This document shows, in pieces, positions 1-64,000 of a stretch of DNA of 64,000 nucleotides. Position 1 is the stretch's first letter. Each line of letters opens with the position of its first letter. Made by a program: the position numbers and the translations under genes. The stretch covers positions 231,489 to 295,488 of the forward strand of contig NZ_KB898664.1 in NCBI RefSeq assembly GCF_000377765.1. Reading direction: 5' to 3'. This DNA comes from Gracilibacillus lacisalsi DSM 19029 (GTDB lineage Bacteria > Bacillota > Bacilli > Bacillales > Amphibacillaceae). The notes under the pieces are model-generated. The model made no database searches. It was given only the letters and a program-made list of their open reading frames with translations, and was not told where the DNA came from.

Positions 1-760
1 CTACATTAGATACGATTTTTTGTTTACCGGCAATTCGAACTAAATTAACGACTGTTTCCCATTTGCCGTACACATTTTTCTCTAAACGAATGCGGACATC
101 AAAAGGTTTCCCGTTTTCATCTACTGTTTCAATATATTTCTGACAGATATATTTTTTCTTGGAGACAAGACCATAAAGGAATTGAAAAATTTCATCATGT
201 GTGAGCGTTTCTTCATTTGTCTCATGAATCAGATGATAATGACCATCATCTAATACAGTAACTTTATAGATATGCTCACCTCTCATCCCTCTACTCGGCT
301 TTAAAATGACCATTGGATGCTTGGATAAAAATTTCATGATACTTTCTGGCTGATTCGTTGTAATGTAAGGTATCACAATATCTTTGAAGGTTTTACCATC
401 CCTAACTAATCTATACTGCTTTGTCTTCGTTCCAATCAAGTCATTCGATATTGTACTCACCTGACGTAAATAGTTAGTAACTTCTTTGTGCCTGAAGCAT
501 AACGTGGCTAGGTCGTTAAACACTGGAACATTAGTAACTTCTGTCACCCATTTATCATTAACAAGTATTTTCCCAGTTACTTGATGTTTTTCCATATCAA
601 CATCTTTTGGCGTGTAATAAATCATAGTCAACCCATAATGGGCACAGGCTTTGGCTAATAATTTATGAAATTCATTCGGCTTTCGTGGGTTCCTGACACA
701 GCCGACATATTGTTTCGGTTTACTTCGTTTAAAGTTAAATAGTGAATTAATCTGGAACAT
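1..760 (-). CDS. YheC/YheD family endospore coat-associated ATP-grasp protein, 3' part cut by window
   Basis: The reading frame starts at an ATG read leftwards from 760, with GGAGG just upstream, and stays open for about 253 codons to the window edge, so the C-terminus is missing. The N-terminus (MFQINSLF) and the later stretch with ILKPSRGMRGEHIYKV and DVRIRLEKN resemble the ATP-grasp core of YheC/YheD proteins, which in B. subtilis associate with the spore coat. The substrate of the family is not known to me. A neighbouring yheC/yheD paralogue may lie beyond the edge. Family fairly sure; which paralogue cannot be told. Confidence 0.75.
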   Translation of the reverse strand, partial: MFQINSLFNFKRSKPKQYVGCVRNPRKPNEFHKLLAKACAHYGLTMIYYTPKDVDMEKHQVTGKILVNDKWVTEVTNVPVFNDLATLCFRHKEVTNYLRQVSTISNDLIGTKTKQYRLVRDGKTFKDIVIPYITTNQPESIMKFLSKHPMVILKPSRGMRGEHIYKVTVLDDGHYHLIHETNEETLTHDEIFQFLYGLVSKKKYICQKYIETVDENGKPFDVRIRLEKNVYGKWETVVNLVRIAGKQKIVSNV

Positions 761-1049
761 GGATAGACCTCCTAGAGTCTGAAATATGTAAAGACACTGA
801 TGAATTTTTCGGATGTCCTACTCTAAACTTCTTTAAGTAGCTTGGATACCCATATTATACCTCCAAATCTAAAAATTAAACCGATTTAACAGGTTTTTAA
901 TTGAATTGAAAATAGCATGTAAACTTCGTAAAACAATTCATGATGTGCGTTACATTCTTAAATAATTTGAATTATGACAAAGATAGTGCCTATTTTCATG
1001 GTAAAATAGTCTTATGTAATTTATATATTAATGAAAAAGGAAGTGCTTT

Positions 1050-1994
1050 ATGGGCAAACTAAGTAATTGTCTCAGTATGATTCAGATTTTAATGGCAAGA
1101 CCGAAAGTAAAAATTGATGATTTAGCAGCTGAACTTGGAGTGAAACCTCGTATGATTCGTGTCTATCGTGATGAACTGGAGAAAGCAGGTATTTATATCG
1201 AAAGTGTCCGAGGAGTAAACGGCGGCTATTCACTAGACAGGCGGTCGATCCTACCAATACGGAACTTTAATTCCACAGAAGTACAAGAACTGCAAATCGC
1301 AATTAAATCCTATCTTTCCAAGCAACCAGATCATGATAGTACACTCGATAATGCATTAGAAAAAATCAAAGCAGCCCAGCGTGATCAAGCGTTAAGCAGC
1401 AAGCATTTTTATTTTGCCAATGACTATTTAATTAATGCAGAAGTGGGCAATGAATCAGAACATTATAAAAGACTGTATCATGCATTTAACCATCGGAAAA
1501 AGGTAATGATTACATATGAGGCGGCATCGACAAATGCTGTCACGAAAAGAACAATACATCCTTATGCTTTTGTCGTTTATGATGAAAATATTTATTGTGT
1601 GGCATATTGTGAACAAAAAGAAGCGCTGCGTACATTTAAAATTATTCGGATTCATGATGTAGTTTTGGTAGATCAAAGTTTCTACATACCTAAGGATTTT
1701 GATATAAGAAAACAATTCCCGCACTTGGGGTTTATTCGTGAGCCACAAGAAGTGGAATTAATTATTGATACACCTTTCTCCAACCAAGTGAAAGAATCCA
1801 TTTACAGCACCGATCAAATTATCGAAGAATTACCTGATAATGCGATTCGTTTTAAAGCGACACTAAACGGTGAACAATCTATTAAGAAATGGATATTAGG
1901 AATGGGGACAAAGGCTAGAGTAATAGCACCTGAGCATTTGAAGGAAGAAATTCAGTTAGAAGTTGAACAAATGCTACAGAAATTTCAAAAATAA
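1050..1994 (+). CDS. WYL-domain transcriptional regulator (HTH/DeoR-like N-terminus)
   Basis: A 314-residue cytoplasmic regulator. Residues about 5-60 form a winged helix (LMARPKVKIDDLAAELGV followed by RMIRVYRDELEKAGI), the usual HTH_11 domain. Residues about 140-215 are a WYL sensor domain (KRTIHPYAFVVYDENIYCVAY) and the rest is the C-terminal WCX-type extension. WYL proteins bind nucleic-acid or nucleotide ligands and act as regulators. The ATG follows AAAGGAAG. It stands alone, with its own terminator downstream and a divergent spore gene upstream; its target is unknown, autoregulation or the next genes being possible. Confidence 0.85.
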   Translation: MGKLSNCLSMIQILMARPKVKIDDLAAELGVKPRMIRVYRDELEKAGIYIESVRGVNGGYSLDRRSILPIRNFNSTEVQELQIAIKSYLSKQPDHDSTLDNALEKIKAAQRDQALSSKHFYFANDYLINAEVGNESEHYKRLYHAFNHRKKVMITYEAASTNAVTKRTIHPYAFVVYDENIYCVAYCEQKEALRTFKIIRIHDVVLVDQSFYIPKDFDIRKQFPHLGFIREPQEVELIIDTPFSNQVKESIYSTDQIIEELPDNAIRFKATLNGEQSIKKWILGMGTKARVIAPEHLKEEIQLEVEQMLQKFQK

Positions 1995-2006
1995 TGAAAG
2001 AGTTTG

Positions 2007-2046
2007 AGCTACCTTCTTATTCATGTAGTAGGAAGGTAGTTTTTAG
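2007..2046 (+). terminator. Rho-independent terminator after the WYL regulator
   Basis: The arms CTACCTTC and GGAAGGTAG form a stem of about nine pairs around an A/T-rich loop, followed by TTTTT. Confidence 0.7.
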
Positions 2047-2137
2047 TCAGCTTTTCGTTCAACTGACACTATTATTGCCTCTATTTCCTCTATAATCAAG
2101 TAATAAACATGTTTCAATTAAAAGGGGGCGAAGTATA

Positions 2138-2554
2138 TTGTTTGAGAAAATCATTTTCTCACGCTCAATATGTTATGGCAGTTGTCCTGAATTCGATGTA
2201 ATCGTAAATAGTAATGGTACGGTCAAGTGGTTCGGAGGTATGCATGTATATCATGTTGGTGAGAAAGAGTTTTGTATTGACAAAGGACGCGTAAAGCAAT
2301 TAGCTGAGAAGCTACGGTCAATAGATTTTCGTCATTTCACTTATCCATCCACTACTGTATTTGCAACAGATCAACCTTATTGCACGATCTGGGTAAAGTA
2401 TGAGGACGGATTCGTCAAAGAGGTGGAGCATTATTTGGGAGATAGTGCAGAAAAAGGTTCGAAAGCAAAACAGGATTTTCAGAAACTTGACAAGTTAGAA
2501 AATGAAATAGAGATGATTCTAGGTTTGAAAAAGTTAATTGAATTCCCGAGATAA
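2138..2554 (+). CDS. DUF6438-like small cytoplasmic protein
   Basis: A 138-residue protein beginning at TTG after AAAGGGGGCG; no ATG lies nearby in frame. The N-terminal pattern ICYGSCPEFDVIVNSNGTV followed by WFGG is typical of the DUF6438 group (Cys-x-x-x-Cys-Pro, a strand pair, Gly-Gly). There is no signal peptide or membrane segment. The role of the family is unknown. It is isolated between the WYL regulator and the SDR gene, all on the same strand but each with its own spacing, so an operon is unlikely. Confidence 0.6.
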   Translation: MFEKIIFSRSICYGSCPEFDVIVNSNGTVKWFGGMHVYHVGEKEFCIDKGRVKQLAEKLRSIDFRHFTYPSTTVFATDQPYCTIWVKYEDGFVKEVEHYLGDSAEKGSKAKQDFQKLDKLENEIEMILGLKKLIEFPR

Positions 2555-2605
2555 CGAAGTATTTGTCAAGGGGAATATTGGTATTATCCTAAAGTAAAAT
2601 AGATG

Positions 2606-2639
2606 GCCACCGGTATTGGTGTTCTCTTTTTTTTTTTTT
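2606..2639 (+). terminator. Probable terminator with a 13-T tract
   Basis: A short stem CACC/GGTG around GGTATT is followed within six bases by an uninterrupted run of 13 T. The stem is weak, so termination is probable rather than sure. Confidence 0.4.
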
Positions 2640-2774
2640 GCAAGTAAAGTATTTGACGGTATGTCTATTTCTTCAGACTATTCAATATCATACGCTTATT
2701 CAGATGATTGGGAATTTATGCTAAAACCAGTTATCATAATATAAACAATCTTGTCCAAATGGAGGGAAGAAGTG

Positions 2775-3575
2775 ATGTCAGTTTTCGCTATAGATGCATT
2801 GAAAGATAGGCATGTACTTATTACCGGTGCTACTGGTGGAATAGGATACGAGACAGCAAAAGTGCTCATAAGTATGGGAGCTAAGGTGACAGTCACAGGC
2901 AGAAATCCAGATAAGCTTTGTCAGCTTGAGAAAGATTTGCTACAGCTTGCATCGAAAAACAAAATTTGTGTTGTTTTGGCAGACATTACTAAGGAAAAAG
3001 ATCGAATCAATTTGCTACAAACTGCAGAAGAAAAGCAAGGTTATATTTCTGATTTAGTCAATGCTGCTGGTGTAAGTGGAGGAGCGCCTGTAGAACAGTT
3101 AGAAACAGATGTGATCGAGCAATTGATGGATATAAACTACTTTTCAACTTTCCGTTTAACGAAGGAAATCTATCAGAAAATGATACCAGAGAAAAGAGGT
3201 AATATCGTTAACGTTGCATCATTATCTGGACTGAGAGGAACATATGGAAACAGTGCTTATGCTTCTACTAAATTTGCAATGATTGGCTGGACACAGTCCA
3301 TGGCATTGGAAGCCATCGAGTATAACATAAGAGTAAATGCTGTTTGTCCAGGTTTTGTCGATACTGACATGGCGCATGATATCCTAAAGAAAAAGGCAGA
3401 GAGAAATGACATTTCCTATCAACAAGCGTTAGAAAATGCGACAAACAGTATACCATCAGGGCGTTTAACCACAGCTTTAGAAGTAGCAAATACGATTGCT
3501 TTTTTATTAACTGATGCTGCGCAAAACATTGTTGGTGAATCAGTGAAGGTTTCTGGTGGGAGTGTGTTGAGGTGA
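2775..3575 (+). CDS. Short-chain dehydrogenase/reductase
   Basis: A 266-residue NAD(P)-dependent oxidoreductase of the classical SDR family. It shows the cofactor motif TGATGGIG at residues 17-24, NAAG at about 96-99, and the catalytic Tyr162-x-x-x-Lys166 with an upstream Ser near 149-151; PGFVDTDM follows. The start is set at the ATG at 2775, which has GGAGG at the right distance; an in-frame TTG 24 bases upstream sits before that ribosome site and is rejected. The substrate cannot be deduced. The FabG-like layout is common to many sugar, steroid and acyl reductases. Confidence 0.85.
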   Translation: MSVFAIDALKDRHVLITGATGGIGYETAKVLISMGAKVTVTGRNPDKLCQLEKDLLQLASKNKICVVLADITKEKDRINLLQTAEEKQGYISDLVNAAGVSGGAPVEQLETDVIEQLMDINYFSTFRLTKEIYQKMIPEKRGNIVNVASLSGLRGTYGNSAYASTKFAMIGWTQSMALEAIEYNIRVNAVCPGFVDTDMAHDILKKKAERNDISYQQALENATNSIPSGRLTTALEVANTIAFLLTDAAQNIVGESVKVSGGSVLR

Positions 3576-3675
3576 AGTAAGACAAGCAAAAGTGCTTAAC
3601 AAGTCTGTTTATGGAGATTTCACTCTGCTTTTAGTCCTAATAAATATCATATTTAATAAAAGGAGGTATTGCTTT

Positions 3676-3831
3676 GTGTACGAGGAGGTAGGTCATTGTG
3701 CAAAATGTGATAAAACGATTTATTGCAAAGATGGCTTTCTAGATGGTGTTCATCATAAAGGTAAAATTTATTGTTGGGAATGTGATCAAAGAGGTAATAT
3801 GCAAAACGCAGACGAGAATGACGAAGCATGA
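3676..3831 (+). CDS. Small four-cysteine zinc-binding-like protein
   Basis: A 51-residue ORF starting at GTG after AGGAGG. It contains two CxxC pairs (CAKC near the start, CWEC in the middle) plus a third single Cys, the layout of a small zinc ribbon or half LIM domain, and an acidic tail. I do not recognise the family. The strong ribosome site and paired cysteines argue that it is real. It follows the SDR gene by about 100 bases. Confidence 0.5.
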   Translation: MYEEVGHCAKCDKTIYCKDGFLDGVHHKGKIYCWECDQRGNMQNADENDEA

Positions 3832-4014
3832 CACCAATAACAAATGTCCAAACAATCTCATAGTAATTATTCTCAGAATCAGAGTGCCTTCTCAAGTTAT
3901 GGAAATGCTCTCTGTTTGGTAGAAGACTAGTCGTGGTTGTACAATTGAAACCTTTGGTATTATTCAGTCGTATATGTATAACAGAAAGATAAGAAGGTTA
4001 GGTAGGTGTTTTGC

Positions 4015-4104
4015 ATGAAACAATCCCTAGCTGAACCAGAAGGAAGAAAAATCTTACTAAAAGCAAGAAAAACATATGGAACTATTCTGAAACCACATCC
4101 ATAG
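4015..4104 (+). CDS. Possible 29-residue basic peptide upstream of a membrane-protein gene
   Basis: An ATG-initiated frame of 29 codons, rich in Lys and Arg, stops eight bases before the strong GGGAGGG of the next gene. The ribosome site is poor (AAGGTTAGGTAGG set back from the ATG). It could be a leader peptide or chance; no family is recognised. Confidence 0.25.
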   Translation: MKQSLAEPEGRKILLKARKTYGTILKPHP

Positions 4105-4117
4105 GGAGGGGATGGAT

Positions 4118-4312
4118 ATGGAAGATGACAAAAAAGTTACGTTTAAACACGAGGTGAAGATGGGATCTAAAATAGCTGTAAAAATACTTACCGGCATCTT
4201 TTTATTGATTGCTGTAGCTATACTTTTATTGAGTATCAATTTATTTTTTTCAGTTGATGGTCAGGGAGTAACTATCTTTATGCTTTTTCTATCATTTGTC
4301 TTTTTTGTCTGA
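4118..4312 (+). CDS. N-terminal membrane part of a split two-TM plus PH-like protein
   Basis: A 64-residue frame starting at ATG 4118 (GGGAGGG at proper spacing; the ATG at 4112 is too close). It holds a charged N-terminus and two hydrophobic segments (about residues 20-42 and 49-63), then stops right after a run of six T at 4301-4306. The next frame continues without a stop from this run into the protein at 4333, so the two frames look like one gene interrupted by loss of a base, or read by a -1 frame change. Confidence 0.6.
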   Translation: MEDDKKVTFKHEVKMGSKIAVKILTGIFLLIAVAILLLSINLFFSVDGQGVTIFMLFLSFVFFV

Positions 4313-4332
4313 CTAAATTTAGTTATGATCAA

Positions 4333-5256
4333 ATGAAACAAATGAAGGAAAGTAAAGAAGTATATGAATTTAGAGAAGATGAAATGTATTATTGGTATGA
4401 GGAGAAAAATCAAAATATCACGATAGAATCAACAATTTCCTATGATCAAGTTAAAACAGTCTATTTGGCAAGAGGACATCACTTATTCCCTAATCAACCT
4501 TCATCCATGAAAGTTAAAATCTTTCCTATTTTAGTTATGGAATACGAGCAAGATGGGGAACTTTATTATATCGGGCGAGGTATGGATCCGGTGAAAATGG
4601 CAAAGGTGTTGAATTTAATACCTGTCACGATTCCTTTAAAAGCGATTGAATTTGATCTCACGCACACCCCAATGTTATTTATGCCAGAGATAGTGAGAAC
4701 ATCAAAATTAATTCCTGTACCCAGAGAAGGTATGGTGGAACTACCGTTTCCTGTTCATGGCAGTTTTCCTTCAAGTCCACCAGTATGGGAACCAAATCAT
4801 GTCAAAAAGAAGAAACAAAAACGTGAGGACCGTAGTAGATGGATTAGAGATGGTGCAGTTGGGATTGCGGTAACTGTCCTTTTTTTCATTGTTTTATTTA
4901 TTATGCCTAATTGGGAGATACTTGAAGATGGTACATTTGATGAAGATGGGATAATACATCTTTCCTACGGTATCGTGATCTTACTGTTAGTTTTCTTGCG
5001 ACATTTTATTATTCATAAAGATATGTATCCGATTTGGAAAGTCTTCATTTACGTAGGATTAATAGGGGGAACATTTGTCATTGGTGGATTATTAGCTACA
5101 ATTCTGATGGAGACACCAGAAGAATTTATCAATGCTATAGTCACAGAAGCATTCTTATCAATTATCGTGATAGGAGTAGCCTATGTTGTTCATCTTTTTG
5201 TATTTTTTATATGGTTTTTTCTTTTTTTGGCCGGAGTAGTGGGAAAGGGTGACTGA
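4333..5256 (+). CDS. C-terminal part of split membrane protein with PH-like and C-terminal TM segments
   Basis: A 307-residue frame. Residues about 1-75 (YEFREDEMYYWYEEKNQN and the strands after it) resemble the small beta-rich PH-like domain that follows two membrane helices in YdbT/YcxB-type proteins. About residues 170-300 contain three or four membrane helices (IAVTVLFFIVLFIMPNW, LSYGIVILLLVFLRHF, a Gly-rich helix, SIIVIGVAYVVHLFVFFIW). The frame is open upstream of this ATG as far as the T run at 4301-4306 and no ribosome site precedes the ATG, which supports it being the rest of the 4118 gene. Function unknown. Confidence 0.55.
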   Translation: MKQMKESKEVYEFREDEMYYWYEEKNQNITIESTISYDQVKTVYLARGHHLFPNQPSSMKVKIFPILVMEYEQDGELYYIGRGMDPVKMAKVLNLIPVTIPLKAIEFDLTHTPMLFMPEIVRTSKLIPVPREGMVELPFPVHGSFPSSPPVWEPNHVKKKKQKREDRSRWIRDGAVGIAVTVLFFIVLFIMPNWEILEDGTFDEDGIIHLSYGIVILLLVFLRHFIIHKDMYPIWKVFIYVGLIGGTFVIGGLLATILMETPEEFINAIVTEAFLSIIVIGVAYVVHLFVFFIWFFLFLAGVVGKGD

Positions 5257-5295
5257 TGGTATCTCCCTTTCCTAAATGTATGATTGTAGGAATTT

Positions 5296-5985
5296 TTAAT
5301 ATGTATCTTTTTGTTTGGTATAAACTTTTAGGTCATAATCTTTATCTCTGACTGTAGCGTACAATATCTTCCCAATCTGATCATATCCTTGAGAAGTAAG
5401 TTCTTCTCGCAACCATTGTTCATCTTTATTCATAATGGTTAAGTTATTGTGTTGTATTTCGCCTTCGATAACGACTATAATGGGTAAGCCTTGATCTTCT
5501 GTATTTAATCCTAGGTGATAAGGTGCTAAATATACTTTATCTTTTTTAGGTAGGATACTAATTTTTCCATTTGATTCAAGAATCGCATAATCGACTTCAC
5601 TAATATCAAAAAAACCAGCGTTACGAATAGCTGCTAATAGTTCTATTAATGTAAAATGACTTTTTCGTAAACTATCCATATTTATTTTACCATTTCTGAC
5701 TAAAAACGTTGGCTCTCCAATAAGCAGTCTATCCAACTTATTCCAAAGGCTCAATTTTGAAATAATTAAATATAGTACGATGATTGTAATGCCTCCGACT
5801 ATGCCTTGCATGATACCATCCACTTTTACTGAACCAAAAAGTATATATGCTAAAAAAAATAATGCGCCAAAGTCATGTGGTGTAAGCTGTGCTAATGCAA
5901 TTTTTCCTAAAATTCGAATGGCGACAACATAAATAATAAATAGAATGATGATCTGACCAATAAATAAAAGCACAATCAATGACAC
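5296..5985 (-). CDS. DUF421 (YetF/YdfS-type) membrane protein
   Basis: A 229-residue protein starting at GTG with AAAGGGTG upstream. Three hydrophobic helices occupy about residues 1-85 and include TPHDFGALFFLAYILFGSV, the hallmark of DUF421. The cytoplasmic remainder has the conserved segment LRKSHFTLIELLAAIRNAG and the motif YAILESNGKISILPK. In B. subtilis relatives are linked to spores and stress; the biochemical role is unknown. It faces the split membrane-protein gene convergently. Confidence 0.85.
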   Translation of the reverse strand: MSLIVLLFIGQIIILFIIYVVAIRILGKIALAQLTPHDFGALFFLAYILFGSVKVDGIMQGIVGGITIIVLYLIISKLSLWNKLDRLLIGEPTFLVRNGKINMDSLRKSHFTLIELLAAIRNAGFFDISEVDYAILESNGKISILPKKDKVYLAPYHLGLNTEDQGLPIIVVIEGEIQHNNLTIMNKDEQWLREELTSQGYDQIGKILYATVRDKDYDLKVYTKQKDTY

Positions 5986-6164
5986 CCTTTATGCTAAACA
6001 TCTTAGATTATTCCTTCAATAATAGTGTGTAATAAAATTGGTGACTCATACGTCGTTATATTTCAAGATGTAATTCCCATAGTTAATAATTTTATCTGTA
6101 CTTTGTAACATTAGCGGATAAATTGAATATTTTAGATATGAATAACATCATAGGGAGTGATAGC

Positions 6165-6530
6165 ATGTATCAAGAGCGACCACATCATCTTAATCCACAC
6201 CATCAACAACCATATGGTCAAATGATGGAGCCTCAACAAATGGATTATCATCATTATCAAAAACAGATGCATGAAATGTGCAAAAGTTACCATCTTTATT
6301 TTATGCAATTTCAAACAACGGAAGGAGAAACAATCGAGGGAATTATTGAAGACATAGATGATGACGGTGTAATCATACTCATTCCAGTTGGAGATATGGA
6401 AAGAGTGGACGAAGCAGAACGTCAATACGGATATGGTTATGGCTATTTTCCTAGAAGATTTCGCAGGTTTAGACGCCGTAGACTTCCATTTTTCTTATTA
6501 CGCAGCTTGTTTTTCCCATATTATTATTAG
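6165..6530 (+). CDS. His/Tyr-rich small protein with an Sm-like core and Arg-rich tail, possible spore-surface protein
   Basis: A 121-residue protein from ATG 6165, which has GGGAGTG at good spacing; an upstream in-frame TTG lacks one. The N-terminal 45 residues are rich in His, Gln, Met and Tyr. A compact central part (TTEGETIEGIIEDIDDDGV then LIP) looks like the two-strand turn of Sm-like coat proteins of Bacillaceae. The tail is YGYGYGYFPRRFRRFRRRR plus a hydrophobic end. The composition suggests a spore coat or surface role, but this is inference. Confidence 0.55.
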   Translation: MYQERPHHLNPHHQQPYGQMMEPQQMDYHHYQKQMHEMCKSYHLYFMQFQTTEGETIEGIIEDIDDDGVIILIPVGDMERVDEAERQYGYGYGYFPRRFRRFRRRRLPFFLLRSLFFPYYY

Positions 6531-6570
6531 TTCTTTTTTTATTTTGAGCCCATTTTCAAAAAGGTACCAG

Positions 6571-6608
6571 AATGCCTCTGTCATTGATGATAAGAGGCAT
6601 TTTTTTAT
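6571..6608 (+). terminator. Rho-independent terminator
   Basis: ATGCCTCT and AGAGGCAT pair perfectly around a 13-base loop and are followed by seven T. It ends the 6165 gene; the MFS gene converges on it about 200 bases on. Confidence 0.85.
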
Positions 6609-6810
6609 CTTTTAATGAAATTTAAAAGATAAATGGATTGTTGTGTTGCTAATATATGCAGTTATATTTTATATGAATGGGTGAATGATGGGGAAATAAA
6701 GTCCATTTTTATCTACTATAGAAACAGTAATGTGAGAAAATTAAGGGAACAAACCTACAATCACTTAAGGTGTTTAGATGAATATTGTCAATGGAAAAGA
6801 GAAGGGAAAG

Positions 6811-7968
6811 TTATCTCTGTTTCCATTTCCCCTTCCCTGAGATGATTACAAAAATAGTGAAGAATAGCGCACTAATTAAATAAAAAAAGCTTACAGATGT
6901 TACAAATTGGATAAATAAGCCGCCGACCGATGGACCAACTAGACTGCCAAAGCTGAAGAACACGCCGCATAACAAGTTACCCGTTGGTAATAATTCTGTA
7001 GGTGTTAAGTCTGTCATATAGGTAATTCCTAAAGAAAACATGGATCCCACAAACATTCCAACTAAAAATAAACAAGTAAATAAACCGTAGAAAGACTCCT
7101 CTAAAAATCCTGCTGCGAAAAAACAAATAAAACCTAACAGCAGTACAGCTGTTAATACTTTTCTTCGCCCCAATTTGTCACTCAACATCCCGAGAGGCAG
7201 TTGAAAGATGATAGCTCCGATTGCAAACGCAAATAATAATGCTGATACATTTTCTACTTCAATACCGATTCGTAGCGCATAGACAGGAAAGTTTCCATTA
7301 AGTGAAGTTTCTAAAAAGCCATAAGCAAACGGCGGCAAAAATGCAACCCATGCATATTTCCACGCTTGTGCAAACCGTTTAAACGTATTTTTGAAAGAGC
7401 TCATCCGCAAATCCTGTTCCGGCAATTCATTTCTAAGCGCAAATAAAAACAGCCAGCCAATAAGACTTAATCCAGATGCGAGTATGAATGGCAAGCTTTC
7501 ACTAATATTTACTAGGGGGACCATTAATGGCCCGACAGCAAAACCAATCCCGAAAAATAAACCATAGACAGCAATGTTTCTACCCCGTTTCTGTTCCGGC
7601 GAAAAAGCAGTGATCCATGTCTGTGCTCCGAAATTAAGTGCGTGATCACCGATTCCAATCAATAAACGTAATAAAAACCAGAACCAAAAGGAGTGCCACA
7701 AAGGAAACAATGCTAATGAAACGAGTACAAGCAGTCCACCAGTTATAATTAATGGCTTGTATCCGAATTTTCTTAACGGTTGTTCCATAAAAGGGGAAGC
7801 TAACAGGATTCCGATGTATAAGCCTGTTGCATTTAAACCATTTAAAAAAGAAGAAACACCACTACCTTCAAAAATTACTGCAATTAATGGTAAAAGCATA
7901 CCTTGACTAAAACCAGATACAGCAACAATGCTAACTAAAATCCAAAAACGAAATCGATTTTTTTCCAT
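6811..7968 (-). CDS. MFS transporter, 12-TM exporter type
   Basis: A 385-residue integral membrane protein with about twelve hydrophobic helices. Between TM2 and TM3 is the family pattern EQPLRKFGYKPLII, and the second half carries GMLSDKLGRRKVLTAV, the standard MFS loop motif (G-x-x-x-D-x-x-G-R-R). Length and layout match drug or small-molecule exporters of the DHA1 type. The ATG has AAGGGA at proper distance. No regulator is adjacent, so the substrate cannot be suggested. Confidence 0.85.
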   Translation of the reverse strand: MEKNRFRFWILVSIVAVSGFSQGMLLPLIAVIFEGSGVSSFLNGLNATGLYIGILLASPFMEQPLRKFGYKPLIITGGLLVLVSLALFPLWHSFWFWFLLRLLIGIGDHALNFGAQTWITAFSPEQKRGRNIAVYGLFFGIGFAVGPLMVPLVNISESLPFILASGLSLIGWLFLFALRNELPEQDLRMSSFKNTFKRFAQAWKYAWVAFLPPFAYGFLETSLNGNFPVYALRIGIEVENVSALLFAFAIGAIIFQLPLGMLSDKLGRRKVLTAVLLLGFICFFAAGFLEESFYGLFTCLFLVGMFVGSMFSLGITYMTDLTPTELLPTGNLLCGVFFSFGSLVGPSVGGLFIQFVTSVSFFYLISALFFTIFVIISGKGKWKQR

Positions 7969-8330
7969 AATAATCCCTTCACCTTCTTACTATCCAGATA
8001 AATATCGTACACTAAATAAAAACATAATAGAAACAATTTACTTAATGTATGATCCCCTTGTCAACTGAGGGGCTTACAAAGACAATTAGCGCCACGATAA
8101 AAAAAACAGACACCCATTCATTTTATTTTTAGTGATTAATAATGGTGATTTTCGATTTATAGGACGCTTTTATATAATAAATCAGTTATATCAACATTGC
8201 TATTAGATACAATTTATAGAATGAAAAATAAATCTTTCTATAAATGATGCAAGATTCAAAACTGGATTTGATTGAATAGCTGTTGTATCATGTACGTATT
8301 GTAAATTATAGGAAAGTAAGAGGCGATAGA
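7969..8330. other. Divergent intergenic region without a recognised gene
   Basis: This stretch separates the leftward MFS gene from the rightward patatin gene. It contains a small stem CCCCT/AGGGG near 8052-8070 and a weak CACCCATT/AATGGTG pairing near 8111-8148. Neither has a clear T tract. I see no credible ORF and no confident promoter. Confidence 0.4.
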
Positions 8331-9182
8331 ATGAGAGACGTTGGATTGGTTTTAGAAGGTGGAGGAAGCAGAGGAGTATATACAGGAGGAGTGCTACAAT
8401 ATTTAATGGAGCAGGAAATTTACATACCTTATGTAATTGGCGTTTCAGCAGGAGCTTGTAATGGATCATCTTATATTTCTCGTCAAATAGAACGAAACAA
8501 AACAGTCAATATCGATTATGTCAGCCACCCTGAATATTTATCATTCCGAAATTGGATTAAAAAACGTGAATTATTCGGAATGGATTTTCTGTTTGATAAG
8601 TTACCAAATGACTTGGTTCCATTTGATTATGAAACATTTAATAAAGCAACGGAAGAATTCGTGGTAGGTGTAACAGATTGTAAAACGGGTGAACCATTAT
8701 TTTATCATAAATCAGATTATGCGAATGATATGCTTACACTTCTACGTGCATCAAGCTCCTTACCAATGGTAGCACCTATAGTCCAATATGATAACCTTGC
8801 TTTGATGGATGGCGGTATTTCAGCACCACTTCCTATTAAGCAATCAGAAAAAGATGGTAATAGAAAAAATGTAGTAATTTTAACGAGAAATAGAGGTTAC
8901 TTTAAAAAGCCGCAATCATTCAGTTGGTACATAAAACGAAAGTACCGTGACTACCCTGGCTTATTAAAAGCTCTGGAAAAAAGGCATATTGAATATAATG
9001 ACACATTAAACTATTTGTTTGAAGAAGAGAAAAAGGGAAATGTTTTCATTATTTCTCCAACAGAGAAATTAACTGTCGGACGTGTGGAAAAGAACAAGAA
9101 GAAGCTAATGGATTTATATCAAAAAGGCTATGAGGATGTAAAAAAACTTGGAGAAGAACTAAAAGGGTTTTTAAATAGCTGA
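8331..9182 (+). CDS. Patatin-like phospholipase (YjjU-type)
   Basis: A 283-residue cytoplasmic hydrolase. The oxyanion motif GGGSRG is at residues 10-15, the nucleophile is Ser39 in GVSAG, and the catalytic Asp is in DGG (160-162), giving a complete Ser-Asp dyad. The C-terminal half is Lys-rich and resembles DUF6363 of YjjU relatives. The ATG at 8331 begins exactly at the conserved strand and has AGAGGCG upstream; a TTG 48 bases earlier is rejected. The physiological lipid substrate is unknown. Confidence 0.88.
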   Translation: MRDVGLVLEGGGSRGVYTGGVLQYLMEQEIYIPYVIGVSAGACNGSSYISRQIERNKTVNIDYVSHPEYLSFRNWIKKRELFGMDFLFDKLPNDLVPFDYETFNKATEEFVVGVTDCKTGEPLFYHKSDYANDMLTLLRASSSLPMVAPIVQYDNLALMDGGISAPLPIKQSEKDGNRKNVVILTRNRGYFKKPQSFSWYIKRKYRDYPGLLKALEKRHIEYNDTLNYLFEEEKKGNVFIISPTEKLTVGRVEKNKKKLMDLYQKGYEDVKKLGEELKGFLNS

Positions 9183-9273
9183 TTATTAGGGAATTTATAT
9201 AATTCTTTTAATATTAAATTGTTGGTAAATACTTAGTAGAAATATAAAAAATCAAATATGTTTTAGTAAGAAA

Positions 9274-9314
9274 AGAGCTGTCGACAAGTCATAAAAACTG
9301 GTTGACAGCTTCTT
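9274..9314. terminator. Bidirectional hairpin between convergent genes
   Basis: AGCTGTCGAC pairs with GTTGACAGCT (one mismatch) around a 15-base loop. T-rich sequence lies on both sides, so it can end both the patatin gene and the leftward VOC gene. Confidence 0.7.
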
Positions 9315-9320
9315 TGCTAA

Positions 9321-9731
9321 TTATTCTACATAATTCTCATCCATGTAAACTACTTCCCAAATATGACCATCTAAATCCTGAAAGCTCCAACCATACATAA
9401 AGCCATGATCTTGTTTCTCATTTGCGTGGCTTCCGCCTGCTTCTATAGCCTTATTCACCATTTCATCCACTTGCTCTGGACTTTCAGCTGATAAAGCGAT
9501 TAATACTTCTGTTGCTTTTGTTGCATCAACAATATTTTTATTAGTAAACGTTTGAAAACGACTTTCTTCTAACAACATAACAAAGATATTATCATGAACA
9601 ATCATGCATGTTGTCGTCTCATCTGTGAATTGTTGGTTAAACTCAAACCCTAACGTACTAAAGAAATCAACAGACTTTTTTAAATTCTTAATTGGTAAGT
9701 TTACGAAAATATTGTTTGATCTAAAACTCAT
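9321..9731 (-). CDS. VOC family (glyoxalase/dioxygenase-fold) protein
   Basis: A 136-residue protein of the vicinal-oxygen-chelate fold: FVNLPIKNLKKSVDFFSTLG at the N-terminus, DETTTCMIVHDNIFVMLL in the middle, and FQDLDGHIWEVVYMD at the C-terminus, where the last Glu is the usual metal ligand. The second ATG (9731) is chosen because GAGGTGAAG precedes it at ideal spacing; the first ATG lies 33 bases upstream without one. It belongs to the extradiol-dioxygenase-like group often annotated as glyoxalase; the substrate is unknown. Confidence 0.85.
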   Translation of the reverse strand: MSFRSNNIFVNLPIKNLKKSVDFFSTLGFEFNQQFTDETTTCMIVHDNIFVMLLEESRFQTFTNKNIVDATKATEVLIALSAESPEQVDEMVNKAIEAGGSHANEKQDHGFMYGWSFQDLDGHIWEVVYMDENYVE

Positions 9732-9977
9732 TTTCTTCACCTCTTGATAATGTATTTCTTTCATATTAATTTATATTAGAAAAAGATATTTCTTATATTT
9801 TGCTGTATATTGTGTTTCAAATGATTCAGTAAGTTGAAACGAGAATTTGTTTCTTCCAAGGAAAGAATAAAACCAATATGGGATTGCTTGGTAGTTCCCT
9901 ACAACGCTTGCAATCAATTTCTTAGTGATTAAGATATTTAAATCAAATAAGATAGAAAGGGATAAGCATGTATGTTC

Positions 9978-10006
9978 TTGCTTAGTGCGGTATGTTACAA
10001 TAAAGT
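9978..10006 (+). promoter_or_regulatory. Candidate promoter of the type I toxin mRNA
   Basis: TTGCTT, a 17-base spacer, then TAAAGT. Each hexamer keeps three or four consensus bases. It lies 50 bases upstream of the toxin ORF, leaving room for a structured 5' leader. Confidence 0.35.
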
Positions 10007-10056
10007 TGGATAATGTTCTTTTAGGGAAGGTCGGCTAATCTCCGGGGAAGGGGGTG

Positions 10057-10158
10057 ATGCCTCTGGGTATGTATGAAAGTTTCATGGTGTTGTTTAGTTT
10101 TGGAACTTTCTTGATAGCATTACTCGCTTTGATCGTTTCGATGATCAATCGAAAATAG
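10057..10158 (+). CDS. Putative holin-like type I toxin peptide (Hol_Tox/TxpA-like)
   Basis: A 33-residue peptide starting at ATG after GGAAGGGGG. It has a short polar N-terminus with YESFMVLFSFGTF, a single hydrophobic helix (FLIALLALIVSMI), and the basic end NRK. This matches the putative holin-like toxin family, whose members in Firmicutes are membrane-active peptides silenced by an antisense RNA. The surroundings fit: a structured 3' region ending in a strong terminator, and a promoter-like sequence on the opposite strand over the 3' end of the ORF. It has no ordinary protein-coding neighbour in an operon. Confidence 0.75.
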   Translation: MPLGMYESFMVLFSFGTFLIALLALIVSMINRK

Positions 10159-10180
10159 ACCTCCCTATTTACCCTGACAA
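10152..10180 (-). promoter_or_regulatory. Candidate promoter of an antisense antitoxin RNA
   Basis: Read on the minus strand, TTGTCA (10180-10175), a 17-base spacer and TATTTT (10157-10152) form a good sigma-A-type promoter. Transcription from it would run back through the whole 33-codon toxin frame, as expected of a type I antitoxin RNA. The RNA end is not identified. Confidence 0.45.
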
Positions 10181-10239
10181 GTGACTAGGTGAGGCCTATC
10201 TAACAGATAGCCGAACCCTTCTGGGGGAACCGCTTATCC

Positions 10240-10268
10240 AAAGCCCACAGTTACCGCTGTGGGCTTTT
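10240..10268 (+). terminator. Rho-independent terminator of the toxin mRNA
   Basis: AGCCCACAG and CTGTGGGCT pair perfectly around a six-base loop and are followed by TTT. A second small stem (CTATCT/AGATAG) lies about 40 bases upstream in the same 3' region. Confidence 0.8.
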
Positions 10269-10379
10269 AGTATGAGTATATGCTTTACCTAATGTCATTA
10301 TAGCAATACTTTGCTGATTTGTCACTAACTCTGATAGTATAATGGGCAAATAGGCAGGAGAATTAAAGGGGAAGATGCC

Positions 10380-10514
10380 ATGGCTGAAGATAAACAGAAA
10401 TTTAACAGCTTGAAGAACTGGAGACGTCTTGTCGACATTTCACACAATAAAGTATCTAGCGGTAGCTCTATTCATTCTCTTGTTTTTCCTGATTTGATAA
10501 ATGTCCAGTTTTAA
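10380..10514 (+). pseudogene. Small single-TM protein gene, apparently frameshifted
   Basis: An ATG after AAAGGGGAAG opens a frame (MAEDKQKFNSLKNWRRLV) that runs 44 codons to 10514. From near codon 18 the frame one base ahead encodes KYLAVALFILLFFLI and stops at 10497, a perfect membrane helix expected after the charged start. The annotated frame instead gives a polar, Ser-rich tail. This suggests a one-base frame change in a small membrane-protein gene; whether it is natural or an assembly error cannot be told. Family not recognised. Confidence 0.45.
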
Positions 10515-10614
10515 CATAGCTACAAAATAAAAGCTGATTAAATGATGGACTAAGAATAGTCGAGTATAATACTAATAGGCATTTGAATTTTATTTCAGAA
10601 CGGAGAGTTGCTGG

Positions 10615-11943
10615 ATGAAATACGTTATAATCGGTGGAGTTGCGGCAGGGATGAGTGCAGCGATGGAAATTAAGCGAACAGATGATGCTGCGGAGATCAC
10701 AGTGTTGGAACGTGGTGAAGATTATTCATATGGGCAATGTGGGCTACCATATGTAATCAATGGACTTGTACCGTCAACCAAAGATGTTATTGCGAGGACG
10801 GTTGAAACATTTAGAGAAAAGTACAGTATTGATGCCAGAATATATACGAATGTGACAAAAGTAGATCCGCAAAACCACCAAGTCATAGGTTTCCATCTAG
10901 ATTCGAATCAATCCTTTACTTTAAAATATGATCGATTGTTAATCGCCACAGGCGCTGATCCTATTTTGCCAGAATGGCCAGGAATTGATTTAGAAGGAAT
11001 TCATACGTTAAAAACTTTACAAGATACAGATGGATTAATGACTGAGTTAACAGAAGAAATCAAGCATGTCACCATTGTTGGGGCAGGCTATATCGGACTC
11101 GAAGTGGCAGAGAGTTTTCGATCAATCGGAAAAGAAGTAACACTAATTCAAAGAGGCGATCAATTAGCGAAAATTTTCGACGAAGATATGTCAAAGTTAA
11201 TTGAAAAAGAAGCATTATATCATCAGATTGACATTAAGTTAGTGGAAGAAGTAACAGGTTTTTCTGGTAAAGAACGTGTGGAAGCAGTTATTACCAACAA
11301 GAGTACATATTCAACTGATTTAGTTCTGCTAAGTGCTGGAGTAAAACCGAATACTGATTTTCTAAAAAGTAGTGGGATTCAGATGAACAAGGAAGGTGCG
11401 ATTCGTGTAAATGCCTATATGGAAAGTTCGATTCCAAACGTATATGCTGCAGGTGATTGTGCCACACATTATCATATGATCAAACAGGTGGATGATTATA
11501 TTCCATTAGGTACTACCGCCAACAAACAAGGTAGAATTGCTGGTGCAAACATGGCTGGAAATGCCATTACGTTTAAAGGAATAGTAGGTACATCCATTAT
11601 CAAATTCTTTGACTTAGATCTAGGTAGAACTGGAATCACGGAAACAGAAGCAAAAAGGTTGAACATACCTTATCAGATTGAAACAAGAGAAGACACGAAT
11701 CAGGCAGGTTATTATCCAGGAGCGAAAACACTAACTATTAAGTTGATTTTCCATCAGAAAACGAGTCAATTATTAGGTGGCCAGATTATCGGAAGGAAAG
11801 GTGTCGACAAGCGGATCGACGTATTGGCCACGGCGTTATTCAATAAAATGACCATTCAACAATTGCAAGACCTTGACCTGGCATACGCTCCGCCATTTAA
11901 CAGTGTTTGGGATCCAATTCAAAAAATTTCCCGAAAAACGTAA
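10615..11943 (+). CDS. cdr: CoA-disulfide reductase
   Basis: A 442-residue flavoprotein of the pyridine-nucleotide disulfide reductase family. FAD-binding GGVAAG lies at residues 7-12; a single redox Cys42 sits in YGQCGLPYVING, the CoADR/NADH-oxidase arrangement that uses a Cys-S-CoA mixed disulfide instead of a CxxxxC pair. The NAD(P) motif VGAGYIGLEVAESF is near 153-166, and YAAGDCA marks the second FAD site. The dimerisation domain ends with YAPPFNSVWDPI. CoADR keeps CoA reduced in bacilli lacking glutathione. NADH oxidase or polysulfide reductase activity is the alternative. It is monocistronic. Confidence 0.85.
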   Translation: MKYVIIGGVAAGMSAAMEIKRTDDAAEITVLERGEDYSYGQCGLPYVINGLVPSTKDVIARTVETFREKYSIDARIYTNVTKVDPQNHQVIGFHLDSNQSFTLKYDRLLIATGADPILPEWPGIDLEGIHTLKTLQDTDGLMTELTEEIKHVTIVGAGYIGLEVAESFRSIGKEVTLIQRGDQLAKIFDEDMSKLIEKEALYHQIDIKLVEEVTGFSGKERVEAVITNKSTYSTDLVLLSAGVKPNTDFLKSSGIQMNKEGAIRVNAYMESSIPNVYAAGDCATHYHMIKQVDDYIPLGTTANKQGRIAGANMAGNAITFKGIVGTSIIKFFDLDLGRTGITETEAKRLNIPYQIETREDTNQAGYYPGAKTLTIKLIFHQKTSQLLGGQIIGRKGVDKRIDVLATALFNKMTIQQLQDLDLAYAPPFNSVWDPIQKISRKT

Positions 11944-12071
11944 GATTTATTGATCATATAAACTAAGAAAAAAACGGCAAACCCCGCCGGTCCATTATTA
12001 AATGCAAATAGAAGTCGATTACTTTATTAGTTATAATGGAATATTTGAACAGCTTAACCACCACTCCGGCT

Positions 12072-12183
12072 GCCAACTTCCCTTTCCGTGGGGTTTGTCC
12101 TTCAGCTAACTTTTTCGAGCAAAATCCGCTCGAAAAAGTGGATCTTCAGGCCAAACACTTCCCACAGGAGTGAAAGTTGGCGC
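12072..12183. repeat. Palindromic repeat, family B, copy 1
   Basis: The outer arms CCAACTT/AAGTTGG enclose CTTTCCGTGGGG and CCCACAGGAG. The core reads CTTCAGCTAACT, hairpin TTTTTCGAGC/GCTCGAAAAA, then AGTGGATCTTCAG. Related copies are at 16237-16328, 55613-55722 and 60404-60543, with the same flanks but different central hairpins. Confidence 0.85.
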
Positions 12184-12200
12184 CTACGCTTAAATCTGCT

Positions 12201-12407
12201 CTACAACGCTAGCATGAAGTAATACAGTTGCTTTTATCATTACTAATAGCAATTCTTCACTTTTTCTATTGTAAAAAAATCAACCTAATACTTATGATAA
12301 GAATTGTTGCACCTTCTCATAGCAAAGTAATTAGTCGAAGCGTTGCAATTATACATCAAACCTTTTAAAATAACTACTTCGCTTAACAACGTCATTACAC
12401 TGATTTT
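12201..12407 (+). repeat. Intergenic host repeat, copy 1 (empty site)
   Basis: From CTACAACGCTAGCATG through AAATCAACCTAATACT to AAAATAACTACTTCGCTTAA and CTGATTTT this block aligns in order with the reverse complement of 16166-16450. The other copy carries an extra palindrome of about 90 bases at the position of TAATTAGTC here (12330-12340). With the preceding palindrome it fills nearly all of the 526-base gap 11944-12469; I see no gene in it. Confidence 0.8.
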
Positions 12408-12427
12408 ATACTTCTTTCCATACAAGC

Positions 12428-12457
12428 AAAAGACTTCCATGGTATTGGAAGTCTTTT
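12428..12457 (-). terminator. Terminator of the DUF2515 gene
   Basis: AAAAGACTTCC and GGAAGTCTTTT pair perfectly around an eight-base loop. On the minus strand the stem ends in TTTT; it lies just after the stop of the leftward gene. Confidence 0.75.
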
Positions 12458-12469
12458 AATCATGGTTAC

Positions 12470-13558
12470 TTATTTGCTTAGTGGTTCTTTAGCAAGGATA
12501 GCAACCTCCATCTTCTCCAATGATACACAATATTCATCTTGAATATCTCCATTTACTTTGGAAGGATCTTTTTGTAAATAGTGAATCACTCTCCAATTGG
12601 AATACCAGTCGCCTTTTTCTGCTGGTTGCTGTTCAACATTACTCCAAGCATTCTCTAAGGAAGGACTGTACAAACGGTTTGCTCCAGGTTTTAATTGGCA
12701 TCCTTCTAGCCTTTGTTGAAAAGTTTCGTCAGGGTTGGATTCGTTGATGTCATTAAAAATGTCTGGCCAGTAGTCTTTCCTTGACCCTGTGTGTGGTTGC
12801 CGCATTGCCATATCATAAATGTCGGAGAAGAAATTATCATCAAATAATAATTGATACAACCGTTTACCTAATAGAATTCGCTCCTTTAAAGAAGCAAATT
12901 GATGTACAGATTGCCCGACTAGTTTAACGTGCTTTCCATCATTGAAGGGAAACAGTATTTGATTCAGTTGCAATAACTCCTGCATTTTAAATTCTACCGA
13001 TTCCAACAATGTAGCTTGATATTCTTTGTTCTGAATGACTCTGCCTTCGATATAGTTTTGTTCGTTAATAATAAGTGCGACAGTTATCAGGTAATTATCT
13101 TTCTTTTGATAATAATGATCCCACATCACCTTCATAAAATAAGATATACCGAATTGTGGAAGTAAATAGAATAAATTTTTATTTGCTTTTTTACTCTCTT
13201 CATATAACAGCAATTGAGGATAGGCGTCATGAAAAATCAGCCAATTACTCCGTTCTAAAAATGCAAAAAAATAAGCTTGCTGCTCTTTAGTCATGAGCCG
13301 TGTCAATAGGCTTCCCTTCAAATCAGTCATGTTCCATCCGGCATTTCGGGACACCATATGTGCCAGAAATGCCCATTCGATTTCAGGATTTCTTTTAAAA
13401 AATGCAAGATATGCTTTCGTTCTAGTAACGTTATTCAGATTATTTTCCCTTGTCTGTCCTTTGATAAATTGTACCAGTTTTGCTTCATCGTCTGTAAGGC
13501 TGTCAAAGTCAGTAAAGGAATCTTTGTTTTGCTGTAATGTTTTTTTTATTGACTTCAA
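12470..13558 (-). CDS. DUF2515 family protein (YppC-like)
   Basis: A protein of 362 residues from the first standard start, a TTG at 13558. The segment TKAYLAFFKRNPEIEWAFLAHMVSRNAGW and the end of the protein match the DUF2515 group, which includes B. subtilis YppC; the role is unknown. There are no membrane or signal segments. The only strong ribosome site (GGAGG at 13604-13600) lies 40 bases upstream of this TTG and eight bases before an in-frame ATA at 13591, with IFNKWKKLPTDL in frame between them. The true protein may therefore start at 13591 with a non-standard codon and have 373 residues. Confidence 0.8.
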   Translation of the reverse strand: MKSIKKTLQQNKDSFTDFDSLTDDEAKLVQFIKGQTRENNLNNVTRTKAYLAFFKRNPEIEWAFLAHMVSRNAGWNMTDLKGSLLTRLMTKEQQAYFFAFLERSNWLIFHDAYPQLLLYEESKKANKNLFYLLPQFGISYFMKVMWDHYYQKKDNYLITVALIINEQNYIEGRVIQNKEYQATLLESVEFKMQELLQLNQILFPFNDGKHVKLVGQSVHQFASLKERILLGKRLYQLLFDDNFFSDIYDMAMRQPHTGSRKDYWPDIFNDINESNPDETFQQRLEGCQLKPGANRLYSPSLENAWSNVEQQPAEKGDWYSNWRVIHYLQKDPSKVNGDIQDEYCVSLEKMEVAILAKEPLSK

Positions 13559-13768
13559 ATCAGTAGGTAATTTTTTCCATTTGTTAAATATTCGTGATCC
13601 CTCCTTTATTATCTTTATGTTTAGGTTATGTATCCATACGATTATGTTTACTATATGAAAAGGAATTTATACAATTAGGTGATAATGAATGGATTCTAAG
13701 CTAAATATATTTCATTAACTAGAGTGCTTTGTAGATAGGTTATGTTTAACAAAAGAGGGGAATTACAT

Positions 13769-13802
13769 AAAAAAATATAGGGATGAACGTACATCCCTAT
13801 AA
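13769..13802 (-). terminator. Terminator of the zinc-ribbon gene
   Basis: TATAGGGATG and CATCCCTATA pair around six bases. On the minus strand a run of T follows, just after the stop of the leftward gene. Confidence 0.8.
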
Positions 13803-13807
13803 TAGGT

Positions 13808-14053
13808 TTAGCCAAAAAATAAGTCCAAAATGTTGGATCCTGTAGTAGATTCTTTATTATAAAATTCAGAGTAACCACAGTCCTCACAATAGACCACAAG
13901 AAATCGATTATTTTGCACATCAAACATTTTGGAGAGACCTGTTCCAGTCATTGCTACTTCTTTTTGTGCTGCTCTAGTACTTCCGCATTTAATACAACCG
14001 TTGTGTTCCACTATGTTCATACCTCCTAAATTGCTAACTGAATACATTTTCAT
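13808..14053 (-). CDS. Small zinc-ribbon protein
   Basis: An 81-residue protein with two CxxC knuckles, CIKC near residue 20 and CEDC near residue 57, followed by GYSEFYNK, the arrangement of the nucleic-acid-binding zinc-ribbon proteins of bacilli. The first ATG is preferred since AGGAGAG lies at good spacing. A second ATG (14020) directly abuts an AGGAGGT and would leave too little room. Partners and function are unknown; it shares its direction with the DUF2515 gene but has its own terminator. Confidence 0.7.
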   Translation of the reverse strand: MKMYSVSNLGGMNIVEHNGCIKCGSTRAAQKEVAMTGTGLSKMFDVQNNRFLVVYCEDCGYSEFYNKESTTGSNILDLFFG

Positions 14054-14174
14054 AAAGTATTCTCTCCTATTGTCTACGATTCAGATATCAATATGTTTCA
14101 TTTTTTGTGAACAAAATCATCATTTCAACTTTCGTTTACCTGTTAAAATAAGATTAATAAAAAATAGGAAGTGA

Positions 14175-14300
14175 ACATAATGCGACATTGCAACAATTGA
14201 AATATGTAATTGAAGTGCTATAACAGATGGGGAATTCCGTCGCTCATGGTGGCATTTAGATTTTATGCAAATGTACATGGAGCAGAAGATTAAAAAATGA
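14175..14300 (+). pseudogene. Possible remnant of a LysR-type regulator gene
   Basis: One frame reads TLQQLKYVIEVL and then hits a stop; this is the typical first helix of LysR regulators (LQQLKYVxEV). What follows is broken by stops in all frames up to a terminator at 14371. Only a dozen residues support this, so it may be chance. Confidence 0.25.
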
Positions 14301-14370
14301 TTACTAGATTAAAAGAGTGGACTTAAGGATTATTTTTTCGAGTAGGTATGGAAGTCGGCTATAAGTCCTA

Positions 14371-14421
14371 TAACGAGTTAGAAAGTGTATGTTGTTTCGT
14401 CACTTTTTAACTCGTTTTTTT
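14371..14421 (+). terminator. Orphan Rho-independent terminator
   Basis: AACGAGTTAGAAAGTG pairs with CACTTTTTAACTCG (one mismatch) and is followed by seven T. No intact gene lies upstream on this strand, which supports a decayed gene before it. Confidence 0.75.
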
Positions 14422-14449
14422 GCTTGATAATCATTTCGTCAAGAATGAA

Positions 14450-14476
14450 TTGAAATTATCAAGCATATACTATAAT
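14450..14476 (+). promoter_or_regulatory. Promoter of the SpoIIS toxin locus
   Basis: A perfect TATAAT at 14471 with TTGAAA 15 bases before it; spacing is short but the -10 box is ideal. It lies 80 bases upstream of the toxin start. Confidence 0.5.
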
Positions 14477-14557
14477 AAGCACTTTTGGAAAAAATAGGGC
14501 ATTAACGTCTTTTTGGAAAAATCTATCTTCTATACAGGAGAGAGGGTGTGAATAAAG

Positions 14558-15448
14558 ATGGAGAAAGAAACAGTTATTATATCAATTCTGGTAGGGGTTC
14601 TCCTGTTGTTTATTTTATTCGTATACATCCAAAGTTTACGGAGTTTCCATGATAAAGAAGATAATCGTTTTACTGAAAATCTATATCAATATAGAAAAAC
14701 TTTGTATTTTTTATTTGTCTTAGTGATAGGGGCTTTGTGGTTAGTTGAAATCATTTCTATTGACGATTGGCAAAAACTAGTGATTTTAGCTGGAATGGCA
14801 GTATTTATTGATATATTTGTATTTTCTACGCCAACAATAAAGAAGATTTGGAAGACAGAATTTCAAAGCTATGATCCATTAAAAACATATATACAAGAGA
14901 ATAGTTTGATAGAAGAAAAGCAACAAGATAAGCTGAATTATTTCTCCCAATTGCTGCAAATCGCTCCATTTATTAAATCCGATATTGATAAGAAACAGCT
15001 TGATTTTCCAGATTCACTTAATTTATTTCTAAGTTACTATGCAGATACTTTTGGTTTACGTGTTCACCTTTATGAGGTGAAACCGAAAGACCTTGAAACA
15101 GAGTATGAACCTATTGATATTTTTATAAAAACGATTCAAACGATAAAGCAAACACACACATTGGATTGGGAAAGTATGCTGGACAACTTGGTGATAGACA
15201 ATGAAGATAATATTGAAAGGGTAATTATGGAAACATTATGGAACGGAGATATTGTGGCATTAGATCGTGAAGAAAAACATGGAAAAGGTATGGCACACAT
15301 ATGTCCTGCTTTTGTAGGCGAAAATCATACGTTTATTTTATTTATTGAGGAAATACATGAAAGAGTTTATGAGATTGATGCATTATTTATCACCAATCTA
15401 GCTTGTCTTTTCTGTTTTCTTGAAGATGAAAAATTAGTGACAAATTAA
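14558..15448 (+). CDS. spoIISA: SpoIISA family membrane toxin
   Basis: A 296-residue protein with three N-terminal membrane helices (about residues 6-28, 48-66, 73-92) and a soluble C-terminal domain. The segment YRKTLYFLFVLVIGALWLVE, and after it DIFVFSTPTIKKI, aligns by eye with B. subtilis SpoIISA, as does the end (IDALFITNLACLFCFLE). SpoIISA damages the membrane and is blocked by the small proteins SpoIISB and SpoIISC. This one is about 50 residues longer than the B. subtilis protein, mainly in the cytoplasmic GAF-like domain. It has AGGAGAGAGGGTG before the ATG, and two small basic ORFs follow. Confidence 0.82.
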   Translation: MEKETVIISILVGVLLLFILFVYIQSLRSFHDKEDNRFTENLYQYRKTLYFLFVLVIGALWLVEIISIDDWQKLVILAGMAVFIDIFVFSTPTIKKIWKTEFQSYDPLKTYIQENSLIEEKQQDKLNYFSQLLQIAPFIKSDIDKKQLDFPDSLNLFLSYYADTFGLRVHLYEVKPKDLETEYEPIDIFIKTIQTIKQTHTLDWESMLDNLVIDNEDNIERVIMETLWNGDIVALDREEKHGKGMAHICPAFVGENHTFILFIEEIHERVYEIDALFITNLACLFCFLEDEKLVTN

Positions 15449-15556
15449 ATAAAAAAGTAATAAATCGGGAGTTATTCCCGTAAAATGATGAAGAGTATCT
15501 TAAAGTCGAGGTAATTTAAGTAAGTTGATGTAAAGAAGTTGAGGAGGAGGAGTTTT

Positions 15557-15769
15557 GTGATTGAGACAGTGATAGGAGCCAATTTAAAAAGAGATGAAAA
15601 GAAGGAACTTAAATCACATAATGTGAATACACTATACCAAGAAACCACTCCCTTGAGTGATATTCTAAGTCGTAAGAAATCACCAATTACACAAATAGCG
15701 GATGCATCTAAAACCCGATATACGAAAGATTTGGAGAAGTTAAGGCGAAAAGCATTAAAAAAGTTATAA
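15557..15769 (+). CDS. Small basic protein, candidate SpoIISB-type antitoxin
   Basis: A 70-residue protein starting at GTG with GGAGGAGGAG ahead of it, one of the strongest ribosome sites in the window. It is rich in Lys, Arg, Ser and Thr with no membrane segment, and ends KDLEKLRRKALKKL, a likely amphipathic helix. I see no clear match to SpoIISB in sequence, but position, size, charge and likely disorder fit an antitoxin that wraps the toxin domain. Alternative: unrelated small protein. Confidence 0.55.
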   Translation: MIETVIGANLKRDEKKELKSHNVNTLYQETTPLSDILSRKKSPITQIADASKTRYTKDLEKLRRKALKKL

Positions 15770-15868
15770 TGGAGAAGCGACCCTTTTTTCTAAGTAATGT
15801 GATAAGGGAGATGGGTTGTATTTTTTTTTGTTAAAAAGTAAGAAGATTGATGAGGAGAGATGGAAGAC

Positions 15869-16024
15869 ATGACTAAAATCAAAAAGGAAAGCACCGATCT
15901 CATCAAACGAAAAAAATTTCCTAAAGTTACACAATGGAAAGGCAAGACTAGAGAAGAAAAGCGTCATCAAGCTATGTTAAATCAAATTAAGAAATTACAA
16001 AAAGATGATAGGACTTATTTATAA
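15869..16024 (+). CDS. Second small basic protein, candidate SpoIISC-type antitoxin
   Basis: A 51-residue, strongly basic protein (MTKIKKESTDLIKRKKF then VTQWKGKTREEKRHQAML) with GAGGAGAG upstream; an in-frame ATG at 15860 is too close to that site. B. subtilis spoIIS encodes two small antitoxins after the toxin, and this ORF would be the second. The evidence is position, size and charge only. Confidence 0.5.
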   Translation: MTKIKKESTDLIKRKKFPKVTQWKGKTREEKRHQAMLNQIKKLQKDDRTYL

Positions 16025-16076
16025 TCTTAATTCTAACGATGTGATGATTCGGCTTTAAGCAAAAAGGAGTGCTGTT

Positions 16077-16127
16077 GTGAGACAAGTAAATAGCAGAACG
16101 TATCAAGACACTTGGATTAAATTTTGA
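16077..16127 (+). CDS. Possible 16-residue ORF ending inside a terminator
   Basis: GTG preceded by AAAGGAGTGCT opens a 16-codon frame (RQVNSRTYQDTWIKF) whose stop lies in the loop of the next terminator. It may be a truncated third small gene of the SpoIIS locus. Confidence 0.25.
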   Translation: MRQVNSRTYQDTWIKF

Positions 16128-16147
16128 CTTTTATCCAAGTGTTTTTT
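16107..16147 (+). terminator. Terminator of the SpoIIS-like locus
   Basis: ACACTTGGAT pairs with ATCCAAGTGT around a 16-base loop and is followed by TTTTTT. Confidence 0.8.
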
Positions 16148-16165
16148 AGCCAGTAAAGAAAGCAT

Positions 16166-16450
16166 AAAATCAGCGCAATGCTTGTGTTAAGCGAAGTAGT
16201 TATTTTGACATGTTTAATGTATATTTGCCATGTCGCGACTAATTATTTTCCGCGGGCACGGCTTCAACTAACTTTGCAAAGTGGATTTTTGGTTCATGCT
16301 ATTCTCGCAGGCGTCACCGTAATTAGTCTTCCTTAGAGGTGTAACAATTCTTGTCAGAAGTAATAGGTTGACTTTTTTACAATAACAGGTTGTACATCGC
16401 TTTTTGTAAGTGAAAACATTCGTGTTATCAAATGCTAGCTAGCGTTGTAG
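16166..16450 (-). repeat. Intergenic host repeat, copy 2 (inverted, filled site)
   Basis: The reverse complement aligns with 12201-12407 from CTACAACGCTAGC to CGCTGATTTT, including AAGAATTGTTACACC and AAAATAACTACTTCGCTTAA. The alignment is interrupted by the palindrome at 16237-16328. With the terminator before it, this accounts for the gap 16025-16507. Confidence 0.8.
16237..16328. repeat. Palindromic repeat, family B, copy 2
   Basis: Perfect outer arms GACTAATTA/TAATTAGTC enclose TTTTCCGCGGGCACGGCTTC, the shortened core AACTAACTTTGCAAAGTGGA, and CTCGCAGGCGTC. The central hairpin here is CTTTGCAAAG. It sits within the host repeat and is absent from the equivalent place at 12.3 kb. Confidence 0.85.
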
Positions 16451-16507
16451 AACATGAAATAACGAAGAAACCGATATAATTGATTTTATGATTTCTATTG
16501 GAATCAT

Positions 16508-17227
16508 CTATTCTATTCGCTTGCGAAAAATTCGTTCGAGAAAGGTAAGCCAAATAAGTGTAATCACATACCCGACCGAAATATTCCACCAGTAGTTCTC
16601 ACTTTCTGCTTCCATAAATATTTTCACTGGCCAGTAAACAGGAATAAGCATGGTAATTTTAATAATCGGGTGACTGATTAAATAATCTAGTAATGGTGCG
16701 AGAATCATTAAGTTAATTACTTTGGTAAGTGCTAATCCTTCTACTTTATTAGCAGCTAGACTCGCTAGCATCATTGTTATAATCGGAGCTTGTAATGCAA
16801 GTAATACAGCGACAGGGAGAAACGTGTTGAGCTTCCAAACGACAAGTCCCTGTAACAACACAACAGCAAAAGATATTAAAAAAGTAATGATAATCGGAGC
16901 TAATATTCTAGCGAAAAGATAACCTGTTTTCGTTATCGGTGTAACAGCATAAAAAAGTAGAACTCCTTCGTCTCGTTCATCCAAGATAATAAATCCATAA
17001 AGCATCCCGATCATCAGGGGAGTCATAAGTAATGCCAAACTGACAATAATCCGAAAGTGTGGTTGTAATGGGAAAGATGCATAAGTTAGGAGGATGTCAT
17101 GTAATACAGGTAAACCTAAACGGATTATTACGGATAATATTAATACACCAAATAAAGAGAATACTAATAATGGTTCGCGTTTGATGTTTTTTATATCGCC
17201 AATTGATAATAACAACATTTTCTTCAT
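16508..17227 (-). CDS. ABC exporter permease, second subunit
   Basis: A 239-residue membrane protein with six predicted helices, last gene of a four-gene leftward operon. GAGGTGAAG lies before the ATG at 17227, which begins MKKMLLLSIGDIKNIKREPLL; a longer upstream frame would overlap the previous gene and is rejected. The central motif LDERDEGVLLFYAVTPIT (ATPase coupling region) marks ABC-2-type permeases related to the fluoroquinolone exporter family. It would pair with the next permease and the ATPase to expel a drug or lipid; the substrate is unknown. Confidence 0.8.
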   Translation of the reverse strand: MKKMLLLSIGDIKNIKREPLLVFSLFGVLILSVIIRLGLPVLHDILLTYASFPLQPHFRIIVSLALLMTPLMIGMLYGFIILDERDEGVLLFYAVTPITKTGYLFARILAPIIITFLISFAVVLLQGLVVWKLNTFLPVAVLLALQAPIITMMLASLAANKVEGLALTKVINLMILAPLLDYLISHPIIKITMLIPVYWPVKIFMEAESENYWWNISVGYVITLIWLTFLERIFRKRIE

Positions 17228-17244
17228 TACATACTTCACCTCTG

Positions 17245-17946
17245 TCACGAAAAGATTTTTTTTCGTAAAAATCGTTGAAATGAATAATAGGTTAAGACAT
17301 AGGCACAACTGATCCATGGTATAAAGATTACTATCACATAGATATAATCCTGTACAGTAAGACTATCAAACGCTCCTTCTAAGAGAATGAGAATAGCTTG
17401 AGTTGGCAGCAAGTGTAACAATAACGAATCTGTTAGCTTAAAAAAGCTAAGTAATGGTAAATAAAAAATAATTATGAAAAGAGGTGATGTATATAAAAAC
17501 ATATTAACGTTATCAACGCGAACTGCTAGCGAAATTCCTAATAATGTAAAGAAAATTGAACATAACATAACCGCAATTAAAAATGGCAAGTAATCAACAT
17601 GAAGTTGATGAACAGCAATAAAAATGATTGAACTTGATACCGTTGCCAGTATTGTTAAAGATAAAACCTTACTGATTAAATAATCATGAATACGAATCGG
17701 ACTAACAAATAATGTGTTAAAGATTGATTGGTCTTTTTCAAGTAAAACTAGTCCTCCAACAAAGAAAAATCCTAAAACAGAGGGATCGGTAAATATAATT
17801 AAGATCGATGTTTGTTTGACATAGGAAGCTGGCACTAATAATAACAAGCAGATATAGACGATACTGACGAGTGCATAAGCAGCATAAAAACCATGACGAA
17901 ATTGAAACCGAATATCAAATGTAAAAAGTTCAAGATGTTTCATCAT
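17245..17946 (-). CDS. ABC exporter permease, first subunit
   Basis: A 233-residue protein with six hydrophobic helices and the coupling motif LVLLEKDQSIFNTLFVSPIR, matching the ABC-2-type permeases seen beside fluoroquinolone export ATPases. Its ATG overlaps the end of the ATPase gene by four bases, showing translational coupling. The second permease begins about 17 bases after its end. The two together form the membrane part. Confidence 0.85.
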   Translation of the reverse strand: MMKHLELFTFDIRFQFRHGFYAAYALVSIVYICLLLLVPASYVKQTSILIIFTDPSVLGFFFVGGLVLLEKDQSIFNTLFVSPIRIHDYLISKVLSLTILATVSSSIIFIAVHQLHVDYLPFLIAVMLCSIFFTLLGISLAVRVDNVNMFLYTSPLFIIIFYLPLLSFFKLTDSLLLHLLPTQAILILLEGAFDSLTVQDYIYVIVIFIPWISCAYVLTYYSFQRFLRKKIFS

Positions 17947-18794
17947 AATATCCTTCCTGTCACCTTCATAAATACATCTTCCAATGTCGCTTCTTGTGTA
18001 TGCATAGTGACGATTTCATAATGTGATAATATGTGTTGAAAATGCTGGTTTTCATATAAATTATTGAGTGAAAAAAGTTCTCTTTTAATTCCAGATTGAC
18101 ATCGGTATTCAACTTGTAATGATTTTTCTCCATATCTTACTTTTAATTGTTTTGGTTGATCAATCAAAGCTATTTCTCCATCCACCATAAAAGCGACACG
18201 ATCACAAATTTTATCAGCCGTATCCATACTATGTGTGGTGATGATTACTGTTTTTCCTTTTTCTTTTTCCATTAAAATAAGTTCGCGCAGTTTCTTGGCA
18301 TTGACTGGATCTAACCCTGAAGTAGGTTCATCTAAAAATAAAATATCAGGATTGTTTAACAATACACGACAAAAATTCAAGCGCATTTTCATTCCTTTGG
18401 AATAGTTACTGAACCGTACATGCGCAGCATCTGTTAGTCCCACATTTTTTAAAAGTTTTTGTGGATTTTGAGTCTTTCTTTTATACAGTTTGCTGAAAAA
18501 TTGTAGATTTTCTAATCCGGTGAACTTTTGATAAAAATTAGGAAACTCAAATCCGACCCCAATCCGTTCATAATAGTCAGCACTTAATTGATCAAGTTCT
18601 TGCTGATTGATTTGGACCTTTCCTCGATACCCTTTTAAAATACCAATTAAGATATTTTGTGTCGTACTTTTCCCTGCACCAGATGGTCCTAAAAATCCAA
18701 AAATTTCTCCTCTCGCTACTTCAAATGAAATATCATGAATCGTATCTTTTGTTTCACCTGGATACCGATAGGCTAAATTTTCAACATAGATCAT
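17943..18794 (-). CDS. ABC exporter ATP-binding protein
   Basis: A 283-residue ATPase. Walker A is GPSGAGKST near residue 37, the signature is NYSKGMKMRL, Walker B is DILFLDEPTSGLDP, and the switch His is in ITTHSMD. The C-terminal 70 residues are the regulatory extension of drug-type exporters. The start is ATG 18794 (MIYVENLAYRYPGE) with AGGAGGAAG upstream; it overlaps the end of the TetR gene by 14 bases, so the regulator and pump are co-transcribed. Confidence 0.9.
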   Translation of the reverse strand: MIYVENLAYRYPGETKDTIHDISFEVARGEIFGFLGPSGAGKSTTQNILIGILKGYRGKVQINQQELDQLSADYYERIGVGFEFPNFYQKFTGLENLQFFSKLYKRKTQNPQKLLKNVGLTDAAHVRFSNYSKGMKMRLNFCRVLLNNPDILFLDEPTSGLDPVNAKKLRELILMEKEKGKTVIITTHSMDTADKICDRVAFMVDGEIALIDQPKQLKVRYGEKSLQVEYRCQSGIKRELFSLNNLYENQHFQHILSHYEIVTMHTQEATLEDVFMKVTGRIL

Positions 18795-19401
18795 CCTTAT
18801 CTTCCTCCTGAATGAGACCTGCAGCAAGACATTCGGCAAGTAAATCGACTGCATCTGGATAGATATCTTCGCCAATTTCTTTCTTGTGAAGCAGAATAGT
18901 ATAAAAACCTCTTAGCACTGCGGTAATGGTTGGCGTGGAGCGATTTACCATACAGTTGTTTTTCTGCCATTTATGAATAAGTGGTGATAAAACCCATTCA
19001 TCTTGTTCTGCATGTTGTTGTAGTCTTTCCGGAGGAAGTTTTCTCACAAGATGTTCTAATGTTTCACCTTGAAAGGTTTGCTTAATGAACCGGTTTTGAT
19101 CAATCAAGTCTATACCATAAAGCAACATCTCTTTAAAACCTTGTTTTGTTATGTTTTCGTTGTCGAATTTGTTAAGTATTTTTTGTTTGAGATTAGCTTC
19201 TTCCATCTCTAGAATATCGAAGAAGAGAACTTCCTTGGAGTCAAAAAACTGATAAAAAGAGCCTTGTGCAATGCCAACAGCGGAAGTCAATTGTACGATA
19301 CTTGTTTTTTTGACACCCAATTCTGCAAATAGATGTGTGCCAACATCGATTAATTGTTGTCTAATAGATTTTTTTTCATGTTCTGTAAACCCTTTTGCCA
19401 T
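18781..19401 (-). CDS. TetR family repressor of the ABC exporter operon
   Basis: A 206-residue regulator. The HTH spans about residues 12-55 (RQQLIDVGTHLFAELGVKKT, then GIAQGSFYQFFDSKEVLF), the standard TetR domain; the rest is a helical ligand-binding and dimer domain. It is the first gene of the operon, with AAGGTGG before the ATG. A perfect palindrome at 19423-19453 lies 20 bases upstream of the start, so it very likely represses itself and the pump until the exported compound binds. Confidence 0.88.
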   Translation of the reverse strand: MAKGFTEHEKKSIRQQLIDVGTHLFAELGVKKTSIVQLTSAVGIAQGSFYQFFDSKEVLFFDILEMEEANLKQKILNKFDNENITKQGFKEMLLYGIDLIDQNRFIKQTFQGETLEHLVRKLPPERLQQHAEQDEWVLSPLIHKWQKNNCMVNRSTPTITAVLRGFYTILLHKKEIGEDIYPDAVDLLAECLAAGLIQEEDKDDLC

Positions 19402-19422
19402 TATAGCACCACCTTTTATGAA

Positions 19423-19453
19423 TTTATGAATAATATATTTTTTTATTCATAAA
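19423..19453. promoter_or_regulatory. TetR operator palindrome
   Basis: TTTATGAATAA, nine bases, then TTATTCATAAA: a perfect inverted repeat in the promoter region of the TetR gene. A half copy TTTATGAAT overlaps its outer side. Confidence 0.7.
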
Positions 19454-19650
19454 TAGTATACTTCAATTTGTAAAAAGTGTAAATCATTTTTGAAAATGAG
19501 TTCTTACTCATCTTACATTCAAGTTATTAATGAGAAGCAACCCCTCAAAATATTACGTTTTTTTACATTAGTTTACTAGTAGTTTACTTTGAATTAACAC
19601 TTAACTTGTATAGTGAAAGAGTATCTAATATTAGAAGGGGATGACGAATA

Positions 19651-22600
19651 ATGGGACAGAAATGGACAAGTAGATTGTCGCTTCTTGTTATCTTTTTGTT
19701 AATTTTTACAAATGTCTTTGCATATGGACCAGTTGCATATGCCAATACAGATGAAGAGATAGAACAAGAAGAGACTGCACCGGAGCAAAACGAAGAAACA
19801 AATTCAACTGGAGAAAGTTTAGAAAGTGAGACAGTTGGAGGAGATTCATCCTCAACACAAGAAGAACAAATACATAATGAAGAAACAGAGACAGAAAGCC
19901 AACAAGATACTAAGAAAAAAGAGTCCATTGATGAAGAATTAGCTTCGGAAGAGAATTCTCAAGAAGAAGTAACCAATTCTGGTGAAGAGTCTGAGTCTAA
20001 CGAGGAAGAGGCTGTTACTGAGGAGAGTTCAGACAAGAAGTTGGAAGCCCAATCCGCAATTGATTATCAAACACTCCCACCACTTTTACTAACAGAAATT
20101 ATGCCGAATAATGATGGTGCAGACAACTTTGAATACTTTGAAGTATACAATAACAGCAATCAAGCTATTTTATTAGATTATTATACCATCGCACTGCGTT
20201 ATACGGATGGTAGTGCTAATGATAAAAACTTCGATTTCCCGGAAGTATCGATTCCAGCAGGGAAAACACTTGTTTTCTGGCACAACCCAGAACAATTAAC
20301 TGTAGCTGATTTTAATGCACACTATTCAACCGAATTATCAGAAGATCAAATAGTTTCCTATCAGGGAACGAACTTTTATAACAGTGGAAACCGTGGTGTA
20401 GTTATCAAAGATGACAATGAAGATATCGTAACGAACAGCTACCTTGCGGAAGATATTGCATCCGGAAAAGTTGTAACATACCAATATCCAGTGGAATCAA
20501 TAGAAATGGAACGATATCAAACAGTGACTGACCCAACTCCTGGAACGGTGGAAGAAGAACAACTTCCTGAAGAAAAAGTAATGCTTGATGAACTCGATAA
20601 ACCTGAAATTGATCATACACCAATCACAGAAGGACAAGCAGGTAAATCGATCATCATAACTGCAGAACTCACGAGTGCAGAACATAAAGTAAAAGGAACA
20701 TTACACTACCGTTCAGAAGAAGGTTCATTTGAACAAATAGACATGACCTCCGTGGAGAATAATGTATATGAAGCAAGCATCAGCAGTGAAAATGTTACAG
20801 CTGGTGAACTTGAATATTATATTACAGCAGTAAATTCTCAACAACGTATACGTTTACCTGAGACAGATAGTGAAACATTCACAATTGATGTAACATCTAT
20901 CGACGAGTCTGAAGAGGATTTTCAGCAGTATTCCCATTTACTTATTACTGAAATTTCACCAAACACAGAAGGTGGGGGCACAGATTACTTCGAATACTTT
21001 GAACTTTATAATAATACCAACCAGACTTTATCCTTTCATCAATATGCGCATATTTATTATTACACAGATTCTGGACGTGAAGTACAGTTCAAAGTTCCTC
21101 CGGTAGATATTGAATCACAGGAAACACTAGTTTTCTGGTATAACAATGGGGATCATTCATTAGATGATTTTAATAACCATTTCGCTACTAATCTATCAAG
21201 TGAACAGGTAGTAGAAGTAACCGATACGACATTTCCTGGGTTTGCAAATGGAGGAAACCGAGCTTTAATCTTGAGAGATGCATCACAAGAAGAAGTTATT
21301 TATGCAGATTATGATGGAGCAGATAATGATAATAATGGTGGTGTCATTCAATACAAATACCCATATGAAGGAACACAAATGACTAAACTAGAAACATTGG
21401 CAGATCCAACTCCAGGAACGATTTCCGACGAGCAAGTTCCGTCTAAAGTGGTAAAAATCGAAGAACCAGAAGAAGATACTACTGCTCCAGTCATAACACA
21501 TGAATCAGTAACTGGTGCAGAAGCTTTTTCATCTGTCACAATTGAAGCTGAAGTGACTGACAATCTAGCAATTCCCAATGTAACCCTTTTTGTGAAAAAT
21601 GAAGACTCTGAATATCGTAGTTTATCTATGGTATCAGATTCACAGGAACCAGATAAATATAAGGTTGAAATACCAGGGATTTATGTGGAATCTGACTTGA
21701 CCTATTATATCGAAGCAACAGATGGTGTTAATACAGAAAGGACAGAAGAATTCACCATTTCCATTTCACAAGATGAAGTAGATACGCAAAGCTTGCCTCC
21801 TTTATTAGTAACGGAAATTGTGCCTGATTCTACAAATGTAGGTACTGCTGATGGTTATGAATTTATTGAAATTTATAATAATACCAATCAAGACATCCCT
21901 TTTGAACACTACAAAATGCAGTATCGATACGGCAATGATCCAGCAAGTGATGTGGTTTGGCCATCTATTCCAGATGATGTCGTGATTCCTGCAGGTGAAA
22001 CATTGGTGTTCTGGATTATTAATGGACAGAATAATGATCAAACTGTAGCAGATTTTAATGCTAATTATGGATCTGATTTGATCGAAAATGAAAATATCGT
22101 AAGAATAGAATCTGCTGGAATGGCAAATGGCAGTATGCGTGGATTAATTATTGCTTCCAATATTGGCCACGAATATTCGATTGCTTATTATAATGATATG
22201 GATACCACAGATGATACTGCCCCGAATAAAGGAATTGTCTATAAATATCCAGCAGATGATTCGAATATCATGGAGAAGGTAAGTGCGGGAACGATTGATG
22301 CTACACCTGGTGTTGTGGAAGACTATCAGGTACCAACAGAACCTGTTCAGGTAGAAGCAGATCAAACAGCACCAGTTGTTGAAGATATCACGAGTGTTGC
22401 CACTATTGATCAGACAGATGACTTAGATGTGACTGCTAAAGCAAGTGATCAAGAAGAATTAAAAACGGTTGCGATCTACTACCGTACAAATGCTAATGAA
22501 GATTATAAGAAAGCATTGATTGAAGAGGGAGAAGAGGAAGGAGTATTTACGTATCGCATTTATGCTCCTGAAATGATTGGCAATACAGAGGTCGAATATT

Positions 22601-25533
22601 ATTTTGAAGCTTCAGACGGTGAAAATACAACAACTACTAATCCAGAGACAGTAACGATTGAAAGTAATTTGGATCATAGTCCTTTACGCTTAAATGTCGA
22701 AGAAGGTCAAGTATTAAAGGAAACATTTGTGCTAAAAGGTACATCCAATATCGATCAACCTGCAGATATGAAGATGCTTATTGATGGAAATCAAGTGCCC
22801 ACAAGTTATCAAGCAATAGAACATGAAGCATACTTCGCTTTTGAAGTAAGCGGAATTAATACCTATTTCCAAAATGGTGTAACAATTGGTGATGAGATCA
22901 TTCATATATTTGATGATTGGATGGCGCAATGGGAGACGATCACAGTACCAATAGATCCTAACTATTTGGAAATCGGGGAAAACACGATTACGATACGTGC
23001 CGGAAACAAAGCTACACCATGGGAAGGTGACCCGGGTGAGAATCGTGATGACTATAATTTGCGCAATGTACGTCTCGTATTGGCTGATGGTACGATTCTA
23101 ACAGATCCTAATCATTCAGATCCTGAAAATGTGTTAGACATGGGGGATGATGGTACACACCGGATTGCGGAGGACTTTACATTTACTATTTCGGAAGATC
23201 ATGCACAATCTATTGCTTATGAATGGGATACTACAGAAGTAACAGATGGTGAACACACAGTAGAAGTAACCGATTCAAAGGAGACCATTCAAGAACAAGT
23301 ACTTGTAGATAACACAGCTCCAAATATTGAAGCTACAGTTGCAAATGAAGAAACATACAAAGGTACCTTTATAATTGATGCAGAGATTGATGATGACGTA
23401 GCTGGCGTGGATAGTTACCAAGCAAAACTTGATGGAGAGGAGATAGATTTGCCTTTTGAAACTTCGTCAGGTGAGCTTGCGAATGGAGAGCATACGTTAA
23501 GCATTACGGCTACAGATCAAATTGGTAACAAAGGGACAGAAGAAATTACTTTTTATACAGTTGAAGAGAATCCAGAGGTACCGGAAAATCTATCAAATGT
23601 TCAAGACGGTGATCCAACTTTAAAGGTCCGTGTTAATGATCCGATGGGAGACAAGATGGATGTTGGTTTCTATCAAGGGTTTCAGTATAAACCCTCTGAT
23701 ACAGAGGCCGTGGTATCTTATCAAGGTGCTTCAGCTGTGGAACCGCCTAATACAAATGAAATAAACGGTTCAAGATTGCACGAAGAAGAAATTTCACTAG
23801 TAGCTGAAAAAGATGGTGAGTATTTGGTACATGATGCAACAACAGAATTTCCGTATCACCGTTTTGACGTAACACTTGATGATACAGTCGATGAGAATGA
23901 TTTGGTTGAATTAGAATGGAACGGTAATTCTTTAGAAGGTAGAAAAGTAACGATGTACGCATGGAATGTGGAGACTTCTAAGTGGGACATTGTCGATTAT
24001 CAAATTGCCGGTGAAGAGAATTTTACACTAAAAGGCGATGTCGAAGTTGCTTCATATAGTAATGATCATCAAATTCAAGTAATGATTCAAGATGAAATAC
24101 CTGCTGATCGGGAAGACTATGACTATACGTTTGTTTGGATGTCAGATACACAATATTATTCTGAGAGCTATCCCCACATTTTTGAGCGCCAAACGGAATG
24201 GATTAAAGAGCAGCAAGAAGAAATGAAGATTGAGTATGTTTTTCATAGTGGAGATTTAGTAGATGAAGCAGATCAACCATACCAATGGGATTACGCGGAT
24301 GAATATATGAGAACATTAGATGATGCAGCCATACCATATGGAGTTCTTGCAGGAAACCACGACGTACTCCAAAAGACTGAAGACTATACCGAATATTATA
24401 AATATTTCGGAGAAGATCGTTTTCAAGATAAGCCTTTTTATGGTGGTTCATATCAAAATAACCGTGGTCACTATGACTTAATTTCTGTTGATGGCAACGA
24501 CTATATTATGCTTTATTTAGGTTGGGGTATTGATGATGAAGGTATCGCATGGATGAATGAAGTATTAAGTCAACATCCAGACCGTACAGCGATCTTAACG
24601 TTCCATGAGTATTTACAGGCAACAGGAACACGTCATCCATTAGGTGAAAAGCTATATCAAGAAGTAGTACTTCCAAATGAAAATGTTGTAGCAGTTTTAG
24701 CTGGTCATTATCATGAAGCACAGACATTAGTAGATGAAATCGATGATGATGGGGATGGCAATCCTGATCGTACTGTATATCAGATGCTAGCAAACTATCA
24801 AGCCGGACCTGAAGGTGGGCAAGGCTATATGCGTTTGTTACATTTTGATACAGATAATAATCAAATATATGTGAACACCTATTCACCATATATGGATGAT
24901 TATAATTATTATGATACGGATGAATACCCAAATAAGGATGAATTCACTATTGATTTAGATTTATCAGCTAAAGAAAAGCGAGTTGCGACGGATAGTTTTG
25001 TAGTGAATGTTTATACTGATAATGAAATAGGCATGGTAGAAAATGTCGTGAGCGGAGATACTGCTAAAGTTACATGGGAGGGCCTTACTGAAGGAGAACA
25101 GTATTTCTGGTATGCTACAGTGACTGATAACTATACAGGTGAGAGTCGCTCACCTATCTGGTCTTTTGTCAAAGGGGAAGATGATTCAGATTCATCAGGT
25201 AATGACAAAGATAAGGATAAAGATAAAGATAAGGACAAGGATAAACAAGAGAAGCATCCAGACTCTAATAATGACTCGGATTCTACTTCTGGTTTTGATA
25301 AAGACGACAACAATAATAATCAAAATTCTGAGAGGAATAACGTACAAGAAGCAGAGGACCAAAGAAGTAAACAAGAGGACAAGAATAGTGATAAACAATC
25401 ACCAATAGCAAGAAATGATAACATTAATCTCCCAAATACAGCAACAAACATCTTCCAAAATATAACATTAAGTATCATATTGCTAATCTTTGGAACGATA
25501 TTATATGTCAGAAATAGAACACAATTAAATTAA
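19651..25533 (+). CDS. Wall-anchored lamin-tail-domain metallophosphoesterase
   Basis: A 1960-residue secreted protein. Residues 1-32 are a signal peptide (cut after AYA); about 33-138 are a Glu/Ser-rich spacer. Three lamin-tail domains follow at about 140-310, 427-597 and 714-897, each opening with LLxTEIxPN and FEYFE(V/L)YNN and closing with PTPGT; Ig-like domains (about 320-415, 610-700, 905-1010, 1260-1370) lie between and after. A calcineurin-type phosphoesterase (about 1490-1740) shows SDTQ, GDLVD, GNHD and GHYHE. Then come an FN3-like domain, a DKDKDK linker, sorting signal LPNTA (1927-1931), a helix and a short basic end. LPNTA is the LPxTA type used by class D sortases; none is in the window. 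Likely role: phosphoester cleavage at the cell surface. Confidence 0.85.
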   Translation: MGQKWTSRLSLLVIFLLIFTNVFAYGPVAYANTDEEIEQEETAPEQNEETNSTGESLESETVGGDSSSTQEEQIHNEETETESQQDTKKKESIDEELASEENSQEEVTNSGEESESNEEEAVTEESSDKKLEAQSAIDYQTLPPLLLTEIMPNNDGADNFEYFEVYNNSNQAILLDYYTIALRYTDGSANDKNFDFPEVSIPAGKTLVFWHNPEQLTVADFNAHYSTELSEDQIVSYQGTNFYNSGNRGVVIKDDNEDIVTNSYLAEDIASGKVVTYQYPVESIEMERYQTVTDPTPGTVEEEQLPEEKVMLDELDKPEIDHTPITEGQAGKSIIITAELTSAEHKVKGTLHYRSEEGSFEQIDMTSVENNVYEASISSENVTAGELEYYITAVNSQQRIRLPETDSETFTIDVTSIDESEEDFQQYSHLLITEISPNTEGGGTDYFEYFELYNNTNQTLSFHQYAHIYYYTDSGREVQFKVPPVDIESQETLVFWYNNGDHSLDDFNNHFATNLSSEQVVEVTDTTFPGFANGGNRALILRDASQEEVIYADYDGADNDNNGGVIQYKYPYEGTQMTKLETLADPTPGTISDEQVPSKVVKIEEPEEDTTAPVITHESVTGAEAFSSVTIEAEVTDNLAIPNVTLFVKNEDSEYRSLSMVSDSQEPDKYKVEIPGIYVESDLTYYIEATDGVNTERTEEFTISISQDEVDTQSLPPLLVTEIVPDSTNVGTADGYEFIEIYNNTNQDIPFEHYKMQYRYGNDPASDVVWPSIPDDVVIPAGETLVFWIINGQNNDQTVADFNANYGSDLIENENIVRIESAGMANGSMRGLIIASNIGHEYSIAYYNDMDTTDDTAPNKGIVYKYPADDSNIMEKVSAGTIDATPGVVEDYQVPTEPVQVEADQTAPVVEDITSVATIDQTDDLDVTAKASDQEELKTVAIYYRTNANEDYKKALIEEGEEEGVFTYRIYAPEMIGNTEVEYYFEASDGENTTTTNPETVTIESNLDHSPLRLNVEEGQVLKETFVLKGTSNIDQPADMKMLIDGNQVPTSYQAIEHEAYFAFEVSGINTYFQNGVTIGDEIIHIFDDWMAQWETITVPIDPNYLEIGENTITIRAGNKATPWEGDPGENRDDYNLRNVRLVLADGTILTDPNHSDPENVLDMGDDGTHRIAEDFTFTISEDHAQSIAYEWDTTEVTDGEHTVEVTDSKETIQEQVLVDNTAPNIEATVANEETYKGTFIIDAEIDDDVAGVDSYQAKLDGEEIDLPFETSSGELANGEHTLSITATDQIGNKGTEEITFYTVEENPEVPENLSNVQDGDPTLKVRVNDPMGDKMDVGFYQGFQYKPSDTEAVVSYQGASAVEPPNTNEINGSRLHEEEISLVAEKDGEYLVHDATTEFPYHRFDVTLDDTVDENDLVELEWNGNSLEGRKVTMYAWNVETSKWDIVDYQIAGEENFTLKGDVEVASYSNDHQIQVMIQDEIPADREDYDYTFVWMSDTQYYSESYPHIFERQTEWIKEQQEEMKIEYVFHSGDLVDEADQPYQWDYADEYMRTLDDAAIPYGVLAGNHDVLQKTEDYTEYYKYFGEDRFQDKPFYGGSYQNNRGHYDLISVDGNDYIMLYLGWGIDDEGIAWMNEVLSQHPDRTAILTFHEYLQATGTRHPLGEKLYQEVVLPNENVVAVLAGHYHEAQTLVDEIDDDGDGNPDRTVYQMLANYQAGPEGGQGYMRLLHFDTDNNQIYVNTYSPYMDDYNYYDTDEYPNKDEFTIDLDLSAKEKRVATDSFVVNVYTDNEIGMVENVVSGDTAKVTWEGLTEGEQYFWYATVTDNYTGESRSPIWSFVKGEDDSDSSGNDKDKDKDKDKDKDKQEKHPDSNNDSDSTSGFDKDDNNNNQNSERNNVQEAEDQRSKQEDKNSDKQSPIARNDNINLPNTATNIFQNITLSIILLIFGTILYVRNRTQLN

Positions 25534-25544
25534 ATGATTAAGAA

Positions 25545-25577
25545 GGGATGCAATATTATATGTTGCATCTCTTTTTC
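25545..25577 (+). terminator. Terminator of the wall-anchored protein gene
   Basis: AGGGATGCAA pairs with TTGCATCTCT around nine bases, followed by TTTTTCTTT. Confidence 0.75.
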
Positions 25578-25652
25578 TTTGCTTCTTGAATGTTAGCTAT
25601 AAATTGATAAACATGATTAACAATCGTGTTATACATTTTCAAAAAAATAGGG

Positions 25653-25681
25653 TTGTATTTTCCAACTACATATTGTATGAT
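25653..25681 (+). promoter_or_regulatory. Promoter of the SAM-riboswitch transcript
   Basis: TTGTAT, a 17-base spacer and TATGAT, located about 25 bases before the riboswitch aptamer. Confidence 0.6.
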
Positions 25682-25706
25682 GTATGTATGGTAAAAATTG
25701 CATATA

Positions 25707-25848
25707 TTCTTATCCAGAGAGACGGAGGGATTTGGCCTTATGATGTCTCAGCAACCAGTCATTTTTGACACGGTGCTAATTCCAATAGATAAGAAGATTG
25801 ACTTTCGTTCATGGTAAAGGCCTTCTTCTTAGAAGGTCTTTTTTTACT
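25707..25848 (+). ncRNA. SAM-I (S-box) riboswitch with terminator
   Basis: The conserved aptamer elements are present in order: AGAGAGACGGAGGGATTTGG, TCTCAGCAACC, and CGGTGCTAATTCCAA. P1 is formed by TTCTTATC and GATAAGAA. The expression platform ends with the terminator AGGCCTTCT/AGAAGGTCT followed by seven T at 25817-25848. With SAM bound, transcription of the methyltransferase gene should stop here. Confidence 0.95.
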
Positions 25849-25896
25849 GGGTAAGATATGCTGACCATATTCATTTTCATTATAAGGAGAGGTAGT

Positions 25897-27003
25897 ATGA
25901 CAACAAAAACAGTATCAGCACCATTTCGAGCAGATCATGTGGGGAGCTTATTACGCCCGGAGAATTTACTGAAAGCGAGAAAGGATTTTGAGGAAAGTAA
26001 TATTACAAGTGCACAGTTACGTGATGTGGAAAACAAAGAAATAGCTCATATCATTGATAAACAGATTGAAGTAGGATTGAGTCTTGTTTCAGACGGAGAA
26101 TTCCGCCGTCGTTTCTGGCACACAGACTTTTTAGAGCATTTAAATGGCATTGAAGGATATGTACCTGAAGTAGGATATATATTTCATGGGAATGAAGAAA
26201 CAGAACGCTATAATATTCGAAATACAGGTAAAATCTCATTTAATCCTGATCATCCATTTATCCAAGATTTTAAAGAGTTTAATGCATTAGTAGATGGTCG
26301 AGCAGTGGCAAAACAAACCATTCCAAGTCCTAATCAGCTTTTCAATGTAGGAATTCGTGATGTAAGTATTTATCCAGATATTGAGGACTATGCCAACGAT
26401 GTTATTCAAGCATACCGTGATGCAATTAAAGCATTTTATAATGCTGGTGTGCGTTATTTACAGTTTGATGACGTTTATATAGCAGGATTGTCTTCACCTG
26501 ATATTCCATTTAATGATGGTGAGTTTTCACGGGAATTTTTAATTGATCTGGCATTAAGAGTAGTCAATGGCGTTTTAGAAGATAAACCAAGTGATCTTGT
26601 TGTCACTACCCATTTATGCCGAGGAAACTATCGCTCCAATTGGGCTTTTGAAGGAAGCTATGATTTAATTGCTCCAACTTTATTCGCTAAGGAAAAAGTA
26701 GACGGTTTCTTCCTTGAATATGATGATGAACGCTCAGGTGGATTCAAACCGTTAGAACATATCCCAAATGATGGCGCACGTGTTGTGCTAGGATTAATTA
26801 CATCAAAGAATGGAGAGTTGGAAGACAAAGAACAAATAAAAGCACGAGTGGAAGAAGCAGCAAAATACGTACCACTTGAGCAATTATGTTTAAGTCCACA
26901 ATGTGGCTTTGCATCTACTCACCATGGAAACAAACTAACCGAACAAGACCAATGGAACAAACTCCAACACATTGTACAAATTACAAAAGAAATTTGGGGT
27001 TAA
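25897..27003 (+). CDS. MetE-C-like methyltransferase (YxjG/YxjH type)
   Basis: A 368-residue protein of the cobalamin-independent methionine synthase catalytic-domain family, lacking the N-terminal half of MetE. It begins FRADHVGSLLRPENLLKAR and carries the zinc and homocysteine-binding pattern: THLCRGNY (His and Cys), FFLEYDDERSG, and LSPQCGF near the end (Cys). The start is ATG 25897 after AAGGAGAGG. B. subtilis YxjG and YxjH are also under S-box control. It probably makes methionine from homocysteine with a methyl donor other than the usual folate; the donor is unknown. Confidence 0.85.
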   Translation: MTTKTVSAPFRADHVGSLLRPENLLKARKDFEESNITSAQLRDVENKEIAHIIDKQIEVGLSLVSDGEFRRRFWHTDFLEHLNGIEGYVPEVGYIFHGNEETERYNIRNTGKISFNPDHPFIQDFKEFNALVDGRAVAKQTIPSPNQLFNVGIRDVSIYPDIEDYANDVIQAYRDAIKAFYNAGVRYLQFDDVYIAGLSSPDIPFNDGEFSREFLIDLALRVVNGVLEDKPSDLVVTTHLCRGNYRSNWAFEGSYDLIAPTLFAKEKVDGFFLEYDDERSGGFKPLEHIPNDGARVVLGLITSKNGELEDKEQIKARVEEAAKYVPLEQLCLSPQCGFASTHHGNKLTEQDQWNKLQHIVQITKEIWG

Positions 27004-27057
27004 AGAATTATTTCTTCTTATCGGTGCATTCAGTTGAATTAGGTAAGCAATCACAAG

Positions 27058-27098
27058 GAACCTTTGTTGCATGAATGGCAATGAAGGTTCTTTTTTTC
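27058..27098 (+). terminator. Rho-independent terminator
   Basis: GAACCTT with TGTTGC pairs with GGCAATG and AAGGTTC (one bulge), followed by seven T. Confidence 0.8.
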
Positions 27099-27256
27099 TG
27101 TAACAGGTTATTAGGTTTATGTAACATAAAATAGAAATAAAGTGAGATGTACAAATGTCAAGTATGCTGTGGGAAACTATGTCGACTACACACGTACATT
27201 TCTATCCATTTATGTTAAAATGACAATACATTATCCATATAAAAAGAGGTTGTTAG

Positions 27257-28087
27257 ATGAGGCGTGGTCGCATGTTTTTCTTGATATTTATACTAGTTAT
27301 TGTTTTAAGTGGCGGTGTGAAAATATACTATGATACAAATTTATTCAAGGTTGAGAAGCTGGAGATAGCTACTTCAAAGTTGGATAAGGATCAATCTTTT
27401 ACTATATTGCAATTAACGGATATACATAATAAACAGTTCGGTGACAATAATAAGAAATTATTAGATGAAATAGAACAAGTAGATGCAGATGTTATCGTGA
27501 TTACAGGTGATTTAATTGACAGGAAAACGGATGATTTACAGTTTGTCTTGGACTTTGCGGACAAATTAGCCATGATTAATTCCAACGTCTATTTTGTAAC
27601 CGGTAACCATGAATGGGAAAATCCGTTGAGAGAATCATTTATTCAAGGCCTTGCCGACAAAGGAATTCATCTACTAGATAATCAAAACCGCGTCATTGAA
27701 CTGGAAGGGATTTCTTTTCAGTTGGTAGGTGTAGGTGACCCATCAACCAATCACGATGATATGGAACCCGCTATGTTAGGGTTAAATGAGGAGGATGTGA
27801 CGATCATGTTATCACACGCTCCTGATTTATCACGTTCAAAGTATCCAGATGCGGTTGATTTAGTATTAAGTGGTCATACCCATGGAGGTCAAATACGCTT
27901 ACCTATAATTGGAGCAGTTGTTGCTCCTGGGCAAGGTTTTTTTCCGAAATATGATCAAGGATTATTTGATTTAAACAAACATCAACAGTTATACATCGAT
28001 AGTGGTCTTGGTACGAGTGTAATAGATGTAAGAATGTTTAATCAGAGTCAGATGACACTAATTACAGTAAAGGGTGTCGGTAAATGA
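27257..28087 (+). CDS. Membrane-anchored metallophosphoesterase (YkuE-like)
   Basis: A 276-residue calcineurin-like phosphoesterase with an N-terminal membrane anchor (residues 6-22). Metal motifs are complete: LTDIHN (Asp55, His57), GDLIDR, GNHEW, LSHAPD and GHTHGGQIRLP. The GHTHGG plus the anchor place it with YkuE/YpbG proteins, which act outside the membrane, possibly on lipids or wall intermediates. The ATG follows AAGAGG. The end overlaps the CPBP protease start by four bases (ATGA). Confidence 0.88.
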   Translation: MRRGRMFFLIFILVIVLSGGVKIYYDTNLFKVEKLEIATSKLDKDQSFTILQLTDIHNKQFGDNNKKLLDEIEQVDADVIVITGDLIDRKTDDLQFVLDFADKLAMINSNVYFVTGNHEWENPLRESFIQGLADKGIHLLDNQNRVIELEGISFQLVGVGDPSTNHDDMEPAMLGLNEEDVTIMLSHAPDLSRSKYPDAVDLVLSGHTHGGQIRLPIIGAVVAPGQGFFPKYDQGLFDLNKHQQLYIDSGLGTSVIDVRMFNQSQMTLITVKGVGK

Positions 28088-28743
28088 AACGATTAATGTT
28101 GTTCGTTGTTATTGCTTGTCTTGCGATGGCAGTGATCGAACTATATATTGCCCCTAACTATTTAGTTAAATCGATATGTAAGCTGTTGCTTTTCTTGTTC
28201 ATTCCATACTTATATATTCGGTTTATTGCCCATTTATCTTTTAAAGATTTATTTTCTTCAAAAATGAAATATCTAAAATTACCAATTATTCTTGCAAGCG
28301 GTGTATCTATCATTATTTTATCGTTGTATTGGATCATTGGTAGCTTCTTTGATTTTTCGAATGTGACTGTAATGCTGGAGGATAACATGGCAGTTGATAA
28401 ACATAACTTCCTTTTTGTTGCGATCTATATTGCACTCGTTAATTCGTTATTAGAAGAATTTTTCTTTCGTGGCTTTGCCTTTTTAGCTTTATTAAAAAAG
28501 ACAAAAAGGTGGGTAGCTTACCTTTTTAGTGCTGGCACGTTTGCTCTCTATCATATTGCGATGATGACGGATTGGTTTTCTATTTACTTATTTATCCTCA
28601 TCCTATTCAGTTTATTTGTTGCCGGTTACCTCTTTAATAAATTAGATGAGAAGGCAGACAGTATATTGCCGTCATGGATAGTTCACATCAGTGCGAATGT
28701 ATCCATCAATCTGATTGGGATGATGTTATTTGGGATTATATAA
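28084..28743 (+). CDS. CPBP family intramembrane metalloprotease
   Basis: A 219-residue protein with about six to seven membrane helices. Motif 1 is Glu124-Glu125-x-x-x-Arg129 (LEEFFFRG), motif 2 is the His in FALYHIAMM, and motif 3 is HISAN, the CAAX-protease/bacteriocin-processing arrangement. It is translationally coupled to the phosphoesterase and overlaps the lipoprotein gene, so the three form one operon. In other bacteria such proteins give bacteriocin immunity or process membrane proteins; no bacteriocin gene is seen here. Confidence 0.85.
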   Translation: MKRLMLFVVIACLAMAVIELYIAPNYLVKSICKLLLFLFIPYLYIRFIAHLSFKDLFSSKMKYLKLPIILASGVSIIILSLYWIIGSFFDFSNVTVMLEDNMAVDKHNFLFVAIYIALVNSLLEEFFFRGFAFLALLKKTKRWVAYLFSAGTFALYHIAMMTDWFSIYLFILILFSLFVAGYLFNKLDEKADSILPSWIVHISANVSINLIGMMLFGII

Positions 28744-29086
28744 GTTTCTATTAAGAAAAAGGTTCTTCATGGTTATTGTTTTGATATTTTTAATAGCCTG
28801 TCAATCAGACATCGAAAAATATGATTATCAAGACCATTCGAATGATGAATTTCTAGCTGATCAGGCCGATTATTTTCATTACTTTATTGAAGAAGTGAGA
28901 TCTGACACGATTATTATAGCGCCAATATTAGATGTCCACGATCGATCTTATGCACCTGTTGAACTTGAAATTACTGATCAAACAGAAATAGAGGGAAAGG
29001 ATGTGTTAGAAATCGATGATAAAGTAAATATATGGATCATGGGTAAAAATATAGCTGAACGGATCAAAGTCAAATCATCGAATTAA
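28730..29086 (+). CDS. Small lipoprotein
   Basis: Up to 118 residues. KFLLRKRFF is followed by a hydrophobic stretch and the lipobox LIAC, so Cys24 would be lipidated; the mature part (about 95 residues, acidic) has no family I recognise but resembles small DUF3221-type beta proteins (ILDVHDRSYAP, DKVNIWI). The TTG at 28730 inside the CPBP gene keeps the basic n-region; the ATG at 28769 would lose it and is less likely. Its last 17 bases overlap the convergent ligD gene. Confidence 0.6.
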   Translation: MGLYKFLLRKRFFMVIVLIFLIACQSDIEKYDYQDHSNDEFLADQADYFHYFIEEVRSDTIIIAPILDVHDRSYAPVELEITDQTEIEGKDVLEIDDKVNIWIMGKNIAERIKVKSSN

Positions 29087-30803
29087 ATGGGCAGCCTTTC
29101 TCTTTAATTCTTGTTGGTATCGTGTGAATCGTAAACTTTCTTGGGTCTAATGTTTCTGTTACCTCATTCCAAAATAACGGTGTCGCGACAGTTGCTTCAT
29201 CAGTTGCCCTTGTCGAATAGGGAGCAATGATTGTCTTTCCTGGAGCATGTTGAACATAATCGATATAAAGTCTTTTGCCGCGATTTTTCTTTAAGCGCTC
29301 GATGGTAAAATGATCAGGATCAGAGTCAACCAATACTTTTGCCGTAGCCTCCATCAATACTCTCGTTTCATCGTACGTCATATTTTGAATCGGTATATGA
29401 ACTTGTAATCCAGTTCTTCCGGATGTTTTGACTAAAGGTGTGAAGCCCTGATGTTCCATCATTTCTCTAATCAAGTGGGCAGCACGAACAGCAATAAAAA
29501 ACTGATCTAATGATGGCGGATCAAGGTCGAAGACTATTTCTTCGGGATCTGCTTTGTTAGTTTTATTAAAAGGAACATGGAACTCCAATCCACCATGATT
29601 ACCAAACCAGATTAGACTTTGCAGATCTTGGCAAAGTATATCCATTTCTCCATCACTATTAGGGATAGTTTGAATGAAAGAAGGGGCATAATCTGGCAGA
29701 TGTTTTTGATAAAAGGAATGTTCATGTACCCCATCAGGAAAACGAATTAATGTCAGCCTGCGATCCTTCAGACCAGGAAGTATAAAAGGTGCAATCCATC
29801 TTAAATAACACAAGTAGTTTAATTTCGTAACAGTTGGAAACAATTCTTTTTCTAATCGGGATAAGTTAACCGATGATGGAAATTGTGCCAATCCTTGATC
29901 AATCGTAAGTTGATTACAATCGGTTGGTTTGATATCAAATCGGAACTGATGAAAAACCGGTTCACGGAGTTCTTGATCTTCAGCACTCAGACAATTTATA
30001 TCCATACAAACAGAAGGATCCAGCTCCCACGTTGTCCCATTTACCTTCTGCCCATAACGTTTGAAAAAAGTAGTTAACGTTTCTTTCTCTCCTTGTTCTA
30101 GCCCATTCTTACATTTCCCGAGAATGCTGAGTGTTTCGTTGTGATAATATTGTAACGTGAAATAATCATTTTCGGTATTCCAATTCGTAACAATCCCAGA
30201 AATGGTTCGAAAATTTTTGATTTTTAGCCATGTATTACTTCGCTTTCCTTCTGTATAAGTCGTTTTCTTTTGTTTGGCAACCATTCCTTCTGCCTGATGG
30301 ATATCGACCACTTCGAGAATGCTATCCAGTTTTTCGAAAGTAGGTGCCTTGCGAATCCTTCCTGTTAAACCTTTCAGAATCGTGGATAATAATTGATCAC
30401 GCGTAGAAAAACTTTCTTTTCGCAAATTTTGAGCTTTTGATTCTAATAAGTCAAAGGCGACAAAAGTAGCAGGGCGATTTTGACTAAACTGGTTTACATT
30501 CTTTTTTATTCTGGATCGCTTTTGAATTTGTTCAAAATCCGTTCGATAGGCAGTAATCGTAATGATCAGTTCTCCATCAAGAAAAAGTGGTAAATAGGCT
30601 TGGAATCTAGAAGTGTGTTGCTGGCACCACGAAATGATTTCAGGAAATGAACTGCTAAGGTCATGACCGTTTCGACTCCATAAGGTAACGCCCTGATCGG
30701 TCCATTGTAAACCACAACGAAATCCATCATATTTCACTTGATATATCCACTCATTCCCTGAAGGTGCTTCGTTTACAAGTGTAGGCAGCATCGGTTTCCA
30801 CAT
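29070..30803 (-). CDS. ligD: Bacterial NHEJ DNA ligase D (ligase plus primase-polymerase)
   Basis: A 577-residue two-domain enzyme in the Bacillus order: ATP-dependent ligase first, polymerase second, without a phosphoesterase domain. The adenylation motif is KYDGFR with Lys24 as AMP acceptor; motifs near EGMVAKQK and TWLKIK complete the ligase. The polymerase part (about residue 300 on) has ETLVFDLDPP-like EIVFDLDPPS with its catalytic Asp pair, and the tail KFTIHTIPTRIKEKG. It is slightly shorter than B. subtilis LigD. It repairs double-strand breaks with Ku, whose gene lies head-to-head 104 bases away; in bacilli this serves spores during germination. Confidence 0.93.
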   Translation of the reverse strand: MWKPMLPTLVNEAPSGNEWIYQVKYDGFRCGLQWTDQGVTLWSRNGHDLSSSFPEIISWCQQHTSRFQAYLPLFLDGELIITITAYRTDFEQIQKRSRIKKNVNQFSQNRPATFVAFDLLESKAQNLRKESFSTRDQLLSTILKGLTGRIRKAPTFEKLDSILEVVDIHQAEGMVAKQKKTTYTEGKRSNTWLKIKNFRTISGIVTNWNTENDYFTLQYYHNETLSILGKCKNGLEQGEKETLTTFFKRYGQKVNGTTWELDPSVCMDINCLSAEDQELREPVFHQFRFDIKPTDCNQLTIDQGLAQFPSSVNLSRLEKELFPTVTKLNYLCYLRWIAPFILPGLKDRRLTLIRFPDGVHEHSFYQKHLPDYAPSFIQTIPNSDGEMDILCQDLQSLIWFGNHGGLEFHVPFNKTNKADPEEIVFDLDPPSLDQFFIAVRAAHLIREMMEHQGFTPLVKTSGRTGLQVHIPIQNMTYDETRVLMEATAKVLVDSDPDHFTIERLKKNRGKRLYIDYVQHAPGKTIIAPYSTRATDEATVATPLFWNEVTETLDPRKFTIHTIPTRIKEKGCPFNSMI

Positions 30804-30845
30804 AGTATAGACTCCTTTTATTAGACACAGTTATCAGAAATATTT

Positions 30846-30875
30846 TTGACAAACTTTTGCATGATTATGTCATAA
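30846..30875 (+). promoter_or_regulatory. Candidate ku promoter
   Basis: A perfect TTGACA at 30846-30851 with a weak -10 (TCATAA) 18 bases further. A sigma-G promoter, known for B. subtilis ku, was looked for but no convincing box was seen. Confidence 0.35.
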
Positions 30876-30907
30876 AAAGAAAAACTATTGATAAAGAGGT
30901 GATTATG

Positions 30908-31756
30908 ATGCATACGATGTGGAAAGGAACCATTAGTTTTGGTCTTGTTAATATCCCAGTCAAGCTCCATTCAGCAACGGAAAATAAAGATATAAAGCTC
31001 AGAAATTTGCATAAAGAATGCCAATCTCCTGTGAAGTACGAAAAAGTATGTCCTGTCTGTGAAAAAGAAGTGGAGCAAGACGATATTGTAAAAGGATTTG
31101 AGTATACGAAAAATAAATTTGTTATTCTAGAAGATGAAGATTTAGAAGCATTAAAGGAAGAAAAAGAGGATAAGTCGGTTGATATTGTGGATTTTGTAAA
31201 GTTAGAAGAAATTGATCCGATTTATTTTGACCGCAGTTATTATTTGTCCCCAAATGAAGGTGGGGCAAAGGCGTATGGCTTATTGCGCAAAGCTCTGGAG
31301 GAAACAGGGAAAATTGGGTTGGCAAAAATTACGATTCGCTCAAAGGAACATTTAGCAGTTGTTCGCATTTATCAAAATACGTTAGTAATGGAGACGATTT
31401 ATTATCCTGATGAAGTTAGGGACTTCCAAGAGGTTCCAAATGTACCGGAAGAAGCAAATATTGTTGAGAAAGAGCTGGAAACAGCTAAATTGTTGATTGA
31501 ACAATTATCAACAGAATTTGAACCGGAAAAATATCATGATGAGTATCGTACCGCATTATTGGAACTTATTGAACAGAAGAAAAATGGAGAAGAAGTTTCA
31601 ACGGCAAAAGAACCTGCAAAAAAAGACAATGTTACAGATTTGATGGAAGCTCTCGAAAAATCATTAAACAAAACTCAAAAAGGGAAAAAGAAAACAACTA
31701 CGAAACGAAAGAAAACGACAAAGAAAACAGCTTCACAAAAAGCAAAGGCAAACTAA
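30908..31756 (+). CDS. ku: Ku DNA end-binding protein
   Basis: A 282-residue Ku homologue starting MHTMWKGTISFGLVNIPVKL; the second of two adjacent ATGs has better spacing from GAGGTG. The core Ku beta-barrel spans about residues 1-215 (with the CPVCEKEV Cys pair, and PNEGGAKAYGLLR) and the tail ends in a Lys-rich string, KKKTTTKRKKTTKKT, typical of bacterial Ku and used for DNA threading. It recruits LigD to broken ends. Monocistronic, with its own terminator. Confidence 0.95.
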   Translation: MHTMWKGTISFGLVNIPVKLHSATENKDIKLRNLHKECQSPVKYEKVCPVCEKEVEQDDIVKGFEYTKNKFVILEDEDLEALKEEKEDKSVDIVDFVKLEEIDPIYFDRSYYLSPNEGGAKAYGLLRKALEETGKIGLAKITIRSKEHLAVVRIYQNTLVMETIYYPDEVRDFQEVPNVPEEANIVEKELETAKLLIEQLSTEFEPEKYHDEYRTALLELIEQKKNGEEVSTAKEPAKKDNVTDLMEALEKSLNKTQKGKKKTTTKRKKTTKKTASQKAKAN

Positions 31757-31800
31757 AAAAGGATAGGGCTTATCAGCAGATAATTTGCATATACTATCGG

Positions 31801-31850
31801 ATTCTCCTCCTTGGATATAACCGTTTATCCAAGGAGGAGAAAACTTTTTA
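31801..31850 (+). terminator. Terminator after ku, shares a core with the holA terminator
   Basis: TTCTCCTCCTTGGATA pairs with TATCCAAGGAGGAGAA and is followed by CTTTTTA. The loop region GGATATAACCGTTTATCC is nearly the same as that at 40893-40910. The rest of the gap to 32093 is A/T-rich with no gene seen. Confidence 0.85.
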
Positions 31851-32093
31851 TAAGCATATAAACCTTCTCGAGAAAGCTAGATGAAGGATAAAACCCACGG
31901 AAAAACAACAGAAAAAACATTTTTTTCACAAAACCGCATATTTCTGTTTCTTTTCTGAATACATATTAATCAATTTACCAAACATCCATAAACTGCGAAA
32001 AACTATTGTTTTTTTCTTCCAATCATTCTTTAGGAAAGTAAGATAACGTGATATCATAGTAATAAAATTATCCATTTAAAAGGAGGATATGTT

Positions 32094-32294
32094 ATGAGTG
32101 TAAAACGATTCATTATCACGGAAATCATTTATTCGATTCTTATCGGCTTTGTTTTAGGACTTGTATTTGATAACTTTTTGTTAGGTATGCTGATTGCGAT
32201 TGGAGTAGGAGCAATAACGATCGCGGTGTTCAGTGTAGCCGTTAAAAAAAGGAATAAACAACAAGAAAATAGTTCCAGAGAGAGCGGTACATAA
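32094..32294 (+). CDS. Small two-helix membrane protein
   Basis: A 66-residue protein with AGGAGG before its ATG. Two hydrophobic helices (IIYSILIGFVLGLVF and FLLGMLIAIGVGAITIAVF) are joined by a short turn, with a charged tail KKRNKQQENSSRESG. No family recognised. It precedes sspH by 55 bases on the same strand, so co-expression in the forespore is possible but unproven. Confidence 0.6.
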   Translation: MSVKRFIITEIIYSILIGFVLGLVFDNFLLGMLIAIGVGAITIAVFSVAVKKRNKQQENSSRESGT

Positions 32295-32349
32295 TTTACA
32301 GTTAGAAATAGTAAACTATTCTCAATAACTAGGTAAGGAGGATAGAATA

Positions 32350-32529
32350 ATGGACGCACAACGTGCACAAGAAATTTTGGATTCGCCTGATATGCGTAAT
32401 GTAACTTATAATGGCGATAGAGTATATATTGAGCATGTCGATCAAGGAACAGGTCATTGTACCATCCACCCGATCGAAAATCCCGAACAAAAATATATGG
32501 TGACAGTGGAACAGTTGCAAGAGCAATAA
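32350..32529 (+). CDS. sspH: H-type small acid-soluble spore protein
   Basis: A 59-residue protein: MDAQRAQEILDSPDMRNVTY, then NGDRVYIEHVD, then NPEQKYMVTVEQLQ. This is the conserved plan of SspH (R-A-x-E-I near the start, N-V-x-Y-N-G, I-x-H-V, V-x-V-x-x-L). The family is made only in the forespore in B. subtilis; its exact role is unknown. AAGGAGG lies eight bases before the ATG. A hairpin follows the stop. Confidence 0.88.
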   Translation: MDAQRAQEILDSPDMRNVTYNGDRVYIEHVDQGTGHCTIHPIENPEQKYMVTVEQLQEQ

Positions 32530-32536
32530 CAAGTAA

Positions 32537-32572
32537 GCACCCCAATTTATGACCTTATTCAATTGGGGTGCT
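32537..32572. terminator. Hairpin after sspH
   Basis: AGCACCCCAATT pairs perfectly with AATTGGGGTGCT around a 12-base loop. No T tract follows, so it may stabilise the mRNA or terminate weakly. Confidence 0.6.
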
Positions 32573-32759
32573 GTTACATGATAATTTCTTCCACTATAAA
32601 AATTTTTAATATTTTATAAATATTTTGCAGGAAATAGCCGATTCGTATCGAATAGTATATAGTATAACGAGTAAAAATATACACTAGTGATAATTTATTC
32701 CAATATTCTGTTATGATAGTTTGAATTCAAAAGGTTATTATCTACTCGGGGGATGCGTA

Positions 32760-34307
32760 ATGCAATGGTTTGAACCTTATCCACTCTATATCTCAATTAT
32801 GGCTTTTTTTATATTTTTTTTATCAATTGTACTCTTAAAAAAGCCTAGTAATCTTGTCCGTTTATTTTTATCTATATGTTTAATGCTTTCCAGTTTATTT
32901 ATGATTTCTACTGCCTTAGAATTATACATCGATGATTTTAATGCAATGCAATGGTTAAGGAATATCCAACAAATTGCATTATTTTTATGTCCAGTTTTTC
33001 TGTTTGGCTTTGCCAAAGAAATAGCTGAGCCAAATGCTATCAAGAATATAAAGTATATGATTTATTTGGGAGCACCTGCAGTGATCGGCATTTTTTTGAT
33101 ATTTACAAATCCTATTCATCATTGGATGAGGTCCAGTGTGACAACAGATACCATTTGGGGATTAACTGAAATTACCATAACGCCGACACCATTGGGGATT
33201 ACTTTCATTGCCTATTTATTATTCTTAACTTTATTGGCGGTTTTTACTTTTATCAGAAATATGCATGACCTGCCATCACACCTCAGAAATAGTCATCTAT
33301 TATCTTCTATTGCTATTTTAATTCCATTAGTCTCTTTATGTGTCTTGCCATTATTGTCTGTGAAAATTCCAGGTCAGGTTGCGCTATCATTTTCCTTGAT
33401 GAGTGTCTTGCTTATTTTTATTTTCAAACGTTATGATTTTAATTCCATTTGGCCTGTTTCTCGTCATCAAATTTTAGAATCACTAGACGAAGGAATTATG
33501 TTATTTGGCCCTAATTATAACCTTTTAGAAATTAATCAAGCAGGCTATAAACTACTGAAACGGTGGATGTCATATCTTGATGAGGATATGATAATTGGGC
33601 AGAAAGTGGATCAATTATTTACGGATGAAAGGATTCTGAAAGGGGTTTATCAACATTTATCAACATCCTTTGAATGGAAGGTAGAATTAGCAGGAAAATA
33701 TATTTATCTGCAGGTTAACATTGTTCCAATTGGATATTATGGTCGTGATATCATGCTTGTTGTGTTAACTGATATTACGGAGAAGAAATTAATAGAAAAT
33801 CGGTTGTACACATTAGCTCACTATGATTCATTGACCAATATATGTAATCGGCATTCCTTTATTGAAAAATACAATGCAATGGCGGAACATAAAAAATTTC
33901 CTATTTCCTTTTTAATACTAGACATCGATCATTTTAAACAATTTAATGATCAGTATGGTCATATCGTTGGGGATCAGGTATTAAAGGAATTTGCCGTTGC
34001 TTTAACTGAATTTTTTAAACCTGCAAAAAATTACAGTATTGTTGGAAGGATCGGAGGAGAAGAGTTTGGCGTATTATTACATAAGGATGCTGCGCAGGCT
34101 GGTGAACAAGCAAATCTCTTTCAGCAAAATCTGACAGAACATTCAATTAGTATAAATGGGGAAAAGCAAGAGAAAATTACGGTCAGTATCGGATTAACCA
34201 CAACTAATGAACCAATTAGTTTTGAACAAATGTATAAGGAAGCAGATAAAGCATTGTACCAAGCAAAAAGAGCCGGGAGAGATCGGGTGGAAATGATTAA
34301 CGCTTAA
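32760..34307 (+). CDS. Membrane-bound diguanylate cyclase (7TM–PAS–GGDEF)
   Basis: A 515-residue protein. Residues about 1-225 hold seven membrane helices of the histidine-kinase N-terminal 7TM type; about 230-345 are a PAS-like domain (ILESLDEGIMLFGPNYNLLE); about 350-515 are GGDEF, with YDSLTNICNRHSF, DIDHFKQFNDQYGH and the active loop RIGGEEF. A GGEEF loop is catalytically competent, so it should make cyclic di-GMP. The RxxD inhibitory site expected just before the loop is replaced (KPAKNYSIVGR), suggesting no product inhibition there. The start is ATG 32760 after CGGGGG; the upstream extension lacks a ribosome site. Confidence 0.88.
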   Translation: MQWFEPYPLYISIMAFFIFFLSIVLLKKPSNLVRLFLSICLMLSSLFMISTALELYIDDFNAMQWLRNIQQIALFLCPVFLFGFAKEIAEPNAIKNIKYMIYLGAPAVIGIFLIFTNPIHHWMRSSVTTDTIWGLTEITITPTPLGITFIAYLLFLTLLAVFTFIRNMHDLPSHLRNSHLLSSIAILIPLVSLCVLPLLSVKIPGQVALSFSLMSVLLIFIFKRYDFNSIWPVSRHQILESLDEGIMLFGPNYNLLEINQAGYKLLKRWMSYLDEDMIIGQKVDQLFTDERILKGVYQHLSTSFEWKVELAGKYIYLQVNIVPIGYYGRDIMLVVLTDITEKKLIENRLYTLAHYDSLTNICNRHSFIEKYNAMAEHKKFPISFLILDIDHFKQFNDQYGHIVGDQVLKEFAVALTEFFKPAKNYSIVGRIGGEEFGVLLHKDAAQAGEQANLFQQNLTEHSISINGEKQEKITVSIGLTTTNEPISFEQMYKEADKALYQAKRAGRDRVEMINA

Positions 34308-34320
34308 GGAGGTTTTATTA

Positions 34321-34686
34321 ATGGCAGATATTAGTCACATTATGGAATGGACATTTTATGATGAAGTGAGTGTGCCTAATGACATACACAATCTTCTTGT
34401 TGATGGTGAAATGGCCCATACTGCATATAAAACGGTTCGTGACATAGCAGTTATAACAAATAAACGGTTCATCATTGCAGATCGGCAAGGGATAACCGGA
34501 AAAAAGGTGGAAATATACACCATTCCATTTAAATCAATCGACATGTATTCAACAGAAAATGGTGGAAAATTAGATTTAAACGCTGAGATTGAATTGTGGA
34601 CTAGATCTGGCCATTTTAAATTAAATCTTAATAAAAAAGTTGATATTCGAAAGTTAGACAAGATTATTGCCGAACATATCTTATAG
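34321..34686 (+). CDS. Bacterial PH-domain protein (bPH_1/YvbH type)
   Basis: A 121-residue soluble protein consisting of one PH-like domain: NLLVDGEMAHTAYKTVRDIAV, then ITNKRFIIADRQG, KKVEIYTIPFKSIDMYS, and a C-terminal helix. This is the layout of the bPH_1 family in bacilli, function unknown. AAGGAGG lies before the ATG, 13 bases after the cyclase stop, so the two genes are probably one transcript; whether it relates to c-di-GMP is unknown. Confidence 0.8.
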   Translation: MADISHIMEWTFYDEVSVPNDIHNLLVDGEMAHTAYKTVRDIAVITNKRFIIADRQGITGKKVEIYTIPFKSIDMYSTENGGKLDLNAEIELWTRSGHFKLNLNKKVDIRKLDKIIAEHIL

Positions 34687-34762
34687 TCACAAAAATGACT
34701 TTTTACGACACATTAAAGGAATGGTTAAGTCGTAATTTGCGGTTTCCCGGGCAATATTTACA

Positions 34763-34789
34763 GGCACCGAGTAATATTTCTTCGGTGCC
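34763..34789. terminator. Hairpin between convergent genes
   Basis: GGCACCGA and TCGGTGCC pair around 11 bases; no clear T tract, so termination is uncertain. Confidence 0.4.
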
Positions 34790-34845
34790 CAATTCCATCA
34801 CTTATTTATCATCGTACTAATCGTTGTAACATCCGAGTTAAAGTC

Positions 34846-35664
34846 TTACTTTAATTTATTTGCGATCATCTCTTTGTCTTCTTTAAATTTATGGTGTGTC
34901 TGGTTAATCAATTTTTCAAATAATCCGTTTAAGTTTTCCTCGAGTGATGCAATACCAACTCCAGTGATTCCACCTTTTACACATACTTTTTCTATTAACT
35001 CATTGAGAGTAAAATGGTTTTCCGATAATAGTTTTCCAAAGCCAATAAACATTTTTTCCATTAACTGTGTTGCCTGTTCTGTAGTAACTTCTGTTCGATT
35101 GGCAGCATCTTTGATATAGTTTTCTGCTAAAAAGGCAAAAAAGGCTGGTCCGCAAGAAACGATATCTGATGCAATCCTCATAATGTTTTCCTCAATTTCT
35201 ACTGGTTCTGAAAATTGTTGGCATCTTTTAATAAATAATTCTTTCCTAAAAGAATCTAATCTACTACCAAACGTTAACAGTGTGACACCTGCTAGAGCAT
35301 GGTTTGTAATACTAGGTACCATTCGAGCCACCTGACAATCAACTAACGACTCAATTTCTTCCACTGACATTGCACTTGTTATCGATACTAATAGTTGCTT
35401 TTCATCAAGAATTGGTTGGATTTCTCTTAACACGTCTATCATGTCTATTGGTTTTACACATAAAAAAATCGTATCGACATGTTCAATTAATTCAAAGATG
35501 TTTTCCTTTACATGAATCTGTGGATACTTCTTTTGGAGTGCATATGCTTTTTCTGCTGTACGATTAGAGACATAAAGACTTTCCTGATCAATGACGTTCG
35601 ATTCAAGAAAGGCAGTTACTAAAACTGCGCCCATATTACCGGTTCCAATTATACCCCATTTCAT
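34846..35664 (-). CDS. comER: ComER, pyrroline-5-carboxylate-reductase-like late competence protein
   Basis: A 272-residue protein of the ProC fold: Rossmann motif GIIGTGNMG at residues 4-12, FLCVKPID in the middle and the C-terminal helical domain (IVSCGPAFFAFLAEN, VCVKGGITGVGIASLEE). The position, divergent from comEA, is that of comER in B. subtilis, where it is not essential for competence and has been linked to sporulation and biofilm. Whether it reduces pyrroline-5-carboxylate is unclear. AGGAGG precedes the ATG. Confidence 0.9.
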   Translation of the reverse strand: MKWGIIGTGNMGAVLVTAFLESNVIDQESLYVSNRTAEKAYALQKKYPQIHVKENIFELIEHVDTIFLCVKPIDMIDVLREIQPILDEKQLLVSITSAMSVEEIESLVDCQVARMVPSITNHALAGVTLLTFGSRLDSFRKELFIKRCQQFSEPVEIEENIMRIASDIVSCGPAFFAFLAENYIKDAANRTEVTTEQATQLMEKMFIGFGKLLSENHFTLNELIEKVCVKGGITGVGIASLEENLNGLFEKLINQTHHKFKEDKEMIANKLK

Positions 35665-35741
35665 TTCATCTCGCCTCCTGGATAATTTCTAACACTATCC
35701 TATGAACAACTTTACTATTCTATGATAAAGGAATGATAAAC

Positions 35742-36332
35742 ATGTCTTGGATATTTAAAAATTGGTATTTAGTTTTAGTAGTTGGAGCAGTTTTGCTTTG
35801 GTTATTAATTGATCCATCGATTGATGAAGAAGACGAGTTAACAGATCAAATGAAGGAGGAGCATAATGTTGAACTGCAGGAAGAAGAGGATCAAAGTGGT
35901 GCAACAGAATATAAAATTGATCTGAAAGGTGAAATAAAACGCCCTGGAGTATATCAAGTTAGTGAAAATGATCGTGTCGAAGATGTAATTCAATTAGCAG
36001 GTGGTTTTACTAACAAAGCAGATAAACAAATGATTAACCTTGCAGAACGAGTTTATGATGAAATGGTAATATATGTACCATCGACAGATGAAAATCTTGA
36101 AAAAACACAACAAGTCCTAGATACAGGCAGTGACGATCAAAAGATAAAAGTGAACATCGCATCGGTAGAAGAAATGCAAACTATCCCAGGAATAGGTGAA
36201 GTAAAAGCAAATGCAATTGTGGAATACAGAGATACTTATGGGCGTTTTGAAAAATTGGAGGACTTAACGAAAGTTTCCGGAATTGGTGATAAAACAGTCG
36301 AAAAACTAGAGGAATACGTTAGAATTCCATAA
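35742..36332 (+). CDS. comEA: ComEA, DNA receptor of the competence machine
   Basis: A 196-residue membrane protein. One N-terminal helix (WYLVLVVGAVLLWLLI), an acidic linker, a SLBB domain (YKIDLKGEIKRPGVYQVSEN) and two C-terminal helix-hairpin-helix motifs (VNIASVEEMQTIPGIGEVKA, LTKVSGIGDKTVEKLEEY) that bind double-stranded DNA. The second ATG (35742) is chosen because AAAGGA is properly spaced only from it. It binds DNA outside the membrane and passes it to ComEC. Confidence 0.93.
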   Translation: MSWIFKNWYLVLVVGAVLLWLLIDPSIDEEDELTDQMKEEHNVELQEEEDQSGATEYKIDLKGEIKRPGVYQVSENDRVEDVIQLAGGFTNKADKQMINLAERVYDEMVIYVPSTDENLEKTQQVLDTGSDDQKIKVNIASVEEMQTIPGIGEVKANAIVEYRDTYGRFEKLEDLTKVSGIGDKTVEKLEEYVRIP

Positions 36333-36337
36333 TGTTA

Positions 36338-36366
36338 TTGACGCTTTCTTATTGGACAAGTACACT
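36338..36366 (+). promoter_or_regulatory. Candidate internal promoter before comEB
   Basis: TTGACG, a 17-base spacer and TACACT, lying between comEA and comEB. It suggests comEB–comEC can be expressed apart from comEA. Confidence 0.45.
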
Positions 36367-36399
36367 TTTAATATGTGAGAAAAAGAAAGGGTGTTTTAA

Positions 36400-36852
36400 G
36401 TGGAAAGAATTTCTTGGCATCAATATTTCATGGCTCAAAGTCATTTGTTAGCATTACGTAGTACTTGTCAGCGTTTAATGGTAGGTGCGACCATTGTAAG
36501 GGACAAGCGTATTATTGCTGGCGGATATAATGGCAGTGTTTCTGGGAGTGTACATTGTATTGACGAAGGGTGCTATGTGATTGATGGACATTGTGTACGA
36601 ACCATTCACGCAGAAATGAATGCTTTACTACAATGTGCTAAATTTGGTGCTTCTACAGAAAATGCGGAAATCTATGTAACACATTTTCCATGTTTGAATT
36701 GTTGTAAAGCAATTATTCAAAGCGGGATAAAAACCGTTTATTACGCTGAAGATTATAAGAATCATCCGTATGCAGTGGAATTATTTGAAGAAGCTGGAGT
36801 CCATGTTGAAAAAGTAGAATTAGATCAGCACTATATAGCATTGAAACCATAA
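36400..36852 (+). CDS. comEB: ComEB, dCMP deaminase family protein
   Basis: A 150-residue zinc deaminase starting at GTG after AAAGGGTG. The zinc and catalytic motifs are HAEMNALL (His and the proton-shuttling Glu) and PCLNCC (Cys pair); the N-terminal RSTCQRLMVGATIV and GGYNGS are standard for deoxycytidylate deaminases. It should convert dCMP to dUMP for thymidylate synthesis. In the comE operon it is not needed for DNA uptake in B. subtilis, though it helps localise the machinery. Confidence 0.93.
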   Translation: MERISWHQYFMAQSHLLALRSTCQRLMVGATIVRDKRIIAGGYNGSVSGSVHCIDEGCYVIDGHCVRTIHAEMNALLQCAKFGASTENAEIYVTHFPCLNCCKAIIQSGIKTVYYAEDYKNHPYAVELFEEAGVHVEKVELDQHYIALKP

Positions 36853-36884
36853 TGGCTTGGTAAGGTAAGGGAGGTGATGGTTGC

Positions 36885-39146
36885 TTGTATCAAAAATTAC
36901 ATTGGTTTGTTTTATTATATGCCATGAGCTTTGTACTGAAAGATGTGAGTGTTCAATGGTTTTTAATAATTTTAACTGTTATCATGATTTTTTTTATATA
37001 CATCCATCGATTTTCTAAACTCTTTATTACCTCTCTAATCGCTTTTAGCCTTTTTTCTTTTTATCATATTCCTTCCTTAAATCTAGATGATCCCGAAGAA
37101 GTCTCAAGTGCCTATGTCCAAGGAAATATTCAATCTCAAGTAGAACAAAACAGTCAATTTCTTCGCTTTACCCTTCAAGCTTCTGATGATTCTCTTATCC
37201 AAGTATATTCTTTTCCTGAAACAGATTTTCGAGACAATTTATCCTCATTTCGCACCGGTGCTACTTGTGTCTTGTACGGCACTTTTCAGAATATTTCGTT
37301 TGCTCGTAATCCAGGGCAATTTTATTACAAAGAATACTTGGCTTCCCAAGGTATTGAGAAACAATTTGTGATCGAATCGTTAGACAAAAGTAAATGTGAA
37401 GGACAGTCATCCTGGCAAAAGATATATAATCTTCGTCAACAAGTATTAGCTCATATCGAGCATCATGTGAGTTCTTTTACATATGCTTGGTTCGCAGCTC
37501 TCTTATTTGGAGAGCGTGAACATTTAGAAGATGATGTAGTAAACGTATTTCAAAATTGGAATCTTAGCCATTTACTAGCTATCTCTGGTCTACATGTCGG
37601 CTTAATTCTGACTATCGTTTACTTTTTACTATTATTTGTCTTCCGGATCACGATTGAAAAAGCACAATTTTTAATCGCTTGTTTATTGTTCTTCTATCCC
37701 GCTATGGGAGGAGGATCACCTTCTGTTTGGCGTGCCAGTCTGTTAGCGATTGTTATCATTGCACTTTCTAAGTTACCAGTTCGATTTGCTATAACCGATA
37801 TGTTGAGTATTGTTTTTATCATAATGGTGATATTGGATCCATTCATCATTTATTCGATAGCTTTTCAATTTAGTTTTATTGTAACGTTTGGGATCATATT
37901 ATCAAGAAAATTATTAAATGTTGGTAATTTATGGGTAGTGCTTCGAATATCCCTAATAAGTATGCTTATTATCTTACCTATTCAGTTGTATCATTTTTAC
38001 CAATTTCAACCATTGTCTGTCTTTGTAAATGTTATTGTCATTCCTTATTTTACAGTAGTAGTATTACCGATTTTATTTATAATACTACTTGCTTCATTTT
38101 TACCGGTCGTTTTAGTGATATTAGATTACATTTTTATACACATCCATACAGCGGTAATTGCCACTGTGACAGCAATTGATCATTGGATGCCGGCGCCTTG
38201 GTTGACGGGAGAATTCCCAATTAATTTATTTCTTCCTTTTTATACAGTTCTATGGTTATTTTTAAACTGTTTAGAAAAGAAACAATTGCGAAAATCGCTT
38301 CAATATGGTTCGTTATTAGTGATGCTACTAATCATGATAAATCTCAAGCCATACCTGGATCACCATGGGTATATTACGATGTTAGACATCGGTCAGGGAG
38401 ATGCAATTATTGTAGAATTACCCTACAGAAAAGGAGTTTTTATATTGGATGCTGGTGGGAAGATGACAGCAGATTATTCCGAAATATCGTCTGAAACATT
38501 TGATCAGGTAATCGATCCATTTCTGAAATCTAAGGGAATTAATAAAATTGATGCGATTATATTGTCACATGCTGATCATGATCATATTGGCAGTGTACCA
38601 TATATTCTAGCCGGCTATCCTGTTGACTATGTAATCACAAGTCCTTATTTTGATGAAAAGATAATCGAACAATATAACCGTATTGTGCCGGAAATTCAAT
38701 TTGTTAATGTGAAGGCAGGGGATACGTTCGAACTGAACGAGCAACCATTTGAAGTTCATTATCCCATTCGAGAGCAAACAGATAAAAATGAAAACTCACT
38801 AGTGCTAAGTAGCATATTTGGTAAGGACAGATGGTTATTTACGGGTGATTTAGGAGAAGAGGGAGAAACAGCAATAGTAAATGCATATCCAGAATTAAAA
38901 GCAGATATATTAAAAGTTGCCCATCATGGCAGTAATACATCAAGTTCTACGCCTTTTTTAGAAGCGGTAGAAGCAAATGTAGCATTAATATCAGTTGGTG
39001 AAAATAATCGTTACGGTCATCCACATCAAGAAGTATTAGATAATTTAGAAAAATTTAATATAAAAGTGATGAGAACCGACCAATCTGGTGCCTTAATCTA
39101 TAAATTCTCGGAAGAAAGAGGAACAGTTTTTCCTTATTTACCATAA
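36885..39146 (+). CDS. comEC: ComEC, DNA uptake channel and nuclease
   Basis: A 753-residue polytopic protein starting at TTG after GGGAGGTGATGG. The N-terminal part holds a DUF4131-like soluble domain (about 75-190), the middle is the Competence domain with multiple helices (LSHLLAISGLHVGLIL is the signature), and the C-terminal metallo-beta-lactamase domain (about 490-750) has HADHDHIGS, the zinc-binding nuclease centre thought to degrade the non-transported strand. It passes single-stranded DNA into the cell. Confidence 0.95.
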   Translation: MYQKLHWFVLLYAMSFVLKDVSVQWFLIILTVIMIFFIYIHRFSKLFITSLIAFSLFSFYHIPSLNLDDPEEVSSAYVQGNIQSQVEQNSQFLRFTLQASDDSLIQVYSFPETDFRDNLSSFRTGATCVLYGTFQNISFARNPGQFYYKEYLASQGIEKQFVIESLDKSKCEGQSSWQKIYNLRQQVLAHIEHHVSSFTYAWFAALLFGEREHLEDDVVNVFQNWNLSHLLAISGLHVGLILTIVYFLLLFVFRITIEKAQFLIACLLFFYPAMGGGSPSVWRASLLAIVIIALSKLPVRFAITDMLSIVFIIMVILDPFIIYSIAFQFSFIVTFGIILSRKLLNVGNLWVVLRISLISMLIILPIQLYHFYQFQPLSVFVNVIVIPYFTVVVLPILFIILLASFLPVVLVILDYIFIHIHTAVIATVTAIDHWMPAPWLTGEFPINLFLPFYTVLWLFLNCLEKKQLRKSLQYGSLLVMLLIMINLKPYLDHHGYITMLDIGQGDAIIVELPYRKGVFILDAGGKMTADYSEISSETFDQVIDPFLKSKGINKIDAIILSHADHDHIGSVPYILAGYPVDYVITSPYFDEKIIEQYNRIVPEIQFVNVKAGDTFELNEQPFEVHYPIREQTDKNENSLVLSSIFGKDRWLFTGDLGEEGETAIVNAYPELKADILKVAHHGSNTSSSTPFLEAVEANVALISVGENNRYGHPHQEVLDNLEKFNIKVMRTDQSGALIYKFSEERGTVFPYLP

Positions 39147-39167
39147 TATACAGTAGCAAAGAAAAAA

Positions 39168-39193
39168 CGAGACTAAAAAGTTAGCCTCGTTCC
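39168..39193 (-). terminator. Terminator of yqzM (and possibly comEC)
   Basis: AACGAGRCTAA-type arms (AACGAGGCTAA on the minus strand pairing with TTAGTCTCGTT, one wobble) are followed on the minus strand by TTTTTTC. Confidence 0.75.
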
Positions 39194-39195
39194 TT

Positions 39196-39330
39196 TTATG
39201 AACCGATTGCATCGAAAATAACTCCAATAAAGAAAATAATCATAAAGAATACAAATGAGAAAACAAACCCAAATCCAGCATCAAAAATGTCATGTCGTTT
39301 AGACTGAACATCCTTTTCAAATTCATTCAT
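39196..39330 (-). CDS. yqzM: YqzM-like 44-residue membrane protein
   Basis: MNEFEKDVQSKRHDIFDAGF followed by one hydrophobic helix and the end GVIFDAIGS; AAGGAGG lies before the ATG. It matches YqzM of B. subtilis in sequence feel, size, strand and place, between comEC and holA. The function is unknown. Confidence 0.85.
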   Translation of the reverse strand: MNEFEKDVQSKRHDIFDAGFGFVFSFVFFMIIFFIGVIFDAIGS

Positions 39331-39366
39331 TGTTATTACCTCCTTAAAATATCAAGTAGAAGTGAA

Positions 39367-39600
39367 TTGCCATACTCCTGTCTGAATGTAACATCAATGA
39401 TTATCTGTTAGCATTACTTAAATTTTTTCATCCATATCTCAGGATTCCCTAACTTAGCAAGAGTTAACACCTATATATTTTGGGGTATCAGGTCAATCTA
39501 TATATAAGAAAATATCGCAGCTTGATTAGATACCTAGGGCTAATGAAGTTGCGTTGATATAGATTGCAGAGGGAAGGATGAAAATGCCTCCCTCTTTTTT
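39367..39600 (+). ncRNA. Candidate structured small RNA or leader with terminator
   Basis: A promoter-like pair TTGCCA/TAACAT (16-base spacer) at 39367-39394 is followed by a long nested hairpin: outer arms CAATCTATAT/ATATAGATTG (39493-39502, 39558-39567), inner arms CGCAGCTTGATTA/TAATGAAGTTGCG. A strong terminator AGAGGGA/TCCCTCT plus six T ends at 39600. No ORF fits. It fills most of the gap 39331-39752 between yqzM and holA. Confidence 0.4.
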
Positions 39601-39752
39601 ATTAATATGTATGATATAGGTTTTTACATTCACACTTCTTTTCAACAGTTAAATCTTATTATACAATAAAACATATTCCGTTTTTTTTCAACTTTTTATC
39701 GTGTTTGACACAATTTTTTTAGAAATAAGTTACATATTTTGGAGATGAGTGA

Positions 39753-40790
39753 ATGAGTTATTTGACATGTATCGAAGAAATGAAGAAAGGAAAAATCGCT
39801 CCTGTTTATTATTTTCATGGAACTGAAACCTATATGATTGAAGCGTTAAAGCAGGCGTTAATTTCAAATGGTGTGGAACAAGAGGAACAGGACACGAATT
39901 TATCTATATATGACCTGGAAGAAATTTCGATTCAGGAAGTAGTGACAGATGCAGAAACATTCCCTTTCCTAGGGGAAAGAAAAATAATCATTGCTACAAA
40001 TGCAGATTTTTTAAAGGCAAAACCGGCTAAATCAGAAATCGAGCATCAGCCTGAAGTATTAATTGATTATATACAAAATCCTGCACCATATTCTGTTTTA
40101 GTAATAATCGCCCCTTATGAGAAGGTGGACGAGCGGAAAAAGGTTGTTAAACAACTTAAGAAAGCCGCCAAAACTGTTGCGTGCGATCCGTTAAAGGAAT
40201 GGAATATACAAGAGGTGATCGGCACCATTGCAAAAGAGCATGGTGTATCCATATCTGACGAAGTGATGACATATTTTGTTAACGAAATTGGAACTAACTT
40301 GATGATTATCCATTCTGAAATGGAAAAGATTGCCTTATATGTAGGAGAAGGAAATGCAATCAGACTAGAAGATGCGGAATTATTATTATCGAGTCAAGAG
40401 AACAGTTCAGCCTTGAAATTAATGGATGCTATCATGGCAAACGATTTGGCGAAAGCTATTGATATCACGAAAGATTTAGAAAAGATGAACGAGGATCCAA
40501 TTGCATTGGTTGCACTTGTGGCGTCACAATTCAGGACGTTGCTGCATGTGAAAATATTGAAGCAAAAAGGCTATACGCAACAGCAAATGGCAAGTCAACT
40601 CAAAATTCATCCATATGTTGCGAAGTTATCGATTCAGCGCCAAAGTAAATTTCAGACTAAAGAATTGAAAGAAGCGATTGACCTCCTAACCGAAACGGAT
40701 GCCCAAATAAAATCCGGTCAAATGGATAAATCACTAGCCTTTGAATTGTTACTATACCGTTTAATTTCCAAAAGGAAGATTGTATCTTAA
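39753..40790 (+). CDS. holA: DNA polymerase III delta subunit
   Basis: A 345-residue AAA+-fold subunit of the clamp loader. It begins MSYLTCIEEMKKGKIAPVYY, then FHGTETYMI; the N-terminal domain lacks a Walker A, as usual for delta. The C-terminal collar domain (about 215-340) includes LMDAIMANDLAKAI and KSGQMDKSLAFELLL. Delta opens the beta clamp ring. The GAGATGAG before the ATG is a modest ribosome site. A perfect TTGACA (39705) lies 48 bases upstream. Downstream is an unusual long terminator. Confidence 0.93.
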   Translation: MSYLTCIEEMKKGKIAPVYYFHGTETYMIEALKQALISNGVEQEEQDTNLSIYDLEEISIQEVVTDAETFPFLGERKIIIATNADFLKAKPAKSEIEHQPEVLIDYIQNPAPYSVLVIIAPYEKVDERKKVVKQLKKAAKTVACDPLKEWNIQEVIGTIAKEHGVSISDEVMTYFVNEIGTNLMIIHSEMEKIALYVGEGNAIRLEDAELLLSSQENSSALKLMDAIMANDLAKAIDITKDLEKMNEDPIALVALVASQFRTLLHVKILKQKGYTQQQMASQLKIHPYVAKLSIQRQSKFQTKELKEAIDLLTETDAQIKSGQMDKSLAFELLLYRLISKRKIVS

Positions 40791-40838
40791 GAAGGTTGTT
40801 GATTCCAAGAAAAACAAACTACGAAGTAATGAAACAGG

Positions 40839-40929
40839 TCTTCCTTCCGGGGATATCCCTTTCTCTTCCATGGATATCTCCTTCCCTTCCCTGGATATAG
40901 TCGTTTATCCCCGGAAGGGAAGACTTTTT
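40839..40929 (+). terminator. Long repeat-built terminator after holA
   Basis: GTCTTCCTTCCGGGGATA pairs with TATCCCCGGAAGGGAAGAC (one bulge) and is followed by TTTTTC. The loop is filled with near-copies of a 21-base unit TTCC-(C/A)(G/T)GGATAT-CNCCTT at 40845, 40866 and 40887; another copy lies at 40950-40966. The rest up to 41025 holds no gene I can support. Confidence 0.7.
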
Positions 40930-41025
40930 CTCCGGAACAGAACGGCGCTTCCGGGGATATCTCTTTTCTATATTTACGTTACTTCACTTCACATTTTATG
41001 GATAGTGTACTCAATCTTTTCTGAT

Positions 41026-41063
41026 AAAAAAACCACAACAGTTTGCTCTGTTGTGGTTTTTTA
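41026..41063. terminator. Terminator of rpsT
   Basis: AAAAACCACAACAG pairs perfectly with CTGTTGTGGTTTTT around six bases, with T/A tracts on both sides, so it can act on both strands. Confidence 0.85.
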
Positions 41064-41330
41064 TTATGCGCTTAGTCCGTTTACTTTCTGTGCTAAGCGA
41101 GATTTTTGACGGTTACCTTTGTTTTGGTGGATAAGTCCTTTTTGTACGGCTTTGTCAATTTTCTTCACTGCAGTTGCAAGTGCAGCCTTTGCATTTTCAA
41201 CATCATTGCTTGCTACTAATGCTTCCACTTTCTTAATATGTGAACGCATATCTGCTTTAACGGTTTGATTTTGTTGACGGTGATCATCATTCACACGAAC
41301 ACGTTTAATTGCTGATTTAATATTAGCCAA
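41064..41330 (-). CDS. rpsT: 30S ribosomal protein S20
   Basis: An 88-residue basic protein: ANIKSAIKRVRVNDDHRQQN, then KADMRSHIKKVEALV, and the end GLIHQNKGNRQKSRLAQKVN, all standard for S20. The start is TTG at 41330 with GGAGGTGAAG ahead; the upstream frame (MEVKT) would place the ribosome site inside the gene. A UUG start is known for rpsT in E. coli, where it takes part in autoregulation. It is oriented against its neighbours holA and gpr, as in B. subtilis. Confidence 0.93.
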   Translation of the reverse strand: MANIKSAIKRVRVNDDHRQQNQTVKADMRSHIKKVEALVASNDVENAKAALATAVKKIDKAVQKGLIHQNKGNRQKSRLAQKVNGLSA

Positions 41331-41430
41331 TGTCTTCACCTCCATCTTGCTTCTTACCCTATCTTAAGTTAGGTCAAATGATATTCTACCAAAGCTTTAA
41401 CAAGTTTTCAATAAAAATTGTTGTTACAAA

Positions 41431-41461
41431 GGAATATTCCTCCGTGTATCTTTTCGAACTA
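41431..41461 (+). promoter_or_regulatory. Candidate sigma-F/G promoter of gpr
   Basis: GGAATA, an 18-base spacer and CGAACTA resemble the forespore consensus (TGAATA, CATACTA). B. subtilis gpr is transcribed by sigma-F and sigma-G. Confidence 0.4.
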
Positions 41462-41501
41462 CTCGGTAAAACTATACAAAAATCCATGAGGAGGTTTGTT
41501 T

Positions 41502-42593
41502 GTGAAAGATCAATCATTCGAAGTAAGAACAGATCTAGCGGTAGAAGCAAAAGATATGTATGTTGAGAAAGAAGAAAAAAAAGAACAACAAATACCAGGA
41601 GTAACCATAAGCGAGAAGAAAATTGGAAATATAGAAGTAACAAACGTTGAAGTCGACGGGAAAGGTGCAGATGCGATAGGGAAGAATCCAGGTTCCTACC
41701 ATACGATTTATTCTAATGCAATAAAACAACAAGATACAAAATCCCAAGAAGAAACAGCAAAAGTAGTAACGAAACAATTACTTGAATTAATGGATAAAAA
41801 TGATGTTGCAAAAGATGCTTCCGGATTAATCGTAGGTTTAGGAAATCGTAACGTAACACCTGATGCATTAGGTCCGCTGGCAATGGATAAAGTACTTGTC
41901 ACGAATCATTTATTTGTTCACGAACCGCAATATGTACAAGATGGCTATCGTAAAGTAGCGACTATTAGCCCAGGCGTAATGGGAGTTACCGGCATTGAAA
42001 CGAGCGATATTATTAAAGGTGTCATCGAGAAATATAAACCGGGCTTTGTTATTGCTATCGATGCTCTTGCATCTCGTTCTATTAAGAGAGTGAATGCAAC
42101 GATACAATTATCAGATTCAGGTATCCACCCTGGATCAGGAGTTGGCAATAAACGAAAAGAGTTAAGTAAAAAGACGTTAGGTGTACCTGTCTTTGCTATT
42201 GGTGTGCCAACTGTAGTTGATGCGGTTACCATTACAAGCGATGCCATTGATTATGTGTTAAAACATATTGGTAAAGAGTGGCGAGAAAAAGACAAACCTT
42301 CTAAATCGCTGACTCCAGCAGGATTAAATTTTGGTGAGCGCTCTCTATCTGATGAAGACTTACCTCCTATAGAAAAAAGAGAAAAAATATTTGGCATGAT
42401 TGGTGCACTAGATGAACAAGAGAAGCGTTCATTAATGCAAGAAGTGCTGACTCCTCTAGGACATAATTTAATGGTAACTCCTAAGGAAATAGATGGATAT
42501 ATAAAGGATATGGCTCATCTATTGGCAGAAGCATTGAATGCAGCAATGCATGAAAATGTTAATGTTAAAAATTTTGCTAATTATACAAGGTAA
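41502..42593 (+). CDS. gpr: GPR germination protease
   Basis: A 363-residue aspartic-type protease that cuts small acid-soluble spore proteins at germination. Family segments: FEVRTDLAVEAKDMY at the N-terminus (propeptide and cleavage region), SGLIVGLGNRNVTPDALGP, and KPGFVIAIDALASRSI. The start is GTG 41502 with GAGGAGG seven bases ahead; a TTG two codons earlier is too close. It is followed by spoIIP, as in B. subtilis. The substrate-type sspH lies 9 kb upstream. Confidence 0.95.
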   Translation: MKDQSFEVRTDLAVEAKDMYVEKEEKKEQQIPGVTISEKKIGNIEVTNVEVDGKGADAIGKNPGSYHTIYSNAIKQQDTKSQEETAKVVTKQLLELMDKNDVAKDASGLIVGLGNRNVTPDALGPLAMDKVLVTNHLFVHEPQYVQDGYRKVATISPGVMGVTGIETSDIIKGVIEKYKPGFVIAIDALASRSIKRVNATIQLSDSGIHPGSGVGNKRKELSKKTLGVPVFAIGVPTVVDAVTITSDAIDYVLKHIGKEWREKDKPSKSLTPAGLNFGERSLSDEDLPPIEKREKIFGMIGALDEQEKRSLMQEVLTPLGHNLMVTPKEIDGYIKDMAHLLAEALNAAMHENVNVKNFANYTR

Positions 42594-42668
42594 AATTAGG
42601 TTCTACTTTCTATCGAATCATCATAGTATCTACTAGATGTGATAGAGGAGATAGAAAGGAGACCGAGT

Positions 42669-43859
42669 ATGCGCCGTCCTAACCGAACACAAAAAAAACG
42701 GTTGTTTTTATTTTCAAAACATAAATTATTAATCATTATATCGGGATTTGTTGCCGCATTTTTTGCGATGTTTATTTTAGTAGGTATGTTAACAAGTATT
42801 GATCCGAATTATCGCGTTGCTTCTAACACAGTTAAGAAATGGACGAACAATGTAACGGAAGTCCATTTCTTATCTTTAATGATGATGGAAAATCGCATCT
42901 TTAAAGAAGCTCTTCCAGAAGACCAAACACCGATTGATATGTGGAAAGTAGTGTTTGAATTAGGGACGAATGTCAGAATGCATGATGTCAGAAGTTTATT
43001 AGGAAGAGAACTTCCTGGATTTGAAATGTACGATCGGGAAATCTTAATTGCAGGTGAAGGAACCGATTATACGAACTTAACGGTAGAATCAACACCGCCA
43101 CTAGATATCGTTTTAGAGGAAAGAGAAGCGACAACACCTGAGGAAAAAGATGAGGAAAAACCTGTTGAGGAACAAGAAAAAACAACAGGTGACAAGGATG
43201 TTGTTTATATCTATAACACACATAATCGTGAATCGTTTTTACCTTATTTGCCTGATACAGATGAGCCCAATGATGCCTTTCATCATGAAGTGAATATCAC
43301 TAAAGTCAGTGAACAGCTTGCAAAAGATTTAAAGCGTCATGGTATAGGTGCAGAAGTGGATGAGACCGATATTGGTGCTATTTTAAATGAAAAAGGATGG
43401 GATTATTCTTCGGATTCTTATACAGCTTCTAAAGAAGTAGTCGAAGCAGCGCTAACTGACAATAGAGAAGTTAACTTTGTGTTTGATTTGCACCGTGATA
43501 GTATCCGTAAAGATTTAACAACCATTGAGATTGACGGAAAATCTTATGCCAAGATTATGTTTGTAATAGGTGGAGATAATCCAAATTATGAAAAGAATTA
43601 TGCTTTAGCAGAGAAACTACATGCTTTATTGGATGAAAAATATTATGGCTTAAGTCGAGGGGTAGAGATGTATGGTGGTGCAGGCAGAAATGGTGTTTAT
43701 AATCAAGATGTCTCTGAAAATGCTTTGACGATAGAAGTTGGCGGGGTCGATAACACAATGGAAGAGTTGTATAACACCACAGAAGTTTTTGCAGAAATAT
43801 TCAGTGAATATTATTGGGATGCAGAAAGTGTTTCGGGATCGAATGAGGAGGATGAATAA
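42669..43859 (+). CDS. spoIIP: SpoIIP, engulfment peptidoglycan amidase/endopeptidase
   Basis: A 396-residue membrane-anchored protein. One N-terminal helix (IIISGFVAAFFAMFILVGML), an extracellular linker rich in Glu and Thr, then the amidase domain from about residue 175 with VVYIYNTHNRESFLP (zinc His and Glu), FDLHRDS and EVGGVDNT, the SpoIIP motifs. With SpoIID and SpoIIM it digests septal wall so that the mother cell can engulf the forespore. ATG 42669 has AAAGGAG at good spacing. Confidence 0.93.
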   Translation: MRRPNRTQKKRLFLFSKHKLLIIISGFVAAFFAMFILVGMLTSIDPNYRVASNTVKKWTNNVTEVHFLSLMMMENRIFKEALPEDQTPIDMWKVVFELGTNVRMHDVRSLLGRELPGFEMYDREILIAGEGTDYTNLTVESTPPLDIVLEEREATTPEEKDEEKPVEEQEKTTGDKDVVYIYNTHNRESFLPYLPDTDEPNDAFHHEVNITKVSEQLAKDLKRHGIGAEVDETDIGAILNEKGWDYSSDSYTASKEVVEAALTDNREVNFVFDLHRDSIRKDLTTIEIDGKSYAKIMFVIGGDNPNYEKNYALAEKLHALLDEKYYGLSRGVEMYGGAGRNGVYNQDVSENALTIEVGGVDNTMEELYNTTEVFAEIFSEYYWDAESVSGSNEEDE

Positions 43860-44178
43860 GGTGAAGTACTTCTTTTATCTATTGTTGTTGACACTAGTTT
43901 TTTCGTTAGGGATGTACATTGGTATTGATCGGTCAGAAGGTCGTGAAGCAGTCAGTTATCCTCAAGAAGAGGTGATTAATGAACCTGTAGAAGAGGAGGA
44001 GGTTGAGGTAGTAGATAGAGATAAAATTATTGAAGAAGTAGAAAGAGACGTACAGGTAAATGAGAAAGCTGAACCTACCTTTTTACACTCGGCAGCTGGA
44101 GAAGGGGAAAAAATCGTCAAAGTTATTTTCGATCAAATTGTCGATGTTACCTACACAGTAGTGGATGGCATTTTTTAA
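43852..44178 (+). CDS. yqxA: YqxA (DUF3679) membrane-anchored protein
   Basis: A 108-residue protein with an N-terminal helix (FFYLLLLTLVFSLGMYIGID) and an acidic external part. Its ATG overlaps the end of spoIIP by eight bases with GAGGAGG inside the spoIIP end, so the two are translationally coupled. The position after spoIIP and before lepA identifies it as yqxA. In B. subtilis it belongs to the sporulation transcript; its function is unknown. Confidence 0.82.
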   Translation: MNKVKYFFYLLLLTLVFSLGMYIGIDRSEGREAVSYPQEEVINEPVEEEEVEVVDRDKIIEEVERDVQVNEKAEPTFLHSAAGEGEKIVKVIFDQIVDVTYTVVDGIF

Positions 44179-44323
44179 TGGGTCTAACAACTGAACTGTT
44201 CAAATGATAAATAGCGGAACTTATCATGGTGTTAGCGTCTGTTATTCCCGATTTAGATCCTTGTGTTACTTGAGGGTATTACAGATGAATAGCTCCATGA
44301 TAAATTCTTATCGGATATTTCTG

Positions 44324-44352
44324 TTGAACATCCACGTTTTCACTGCTATAAT
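44324..44352 (+). promoter_or_regulatory. lepA promoter
   Basis: TTGAAC, a 17-base spacer and a perfect TATAAT, 34 bases before the lepA start. Confidence 0.75.
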
Positions 44353-44386
44353 CAATGCTAGTATTGTGGTCGAACATAGGAGTTGA

Positions 44387-46207
44387 ATGACATTGACGAA
44401 CATTAGAAATCAAAGCAAAGTACGTAATTTTTCCATAATTGCACATATTGATCACGGAAAATCAACGTTAGCTGACAGAATCTTGGAAAAAACAAAAGCA
44501 TTGACGTCTCGTGAGATGAAAGAACAATTTTTAGATGCGATGGATTTAGAACGTGAACGCGGAATTACCATTAAACTAAATGCTGTTCAATTGAAATATG
44601 ATCGCGGTGGTGGGGATGAATACCTTTTTCACTTGATTGATACACCAGGGCATGTCGATTTTACATATGAAGTATCAAGAAGCCTTGCAGCTTGTGAAGG
44701 TGCGATATTAGTGGTGGATGCTGCACAAGGCATTGAAGCACAAACATTGGCGAATGTTTACTTAGCACTAGATAACGATTTGGAAATAATCCCGGTTATT
44801 AATAAAATTGATTTGCCAAGTGCTGATCCTGAACGTGTAAAACAAGAAATTACAGATGTGATTGGGATTGATGGTGATGAAGCTATTCTAGCTAGTGCGA
44901 AGTCAGGTATAGGTATCGATGAAATACTTGACCAAATTGTCGAAAAAATTCCTGCCCCAGAAGGTAATCCTGATGAGCCACTAAAAGCACTAATATTTGA
45001 TTCTTTATATGATCCATATCGAGGTGTTATTGCATATATTTGTGTGAAAGAAGGATCAGTTAAAGTAGGAGATAAAATTAAGATGATGGCAACGGGTAAA
45101 GAATTTGAGGTCAATGAAGTTGGAGTATTTAATCCGAAGCCAGTCCAACAAGATCAACTAACAGTAGGAGATGTAGGGTACTTAACCGCATCAATTAAAA
45201 ATGTAGGAGATTCTCGTGTTGGGGATACGATTACATTGGCAAACAATCCAGCACCTGAGCCATTACCAGGTTATCGTCGACTAAATCCAATGGTATTCTG
45301 TGGTCTTTACCCGGTTGATGCAGATAAATATAATGATTTACGAGAAGCTCTTGAACGTTTGGAGTTAAATGACTCTTCCTTGCAATATGAAGCAGAGACT
45401 TCGCAAGCATTAGGTTTTGGATTCCGTTGTGGCTTCTTAGGACTACTACATATGGAAATTATCCAAGAACGTATTGAGCGTGAGTTTGGTATAGATTTAA
45501 TTACAACAGCTCCAAGTGTTATTTATAAGGTTGTAAAGACTGACGGGGAAGAAGTTGATATTGATAATCCTTCATTTATGCCGGATAATCAATCGGTACA
45601 AGAAGTTCAAGAACCATATGTTCGAGCGACGATTATGGTACCTAACGACTTTGTCGGACCAGTGATGGAAATCTGCCAGAAAAAACGTGGTGAATTTCAG
45701 GATATGCAATACTTAGATGATAATCGTGTCAATGTTGTCTATGAAATTCCATTGTCTGAGATTGTCTATGACTTTTTTGATCAATTAAAGTCACAGACGA
45801 AAGGGTATGCATCATTTGATTATGAAATGGTAGGGTATAAAGTATCAGACTTGGTGAAAATGGATATTTTACTAAATGGTGATACTATCGATGCGTTGTC
45901 TTTTATTGTACATCGTGATTTTGCTTTTGAACGTGGCAAGCAAATCGCTGATAAATTAAAGACGTTAATACCTAGGCAACAGTTCGAGGTCCCGATCCAA
46001 GCGGCAATTGGTAATAAGATAGTCGCAAGAACAAATATTAAGGCAATGCGTAAAAACGTGTTAAGTAAATGTTACGGTGGGGATATATCCCGTAAGCGGA
46101 AGCTTCTAGAGAAACAAAAAGAAGGTAAGAAACGAATGAAAATGGTTGGTTCTGTCGAAGTTCCTCAGGAAGCCTTTATGGCCGTACTTAAAATGGATGA
46201 TGATTAG
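44387..46207 (+). CDS. lepA: Elongation factor 4 (LepA)
   Basis: A 606-residue translational GTPase. G motifs: AHIDHGKS (P-loop), [20 protein letters not shown] and SAKSG. The C-terminal domain unique to LepA ends in [20 protein letters not shown]. It remodels ribosomes in translation initiation or back-translocation. The ATG follows AGGAG. A terminator separates it from hemW. Confidence 0.97.
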
Positions 46208-46216
46208 ACAAATGTT

Positions 46217-46245
46217 AAACCCTTGTCAATTGGCAAGGGTTTTTA
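46217..46245 (+). terminator. lepA terminator
   Basis: AAACCCTTG(T) pairs with (G)CAAGGGTTT around a small loop, ending in TTTTTA. Confidence 0.8.
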
Positions 46246-46269
46246 CCGTACGTGGAAGGGGGAGAAAGC

Positions 46270-47415
46270 ATGGTATCGTCTGTATATATTCACATTCCGT
46301 TTTGCGAAAAGATTTGCCATTATTGTGATTTTACCAAGTTCTTTTACGAAGAAAAGATGGCAGATGATTATTTAATTGCATTAGAGAATGAGATAAAAAC
46401 GAATATACAAGAATCAAAAAAGAAAATGAAAACTATTTTTGTTGGTGGAGGAACACCAACGGCATTGAATAACCGTCAATTAACGAAATTGGTGAAAATG
46501 ATTGATTTTTATTTTGATGTTGCCAGTGTAGAAGAATATTCATTTGAAGCAAATCCTGGTGATTTAACGGAAGATAAAATACGTATTTTAAAAGACCATG
46601 GAGTTAATCGGATTTCGATGGGTGTCCAAGTGTTTGATGACGAGATGTTGGAACAGTTAGGGAGACTGCACCGTGTGAAAGATGTTTATCAGAATGTGAA
46701 TGACTTGATAAAGGTAGGCATCGACAATATTAGTATCGATTTAATGTATAGTCTGCCAAACCAGACGATAGAACATTTTGAGAAAACGTTGGATGAGGCA
46801 CTACAGTTTGATCTGCCTCATTACTCTGCTTATTCATTACAGATTGAGCCGAAAACCATCTTTTATCAGCGATATAAGAAGGGAACGCTAACTAAACCTC
46901 CAGAAGAAATAGAAGCGGATATGTATGAGTTACTGCGTAGAGAAATGAGGAATAAGGGGATCAAGCAATATGAAATCAGTAACTTTGCCAAACCTGGTTT
47001 TGAGAGCAAACATAATTTAACTTATTGGAACAATGATTACTATTATGGATTTGGTGCTGGTTCACACGGGTATTTACCAGGTGAAAGGATTATTAATATC
47101 CGTCCATTTCCGACATATGTGGAGGCAGCTAATGAAACAGGAAAACCAGTTCTTCATGTAGAAAAAATCGGGAAAAAGGAACAAATCGAAGAGGAGATGT
47201 TCCTAGGTTTAAGGAAAAGTGAAGGAGTATCGATTCCAAAATTCGAGGAAAAATACCAAGTAAATATAGAAGAAGTGTATGGTAATGAATTAGCTCAGCT
47301 TGAGGAAAAAGGATGGATTAATCGTAATACTACGTTTATTAAATTAACCGAAGAAGGAAAGCCATTTGGTAATGAGGTATTCCAATCCTTTTTATTGGAC
47401 AGAGATATTTATTAG
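46270..47415 (+). CDS. hemW: HemW, radical-SAM heme chaperone
   Basis: A 381-residue radical SAM protein. The cluster motif CEKICHYCDF lies near residue 13 (CxxxCxYC), then GGGTPTAL. It has the shorter HemW C-terminus and lacks the extra N-terminal features of HemN, so it is a heme-trafficking chaperone rather than the coproporphyrinogen dehydrogenase. ATG 46270 (MVSSVYIHIPFC) has GGAAGGGGGAG ahead. It sits between lepA and hrcA as in B. subtilis. Confidence 0.92.
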   Translation: MVSSVYIHIPFCEKICHYCDFTKFFYEEKMADDYLIALENEIKTNIQESKKKMKTIFVGGGTPTALNNRQLTKLVKMIDFYFDVASVEEYSFEANPGDLTEDKIRILKDHGVNRISMGVQVFDDEMLEQLGRLHRVKDVYQNVNDLIKVGIDNISIDLMYSLPNQTIEHFEKTLDEALQFDLPHYSAYSLQIEPKTIFYQRYKKGTLTKPPEEIEADMYELLRREMRNKGIKQYEISNFAKPGFESKHNLTYWNNDYYYGFGAGSHGYLPGERIINIRPFPTYVEAANETGKPVLHVEKIGKKEQIEEEMFLGLRKSEGVSIPKFEEKYQVNIEEVYGNELAQLEEKGWINRNTTFIKLTEEGKPFGNEVFQSFLLDRDIY

Positions 47416-47442
47416 AGGTCAAATTAAATATGAGTTTCCTGA

Positions 47443-47471
47443 TTGACATTTTTAGTGGTATTTGATAATTT
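47443..47471 (+). promoter_or_regulatory. Sigma-A promoter of the hrcA–grpE–dnaK–dnaJ operon
   Basis: A perfect TTGACA at 47443-47448 and an A/T-rich -10 (TAATTT at 47466, 17-base spacer). It ends 11 bases before CIRCE, so the transcript begins at or in the operator. Confidence 0.6.
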
Positions 47472-47481
47472 ATTATTAGAT

Positions 47482-47508
47482 TTAGCACTCAAGGTTTCAG
47501 AGTGCTAA
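47482..47508. promoter_or_regulatory. CIRCE operator
   Basis: A perfect inverted repeat TTAGCACTC-N9-GAGTGCTAA, the HrcA binding site, placed just before hrcA. Confidence 0.98.
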
Positions 47509-47523
47509 CAGAGGTGATCATCG

Positions 47524-48546
47524 ATGCTTACAGAGAGACAGATACAAGTTTTGCAGGTTATTATTGATGAGTTCATCCAGACGGCACAACCGATTGGATC
47601 AAGGGCTATCGCAAAGAAGGAAGACATTTCCTTTAGTCCTGCCACGATTCGAAATGAAATGGCAGACTTAGAGGAGTTAGGTTTTATTGAAAAGACCCAT
47701 ACTTCCTCTGGACGTGTACCATCCGAGAAAGGATACCGTTTTTATGTAGATAACTTAATGTCACCATTTCGTTTATCGAATCAGGATATGGGTATGATAC
47801 AACGTACATTTGAACGGGAAATGATCGAATTCGAAAAGGTTGTACAAAAATCAGCACGTGTTTTATCAGATTTAACGAATTATACTTCGATCATTTTAGG
47901 GCCGGAAGTTTTTGAAACAACATTAAAGCAAATCCAAATTATCAGTTTATCTGAACATACAGCAGTTGCCATATTGGTCACTAATACAGGACATGTGGAA
48001 CATCGCTATTTCAATGTACCAACAACAATGCAAACTGTAGATTTAGAGAAACTGGTGAATATTTTAAATGATCGCTTGGTTGGTGTGCCGATTGTACATC
48101 TGCAACAGAAGCTGTATGGCGAAGTAGCCCAAATGTTGCAACGTTATAGTTCCGATTTTGAAGCAACTTATGCCTATTTGAAAGAAGCCTTATTAGAGAA
48201 ACAACCTGTAAAACTTTACATGGATGGAAAAACCAATATCATGTTACAGCCAGAATTCCATGACATTGACAAGATTCAATCTCTTTATTCCGTGATGGAA
48301 AAAGAAGATCAAATTGCGCATCTGCTCAGAACGTCTGGTAAAGGAATTAAAGTGTCGATTGGACAGGAAAATGAATTGGCTGCAATGCAGGACTGTAGCC
48401 TGATTACCGCAACATACTCGTTAGGTGATGAACAGCTCGGAACGATTGCGTTGCTTGGACCGACAAGAATGGAATATTCAAGAGTTGTATCCATATTGAA
48501 TGTTTTATCAAGCAGATTAAGCCAAAAATTCAATTCGTGGTACTAA
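47524..48546 (+). CDS. hrcA: HrcA heat-shock repressor
   Basis: A 340-residue repressor starting MLTERQIQVLQVIIDEFIQT. The winged helix (SPATIRNEMADLEELGFIEK, then THTSSGRVPSEKGYRFYVD) binds CIRCE; the GAF-like body follows, with the family end in ISILNVLSSRLS-like VSILNVLSSRLSQKF. HrcA is kept active by GroEL, so protein damage releases the operon. GAGGTGATC lies before the ATG. Confidence 0.97.
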   Translation: MLTERQIQVLQVIIDEFIQTAQPIGSRAIAKKEDISFSPATIRNEMADLEELGFIEKTHTSSGRVPSEKGYRFYVDNLMSPFRLSNQDMGMIQRTFEREMIEFEKVVQKSARVLSDLTNYTSIILGPEVFETTLKQIQIISLSEHTAVAILVTNTGHVEHRYFNVPTTMQTVDLEKLVNILNDRLVGVPIVHLQQKLYGEVAQMLQRYSSDFEATYAYLKEALLEKQPVKLYMDGKTNIMLQPEFHDIDKIQSLYSVMEKEDQIAHLLRTSGKGIKVSIGQENELAAMQDCSLITATYSLGDEQLGTIALLGPTRMEYSRVVSILNVLSSRLSQKFNSWY

Positions 48547-48587
48547 TACGAGAAGGGTATGGTGCAATCCCGTACTCTTTTCTCGTG
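48547..48587 (+). terminator. Stem-loop between hrcA and grpE
   Basis: ACGAGAA pairs with TTCTCGT and the inner GGGTATGG partly with CCCGTACTC. It may adjust hrcA mRNA against grpE–dnaK mRNA rather than end transcription. Confidence 0.45.
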
Positions 48588-48660
48588 TGTGTATAAAATT
48601 TGATTATTTAGTAAAAATGTGTTTTGCTATACAATGGCTTTATTTTAGGAGGTGACAGGG

Positions 48661-49233
48661 ATGGAAGAAAAAGACGTACAACAACAAGAACAAGAAGATG
48701 TGAAAGAAGAAGTAGTTGAAGATGCTGAACAAGAGCTTGTCACAGAAGAGGAATCAGCAGAATCTGAAGAAGTAACAGTAAGTAATGAAGAATTTGAAAA
48801 ATTGCAACAAGAGAAAAATGAGTTGCAAGAGCGACTTCTTCGTGTGCAAGCAGAATATGATAACTTTAGAAAACGGACCAAGAAAGAAAAAGAAGCAGAC
48901 TTAAAATACAAATCACAATCGGTAGTAACTGAACTATTACCGGTTTTAGATAATTTCGAGCGAGCACTTCAAGTAGAAATTGAAGATAAAGCAGCAAAAG
49001 GTGTTGTCGAAGGTCTAGAAATGGTCTACCGACAATTGAAGACAGTATTGGAAAACGAAGGTGTAACGGAGATTGAAACAGATGGTCAAACTTTTGATCC
49101 GAATATACACCAAGCAGTAATGCAAGTAGAAGAAGAAGGTTATGCATCAAACCAAATTGTTGAGACGATGCAAAAAGGGTACCAATTAAAGGACCGCGTA
49201 ATCAGACCAGCAATGGTGAAAGTTAATCAGTAA
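48661..49233 (+). CDS. grpE: GrpE nucleotide exchange factor
   Basis: A 190-residue protein from ATG 48661 after GGAGGTGACAGGG. A long acidic N-terminus (about 55 residues, Glu/Val-rich) is followed by the paired-helix stalk ([20 protein letters not shown]) and the beta-wing ([19 protein letters not shown]). It releases ADP from DnaK. Confidence 0.97.
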
Positions 49234-49248
49234 TTACATACGTTGTGA

Positions 49249-51099
<1,851 letters not shown>

Positions 51100-51126
51100 A
51101 AATAGATTTTAGATCTATGTTTGGAA

Positions 51127-51163
51127 AGTCAAAGTCAGTAATACATGGCTTTGGCTTTTTCCA
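51127..51163 (+). terminator. Terminator or attenuator between dnaK and dnaJ
   Basis: AGTCAAAGTCA pairs with TGGCTTTGGCT (with G-U pairs) around eight bases, ending in TTTTT. Confidence 0.6.
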
Positions 51164-51247
51164 TGACATAGTCAATTCTTCAATTTTTATTCAAATTAGT
51201 GTACAACTGACGCTGCTTCATGATGCTTAGCGTCTAACAAGTATTGT

Positions 51248-51277
51248 TTGCTTATCTTTATCAATCAATGTTATGAT
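51248..51277 (+). promoter_or_regulatory. Candidate dnaJ promoter
   Basis: TTGCTT, an 18-base spacer and TATGAT, 40 bases before dnaJ. With the preceding terminator, it suggests dnaJ and the genes after it have their own transcript too. Confidence 0.5.
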
Positions 51278-51316
51278 AGTGTTTATGCAATAAACGAGCG
51301 GGAGTGTGATCAGTCA

Positions 51317-52444
51317 GTGAGTAAACGAGATTATTATGAAGTGCTTGGTGTATCCAAGGATGCTTCAAAAGAAGAAATAAAAAAAGCGTACCGTAAACTT
51401 GCAAGAAAATATCACCCAGACGTTAATCAAGAAGAAGGCACAGATCAGAAATTCAAGGAAGTAAAAGAAGCTTATGAAGTATTAGGTAATGAACAAAAAA
51501 GAGCTCAATACGACCAATTTGGTCATGCCGGTCCACAAAGTCAGGGTGGCTTTGGTGGTTTCGGAGGCGCGGAAGACTTCGGTGGCTTCGGAGATATCTT
51601 TGATATGTTCTTTGGTGGTGGTGGTCGCAGAAGAGATCCGAATGCCCCTCGCCAAGGAAACGACCTACAATATTCGATGACATTAGACTTTGAAGATGCC
51701 ATTTTTGGAAAAGAGACAGATATCCACATCCCTAAAGAGGAAGACTGTACAACATGTAATGGTTCAGGGGCAAAGCCTGGCACTACCCCAGAAACTTGTA
51801 GTCATTGTAATGGTAGCGGTCAGTTAAATGTTGAGCAAAATACGCCTTTTGGTAGAGTTGTTAATAGACGTGTATGTCACCATTGTCAAGGTAGCGGTAA
51901 AATGATCAAAGATAAATGTACAACGTGTGGTGGCCAAGGTAAGGTCAAGACTCGCAAGAAAATTCATCTTAGTATTCCAGCAGGTATTGATGATGGACAG
52001 CAAATTCGCGTTGCAGGTCAAGGTGAACCTGGTGTGAACGGTGGGCCAGCTGGGGATTTATATGTTATTATTCAAGTAAAAGAACATGAATTCTATCAAC
52101 GTGAAGGCGATCATATTTTCTGTGAAATGCCTATAACCTTTGCACAAGCTGCACTTGGAGATGAAATTGAGGTTCCAACCTTACATGGTAAAGTGAAACT
52201 TAAGGTTCCAGCTGGTACACAAACTGGTAAAACATTCCGCTTAAAAGGAAAAGGTGCTCCAAATGTTAGAGGATATGGCCATGGTGATCAGCATATTAAA
52301 ATCCGTGTGATTACACCAACGAACTTAAGTGACCGTCAGAAGGAATTATTAAGGGAATTCAATGAAATTAGTGGAAACCAACCGACCGATGAACATGAAA
52401 ATTCGTTCTTTCAACGCGTAAAGCGTGCTTTTAAGGGAGAATAA
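51317..52444 (+). CDS. dnaJ: DnaJ co-chaperone
   Basis: A 375-residue type I J-protein from GTG 51317 ([20 protein letters not shown]). The J domain has HPD (KYHPDVNQ); a Gly/Phe-rich stretch (residues about 75-105) follows; then four zinc knuckles [24 protein letters not shown] and CTTCGGQG; then the C-terminal substrate-binding domains. The longer upstream frame (23 residues) is unlike any DnaJ start and is rejected. Confidence 0.97.
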
Positions 52445-52485
52445 GCAATCCTTGATGAAAATTATTATAAAGTGAGTTGATCTGT

Positions 52486-53436
52486 GTGAAGTGGACAGAG
52501 CTGTGTATCTATACGACAAATGAAGCAATTGAACCGATCTCCAACATTATTCATGAAGCAGGTGCCAGTGGTGTTGTCATAGAAGACCGTCAGGATTTAG
52601 AGAAGGAACGTGAAAGCATTTATGGTGAGATATATGATCTGAATCCTGATGATTACCCTGAAGAAGGGGTTCGTTTAAAAGCATATCTTCCTGTTAATAG
52701 TTTCTTAGGTGAAACGGTATCTGAGATTAAGCAAGCGATTAATAATTTGCTTCTATATGATATAGATATTGGTTTAAACAAGATTACACTTAGTGAAGTA
52801 AATGAAGAAGAATGGGCAACTGCTTGGAAAAAGTATTATAAACCAGCGAAAATTTCAGAACGGGTAACGATAACACCGACTTGGGAAGATTATCAGCCTG
52901 TCTCCACAGATGAACTCATCATAGAGTTAGATCCAGGGATGGCGTTTGGTACAGGTACCCACCCGACAACTGTACTAAGTATTCAAGCACTTGAGAGATT
53001 CATTAAAGAGGGGGACACTGTCCTTGATGTAGGATGTGGTTCAGGTGTGTTAAGTGTTGCCTCCGTATTATTAGGTGCAGAACAGGTTTTTGCCTACGAC
53101 TTAGACGAAGTAGCTATTCAAAGCACCAAGTTAAACGTCAAAGTAAATAAAGTGGATAGCAAAGTCAAAGTAAAGCAGAATAATTTACTAGAAAATGTTA
53201 AGGAAGCAGCGGATATCATCGTAGCAAATATCTTGGCTGAAATCATTTTGCGTTTTGAAAATGATGCTTTTGAACGATTGAAACCAGGCGGAGTTTTTAT
53301 TACTTCTGGCATTATTCAAAAGAAAAAGCAGGATGTTAAGGAAGGTTTAGTAAAAGCTGGATTTAACATTTTAGAAATCAATCAGATGGAAGATTGGATT
53401 TCAATTATTGCCCAAAAGCCTGAAGAAAGTAGGTAA
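52486..53436 (+). CDS. prmA: Ribosomal protein L11 methyltransferase
   Basis: A 316-residue SAM-dependent methyltransferase. The N-terminal half recognises L11 (KWTELCIYTTNEAIEPISNI); GMAFGTGTHPTT and the SAM motif VLDVGCGSGVLS at about residues 180-190, plus IVANILAEI, mark the catalytic part. GTG 52486 is chosen over a TTG three codons upstream because it opens the conserved strand; the ribosome site is weak either way. It follows dnaJ as in B. subtilis yqeT. Confidence 0.95.
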   Translation: MKWTELCIYTTNEAIEPISNIIHEAGASGVVIEDRQDLEKERESIYGEIYDLNPDDYPEEGVRLKAYLPVNSFLGETVSEIKQAINNLLLYDIDIGLNKITLSEVNEEEWATAWKKYYKPAKISERVTITPTWEDYQPVSTDELIIELDPGMAFGTGTHPTTVLSIQALERFIKEGDTVLDVGCGSGVLSVASVLLGAEQVFAYDLDEVAIQSTKLNVKVNKVDSKVKVKQNNLLENVKEAADIIVANILAEIILRFENDAFERLKPGGVFITSGIIQKKKQDVKEGLVKAGFNILEINQMEDWISIIAQKPEESR

Positions 53437-53440
53437 AGGG

Positions 53441-54193
53441 ATGCAACGTTATTTTATAGAAAAAGATAACTGGCAGGAAGACAAAATACAAATTGTGGCT
53501 GACGATTATCATCATGTTGTTCATGTTATGCGGATGGAAGAAGGAGATACATTGATCGCCAACCGTTATGACGGACAATCAGCCATATGTCGTATCAACG
53601 TAATTCATGAAACAGTGGTGGAAGCTACTGTTGAAGAGTGGCTTCAGGAAGAATCGGAGTCACCAATTGACATTACGATTGTACAAGGATTGCCTAAAGG
53701 GGATAAATGGGAATTAATTCTCCAGAAAGGGACTGAACTTGGGGCTACACATTTCATTCCTTTTCAAGCAGACCGTTCTGTCGTAAAATGGGATCACAAA
53801 AAACTGAAGAAAAAACTACCTAGATGGCAAAAAATTGTGAAAGAAGCGAGTGAACAATCACACCGCTCAAAAATCCCTAAAGTGGAATCGGTTGTAACAT
53901 TCAAAGAATTAAAGGACATAAGTGCGTCTTATGATTGGAAATTCTTTGCTTACGAAGAGGCGACACGTGATTACAAATCATTCAAATTACATAACTACTT
54001 TTCACAAATAGAAGAGGGTCAATCCATTATAATATGCATCGGTCCAGAGGGTGGATTTAGTGAAGATGAAGCATATAGATTAAAGGATGTAGGTTTTCAG
54101 GCAATACGTCTTGGACCACGAATTTTACGAACAGAAACAGCACCTTTATACGTACTTGCAAATTTATCTTACTACTTTGAAGAAATGAGGTGA
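53441..54193 (+). CDS. rsmE: 16S rRNA m3U1498 methyltransferase
   Basis: A 250-residue SPOUT-class methyltransferase: MQRYFIEKDNW at the PUA-like start, HHVVHVMRMEEGD, VQGLPKGDKWELILQKGTEL, and the SAM-knot motif CIGPEGGFSEDEA, ending RLGPRILRTETAP. ATG 53441 lies four bases after the prmA stop with GGTAAAGGG ahead, so the two are coupled. It methylates U1498 in the decoding region. Confidence 0.95.
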   Translation: MQRYFIEKDNWQEDKIQIVADDYHHVVHVMRMEEGDTLIANRYDGQSAICRINVIHETVVEATVEEWLQEESESPIDITIVQGLPKGDKWELILQKGTELGATHFIPFQADRSVVKWDHKKLKKKLPRWQKIVKEASEQSHRSKIPKVESVVTFKELKDISASYDWKFFAYEEATRDYKSFKLHNYFSQIEEGQSIIICIGPEGGFSEDEAYRLKDVGFQAIRLGPRILRTETAPLYVLANLSYYFEEMR

Positions 54194-54197
54194 AGGA

Positions 54198-55535
54198 ATG
54201 CCTACAGTAGCATTTCATACATTAGGCTGTAAAGTAAACCATTATGAAACAGAAGGTATATGGCAGAAATTCAAAAATGAAGGTTATGAGCGAGTAGATT
54301 TCGATCATCATGCTGATGTTTATGTTATCAATACGTGTACGGTTACCAATACAGGGGATAAAAAAAGCCGACAAGTTATTCGTCGTGCCATTCGTAGCAA
54401 TCCGGAAGCAGTAGTTTGTGTAACAGGTTGCTATGCTCAAACCTCGCCAGGAGAGATTATGGAGATTCCAGGCGTTGATATAGTTGTAGGTACACAAGAT
54501 CGCGGTAAGATGATTCAATATATTGAAGAACATCAAGAGCACCGCCAACCAATCAATGGTGTATCCAATATTATGAAAAATCGTGTTTTTGAAGAAATGG
54601 ATGTGCCTCAATTCTCAGATCGGACACGTGCGTCACTAAAAATCCAAGAAGGATGTAATAACTTCTGTACGTTCTGTATTATCCCATGGTCTCGTGGACT
54701 ATTACGCTCTAGAGAACCAGAGAATGTACTGAATCAAGCACGTCAACTGGTAGATGCGGGTTATAAAGAAATTGTTCTAACAGGTATTCATACAGCTGGA
54801 TATGGAGAAGACATGAAGGATTATAACTTTGCACAGCTATTACGTGACTTAGAATCCAAAGTAGACGGTTTAAAACGAATCCGTATTTCGTCAATTGAAG
54901 CGAGTCAAATTACGGACGAAGTGATCGAGGCTTTGGATGAGTCTAAAAAAGTAGTACCACATCTTCATATTCCATTACAATCAGGTTCAGATACTGTGTT
55001 GGAAAGAATGCGTCGTAAATATACAACAGACTTCTATAAAAAACGTGTAGCCAGAATACAAAAGGCCTTACCGCATTTAGCGATAACATCAGATGTAATA
55101 GTCGGATTTCCTGGTGAAACAGAGAAAGAATTTGAGGAGACAATGAATTTTGTCAAAGAAATTGGTTACTCTGAATTACACGTGTTCCCTTTCTCTAGAA
55201 GAACTGGTACGCCTGCAGCACGGATGGACAACCAAGTAGATGATGAAGTGAAAAATCGTCGCGTTCAAGCTTTAATTGACCAATCAAATGAACAAGCATT
55301 AGCATATGCAAAAAATTATGAAAATGAAGTGGTCGAGGTTATTCCAGAGGAAACATTTGATGCTGATCAACCCAATATGTTGGTAGGTTATTCGGATAAC
55401 TATTTAAAAGTAAAATTCGAAGGAACGAAAGATATGATCGGTGAGATTGTTCGCGTGAAAGTAACAAAGGCTGGTTATCCGTATAACGAAGGTCAATTTG
55501 TCCGAGTAATGGATGACGCCGCATTATCTGTTTAA
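54198..55535 (+). CDS. mtaB: tRNA ms2t6A37 methylthiotransferase MtaB
   Basis: A 445-residue radical SAM methylthiotransferase starting four bases after rsmE with GAGGTGAAGG. UPF0004 domain first (HTLGCKVNHYETEGIWQ, VINTCTVT, VTGCYAQ: three cluster Cys), then the radical SAM motif CNNFCTFCIIPWSRG near residue 154, then a C-terminal TRAM domain. It converts t6A37 to ms2t6A in ANN-decoding tRNAs. The B. subtilis equivalent is YqeV. Confidence 0.95.
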   Translation: MPTVAFHTLGCKVNHYETEGIWQKFKNEGYERVDFDHHADVYVINTCTVTNTGDKKSRQVIRRAIRSNPEAVVCVTGCYAQTSPGEIMEIPGVDIVVGTQDRGKMIQYIEEHQEHRQPINGVSNIMKNRVFEEMDVPQFSDRTRASLKIQEGCNNFCTFCIIPWSRGLLRSREPENVLNQARQLVDAGYKEIVLTGIHTAGYGEDMKDYNFAQLLRDLESKVDGLKRIRISSIEASQITDEVIEALDESKKVVPHLHIPLQSGSDTVLERMRRKYTTDFYKKRVARIQKALPHLAITSDVIVGFPGETEKEFEETMNFVKEIGYSELHVFPFSRRTGTPAARMDNQVDDEVKNRRVQALIDQSNEQALAYAKNYENEVVEVIPEETFDADQPNMLVGYSDNYLKVKFEGTKDMIGEIVRVKVTKAGYPYNEGQFVRVMDDAALSV

Positions 55536-55538
55536 ACC

Positions 55539-55785
55539 AAAGAGGCTGGGACAAAAGAATAATTAGATAGGAAAAATCCGAACATTAAAGTCTGAGTACA
55601 CATACCGCTTCGGCAAAATACTTCGCTTTCCGTAGGCGATCTTTAGCTAACTGTGTGAAGAAAAACACTTCACACAGAGGATCTTCGGCATGCGCTCCTC
55701 ATGAGGATTCTGCGTATTTTGCCTACGCTTAGTTCAGATTGTTCGGATTCTCATTCTACCTATTTAGTTATGTCTCAGCCTCTTT
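55539..55785. repeat. 247-base near-continuous palindrome after mtaB
   Basis: The outer arms AAAGAGGCTGGGACA/TGTCTCAGCCTCTTT enclose TAGATAGG/CCTATTTA, AATCCGAACA/TGTTCGGATT and a family B palindrome at the centre. It can fold into one giant cruciform or stem and may also end mtaB transcription. It starts the 723-base gene-free stretch 55536-56258. Confidence 0.85.
55613..55722. repeat. Palindromic repeat, family B, copy 3
   Basis: Arms GCAAAATAC/GTATTTTGC; CTTTCCGTAGGCG, then CTTTAGCTAACT, hairpin GTGTGAAG/CTTCACAC, and AGAGGATCTTCGG. Same flanks as copies 1, 2 and 4 but another hairpin; it lies inside the 247-base palindrome. Confidence 0.8.
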
Positions 55786-55793
55786 TCTAGTAG

Positions 55794-55962
55794 GACAAGA
55801 AAGTATAAAATTTTGCGCAGATGTCTAGCTCCGAGCGCCCAAAAACTAGGCGACTTCACGAATCGCCCTCCGATAAGTCATCATTGGTTCGCTTTTCTCA
55901 GTGATTCCTTTATCTTAGTTGATTAGCTCTAGCTGCTACGTTTGCGGGTGCTGCGCTTTTCT
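55794..55962 (+). repeat. Intergenic repeat, family A, copy 1
   Basis: From AAGTATAAAATTTTGCGCAG through ATGTCTAGCTCCGAGCGCCC, AAAAACTAGGCGACTTCACG, AATCGCCCTCCGATAAGTCA to CAGTGATTCCTTTATCTTAG. Almost the same sequence stands at 60619-60790, and its first 100 bases at 56971-57085. Confidence 0.9.
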
Positions 55963-55979
55963 TATTATAAAAGCAACCG

Positions 55980-56055
55980 TGTAATTTCATGCTAGCGTTG
56001 TAGTTGAAGGGCAAGTCCCACGGAAAGGGAGTGAACAGCCGGAGTGATGGTCAAC
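55980..56055 (-). repeat. Partial family B half with the host-repeat end
   Basis: TTCATGCTAGCGTTGTAG is the reverse complement of the start of the 12201 repeat. It is followed by CCCACGGAAAGGGA and AGCCGGAGTGATGGT, matching the reverse complement of 12058-12095. Thus one half of the 12-kb arrangement recurs here inverted. Confidence 0.7.
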
Positions 56056-56157
56056 GAGTCGACATATTTCATAATGGCTACTAGAGAAATCGCAGGTCTA
56101 GTTAGCATTTAGTAATAAGCATTGGGCAAGGTTTGCCGGTTTTTCTTATTAAAACGG

Positions 56158-56186
56158 TTGACCTATTTTTACTGGTATATTATAAT
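56158..56186 (+). promoter_or_regulatory. rpsU promoter
   Basis: TTGACC, a 17-base spacer and a perfect TATAAT, 73 bases before rpsU. Confidence 0.8.
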
Positions 56187-56195
56187 TGCAAAGAG

Positions 56196-56217
56196 ACATA
56201 TGTATCTATACATATGT
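56196..56217. promoter_or_regulatory. Perfect palindrome at the start of the rpsU transcript
   Basis: ACATATGTAT-CT-ATACATATGT begins about ten bases after the -10 box, so it is the first element of the 5' leader. It could be a DNA operator or an RNA hairpin for control of S21 synthesis. Confidence 0.5.
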
Positions 56218-56258
56218 TTGATTAATTTTGTTGATGCTTCGGAGGGAGGGAAATTAGC

Positions 56259-56435
56259 ATGTCTAACACAACTCGCGTTCGTAAAAACGAGTCACTTGAA
56301 GATGCTCTTCGTCGCTTTAAACGTAGTGTATCAAAATCTGGTACATTATCTGAATATCGTAAGCGTGAATTTTATGAAAAACCTAGTGTTCGCCGTAAGA
56401 AAAAATCGGAGGCAGCTAGAAAGCGTAAATTTTAA
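56259..56435 (+). CDS. rpsU: 30S ribosomal protein S21
   Basis: A 58-residue, very basic protein: [40 protein letters not shown], and the tail [18 protein letters not shown], the standard S21. GGAGGGAGGG precedes the ATG. A longer overlapping frame in another phase here is a shadow. It is followed by yqeY after 18 bases, as in B. subtilis. Confidence 0.97.
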
Positions 56436-56453
56436 AGAGGGTGTAATGAAATA

Positions 56454-56900
56454 ATGGCAATCGTTGAACTTTTGAACCAGGATATGAAGCAGGCGATGAA
56501 GGATAAAGATAAAGTTAAATTAGGTGTAATTAGAATGGTCAAAGCATCGATGCAAAATGAAGCCATTAAATTACAGAAAGATGCATTGTCTGAAGAAGAA
56601 GAATTAACGGTTTTAGCGAGAGAGCTAAAGCAAAGAAAAGATTCCCTCCATGAATTTAAAGAAGCTGAACGCGAAGATCTTGTAAGCAAGTTGGAAGATG
56701 AAATTAACATAATACAAGCTTATATGCCTGAACAACTTTCTGATGAAGAGTTAGAGGAAATAGTTGTTCAGACGATCGAGGAAGTTCAAGCTCAATCAAA
56801 AAAAGATATGGGAAAAGTGATGAGTGCGCTAATGCCTAAAGTAAAAGGTAAAGCAGAAGGCTCAAGAGTGAATCAATTGGTTCAAAAGAACTTATCATAA
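56454..56900 (+). CDS. yqeY: GatB/YqeY domain protein
   Basis: A 148-residue all-helical protein, [20 protein letters not shown], then [32 protein letters not shown] and the [20 protein letters not shown] tail found at the end of GatB, where it contacts tRNA. The stand-alone form is of unknown function and follows rpsU across bacilli. AAGAGGGTG lies before the ATG. Confidence 0.95.
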
Positions 56901-56927
56901 ACGGACAAAATGAATTCATTCATCTAT

Positions 56928-56966
56928 AAGACCCTTGACTTATTGAATAAGTTAAGGGTCTTTTTA
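56928..56966 (+). terminator. rpsU–yqeY terminator
   Basis: AAGACCCTTGACTTA pairs with TAAGTTAAGGGTCTT (one mismatch) and is followed by TTTTT. Confidence 0.9.
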
Positions 56967-56970
56967 ACAA

Positions 56971-57085
56971 GACAAGAAAATAAAAAATTTGCGCAGATGT
57001 CTAGCTTAGCGCGCCCAAAAACTAGGCGACTTCACGAATCGCCCTCCGATAAGTCATCATCGGTTCGCTTTTCTTACAAGGATAG
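56971..57085 (+). repeat. Intergenic repeat, family A, copy 2 (shortened)
   Basis: TTTGCGCAGATGTCTAGCTT, CGCCCAAAAACTAGGCGACT, TCACGAATCGCCCTCCGATA and TCGGTTCGCTTTTCT match copies 1 and 3, then similarity stops. It fills most of the gene-free stretch 56901-57296; the rest is A/T-rich leader. Confidence 0.9.
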
Positions 57086-57296
57086 GAAGTATAAAGGTTG
57101 GTTCTCTTTCCTTAACAAATGTGATGGTAGGGTATATGTATATACAAATATATAAGTGAAAAGTTTTTCTCGTAGATATAAGTATGATAAACTGAATGCG
57201 TTGACATAAGTTTTTTGTCCATTAATGAAACTTTTTATACATATTTTTCGTATGAATACTTAGATGTCAAAGCACTTAGTGAAGGGAGGGTGGGAT

Positions 57297-58631
57297 TTGA
57301 AAAAATACGTATCTGTGTTGTTGGTCTCGATATCGATCATTACAGCTCTATTTACCTTCACCAATAGTTTTCAAACGGAAGTACTTGCTGAAGACAGTGG
57401 AGAAGGTAAACTTGTTTATGTTATACCTATAGAAAACGAGGTAGAACGTGGCTTAGAAGCGTTTATTAGAAGGACAACAACGGAGGCAACTGAAAATAAT
57501 GCAGATCATATAATTTTCGAAATTAATACCCCTGGAGGTCGAGTAGATGCTGCAGAATATATTGGCGAAATATTGCAGGATTTAGAGATCGAAACGACTT
57601 CATTTATTACAGTCAGAGCACTTTCTGCAGGCTCTTATATTGCTTTAAATACGGATAATATTTATATGAAACCTCAAACAAGCATGGGAGCAAGTGGTGT
57701 CATTAATTCAGATGGTACGGCAGCTGACCAAAAAGCACAATCAGCATGGGTTGCAAGTATGAGAGGGGCAGCTAGCTCTAAAGACAGAGATCCATTATAT
57801 GCAGAAGCTATGGCAAATGCTGAAATTGATTTACCTGAATATGGTGCCCCTGAGGGTGATTTCCTAACTTTGGATGCTAATAATGCAGTGGAAGTAGGTT
57901 ATGCCCAAGGGATTGTAAGTCACAGGGCAGAGTTATTAAGTAATCTATCCTTAGCAGATGCGGAAATCATTGAAACTGAACCAACTGCTGCAGAAGGTTT
58001 AGCTCGTTTTTTGACAAATCCGATAGTTGTACCGATACTGTTATCGTTAGCAAGTATTGGTTTAATTGTGGAATTGTATTCCCCTGGTTTCGGGATTCCA
58101 GGCTCCATTGGAATAGCCTCATTGGTTTTATATTTTTATGGACATATCATAGCTGGTCTAGCAGGTTATGAAGCAATTGTTTTACTTATATTAGGGATTG
58201 TTTTAATTATTATTGAAATATTTGCACCGGGGGGGATTCTCGGCTTCATTGGTATTGGTGCGATAGTAGCTTCATTATTTATGTCGACTGATGATCCTGG
58301 GCATATGGCGATGAGTATTGCTATTGCACTTATTGCAAGTATTATTGTAGCTGTTATTTTATTTAAAACGATTGGTTTGGAGAAAGGGGTTTTCAGGCAT
58401 GTTATTCTAAAAGACTCAACAACTACAGAGCAAGGATATGTCTCTAGTGTAAACCGATTAGAATTAATTGGTCAGGAAGGTGTTACGGTTACACCACTAA
58501 GGCCATCAGGAACTGCAGAGTTTGGTGATGAAAGGCTAGATGTGGTGTCAGAAGGAGCGTTTATTGATGTGGACACACCGATAAAAATCATTAAAGTCGA
58601 AGGTTCACGTCTTGTAGTAAGAAAAATATAA
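57297..58631 (+). CDS. NfeD-family membrane protein with SppA-like protease domain (YqeZ)
   Basis: A 444-residue protein starting at TTG after GGGAGGG. A signal peptide (VSVLLVSISIITALFTF, cut near VLAED) leads to a ClpP/SppA-like domain (about 40-235) with NTPGGRVDAAEYI and LSAGSYIAL, where Ser is the likely nucleophile. Five membrane helices and a C-terminal NfeD beta-barrel (about 375-444: EQGYVSS to VVRKI) follow. The gene is coupled with floA, and such NfeD proteins work with flotillin-like proteins in membrane microdomains. Confidence 0.9.
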   Translation: MKKYVSVLLVSISIITALFTFTNSFQTEVLAEDSGEGKLVYVIPIENEVERGLEAFIRRTTTEATENNADHIIFEINTPGGRVDAAEYIGEILQDLEIETTSFITVRALSAGSYIALNTDNIYMKPQTSMGASGVINSDGTAADQKAQSAWVASMRGAASSKDRDPLYAEAMANAEIDLPEYGAPEGDFLTLDANNAVEVGYAQGIVSHRAELLSNLSLADAEIIETEPTAAEGLARFLTNPIVVPILLSLASIGLIVELYSPGFGIPGSIGIASLVLYFYGHIIAGLAGYEAIVLLILGIVLIIIEIFAPGGILGFIGIGAIVASLFMSTDDPGHMAMSIAIALIASIIVAVILFKTIGLEKGVFRHVILKDSTTTEQGYVSSVNRLELIGQEGVTVTPLRPSGTAEFGDERLDVVSEGAFIDVDTPIKIIKVEGSRLVVRKI

Positions 58632-58657
58632 ACTTTTAATTTCTAGGAGGATGTAGT

Positions 58658-59656
58658 ATGGAAGGATTTGGAGATATTTTTCCAATTATTATTATTGGGC
58701 TGATTGTCATTGCAGTTGCTATTCTATTTACCTTTATTCCGGTAATGCTGTGGATTAGTGCACTTGCAGCAGGTGTTAGAGTAAGTATTTTTACGTTGGT
58801 TGGGATGCGCTTGAGAAGGGTTGTTCCTTCGCGAGTTATTAACCCGCTAATTAAAGCGCACAAAGCAGGGTTAGATGTTACGACAAACCAATTAGAAAGC
58901 CACTTTTTAGCTGGTGGTAATGTTGACCGAGTTGTTAATGCGTTAATTGCTGCACAACGAGCAAATATTGAGTTGAGTTTTGAGCGTTGTGCTGCGATTG
59001 ACTTAGCTGGTCGTGACGTATTAGAAGCGGTACAAATGAGTGTTAATCCGAAAGTAATTGAAACACCTTTTATTGCAGGTATTTCAATGGATGGTATTGA
59101 AGTAAAAGCGAAAGCACGAATTACTGTTCGAGCAAACATTGATCGACTCGTCGGTGGTGCTGGTGAAGATACAGTTATTGCCCGTGTTGGTGAAGGTGTC
59201 GTAAGTACTATTGGTAGCTCAGAAGCACATACGAAAGTGCTAGAAAATCCCGACTCTATTTCTCATAACGTTTTAAACCGTGGATTAGATGCTGGTACTG
59301 CTTTTGAAATCTTATCAATCGATATTGCCGATGTTGACATCGGTAAAAATATTGGTGCGATTTTACAAACAGACCAAGCCGAAGCAGATAAAAACATCGC
59401 CCAAGCAAAAGCAGAAGAACGTCGTGCAATGGCAGTTGCCCAAGAACAAGAAATGGTTGCAAAAGTTCAAGAAATGCGTGCTAAAGTGGTCGAAGCCGAA
59501 GCAGATGTACCAAAGGCACTTGCAGAAGCCTTGCGTTCTGGCAATATGGGTGTCATGGATTATATGAATTATAAGAATATTGATGCTGATACAGATATGC
59601 GTGATTCTATTGGTAAATTAACAGAAACAGACAACGAAGAAGAAGACAACAAGTAA
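58658..59656 (+). CDS. floA: FloA flotillin-like lipid-raft scaffold
   Basis: A 332-residue protein. A single membrane segment ([20 protein letters not shown]) is followed by a SPFH-like domain with [20 protein letters not shown] and [19 protein letters not shown], then Ala/Glu-rich coiled coil ([21 protein letters not shown]) and an acidic tail. It matches B. subtilis FloA (YqfA). CTAGGAGG precedes the ATG, 26 bases after the NfeD gene. It organises fluid membrane domains and affects signalling proteins. Confidence 0.96.
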
Positions 59657-59735
59657 GGATCCTCATAGGGGCTTTCTTGGTTAGAAGGCGTAAATTGCTA
59701 ATAGCTGTTGAATAGTCCCTGAAAGGAAGATGTAT

Positions 59736-60245
59736 ATGGATGAATTGTTAAGTTTTATTGTTCCGATAATAGCAATAGTGATTTGGCTTTTCGGACTGTT
59801 AAAATCTAAAGAGGAAGAGCAGAATCAAAAGAGACCACAAAGACCTGTTCAACAAAAAACTAGTCATACGCAACAGCCAAGAACCGAAACAACAACACAA
59901 ACTGTTCCTGATTTTCAAACAATCGGTACCAATACTGATTCAACGGATTCTGGACAAGAGACATTTGCTCAACAAAAGGAAAAGCAAATGGAAAAGTTAA
60001 AGGAAAAAATCCATCACGCAGAAAATATTCGGGATAAATCGAAAGACCAGGAGCTAGGTAAGCATGATGCCATTAAGGATGGTCCGCCGCCAAGAGCGTA
60101 TCGAAAAGATAGTAAAGAACAGATTTCTTTATCAGTTGAAAAAAACTTAACATCAAAAGGAATAGCTCAAGGTATTATTATGTCAGAAGTATTGGGACCG
60201 CCACGCGCCTATCAAAAAAGAAAATATTATCGGAACTATCGTTAA
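59736..60245 (+). CDS. Membrane-anchored hydrophilic protein in the yqfB position
   Basis: A 169-residue protein with one N-terminal helix (LLSFIVPIIAIVIWLFGLL) followed by a Gln/Lys/Thr-rich, likely disordered cytoplasmic or external part and a basic end. Two copies of a short motif, GPPPRAY and LGPPRAY, lie near residues 110 and 160. The second ATG is chosen because AAAGGAAG is properly spaced from it. Placed between floA and yqfC, where B. subtilis has yqfB, but I cannot show homology. Function unknown. Confidence 0.6.
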   Translation: MDELLSFIVPIIAIVIWLFGLLKSKEEEQNQKRPQRPVQQKTSHTQQPRTETTTQTVPDFQTIGTNTDSTDSGQETFAQQKEKQMEKLKEKIHHAENIRDKSKDQELGKHDAIKDGPPPRAYRKDSKEQISLSVEKNLTSKGIAQGIIMSEVLGPPRAYQKRKYYRNYR

Positions 60246-60278
60246 AAAAGTCGAATGGGAAACCATTCGACTTTTTTA
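60244..60278 (+). terminator. Rho-independent terminator of the nfeD–floA cluster
   Basis: AAAAAAGTCGAATGG pairs perfectly with CCATTCGACTTTTTT around GAAA; strong in both directions. Confidence 0.92.
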
Positions 60279-60403
60279 TGTTATAGGGAATTATGAAATT
60301 TCTTGTATTTGAACTCGCCACGGTGGAATAAGCCAAGTTACTACCTCGTATATATTAGAGTGGTGGTCAAGCTGTTGCCATTTTGAAAGCTAGCTTGTAC
60401 AGG

Positions 60404-60543
60404 AAACCATCGCTGCGGCTGTCCACTTCGACTCCTGTGGGATCAGCGTGATCTGAAGATCCACTTTTGTAAAGCGATCTTCTTTACAAAAGTTAGCTGA
60501 AGACACGCCCCACGGAAAGCGAAGTGGGCAAGCCGCAGCGGTT
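60404..60543. repeat. Palindromic repeat, family B, copy 4 (inverted)
   Basis: Arms CGCTGCGGCT/AGCCGCAGCG enclose CCACTTCGACTCCTGTGGGA and CCCCACGGAAAGCGAAGTGG. The core, read on the minus strand, is CTTCAGCTAACT, hairpin TTTGTAAAG/CTTTACAAA, AGTGGATCTTCAG. It belongs to the 629-base gene-free stretch 60246-60874. Confidence 0.85.
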
Positions 60544-60559
60544 GTTGCGCCTATTATTC

Positions 60560-60580
60560 ATGTCAAAATAACTACTTTGG
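60560..60580 (+). repeat. Fragment of the host repeat
   Basis: CATGTCAAAATAACTACTTT equals a piece of the reverse complement of 16188-16212 and resembles 12366-12380. It stands here without the rest of that repeat. Confidence 0.6.
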
Positions 60581-60618
60581 ACAGGACCGGGTGGGCTTTC
60601 CCGTTTTTTCTTATTTGT

Positions 60619-60790
60619 AAGGAAAGCATAAAATTTGCGCAGATGTCTAGCTCCGAGCGCCCAAAAACTAGGCGACTTCATGAATCGCCCTCCGATAAGT
60701 CATCATCGATTCACTTTTCTCAGTGATTCCTTTATCTCAGTTGATTAGTTCCAGCCGTTATGTTTTTAAGCGGGGCGCTCTGCACTTTTC
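60619..60790 (+). repeat. Intergenic repeat, family A, copy 3
   Basis: Same as copy 1: TTTGCGCAGATGTCTAGCTC, CGCCCAAAAACTAGGCGACT, AATCGCCCTCCGATAAGTCA, and CAGTGATTCCTTTATCTCAG, with a few base changes and a similar GC-rich end (GGGGCGCTCTGCACTTTTCT). Confidence 0.9.
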
Positions 60791-60874
60791 TGATTTGTCT
60801 TTCATCAGTTGTGTATAACTGTTCTTAAATTTGTATATTTTCATAGAATGTAGTTGAGGGGAGGCATATGCACA

Positions 60875-61156
60875 GTGAAAAAGATAAAAGAAAAATTTAT
60901 GACTGCCTTTACACGTACATTTGATTTGCCTTCTGAAGTAACGCTAGAATTGCCGCGGATTACAATGATCGGATCCATTCATGCGTACATAGAAAATCAT
61001 CAAGGCCTTATCATCTTTTCTTCTACCGAATTGCTTTTAAAAGTTCACCAAGGACATGTTCGAATAAAAGGAGAAGATTTTGTCTTGAAAACCATGATAG
61101 ATAAAGACATTTTACTAGAAGGTAATATAAAAGATGTCACCTTTGAGCAATCGTAA
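60875..61156 (+). CDS. yqfC: Sporulation protein YqfC
   Basis: A 93-residue protein (KKIKEKFMTAFTRTFDLPSE, then ITMIGSIHAYIENHQGLIIF) of the YabP/YqfC family, a small beta-rich sporulation protein made in the mother cell. GTG 60875 is taken as the start, with GGGGAGG 12 bases ahead, which is rather far; no ATG fits in frame. It is followed by yqfD, and the pair is required for normal sporulation in B. subtilis. Confidence 0.88.
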   Translation: MKKIKEKFMTAFTRTFDLPSEVTLELPRITMIGSIHAYIENHQGLIIFSSTELLLKVHQGHVRIKGEDFVLKTMIDKDILLEGNIKDVTFEQS

Positions 61157-61181
61157 AGTCTGAATTCGGAGGGAAGGGCTT

Positions 61182-62387
61182 ATGTTTTTCAAACGCAAAA
61201 ATTGGTTATCAGGATATATCACAATTGAAATTAAAGGTCAGTATCCAGAGCGTTTTTTTGATTTGTGTGCAAAATATCATATTCCATCCTGGGATATCAA
61301 AAAAAAGAGTGAAACAATCGCATTGGGGAAAATAAAATTATCCGATTTGCCTAAACTAAGGGTAGTAAAAAGAAAAACAATTTTCAAAGTATATTTTAAA
61401 GGGAAAAATGGACTACCTTTTTTTCTTCGTCACTTACTTTTTCAAAAACCATTATTAATTGGGTTCTTTGTTGCCATGGCAGTTATTTTTTTCTTGTCTA
61501 ATATCGTTTGGCGAATTGATGTGTCAGGTTTGGATGAAGAAATTGAAAACAAAGTCATTCAACAATTAGAAGAATATGGTGTAGAAGAGGGTAGCTTTCA
61601 GTGGAATATAGATTCACCAGCTTCTATCCAAAAACAGTTATTAACGGATGTTCCAGAATTATTATGGATTGGTGTGAAAAAGAGTGGGTCTGCTTTTCAT
61701 CTCGAAGGTGTTGAAAAAACAATAGTTGAAAAAGAAGAAGAGGAAGCAGCAGGACACTTAGTAGCCACAAAAGAAGGTGTTATTGAAGATTTATTTGTTT
61801 CTAGAGGACAACCTCTCGTAAGAACCAATGATGTTGTCTATCCTGGAGATATTTTAGTATCTGCATATCTAAATGAGTCGGAGGAAGATGATGAAGAAGA
61901 AGAACGAAAGCCTGTGGCAGCAGAGGGAGAGGTAATTGCTAAAGTATGGTATAAAAGTGAAGTGACCATACCGTTGGACAACCAGTATCAAGTACTCAAT
62001 GGTAAAACAGAACAAAAACATTATTTACATGCTTCTAAATATTTAATTCCGATCTGGAATTTTAAAAATCCTGAATATAAACATTATCAAGTCGACATTG
62101 AAGAAAAAAATTTTTATTTTTTAAAATGGAAACTCCCAATCAGTTATATAAACCAAACAATATATGAAGCAGAATTGAAAGAGGAACAACTTAGTGAAGA
62201 TAAAGCAAAGGAAATTGCATTAGAACAAGGCAGAAGACAGTTAAGGAGAGAAATTCCACATGATGCAGAAATTACGGATGAAAAAGTTTTGCACGAAAGT
62301 GTAGAGAGTGGTAAAGTAAAATTAACCTTGTATTATACTGTACTAGAAAATATTGCAAAGAAACAACCAATTACTCAAGGAGATTGA
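61182..62387 (+). CDS. yqfD: Sporulation membrane protein YqfD
   Basis: A 401-residue protein with GGAGGGAAGG before its ATG. An N-terminal cytoplasmic domain (about 1-85, GYITIEIKGQYPERFFDLCA) leads to one membrane helix (LLIGFFVAMAVIFFLSNIVW) and a large external domain with two beta regions, including GEVIAKVWYKSEVTIPL. In B. subtilis it is a mother-cell engulfment and sporulation protein. Its end overlaps the phoH leader. Confidence 0.92.
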   Translation: MFFKRKNWLSGYITIEIKGQYPERFFDLCAKYHIPSWDIKKKSETIALGKIKLSDLPKLRVVKRKTIFKVYFKGKNGLPFFLRHLLFQKPLLIGFFVAMAVIFFLSNIVWRIDVSGLDEEIENKVIQQLEEYGVEEGSFQWNIDSPASIQKQLLTDVPELLWIGVKKSGSAFHLEGVEKTIVEKEEEEAAGHLVATKEGVIEDLFVSRGQPLVRTNDVVYPGDILVSAYLNESEEDDEEEERKPVAAEGEVIAKVWYKSEVTIPLDNQYQVLNGKTEQKHYLHASKYLIPIWNFKNPEYKHYQVDIEEKNFYFLKWKLPISYINQTIYEAELKEEQLSEDKAKEIALEQGRRQLRREIPHDAEITDEKVLHESVESGKVKLTLYYTVLENIAKKQPITQGD

Positions 62388-62389
62388 TT

Positions 62390-63343
62390 ATGTCAGAAGA
62401 TCTAAAGATGATTGATTTACAATTAGAAAATCCGAATGAAGCATTAACACTTTTCGGTACAGAAGATCGACATTTAAAGCAATTAGAAGAACAATTGCAA
62501 GTATCGATAACTTCTCGTGGTGAGCAAATTAGTGTTTCTGGTAGTAATACAGATGTCAAAGTTATTCAAGAAGTTTTAAATGGATTATTAACCATTATTA
62601 GAAAAGGAATCACGATCACAGAGCGAGATGTTATTTATGCAGTAGACCTTGCAAAGAGAGGTAAAATTAACCAATTAGAAACATTATTTGAAGATGAAAT
62701 TACCAAAAATGCAAAAGGCAAATCCATCCGTGTAAAAACTTTAGGGCAGCGCCATTATTTGCAGACGATGAAACAGAATGATCTTGTCTTCGGGATAGGT
62801 CCAGCGGGTACTGGTAAAACATACTTAGCTGTAGTAATGGCTATCCACGCACTAAAAAATGGCAAAGTAAAGCGAATTATTTTAACAAGACCAGCAGTTG
62901 AGGCAGGAGAAAGTTTAGGTTTCTTACCGGGAGATTTAAAGGAGAAAGTCGATCCTTATTTACGACCTTTATATGATGCTTTACATGATGTATTGGGGAC
63001 CGAGCATACGATGCGTTTGATCGAAAGAGGAACGATTGAAATTGCACCCCTTGCTTACATGCGTGGTAGAACGTTAGACGATGCTTTTGTTATTTTAGAT
63101 GAAGCTCAAAATACAACCAATGCACAAATGAAAATGTTTTTAACGCGTTTAGGTTTTGGCTCCAAAATGGTGATTACTGGTGATGTCACTCAAATTGATT
63201 TGCCGCACGGAGTTCAATCAGGTTTAACGGAGGCAAAAGAAAAACTAGTCAATATGAAAGGTATCGGTATTGTTTATTTATCGCAATCTGATGTGGTACG
63301 ACATCCAATAGTACAAAAAATTATTGAAGCTTATGATAATTAA
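62390..63343 (+). CDS. phoH: PhoH family ATPase
   Basis: A 317-residue P-loop protein. After a KH-like N-terminal domain, the PhoH domain contains Walker A GPAGTGKT (about residue 137-144), ILTRPAVEAGESLGFLPGD, and Walker B FVILDEAQNTT. ATG 62390 follows AAGGAG two bases after the yqfD stop. It is proposed to act in RNA metabolism, and is placed next to pgpH and usually ybeY. Confidence 0.95.
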   Translation: MSEDLKMIDLQLENPNEALTLFGTEDRHLKQLEEQLQVSITSRGEQISVSGSNTDVKVIQEVLNGLLTIIRKGITITERDVIYAVDLAKRGKINQLETLFEDEITKNAKGKSIRVKTLGQRHYLQTMKQNDLVFGIGPAGTGKTYLAVVMAIHALKNGKVKRIILTRPAVEAGESLGFLPGDLKEKVDPYLRPLYDALHDVLGTEHTMRLIERGTIEIAPLAYMRGRTLDDAFVILDEAQNTTNAQMKMFLTRLGFGSKMVITGDVTQIDLPHGVQSGLTEAKEKLVNMKGIGIVYLSQSDVVRHPIVQKIIEAYDN

Positions 63344-63348
63344 ATGAA

Positions 63349-63448
63349 ATGGGACTTCCATCATTTGGGGGTCTCACGTATGGATGGTGCCGTGAAAGTT
63401 AAGGTCACTCTCTCCTAAAATATTTCCGAATGGAAAGCCCAAGAGATG
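63349..63448 (+). other. Structured leader before pgpH
   Basis: TGGGACTTCCAT pairs with ATGGAAAGCCCA over a 75-base loop, itself containing CCATCAT.../...ATGGATGG. No T tract follows. It fills the 116-base gap between phoH and pgpH and may be a regulatory mRNA structure. Confidence 0.35.
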
Positions 63449-63459
63449 GGGGAATCGAA

Positions 63460-64000
63460 ATGAAAAAACTTTGGTGGTTAAAACAAAAAGTTGTTTCTTT
63501 TTTTCAGTATAATAAAATTCAATTAGTTACAGCATGCATTGCAATCGCAAGCATCTTTTTTGTTGTAACTTACCAGAATGTTCATACAGAAACGTATGAT
63601 ATAGAAAAGTTTTCTACAGCTAATGAAACTATTCGTTCCCCTATTACGATCGAGAATACCAAAGAAACGGAACGGAGGATTAGAGAAGTAGTCCAATCCG
63701 TGGAGGATCATTTCGAAATTTCGGAAGAAGTGACCGAAGAACAAATTACATATATAAATGAGGTTTTCGAAGCGATAGACAAAATCGAATCAGGAAATAT
63801 CGAATTAGATTCGGAGGAAGAAACCCTTGATTCTGTTTCAGAAAAGATTACTTATCTTGAAAATATAGTTCACGATCAACTACTTCTTGAAGTTGATAGA
63901 ACTACGTTTAGAGCATTATTCCAAGCGACAAATGAAGAAAGAGTATTAGCGAAGGAATTAATTACGACTGCATTATATGACGCGTATTATAATGGCATTA
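63460..64000 (+). CDS. pgpH: PgpH, HD-domain c-di-AMP phosphodiesterase (5' part)
   Basis: The first 180 codons, cut by the window edge. MKKLWWLKQK opens, one membrane helix (LVTACIAIASIFFVVTY) follows, then the extracellular 7TM-HDED domain with SPITIENTKETERRIREVVQ and FRALFQATNEERVLAKELI. In B. subtilis this is YqfF/PgpH, whose HD domain (outside the window) breaks down c-di-AMP. GGGGGA precedes the ATG. Confidence 0.92.
   Translation, partial: MKKLWWLKQKVVSFFQYNKIQLVTACIAIASIFFVVTYQNVHTETYDIEKFSTANETIRSPITIENTKETERRIREVVQSVEDHFEISEEVTEEQITYINEVFEAIDKIESGNIELDSEEETLDSVSEKITYLENIVHDQLLLEVDRTTFRALFQATNEERVLAKELITTALYDAYYNGI

What the first reader, a model, noticed from the sequence alone, without database searches (positions are those of the whole stretch)
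12072..60543. Palindromic repeat family with constant arms and a changing but always self-complementary central hairpin
Four copies (12072-12183, 16237-16328, 55613-55722, 60404-60543 inverted) share CTTTCCGNGGGC, CTTCAGCTAACT, AGTGGATCTTCAG and CNCAGGAGTC blocks. The central stem differs each time (TTTTTCGAGC/GCTCGAAAAA; CTTTGCAAAG; GTGTGAAG/CTTCACAC; TTTGTAAAG/CTTTACAAA) yet always pairs, as do the different outermost arms. Compensatory change across copies means the fold is under selection or is a product of the copying mechanism. Similar GC-rich intergenic blocks are known in Bacillaceae, but I know of no described function.
Basis: seen in the sequence. Interest (0 to 1): 0.75.

Follow-up and report, generated by a model that had tools for sequence, protein, structure and literature searches.

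The report
Mobile palindromes that replace gene terminators
These repeats are small parasitic DNA palindromes found in many Bacillus relatives, and one of the four in this window appears to have jumped by removing the hairpin that ends transcription of a gene and putting its own hairpin in its place.

Summary
The four copies belong to a very large family: at least 150 hits in this Gracilibacillus genome (a scoring cap), 17 of 17 Gracilibacillus genomes, 235 of 299 sampled genomes of the order. Centre and arms covary (32 of 43 pairs change on both sides).

The copies are cores inside larger mobile shells. The 55613 copy sits in a ~240-bp shell (55542-55782) whose ends match those of intact IS1182-family insertion sequences in Cytobacillus and Kurthia. 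Of seven sites of this shell type compared with Gracilibacillus suaedae, five were informative; at all five the species without the shell has a terminator-like hairpin there, and no target duplication was seen. Both flanks match at three, one flank at two. This resembles the published IS1272 stem-loop-replacing transposition (PMC5678879), here by a transposase-less element.

Copies 12072, 16237 and 60404 lie in other shells, whose starts follow a terminator in 20 of 24 cases; their enzyme is unknown. The changing centre fits palindrome-copying repair plus structural constraint (inference).

The parts
55542..55782 (+). Non-autonomous IS1182-family-type shell (~240 bp): left TIR GAGGCTGGGACAAAA (55542-55556), right TIR reading GAGGCTGAGACATA on the other strand (55769-55782), core hairpin inside
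   Evidence: 11 related copies in G. suaedae (two of them partial or fused, L095 and L102) share the shell while flanks differ. TIR pair matches IS1182-family elements in L157 and L158. The orthologous G. suaedae site has a terminator-like hairpin instead.
55614..55723 (+). Core hairpin, copy C (degenerate boxes; centre TGTGTGAAG/CTTCACACA)
   Evidence: Model R1, 71.8 bits; sequence
11964..12419 (-). Second-type shell of copy A. Read on the minus strand it begins with a GAAAGTATAAAATC-like end (12402-12419) 8 nt after the host terminator 12428-12457 and ends in its own terminator-like hairpin (11975-11990) plus TTTTTTTCTTA at 11964
   Evidence: Coordinates. G. orientalis has no such insert: window 11939 and 12422 map to 8325 and 8346 of L050. 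A deleted relic in G. suaedae.
12070..12185 (+). Core hairpin, copy A (centre TTTTTCGAGC/GCTCGAAAAA)
   Evidence: Model R1, 97.7 bits. 39 other matches at 91-96% identity listed in the genome; only 40 of 213 candidates were scored.
16157..16470 (+). Second-type shell of copy B (right end is an estimate), starting 9 nt after the T run of the host terminator 16109-16147
   Evidence: right limit judged from sequence shared with other copies
16239..16328 (+). Core hairpin, copy B, short centre ACTTTGCAAAGT without loop
   Evidence: Model R1, 44.4 bits
60377..60613 (+). Second-type shell of copy D with its own terminator-like 3' end (60584-60613); the left arm looks chimeric, so the left limit is uncertain
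60417..60531 (-). Core hairpin, copy D (centre TTTGTAAAG/CTTTACAAA)
   Evidence: Model R1, 100.9 bits. 23 near-full-length matches at 96-100% identity in the genome, self included; only 40 of 207 candidates were scored.
55798..55964 (+). Neighbouring S-type repeat with the same 5' end (AGAAAGTATAAAAT) and 3' end (TTTTCTTA) as the second-type shells, no core
60621..60794 (+). Second S-type repeat, directly after copy D's terminator-like end (right limit approximate)

Best explanation
The repeats are core palindromes (about 90-115 bp) carried by short, transposase-less mobile elements. The core consists of four conserved boxes around variable but complementary stems. In the window copy at 55542-55782 the carrier is a miniature relative of IS1182-family (IS1272-like) insertion sequences. 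It moves by stem-loop replacement: transposase supplied in trans takes the hairpin of an intrinsic transcription terminator as target, removes it, and leaves the element, itself a long hairpin, between the host's A-rich and T-rich flanks without target duplication. The element should then act as the gene's terminator. SHOWN: a large dispersed family; covariation; TIR match to intact IS1182-family elements; hairpin swap at orthologous sites; no evident target duplication (by eye). INFERRED: trans action of an IS1182-family transposase, terminator function after the swap, and that the changing centre is kept self-complementary by palindrome-templated repair (quasi-palindrome correction, recalled) together with a need for hairpin structure. 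Copies A, B and D ride in other shells that lie just 3' of terminators; the enzyme of these is unknown.
For: TIRs: C shell GAGGCTGGGACAAAA / GAGGCTGAGACATAA. Of four plasmid relatives fetched, L157 (Cytobacillus) and L158 (Kurthia), annotated IS1182 family transposase, have GAGGCTGGGACAAAA left and GAGGCTGGGACATAA right; L159 (Mesobacillus, no gene annotated between) has GAGACTGGGACAAAA and GAGGCTGGGACATAA; L156 (Terribacillus) shows none at up to 2 mismatches. A Gracilibacillus remnant (L129) has one such TIR beside three gene fragments that match NF033551 IS1182 at 4.9e-16, 4.1e-6 and 2.2e-5, below the whole-protein cut-off as expected of fragments. Hairpin swap: 5 of 5 informative orthologous sites, out of 7 examined; the five lost hairpins fold at -13.4 to -19.0 kcal/mol, with 0 or 1 of 300 mononucleotide shuffles as stable. 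Covariation. Perfect-palindrome conversions in 7 loci. IS1272 stem-loop-replacing transposition without TSDs (PMC5678879: outline, abstract and passages).
Against: No IS1182-family transposase domain (PF13751) in this draft genome; it is one of 13 of 17 Gracilibacillus genomes without one, so the enzyme is not shown to be present now. At two of the five swap sites (L088, L092) only the right flank matches exactly; at L088 the left differs by some 70 bp of short repeats, at L092 the left flank matched only dispersed repeats. L090 is occupied in both species and L091 had no match. Three of the four window copies are not in IS1182-type shells and their movement is unexplained. In L126 an intact IS1182-family element sits in a core arm between what look like 9-bp direct repeats, so not every family member behaves like IS1272. 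Repair-driven centre change rests on 7 converted copies.
Confidence: 0.75

Rival explanations
1. The core is a structured RNA (small RNA or processing signal), and the covariation reflects selection on the RNA fold.
For: Strong covariation. The core scores against the Rfam small RNA family tsr24 of S. aureus, best E 7.7e-5, 35.9 bits. Two invariant T-G pairs favour one strand.
Against: All tsr24 matches seen are below the gathering score (50 bits). At gathering level the only window hit is a SAM riboswitch. Two-core elements carry the core in opposite orientations (51 of 53 adjacent pairs). Copies are dispersed and mobile. No expression data were available.
Confidence: 0.12
2. Second-type shells (A, B, D, S) move by an enzyme that inserts just 3' of terminator T runs, as group IIC introns do (recalled), and the core is their transposition end; IS1182-type elements only captured the core later.
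For: 20 of 24 shell starts lie 4-18 nt after a terminator-like T run, same direction; the lenient test scores 15% of random windows. The second-type shells read share both ends.
Against: The core also occurs in an IS1182-type shell here and in L149 from another genus, so it is not tied to the second type. No enzyme and no clean empty site was found. The motif search itself selected shells by their 5' end.
Confidence: 0.2
3. REP/RAYT-type repeats mobilised by a Y1 transposase.
For: High copy number, hairpins, convergent pairs resembling BIMEs.
Against: No GTAG or CGTC tag seen at the foot of the core stem in alignment A1 (by inspection); cores are about 90-115 bp, whereas PMC3733652 gives REPs as 20-40 bp (abstract start). 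A Y1 gene was not searched for.
Confidence: 0.04
4. The terminator differences between the two species are ordinary divergence or recombination, and no hairpin was replaced by transposition.
For: Two of five sites match on one side only; intergenic regions of the two species differ a good deal.
Against: At W 55540, the L014 site and L089 the sequence outside hairpin and element matches on both sides (L089 and the L014 site carry one further insertion in this genome), and the same repeat family occupies the hairpin position each time.
Confidence: 0.1

Closest known systems
IS1272 (IS1182 family) stem-loop-replacing transposition, PMC5678879
   Same: Target is an inverted repeat that is removed, no target duplication, target sequence not conserved (passages)
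   Different: Here a transposase-less ~240-bp element carrying a conserved core palindrome; the five informative targets look like terminators; a comparison between species, no observed event. The IS1272 TIR letters were not seen in the paper (figures not held).
Bacterial MITEs (general)
   Same: Short, repeated, TIRs shared with an IS family, no coding capacity
   Different: Nested palindrome with conserved mismatched boxes and a covarying centre; stem-loop swap in place of a TSD-making insertion
Rfam tsr24 (RF02577), S. aureus small RNA
   Same: Consensus shows the same boxes (GACuCCuGaGGGA...GCCGAAGA-like...GGaAAGCGA) and aligns to the core
   Different: Below gathering score (35.9 against 50); short centre; treated there as an RNA gene
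Rfam Bacillaceae-1 RNA (RF01690)
   Same: Found nested inside one core of Rossellomorea (L053:11875-12015), where the usual centre would be
   Different: A different hairpin; not detected at the window copies
Stem-loop families Bhal-1, Sta-1, Efa-1 (PMC2267715, passages)
   Same: Intergenic repeated hairpins in related Bacillota; possibly the same superfamily
   Different: Sequences not available to me, so identity could not be tested

Membership tests
IS1182-family MITE (copy C, 55542-55782) | TIRs shared with an autonomous element of the family | tested here: met
   L157 and L158; L156 did not show the TIR
IS1182-family MITE (copy C, 55542-55782) | No transposase gene inside | tested here: met
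   ~240 bp; no ORF of 80 aa or more listed between 55535 and 56122
IS1182-family MITE (copy C, 55542-55782) | Dispersed copies with unrelated flanks | tested here: met
   Window copy and 11 G. suaedae copies
IS1182-family MITE (copy C, 55542-55782) | Autonomous partner in the same genome | tested here: not met
   PF13751: 0 matches in this draft genome; 4 of 17 Gracilibacillus genomes have one. Usual for MITEs but not a strict requirement (recalled).
Stem-loop-replacing transposition | A hairpin at the target is lost on insertion | tested here: met
   5 of 5 informative sites of 7 examined; matched on both sides at 3
Stem-loop-replacing transposition | No target site duplication | tested here: met
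   No direct repeat at the junctions, read by eye; no statistical test
IS1182-family MITE (copies A, B, D) | GAGGCTGGGACA-type TIRs | tested here: not met
   In the window the motif (up to 1 mismatch) occurs only at 55542 and 55771
REP/RAYT | GTAG or CGTC tag at the stem foot | tested here: not met
   Alignment A1, by inspection; tag named in PMC3733652 title and listing
Rfam tsr24 | Score at or above gathering (50 bits) | tested here: not met
   Best 35.9 bits; no hit at gathering level in window
Rfam Bacillaceae-1 | Score at or above gathering in the window | tested here: not met
bcr1 (Bacillus cereus group) | Sequence similarity | not tested
   Only papers listed

The most novel reading that the evidence does not exclude
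Many Bacillaceae transcription terminators are transposon-made: a structure-guided system swaps host terminator hairpins for its own palindromes. Because each palindrome is again a hairpin target, repeated swaps build nested palindromes (shell, arm, core, centre) in which every layer pairs and every layer can differ. The nesting seen, for example a Bacillaceae-1 RNA hairpin where a core centre would be, would be a record of successive swaps.
Probability: 0.35. Interest if true: 0.85.

Novelty: new variant of a known kind. Interest (0 to 1): 0.64.

Why it matters
Stem-loop replacement was proposed from IS1272 in Staphylococcus aureus (PMC5678879). Here genome comparison points to it in a transposase-less element that swaps terminator-like hairpins and stays between the host's A-rich and T-rich flanks. 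That would make an insertion nearly harmless and would explain why the element must be a palindrome (inference). The core is present in 235 of 299 sampled genomes of the order, so the idea can be tested at many sites. It also suggests that some annotated small RNAs (tsr24, Bacillaceae-1) may be parts of such elements.

Tried and rejected
Pattern TAGCTGAAGN{20,50}CGGAAAG: 0 hits, the gap range was badly chosen. Autonomous partner in this genome by PF13751: none. IS1182-family copies in G008 (10 copies, ends of 8 viewed): other TIRs by eye (AAGGGGCTGTCGCA; CGGGACCAGTGAAAA), so not the partner of the C shell. Literature: searches for the box letters (2 unrelated papers), Bacillaceae intergenic repeats, IS1182/IS1272, Bacillaceae-1, tsr24, bcr1, terminator-targeting insertion sequences (0 papers) and EFAR listed no paper that I could see to describe this family; apart from four papers opened in passages I saw listings only, and only the held open library was searched. 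Integron attC sites were considered from recall and not tested. The exact left end and insertion mode of second-type shells (A, B, D, S) could not be fixed for lack of clean empty sites.

Results against the reading: of 7 C-type sites examined, L090 carries an element in both species, in opposite orientation, and L091 had no match; L088 and L092 match exactly on one side only. 12 of 136 cores could not be parsed and were dropped before the centre count. In the fixed register, the eight representatives with CC- or TTCC-type boxes (two Gracilibacillus, two Rossellomorea, one Thalassobacillus, three Halobacillus) score only 0-5 of 8, and one misparsed converted copy 2 of 8; most look paired in a shifted register by eye, which I did not count. 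Of six loci of other genera printed (L143, L145, L146, L147, L149, L150), the TIR at up to 1 mismatch is on both sides in L149, on one side in L143 and L145; L147 and L150 have more diverged versions by eye, L146 none seen. L142, L144, L148 and L151 were scanned without a hit and not read. No control genomes outside the order were searched with model R1.
Full report
OBSERVATION. The four copies are present as described and are found by a covariance model at 97.7, 44.4, 71.8 and 100.9 bits. The boxes are degenerate in the 16237 and 55613 copies. The window lies in a draft genome of 4.41 Mb in 44 contigs. The genus Gracilibacillus is inferred from the nearest protein relatives, G. suaedae at 93% and G. 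orientalis at 83%.

FAMILY SIZE. A DNA search with the 12072 copy lists 41 matches: itself, 39 others at 91-96% and its own reverse strand. The 60404 copy lists 93 matches, many of them partial or reverse-strand. Both searches scored only 40 of more than 200 candidates. Model R1 was built from 34 cores of Gracilibacillus, Halobacillus, Rossellomorea and Thalassobacillus. It hits 17 of 17 Gracilibacillus genomes; in this genome all 150 scored candidates of 1018 match, so 150 is a lower bound. It hits 235 of 299 sampled genomes of the order, from 94 of 116 genera, with stricter filters. Genomes outside the order were not searched with it.

ANATOMY OF THE CORE. From outside: variable arm; box 1 CTTTCCGYGGG; variable arm; box 2 (CTTCAGCTAAC, or GAGCCTCC in Halobacillus-type copies); variable centre stem and loop; box 3 (GTGGATCTTCAG, or GGGGTCTCA); variable arm; box 4 CCCRCAGGAGT; variable arm. 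The boxes pair imperfectly with conserved mismatches. The variable segments covary: 32 of 43 pairs change on both sides, covariation 0.359 against 0.146 in shuffles (0/500), 79.5% of cells paired against 35-54% in slid controls; the number of pair types does not exceed shuffles (220/500); the structure was written from this alignment, which favours it. Two box columns (19-101, 20-100) covary too. Inner stems: 888 of 992 positions paired in 124 parsed cores of 136; swapped partners 51%; 0 of 10,000 permutations. In 7 loci (L019, L034, L043, L092, L093, L112, L139) box 3 has turned into the exact complement of box 2. Template switching within a quasi-palindrome would give this (mechanism recalled, not tested); L034 looks like a hybrid of two elements.

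SHELLS. In the Gracilibacillus loci that I read by eye the core lies inside larger elements. (1) C shell: GAGGCTGGGACA TIRs; 11 related copies in G. suaedae. (2) A/B/D shells: 5' end (A/G)GAAAG(T/C)ATA(T/A)AAT, 3' end a terminator-like hairpin plus TTTTTCTTA, with one or two cores. (3) Shells with CATAAACTGCGAAGTAA-like ends. Of 53 adjacent core pairs under 500 bp apart, 51 are convergent (+,-), none (-,+), two parallel. At two loci the two species carry the same outer ends with different interiors.

THE C SHELL IS AN IS1182-FAMILY MITE. Elements annotated as IS1182 family transposase in Cytobacillus (L157) and Kurthia (L158) end in GAGGCTGGGACAAAA on the left and GAGGCTGGGACATAA on the right, the left/right asymmetry of the C shell; L159 (Mesobacillus) nearly so; L156 (Terribacillus) shows no such TIR. 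In Gracilibacillus G011 one such TIR lies beside a broken IS1182-family gene (L129; NF033551 at 4.9e-16, 4.1e-6 and 2.2e-5 for three fragments). Among six core loci of other genera that I read, L149 has the TIR on both sides and L143 and L145 on one side at up to 1 mismatch, L147 and L150 diverged versions by eye, L146 none.

HOW IT MOVES. I examined seven C-type sites in this genome and G. suaedae. At W 55540, G. suaedae has AAGACCATAGCAGGTATTCTGTTATGGTTTT where this genome has the element; outside, AAACCA and TTTTCTAGT are shared. At the L014 site the roles are reversed: this genome keeps AACACATGC...GCATGTGTT, and G. suaedae has a degenerate C-type element. At the sites of L088, L089 and L092, this genome has terminator-like hairpins where G. 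suaedae has C elements. L089 matches on both sides apart from an S-type insertion; at L088 and L092 only the right side matches exactly. L090 is occupied in both species, in opposite orientation; L091 had no match. The five hairpins fold at -13.4 to -19.0 kcal/mol, and 0 or 1 of 300 mononucleotide shuffles is as stable. No target duplication was seen by eye. The filled state is taken as derived, because the same repeat occupies sites whose hairpins differ in sequence (inference; no outgroup was compared at these sites). This matches the IS1272 model of PMC5678879 (outline, abstract and passages): targets are inverted repeats without common sequence, replaced without TSDs. The C element of the window folds as one long hairpin at -95.2 kcal/mol, between A-rich and T-rich flanks, so it should serve as a terminator after the swap (inference).

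WHAT IS NOT EXPLAINED. A, B and D are not in IS1182-type shells. Starts of second-type and S-type shells lie a few bases after terminators: 20 of 24, 4-18 nt after a T run, against 15% of 2000 random 60-base windows in the same lenient test. G. orientalis lacks the A shell. The enzyme and exact junctions are unknown. PF13751 has no match in this genome and matches in 4 of 17 genomes of the genus, so the element may be a relic here, or the enzyme may be missing from the draft.

KNOWN OR NEW. Rfam has no family at gathering level at these copies. The core aligns below threshold to tsr24 of S. aureus (best 35.9 against 50 bits), and a Bacillaceae-1 RNA hairpin stands where the centre of one Rossellomorea core would be. 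PMC2267715 (passages only) lists hairpin repeat families in B. halodurans, E. faecalis and S. aureus that could overlap, untested. Nine searches of the open library listed no paper that I could see to describe the box sequences. Verdict: the mechanism class is known; a terminator-swapping palindromic MITE with a covarying core is a new variant.

Noticed in passing
window 55798-55964 and 60621-60794: S-type repeats (TCTAGCTCCGAGCGCCC...) share both ends with the A/B/D shells but lack the core; they follow terminators or other elements in tandem.
   Followed up: partly
window 31867-31903: Fragment matching positions 12-48 of the 12072 copy at 86%, minus strand; a probable relic.
   Followed up: no
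window 25707-25795: SAM riboswitch (RF00162), 74.9 bits.
   Followed up: no
L126:1-260 and 1985-2110: Intact 504-aa IS1182-family transposase element (TIR GAGGCCGCTGAAAAA) inserted in the arm of a core, with CGACCGATC on both sides, apparently a 9-bp target duplication.
   Followed up: partly
L132, L133, L136 (G008): IS1182-family copies lie inside another dispersed repeat (TGAAACATGGGGACGGTTC...-like flanks on both sides).
   Followed up: no
L087:187-254: Bacillaceae-1 RNA hit (35.7 bits, gathering 35) within sequence resembling an S-type repeat, next to a C shell.
   Followed up: no
L106:6770-7170 against L139: Same CATAAACTGCGAAGTAA-type outer ends at one locus in two species with wholly different interiors and no core seen in either.
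   Followed up: no
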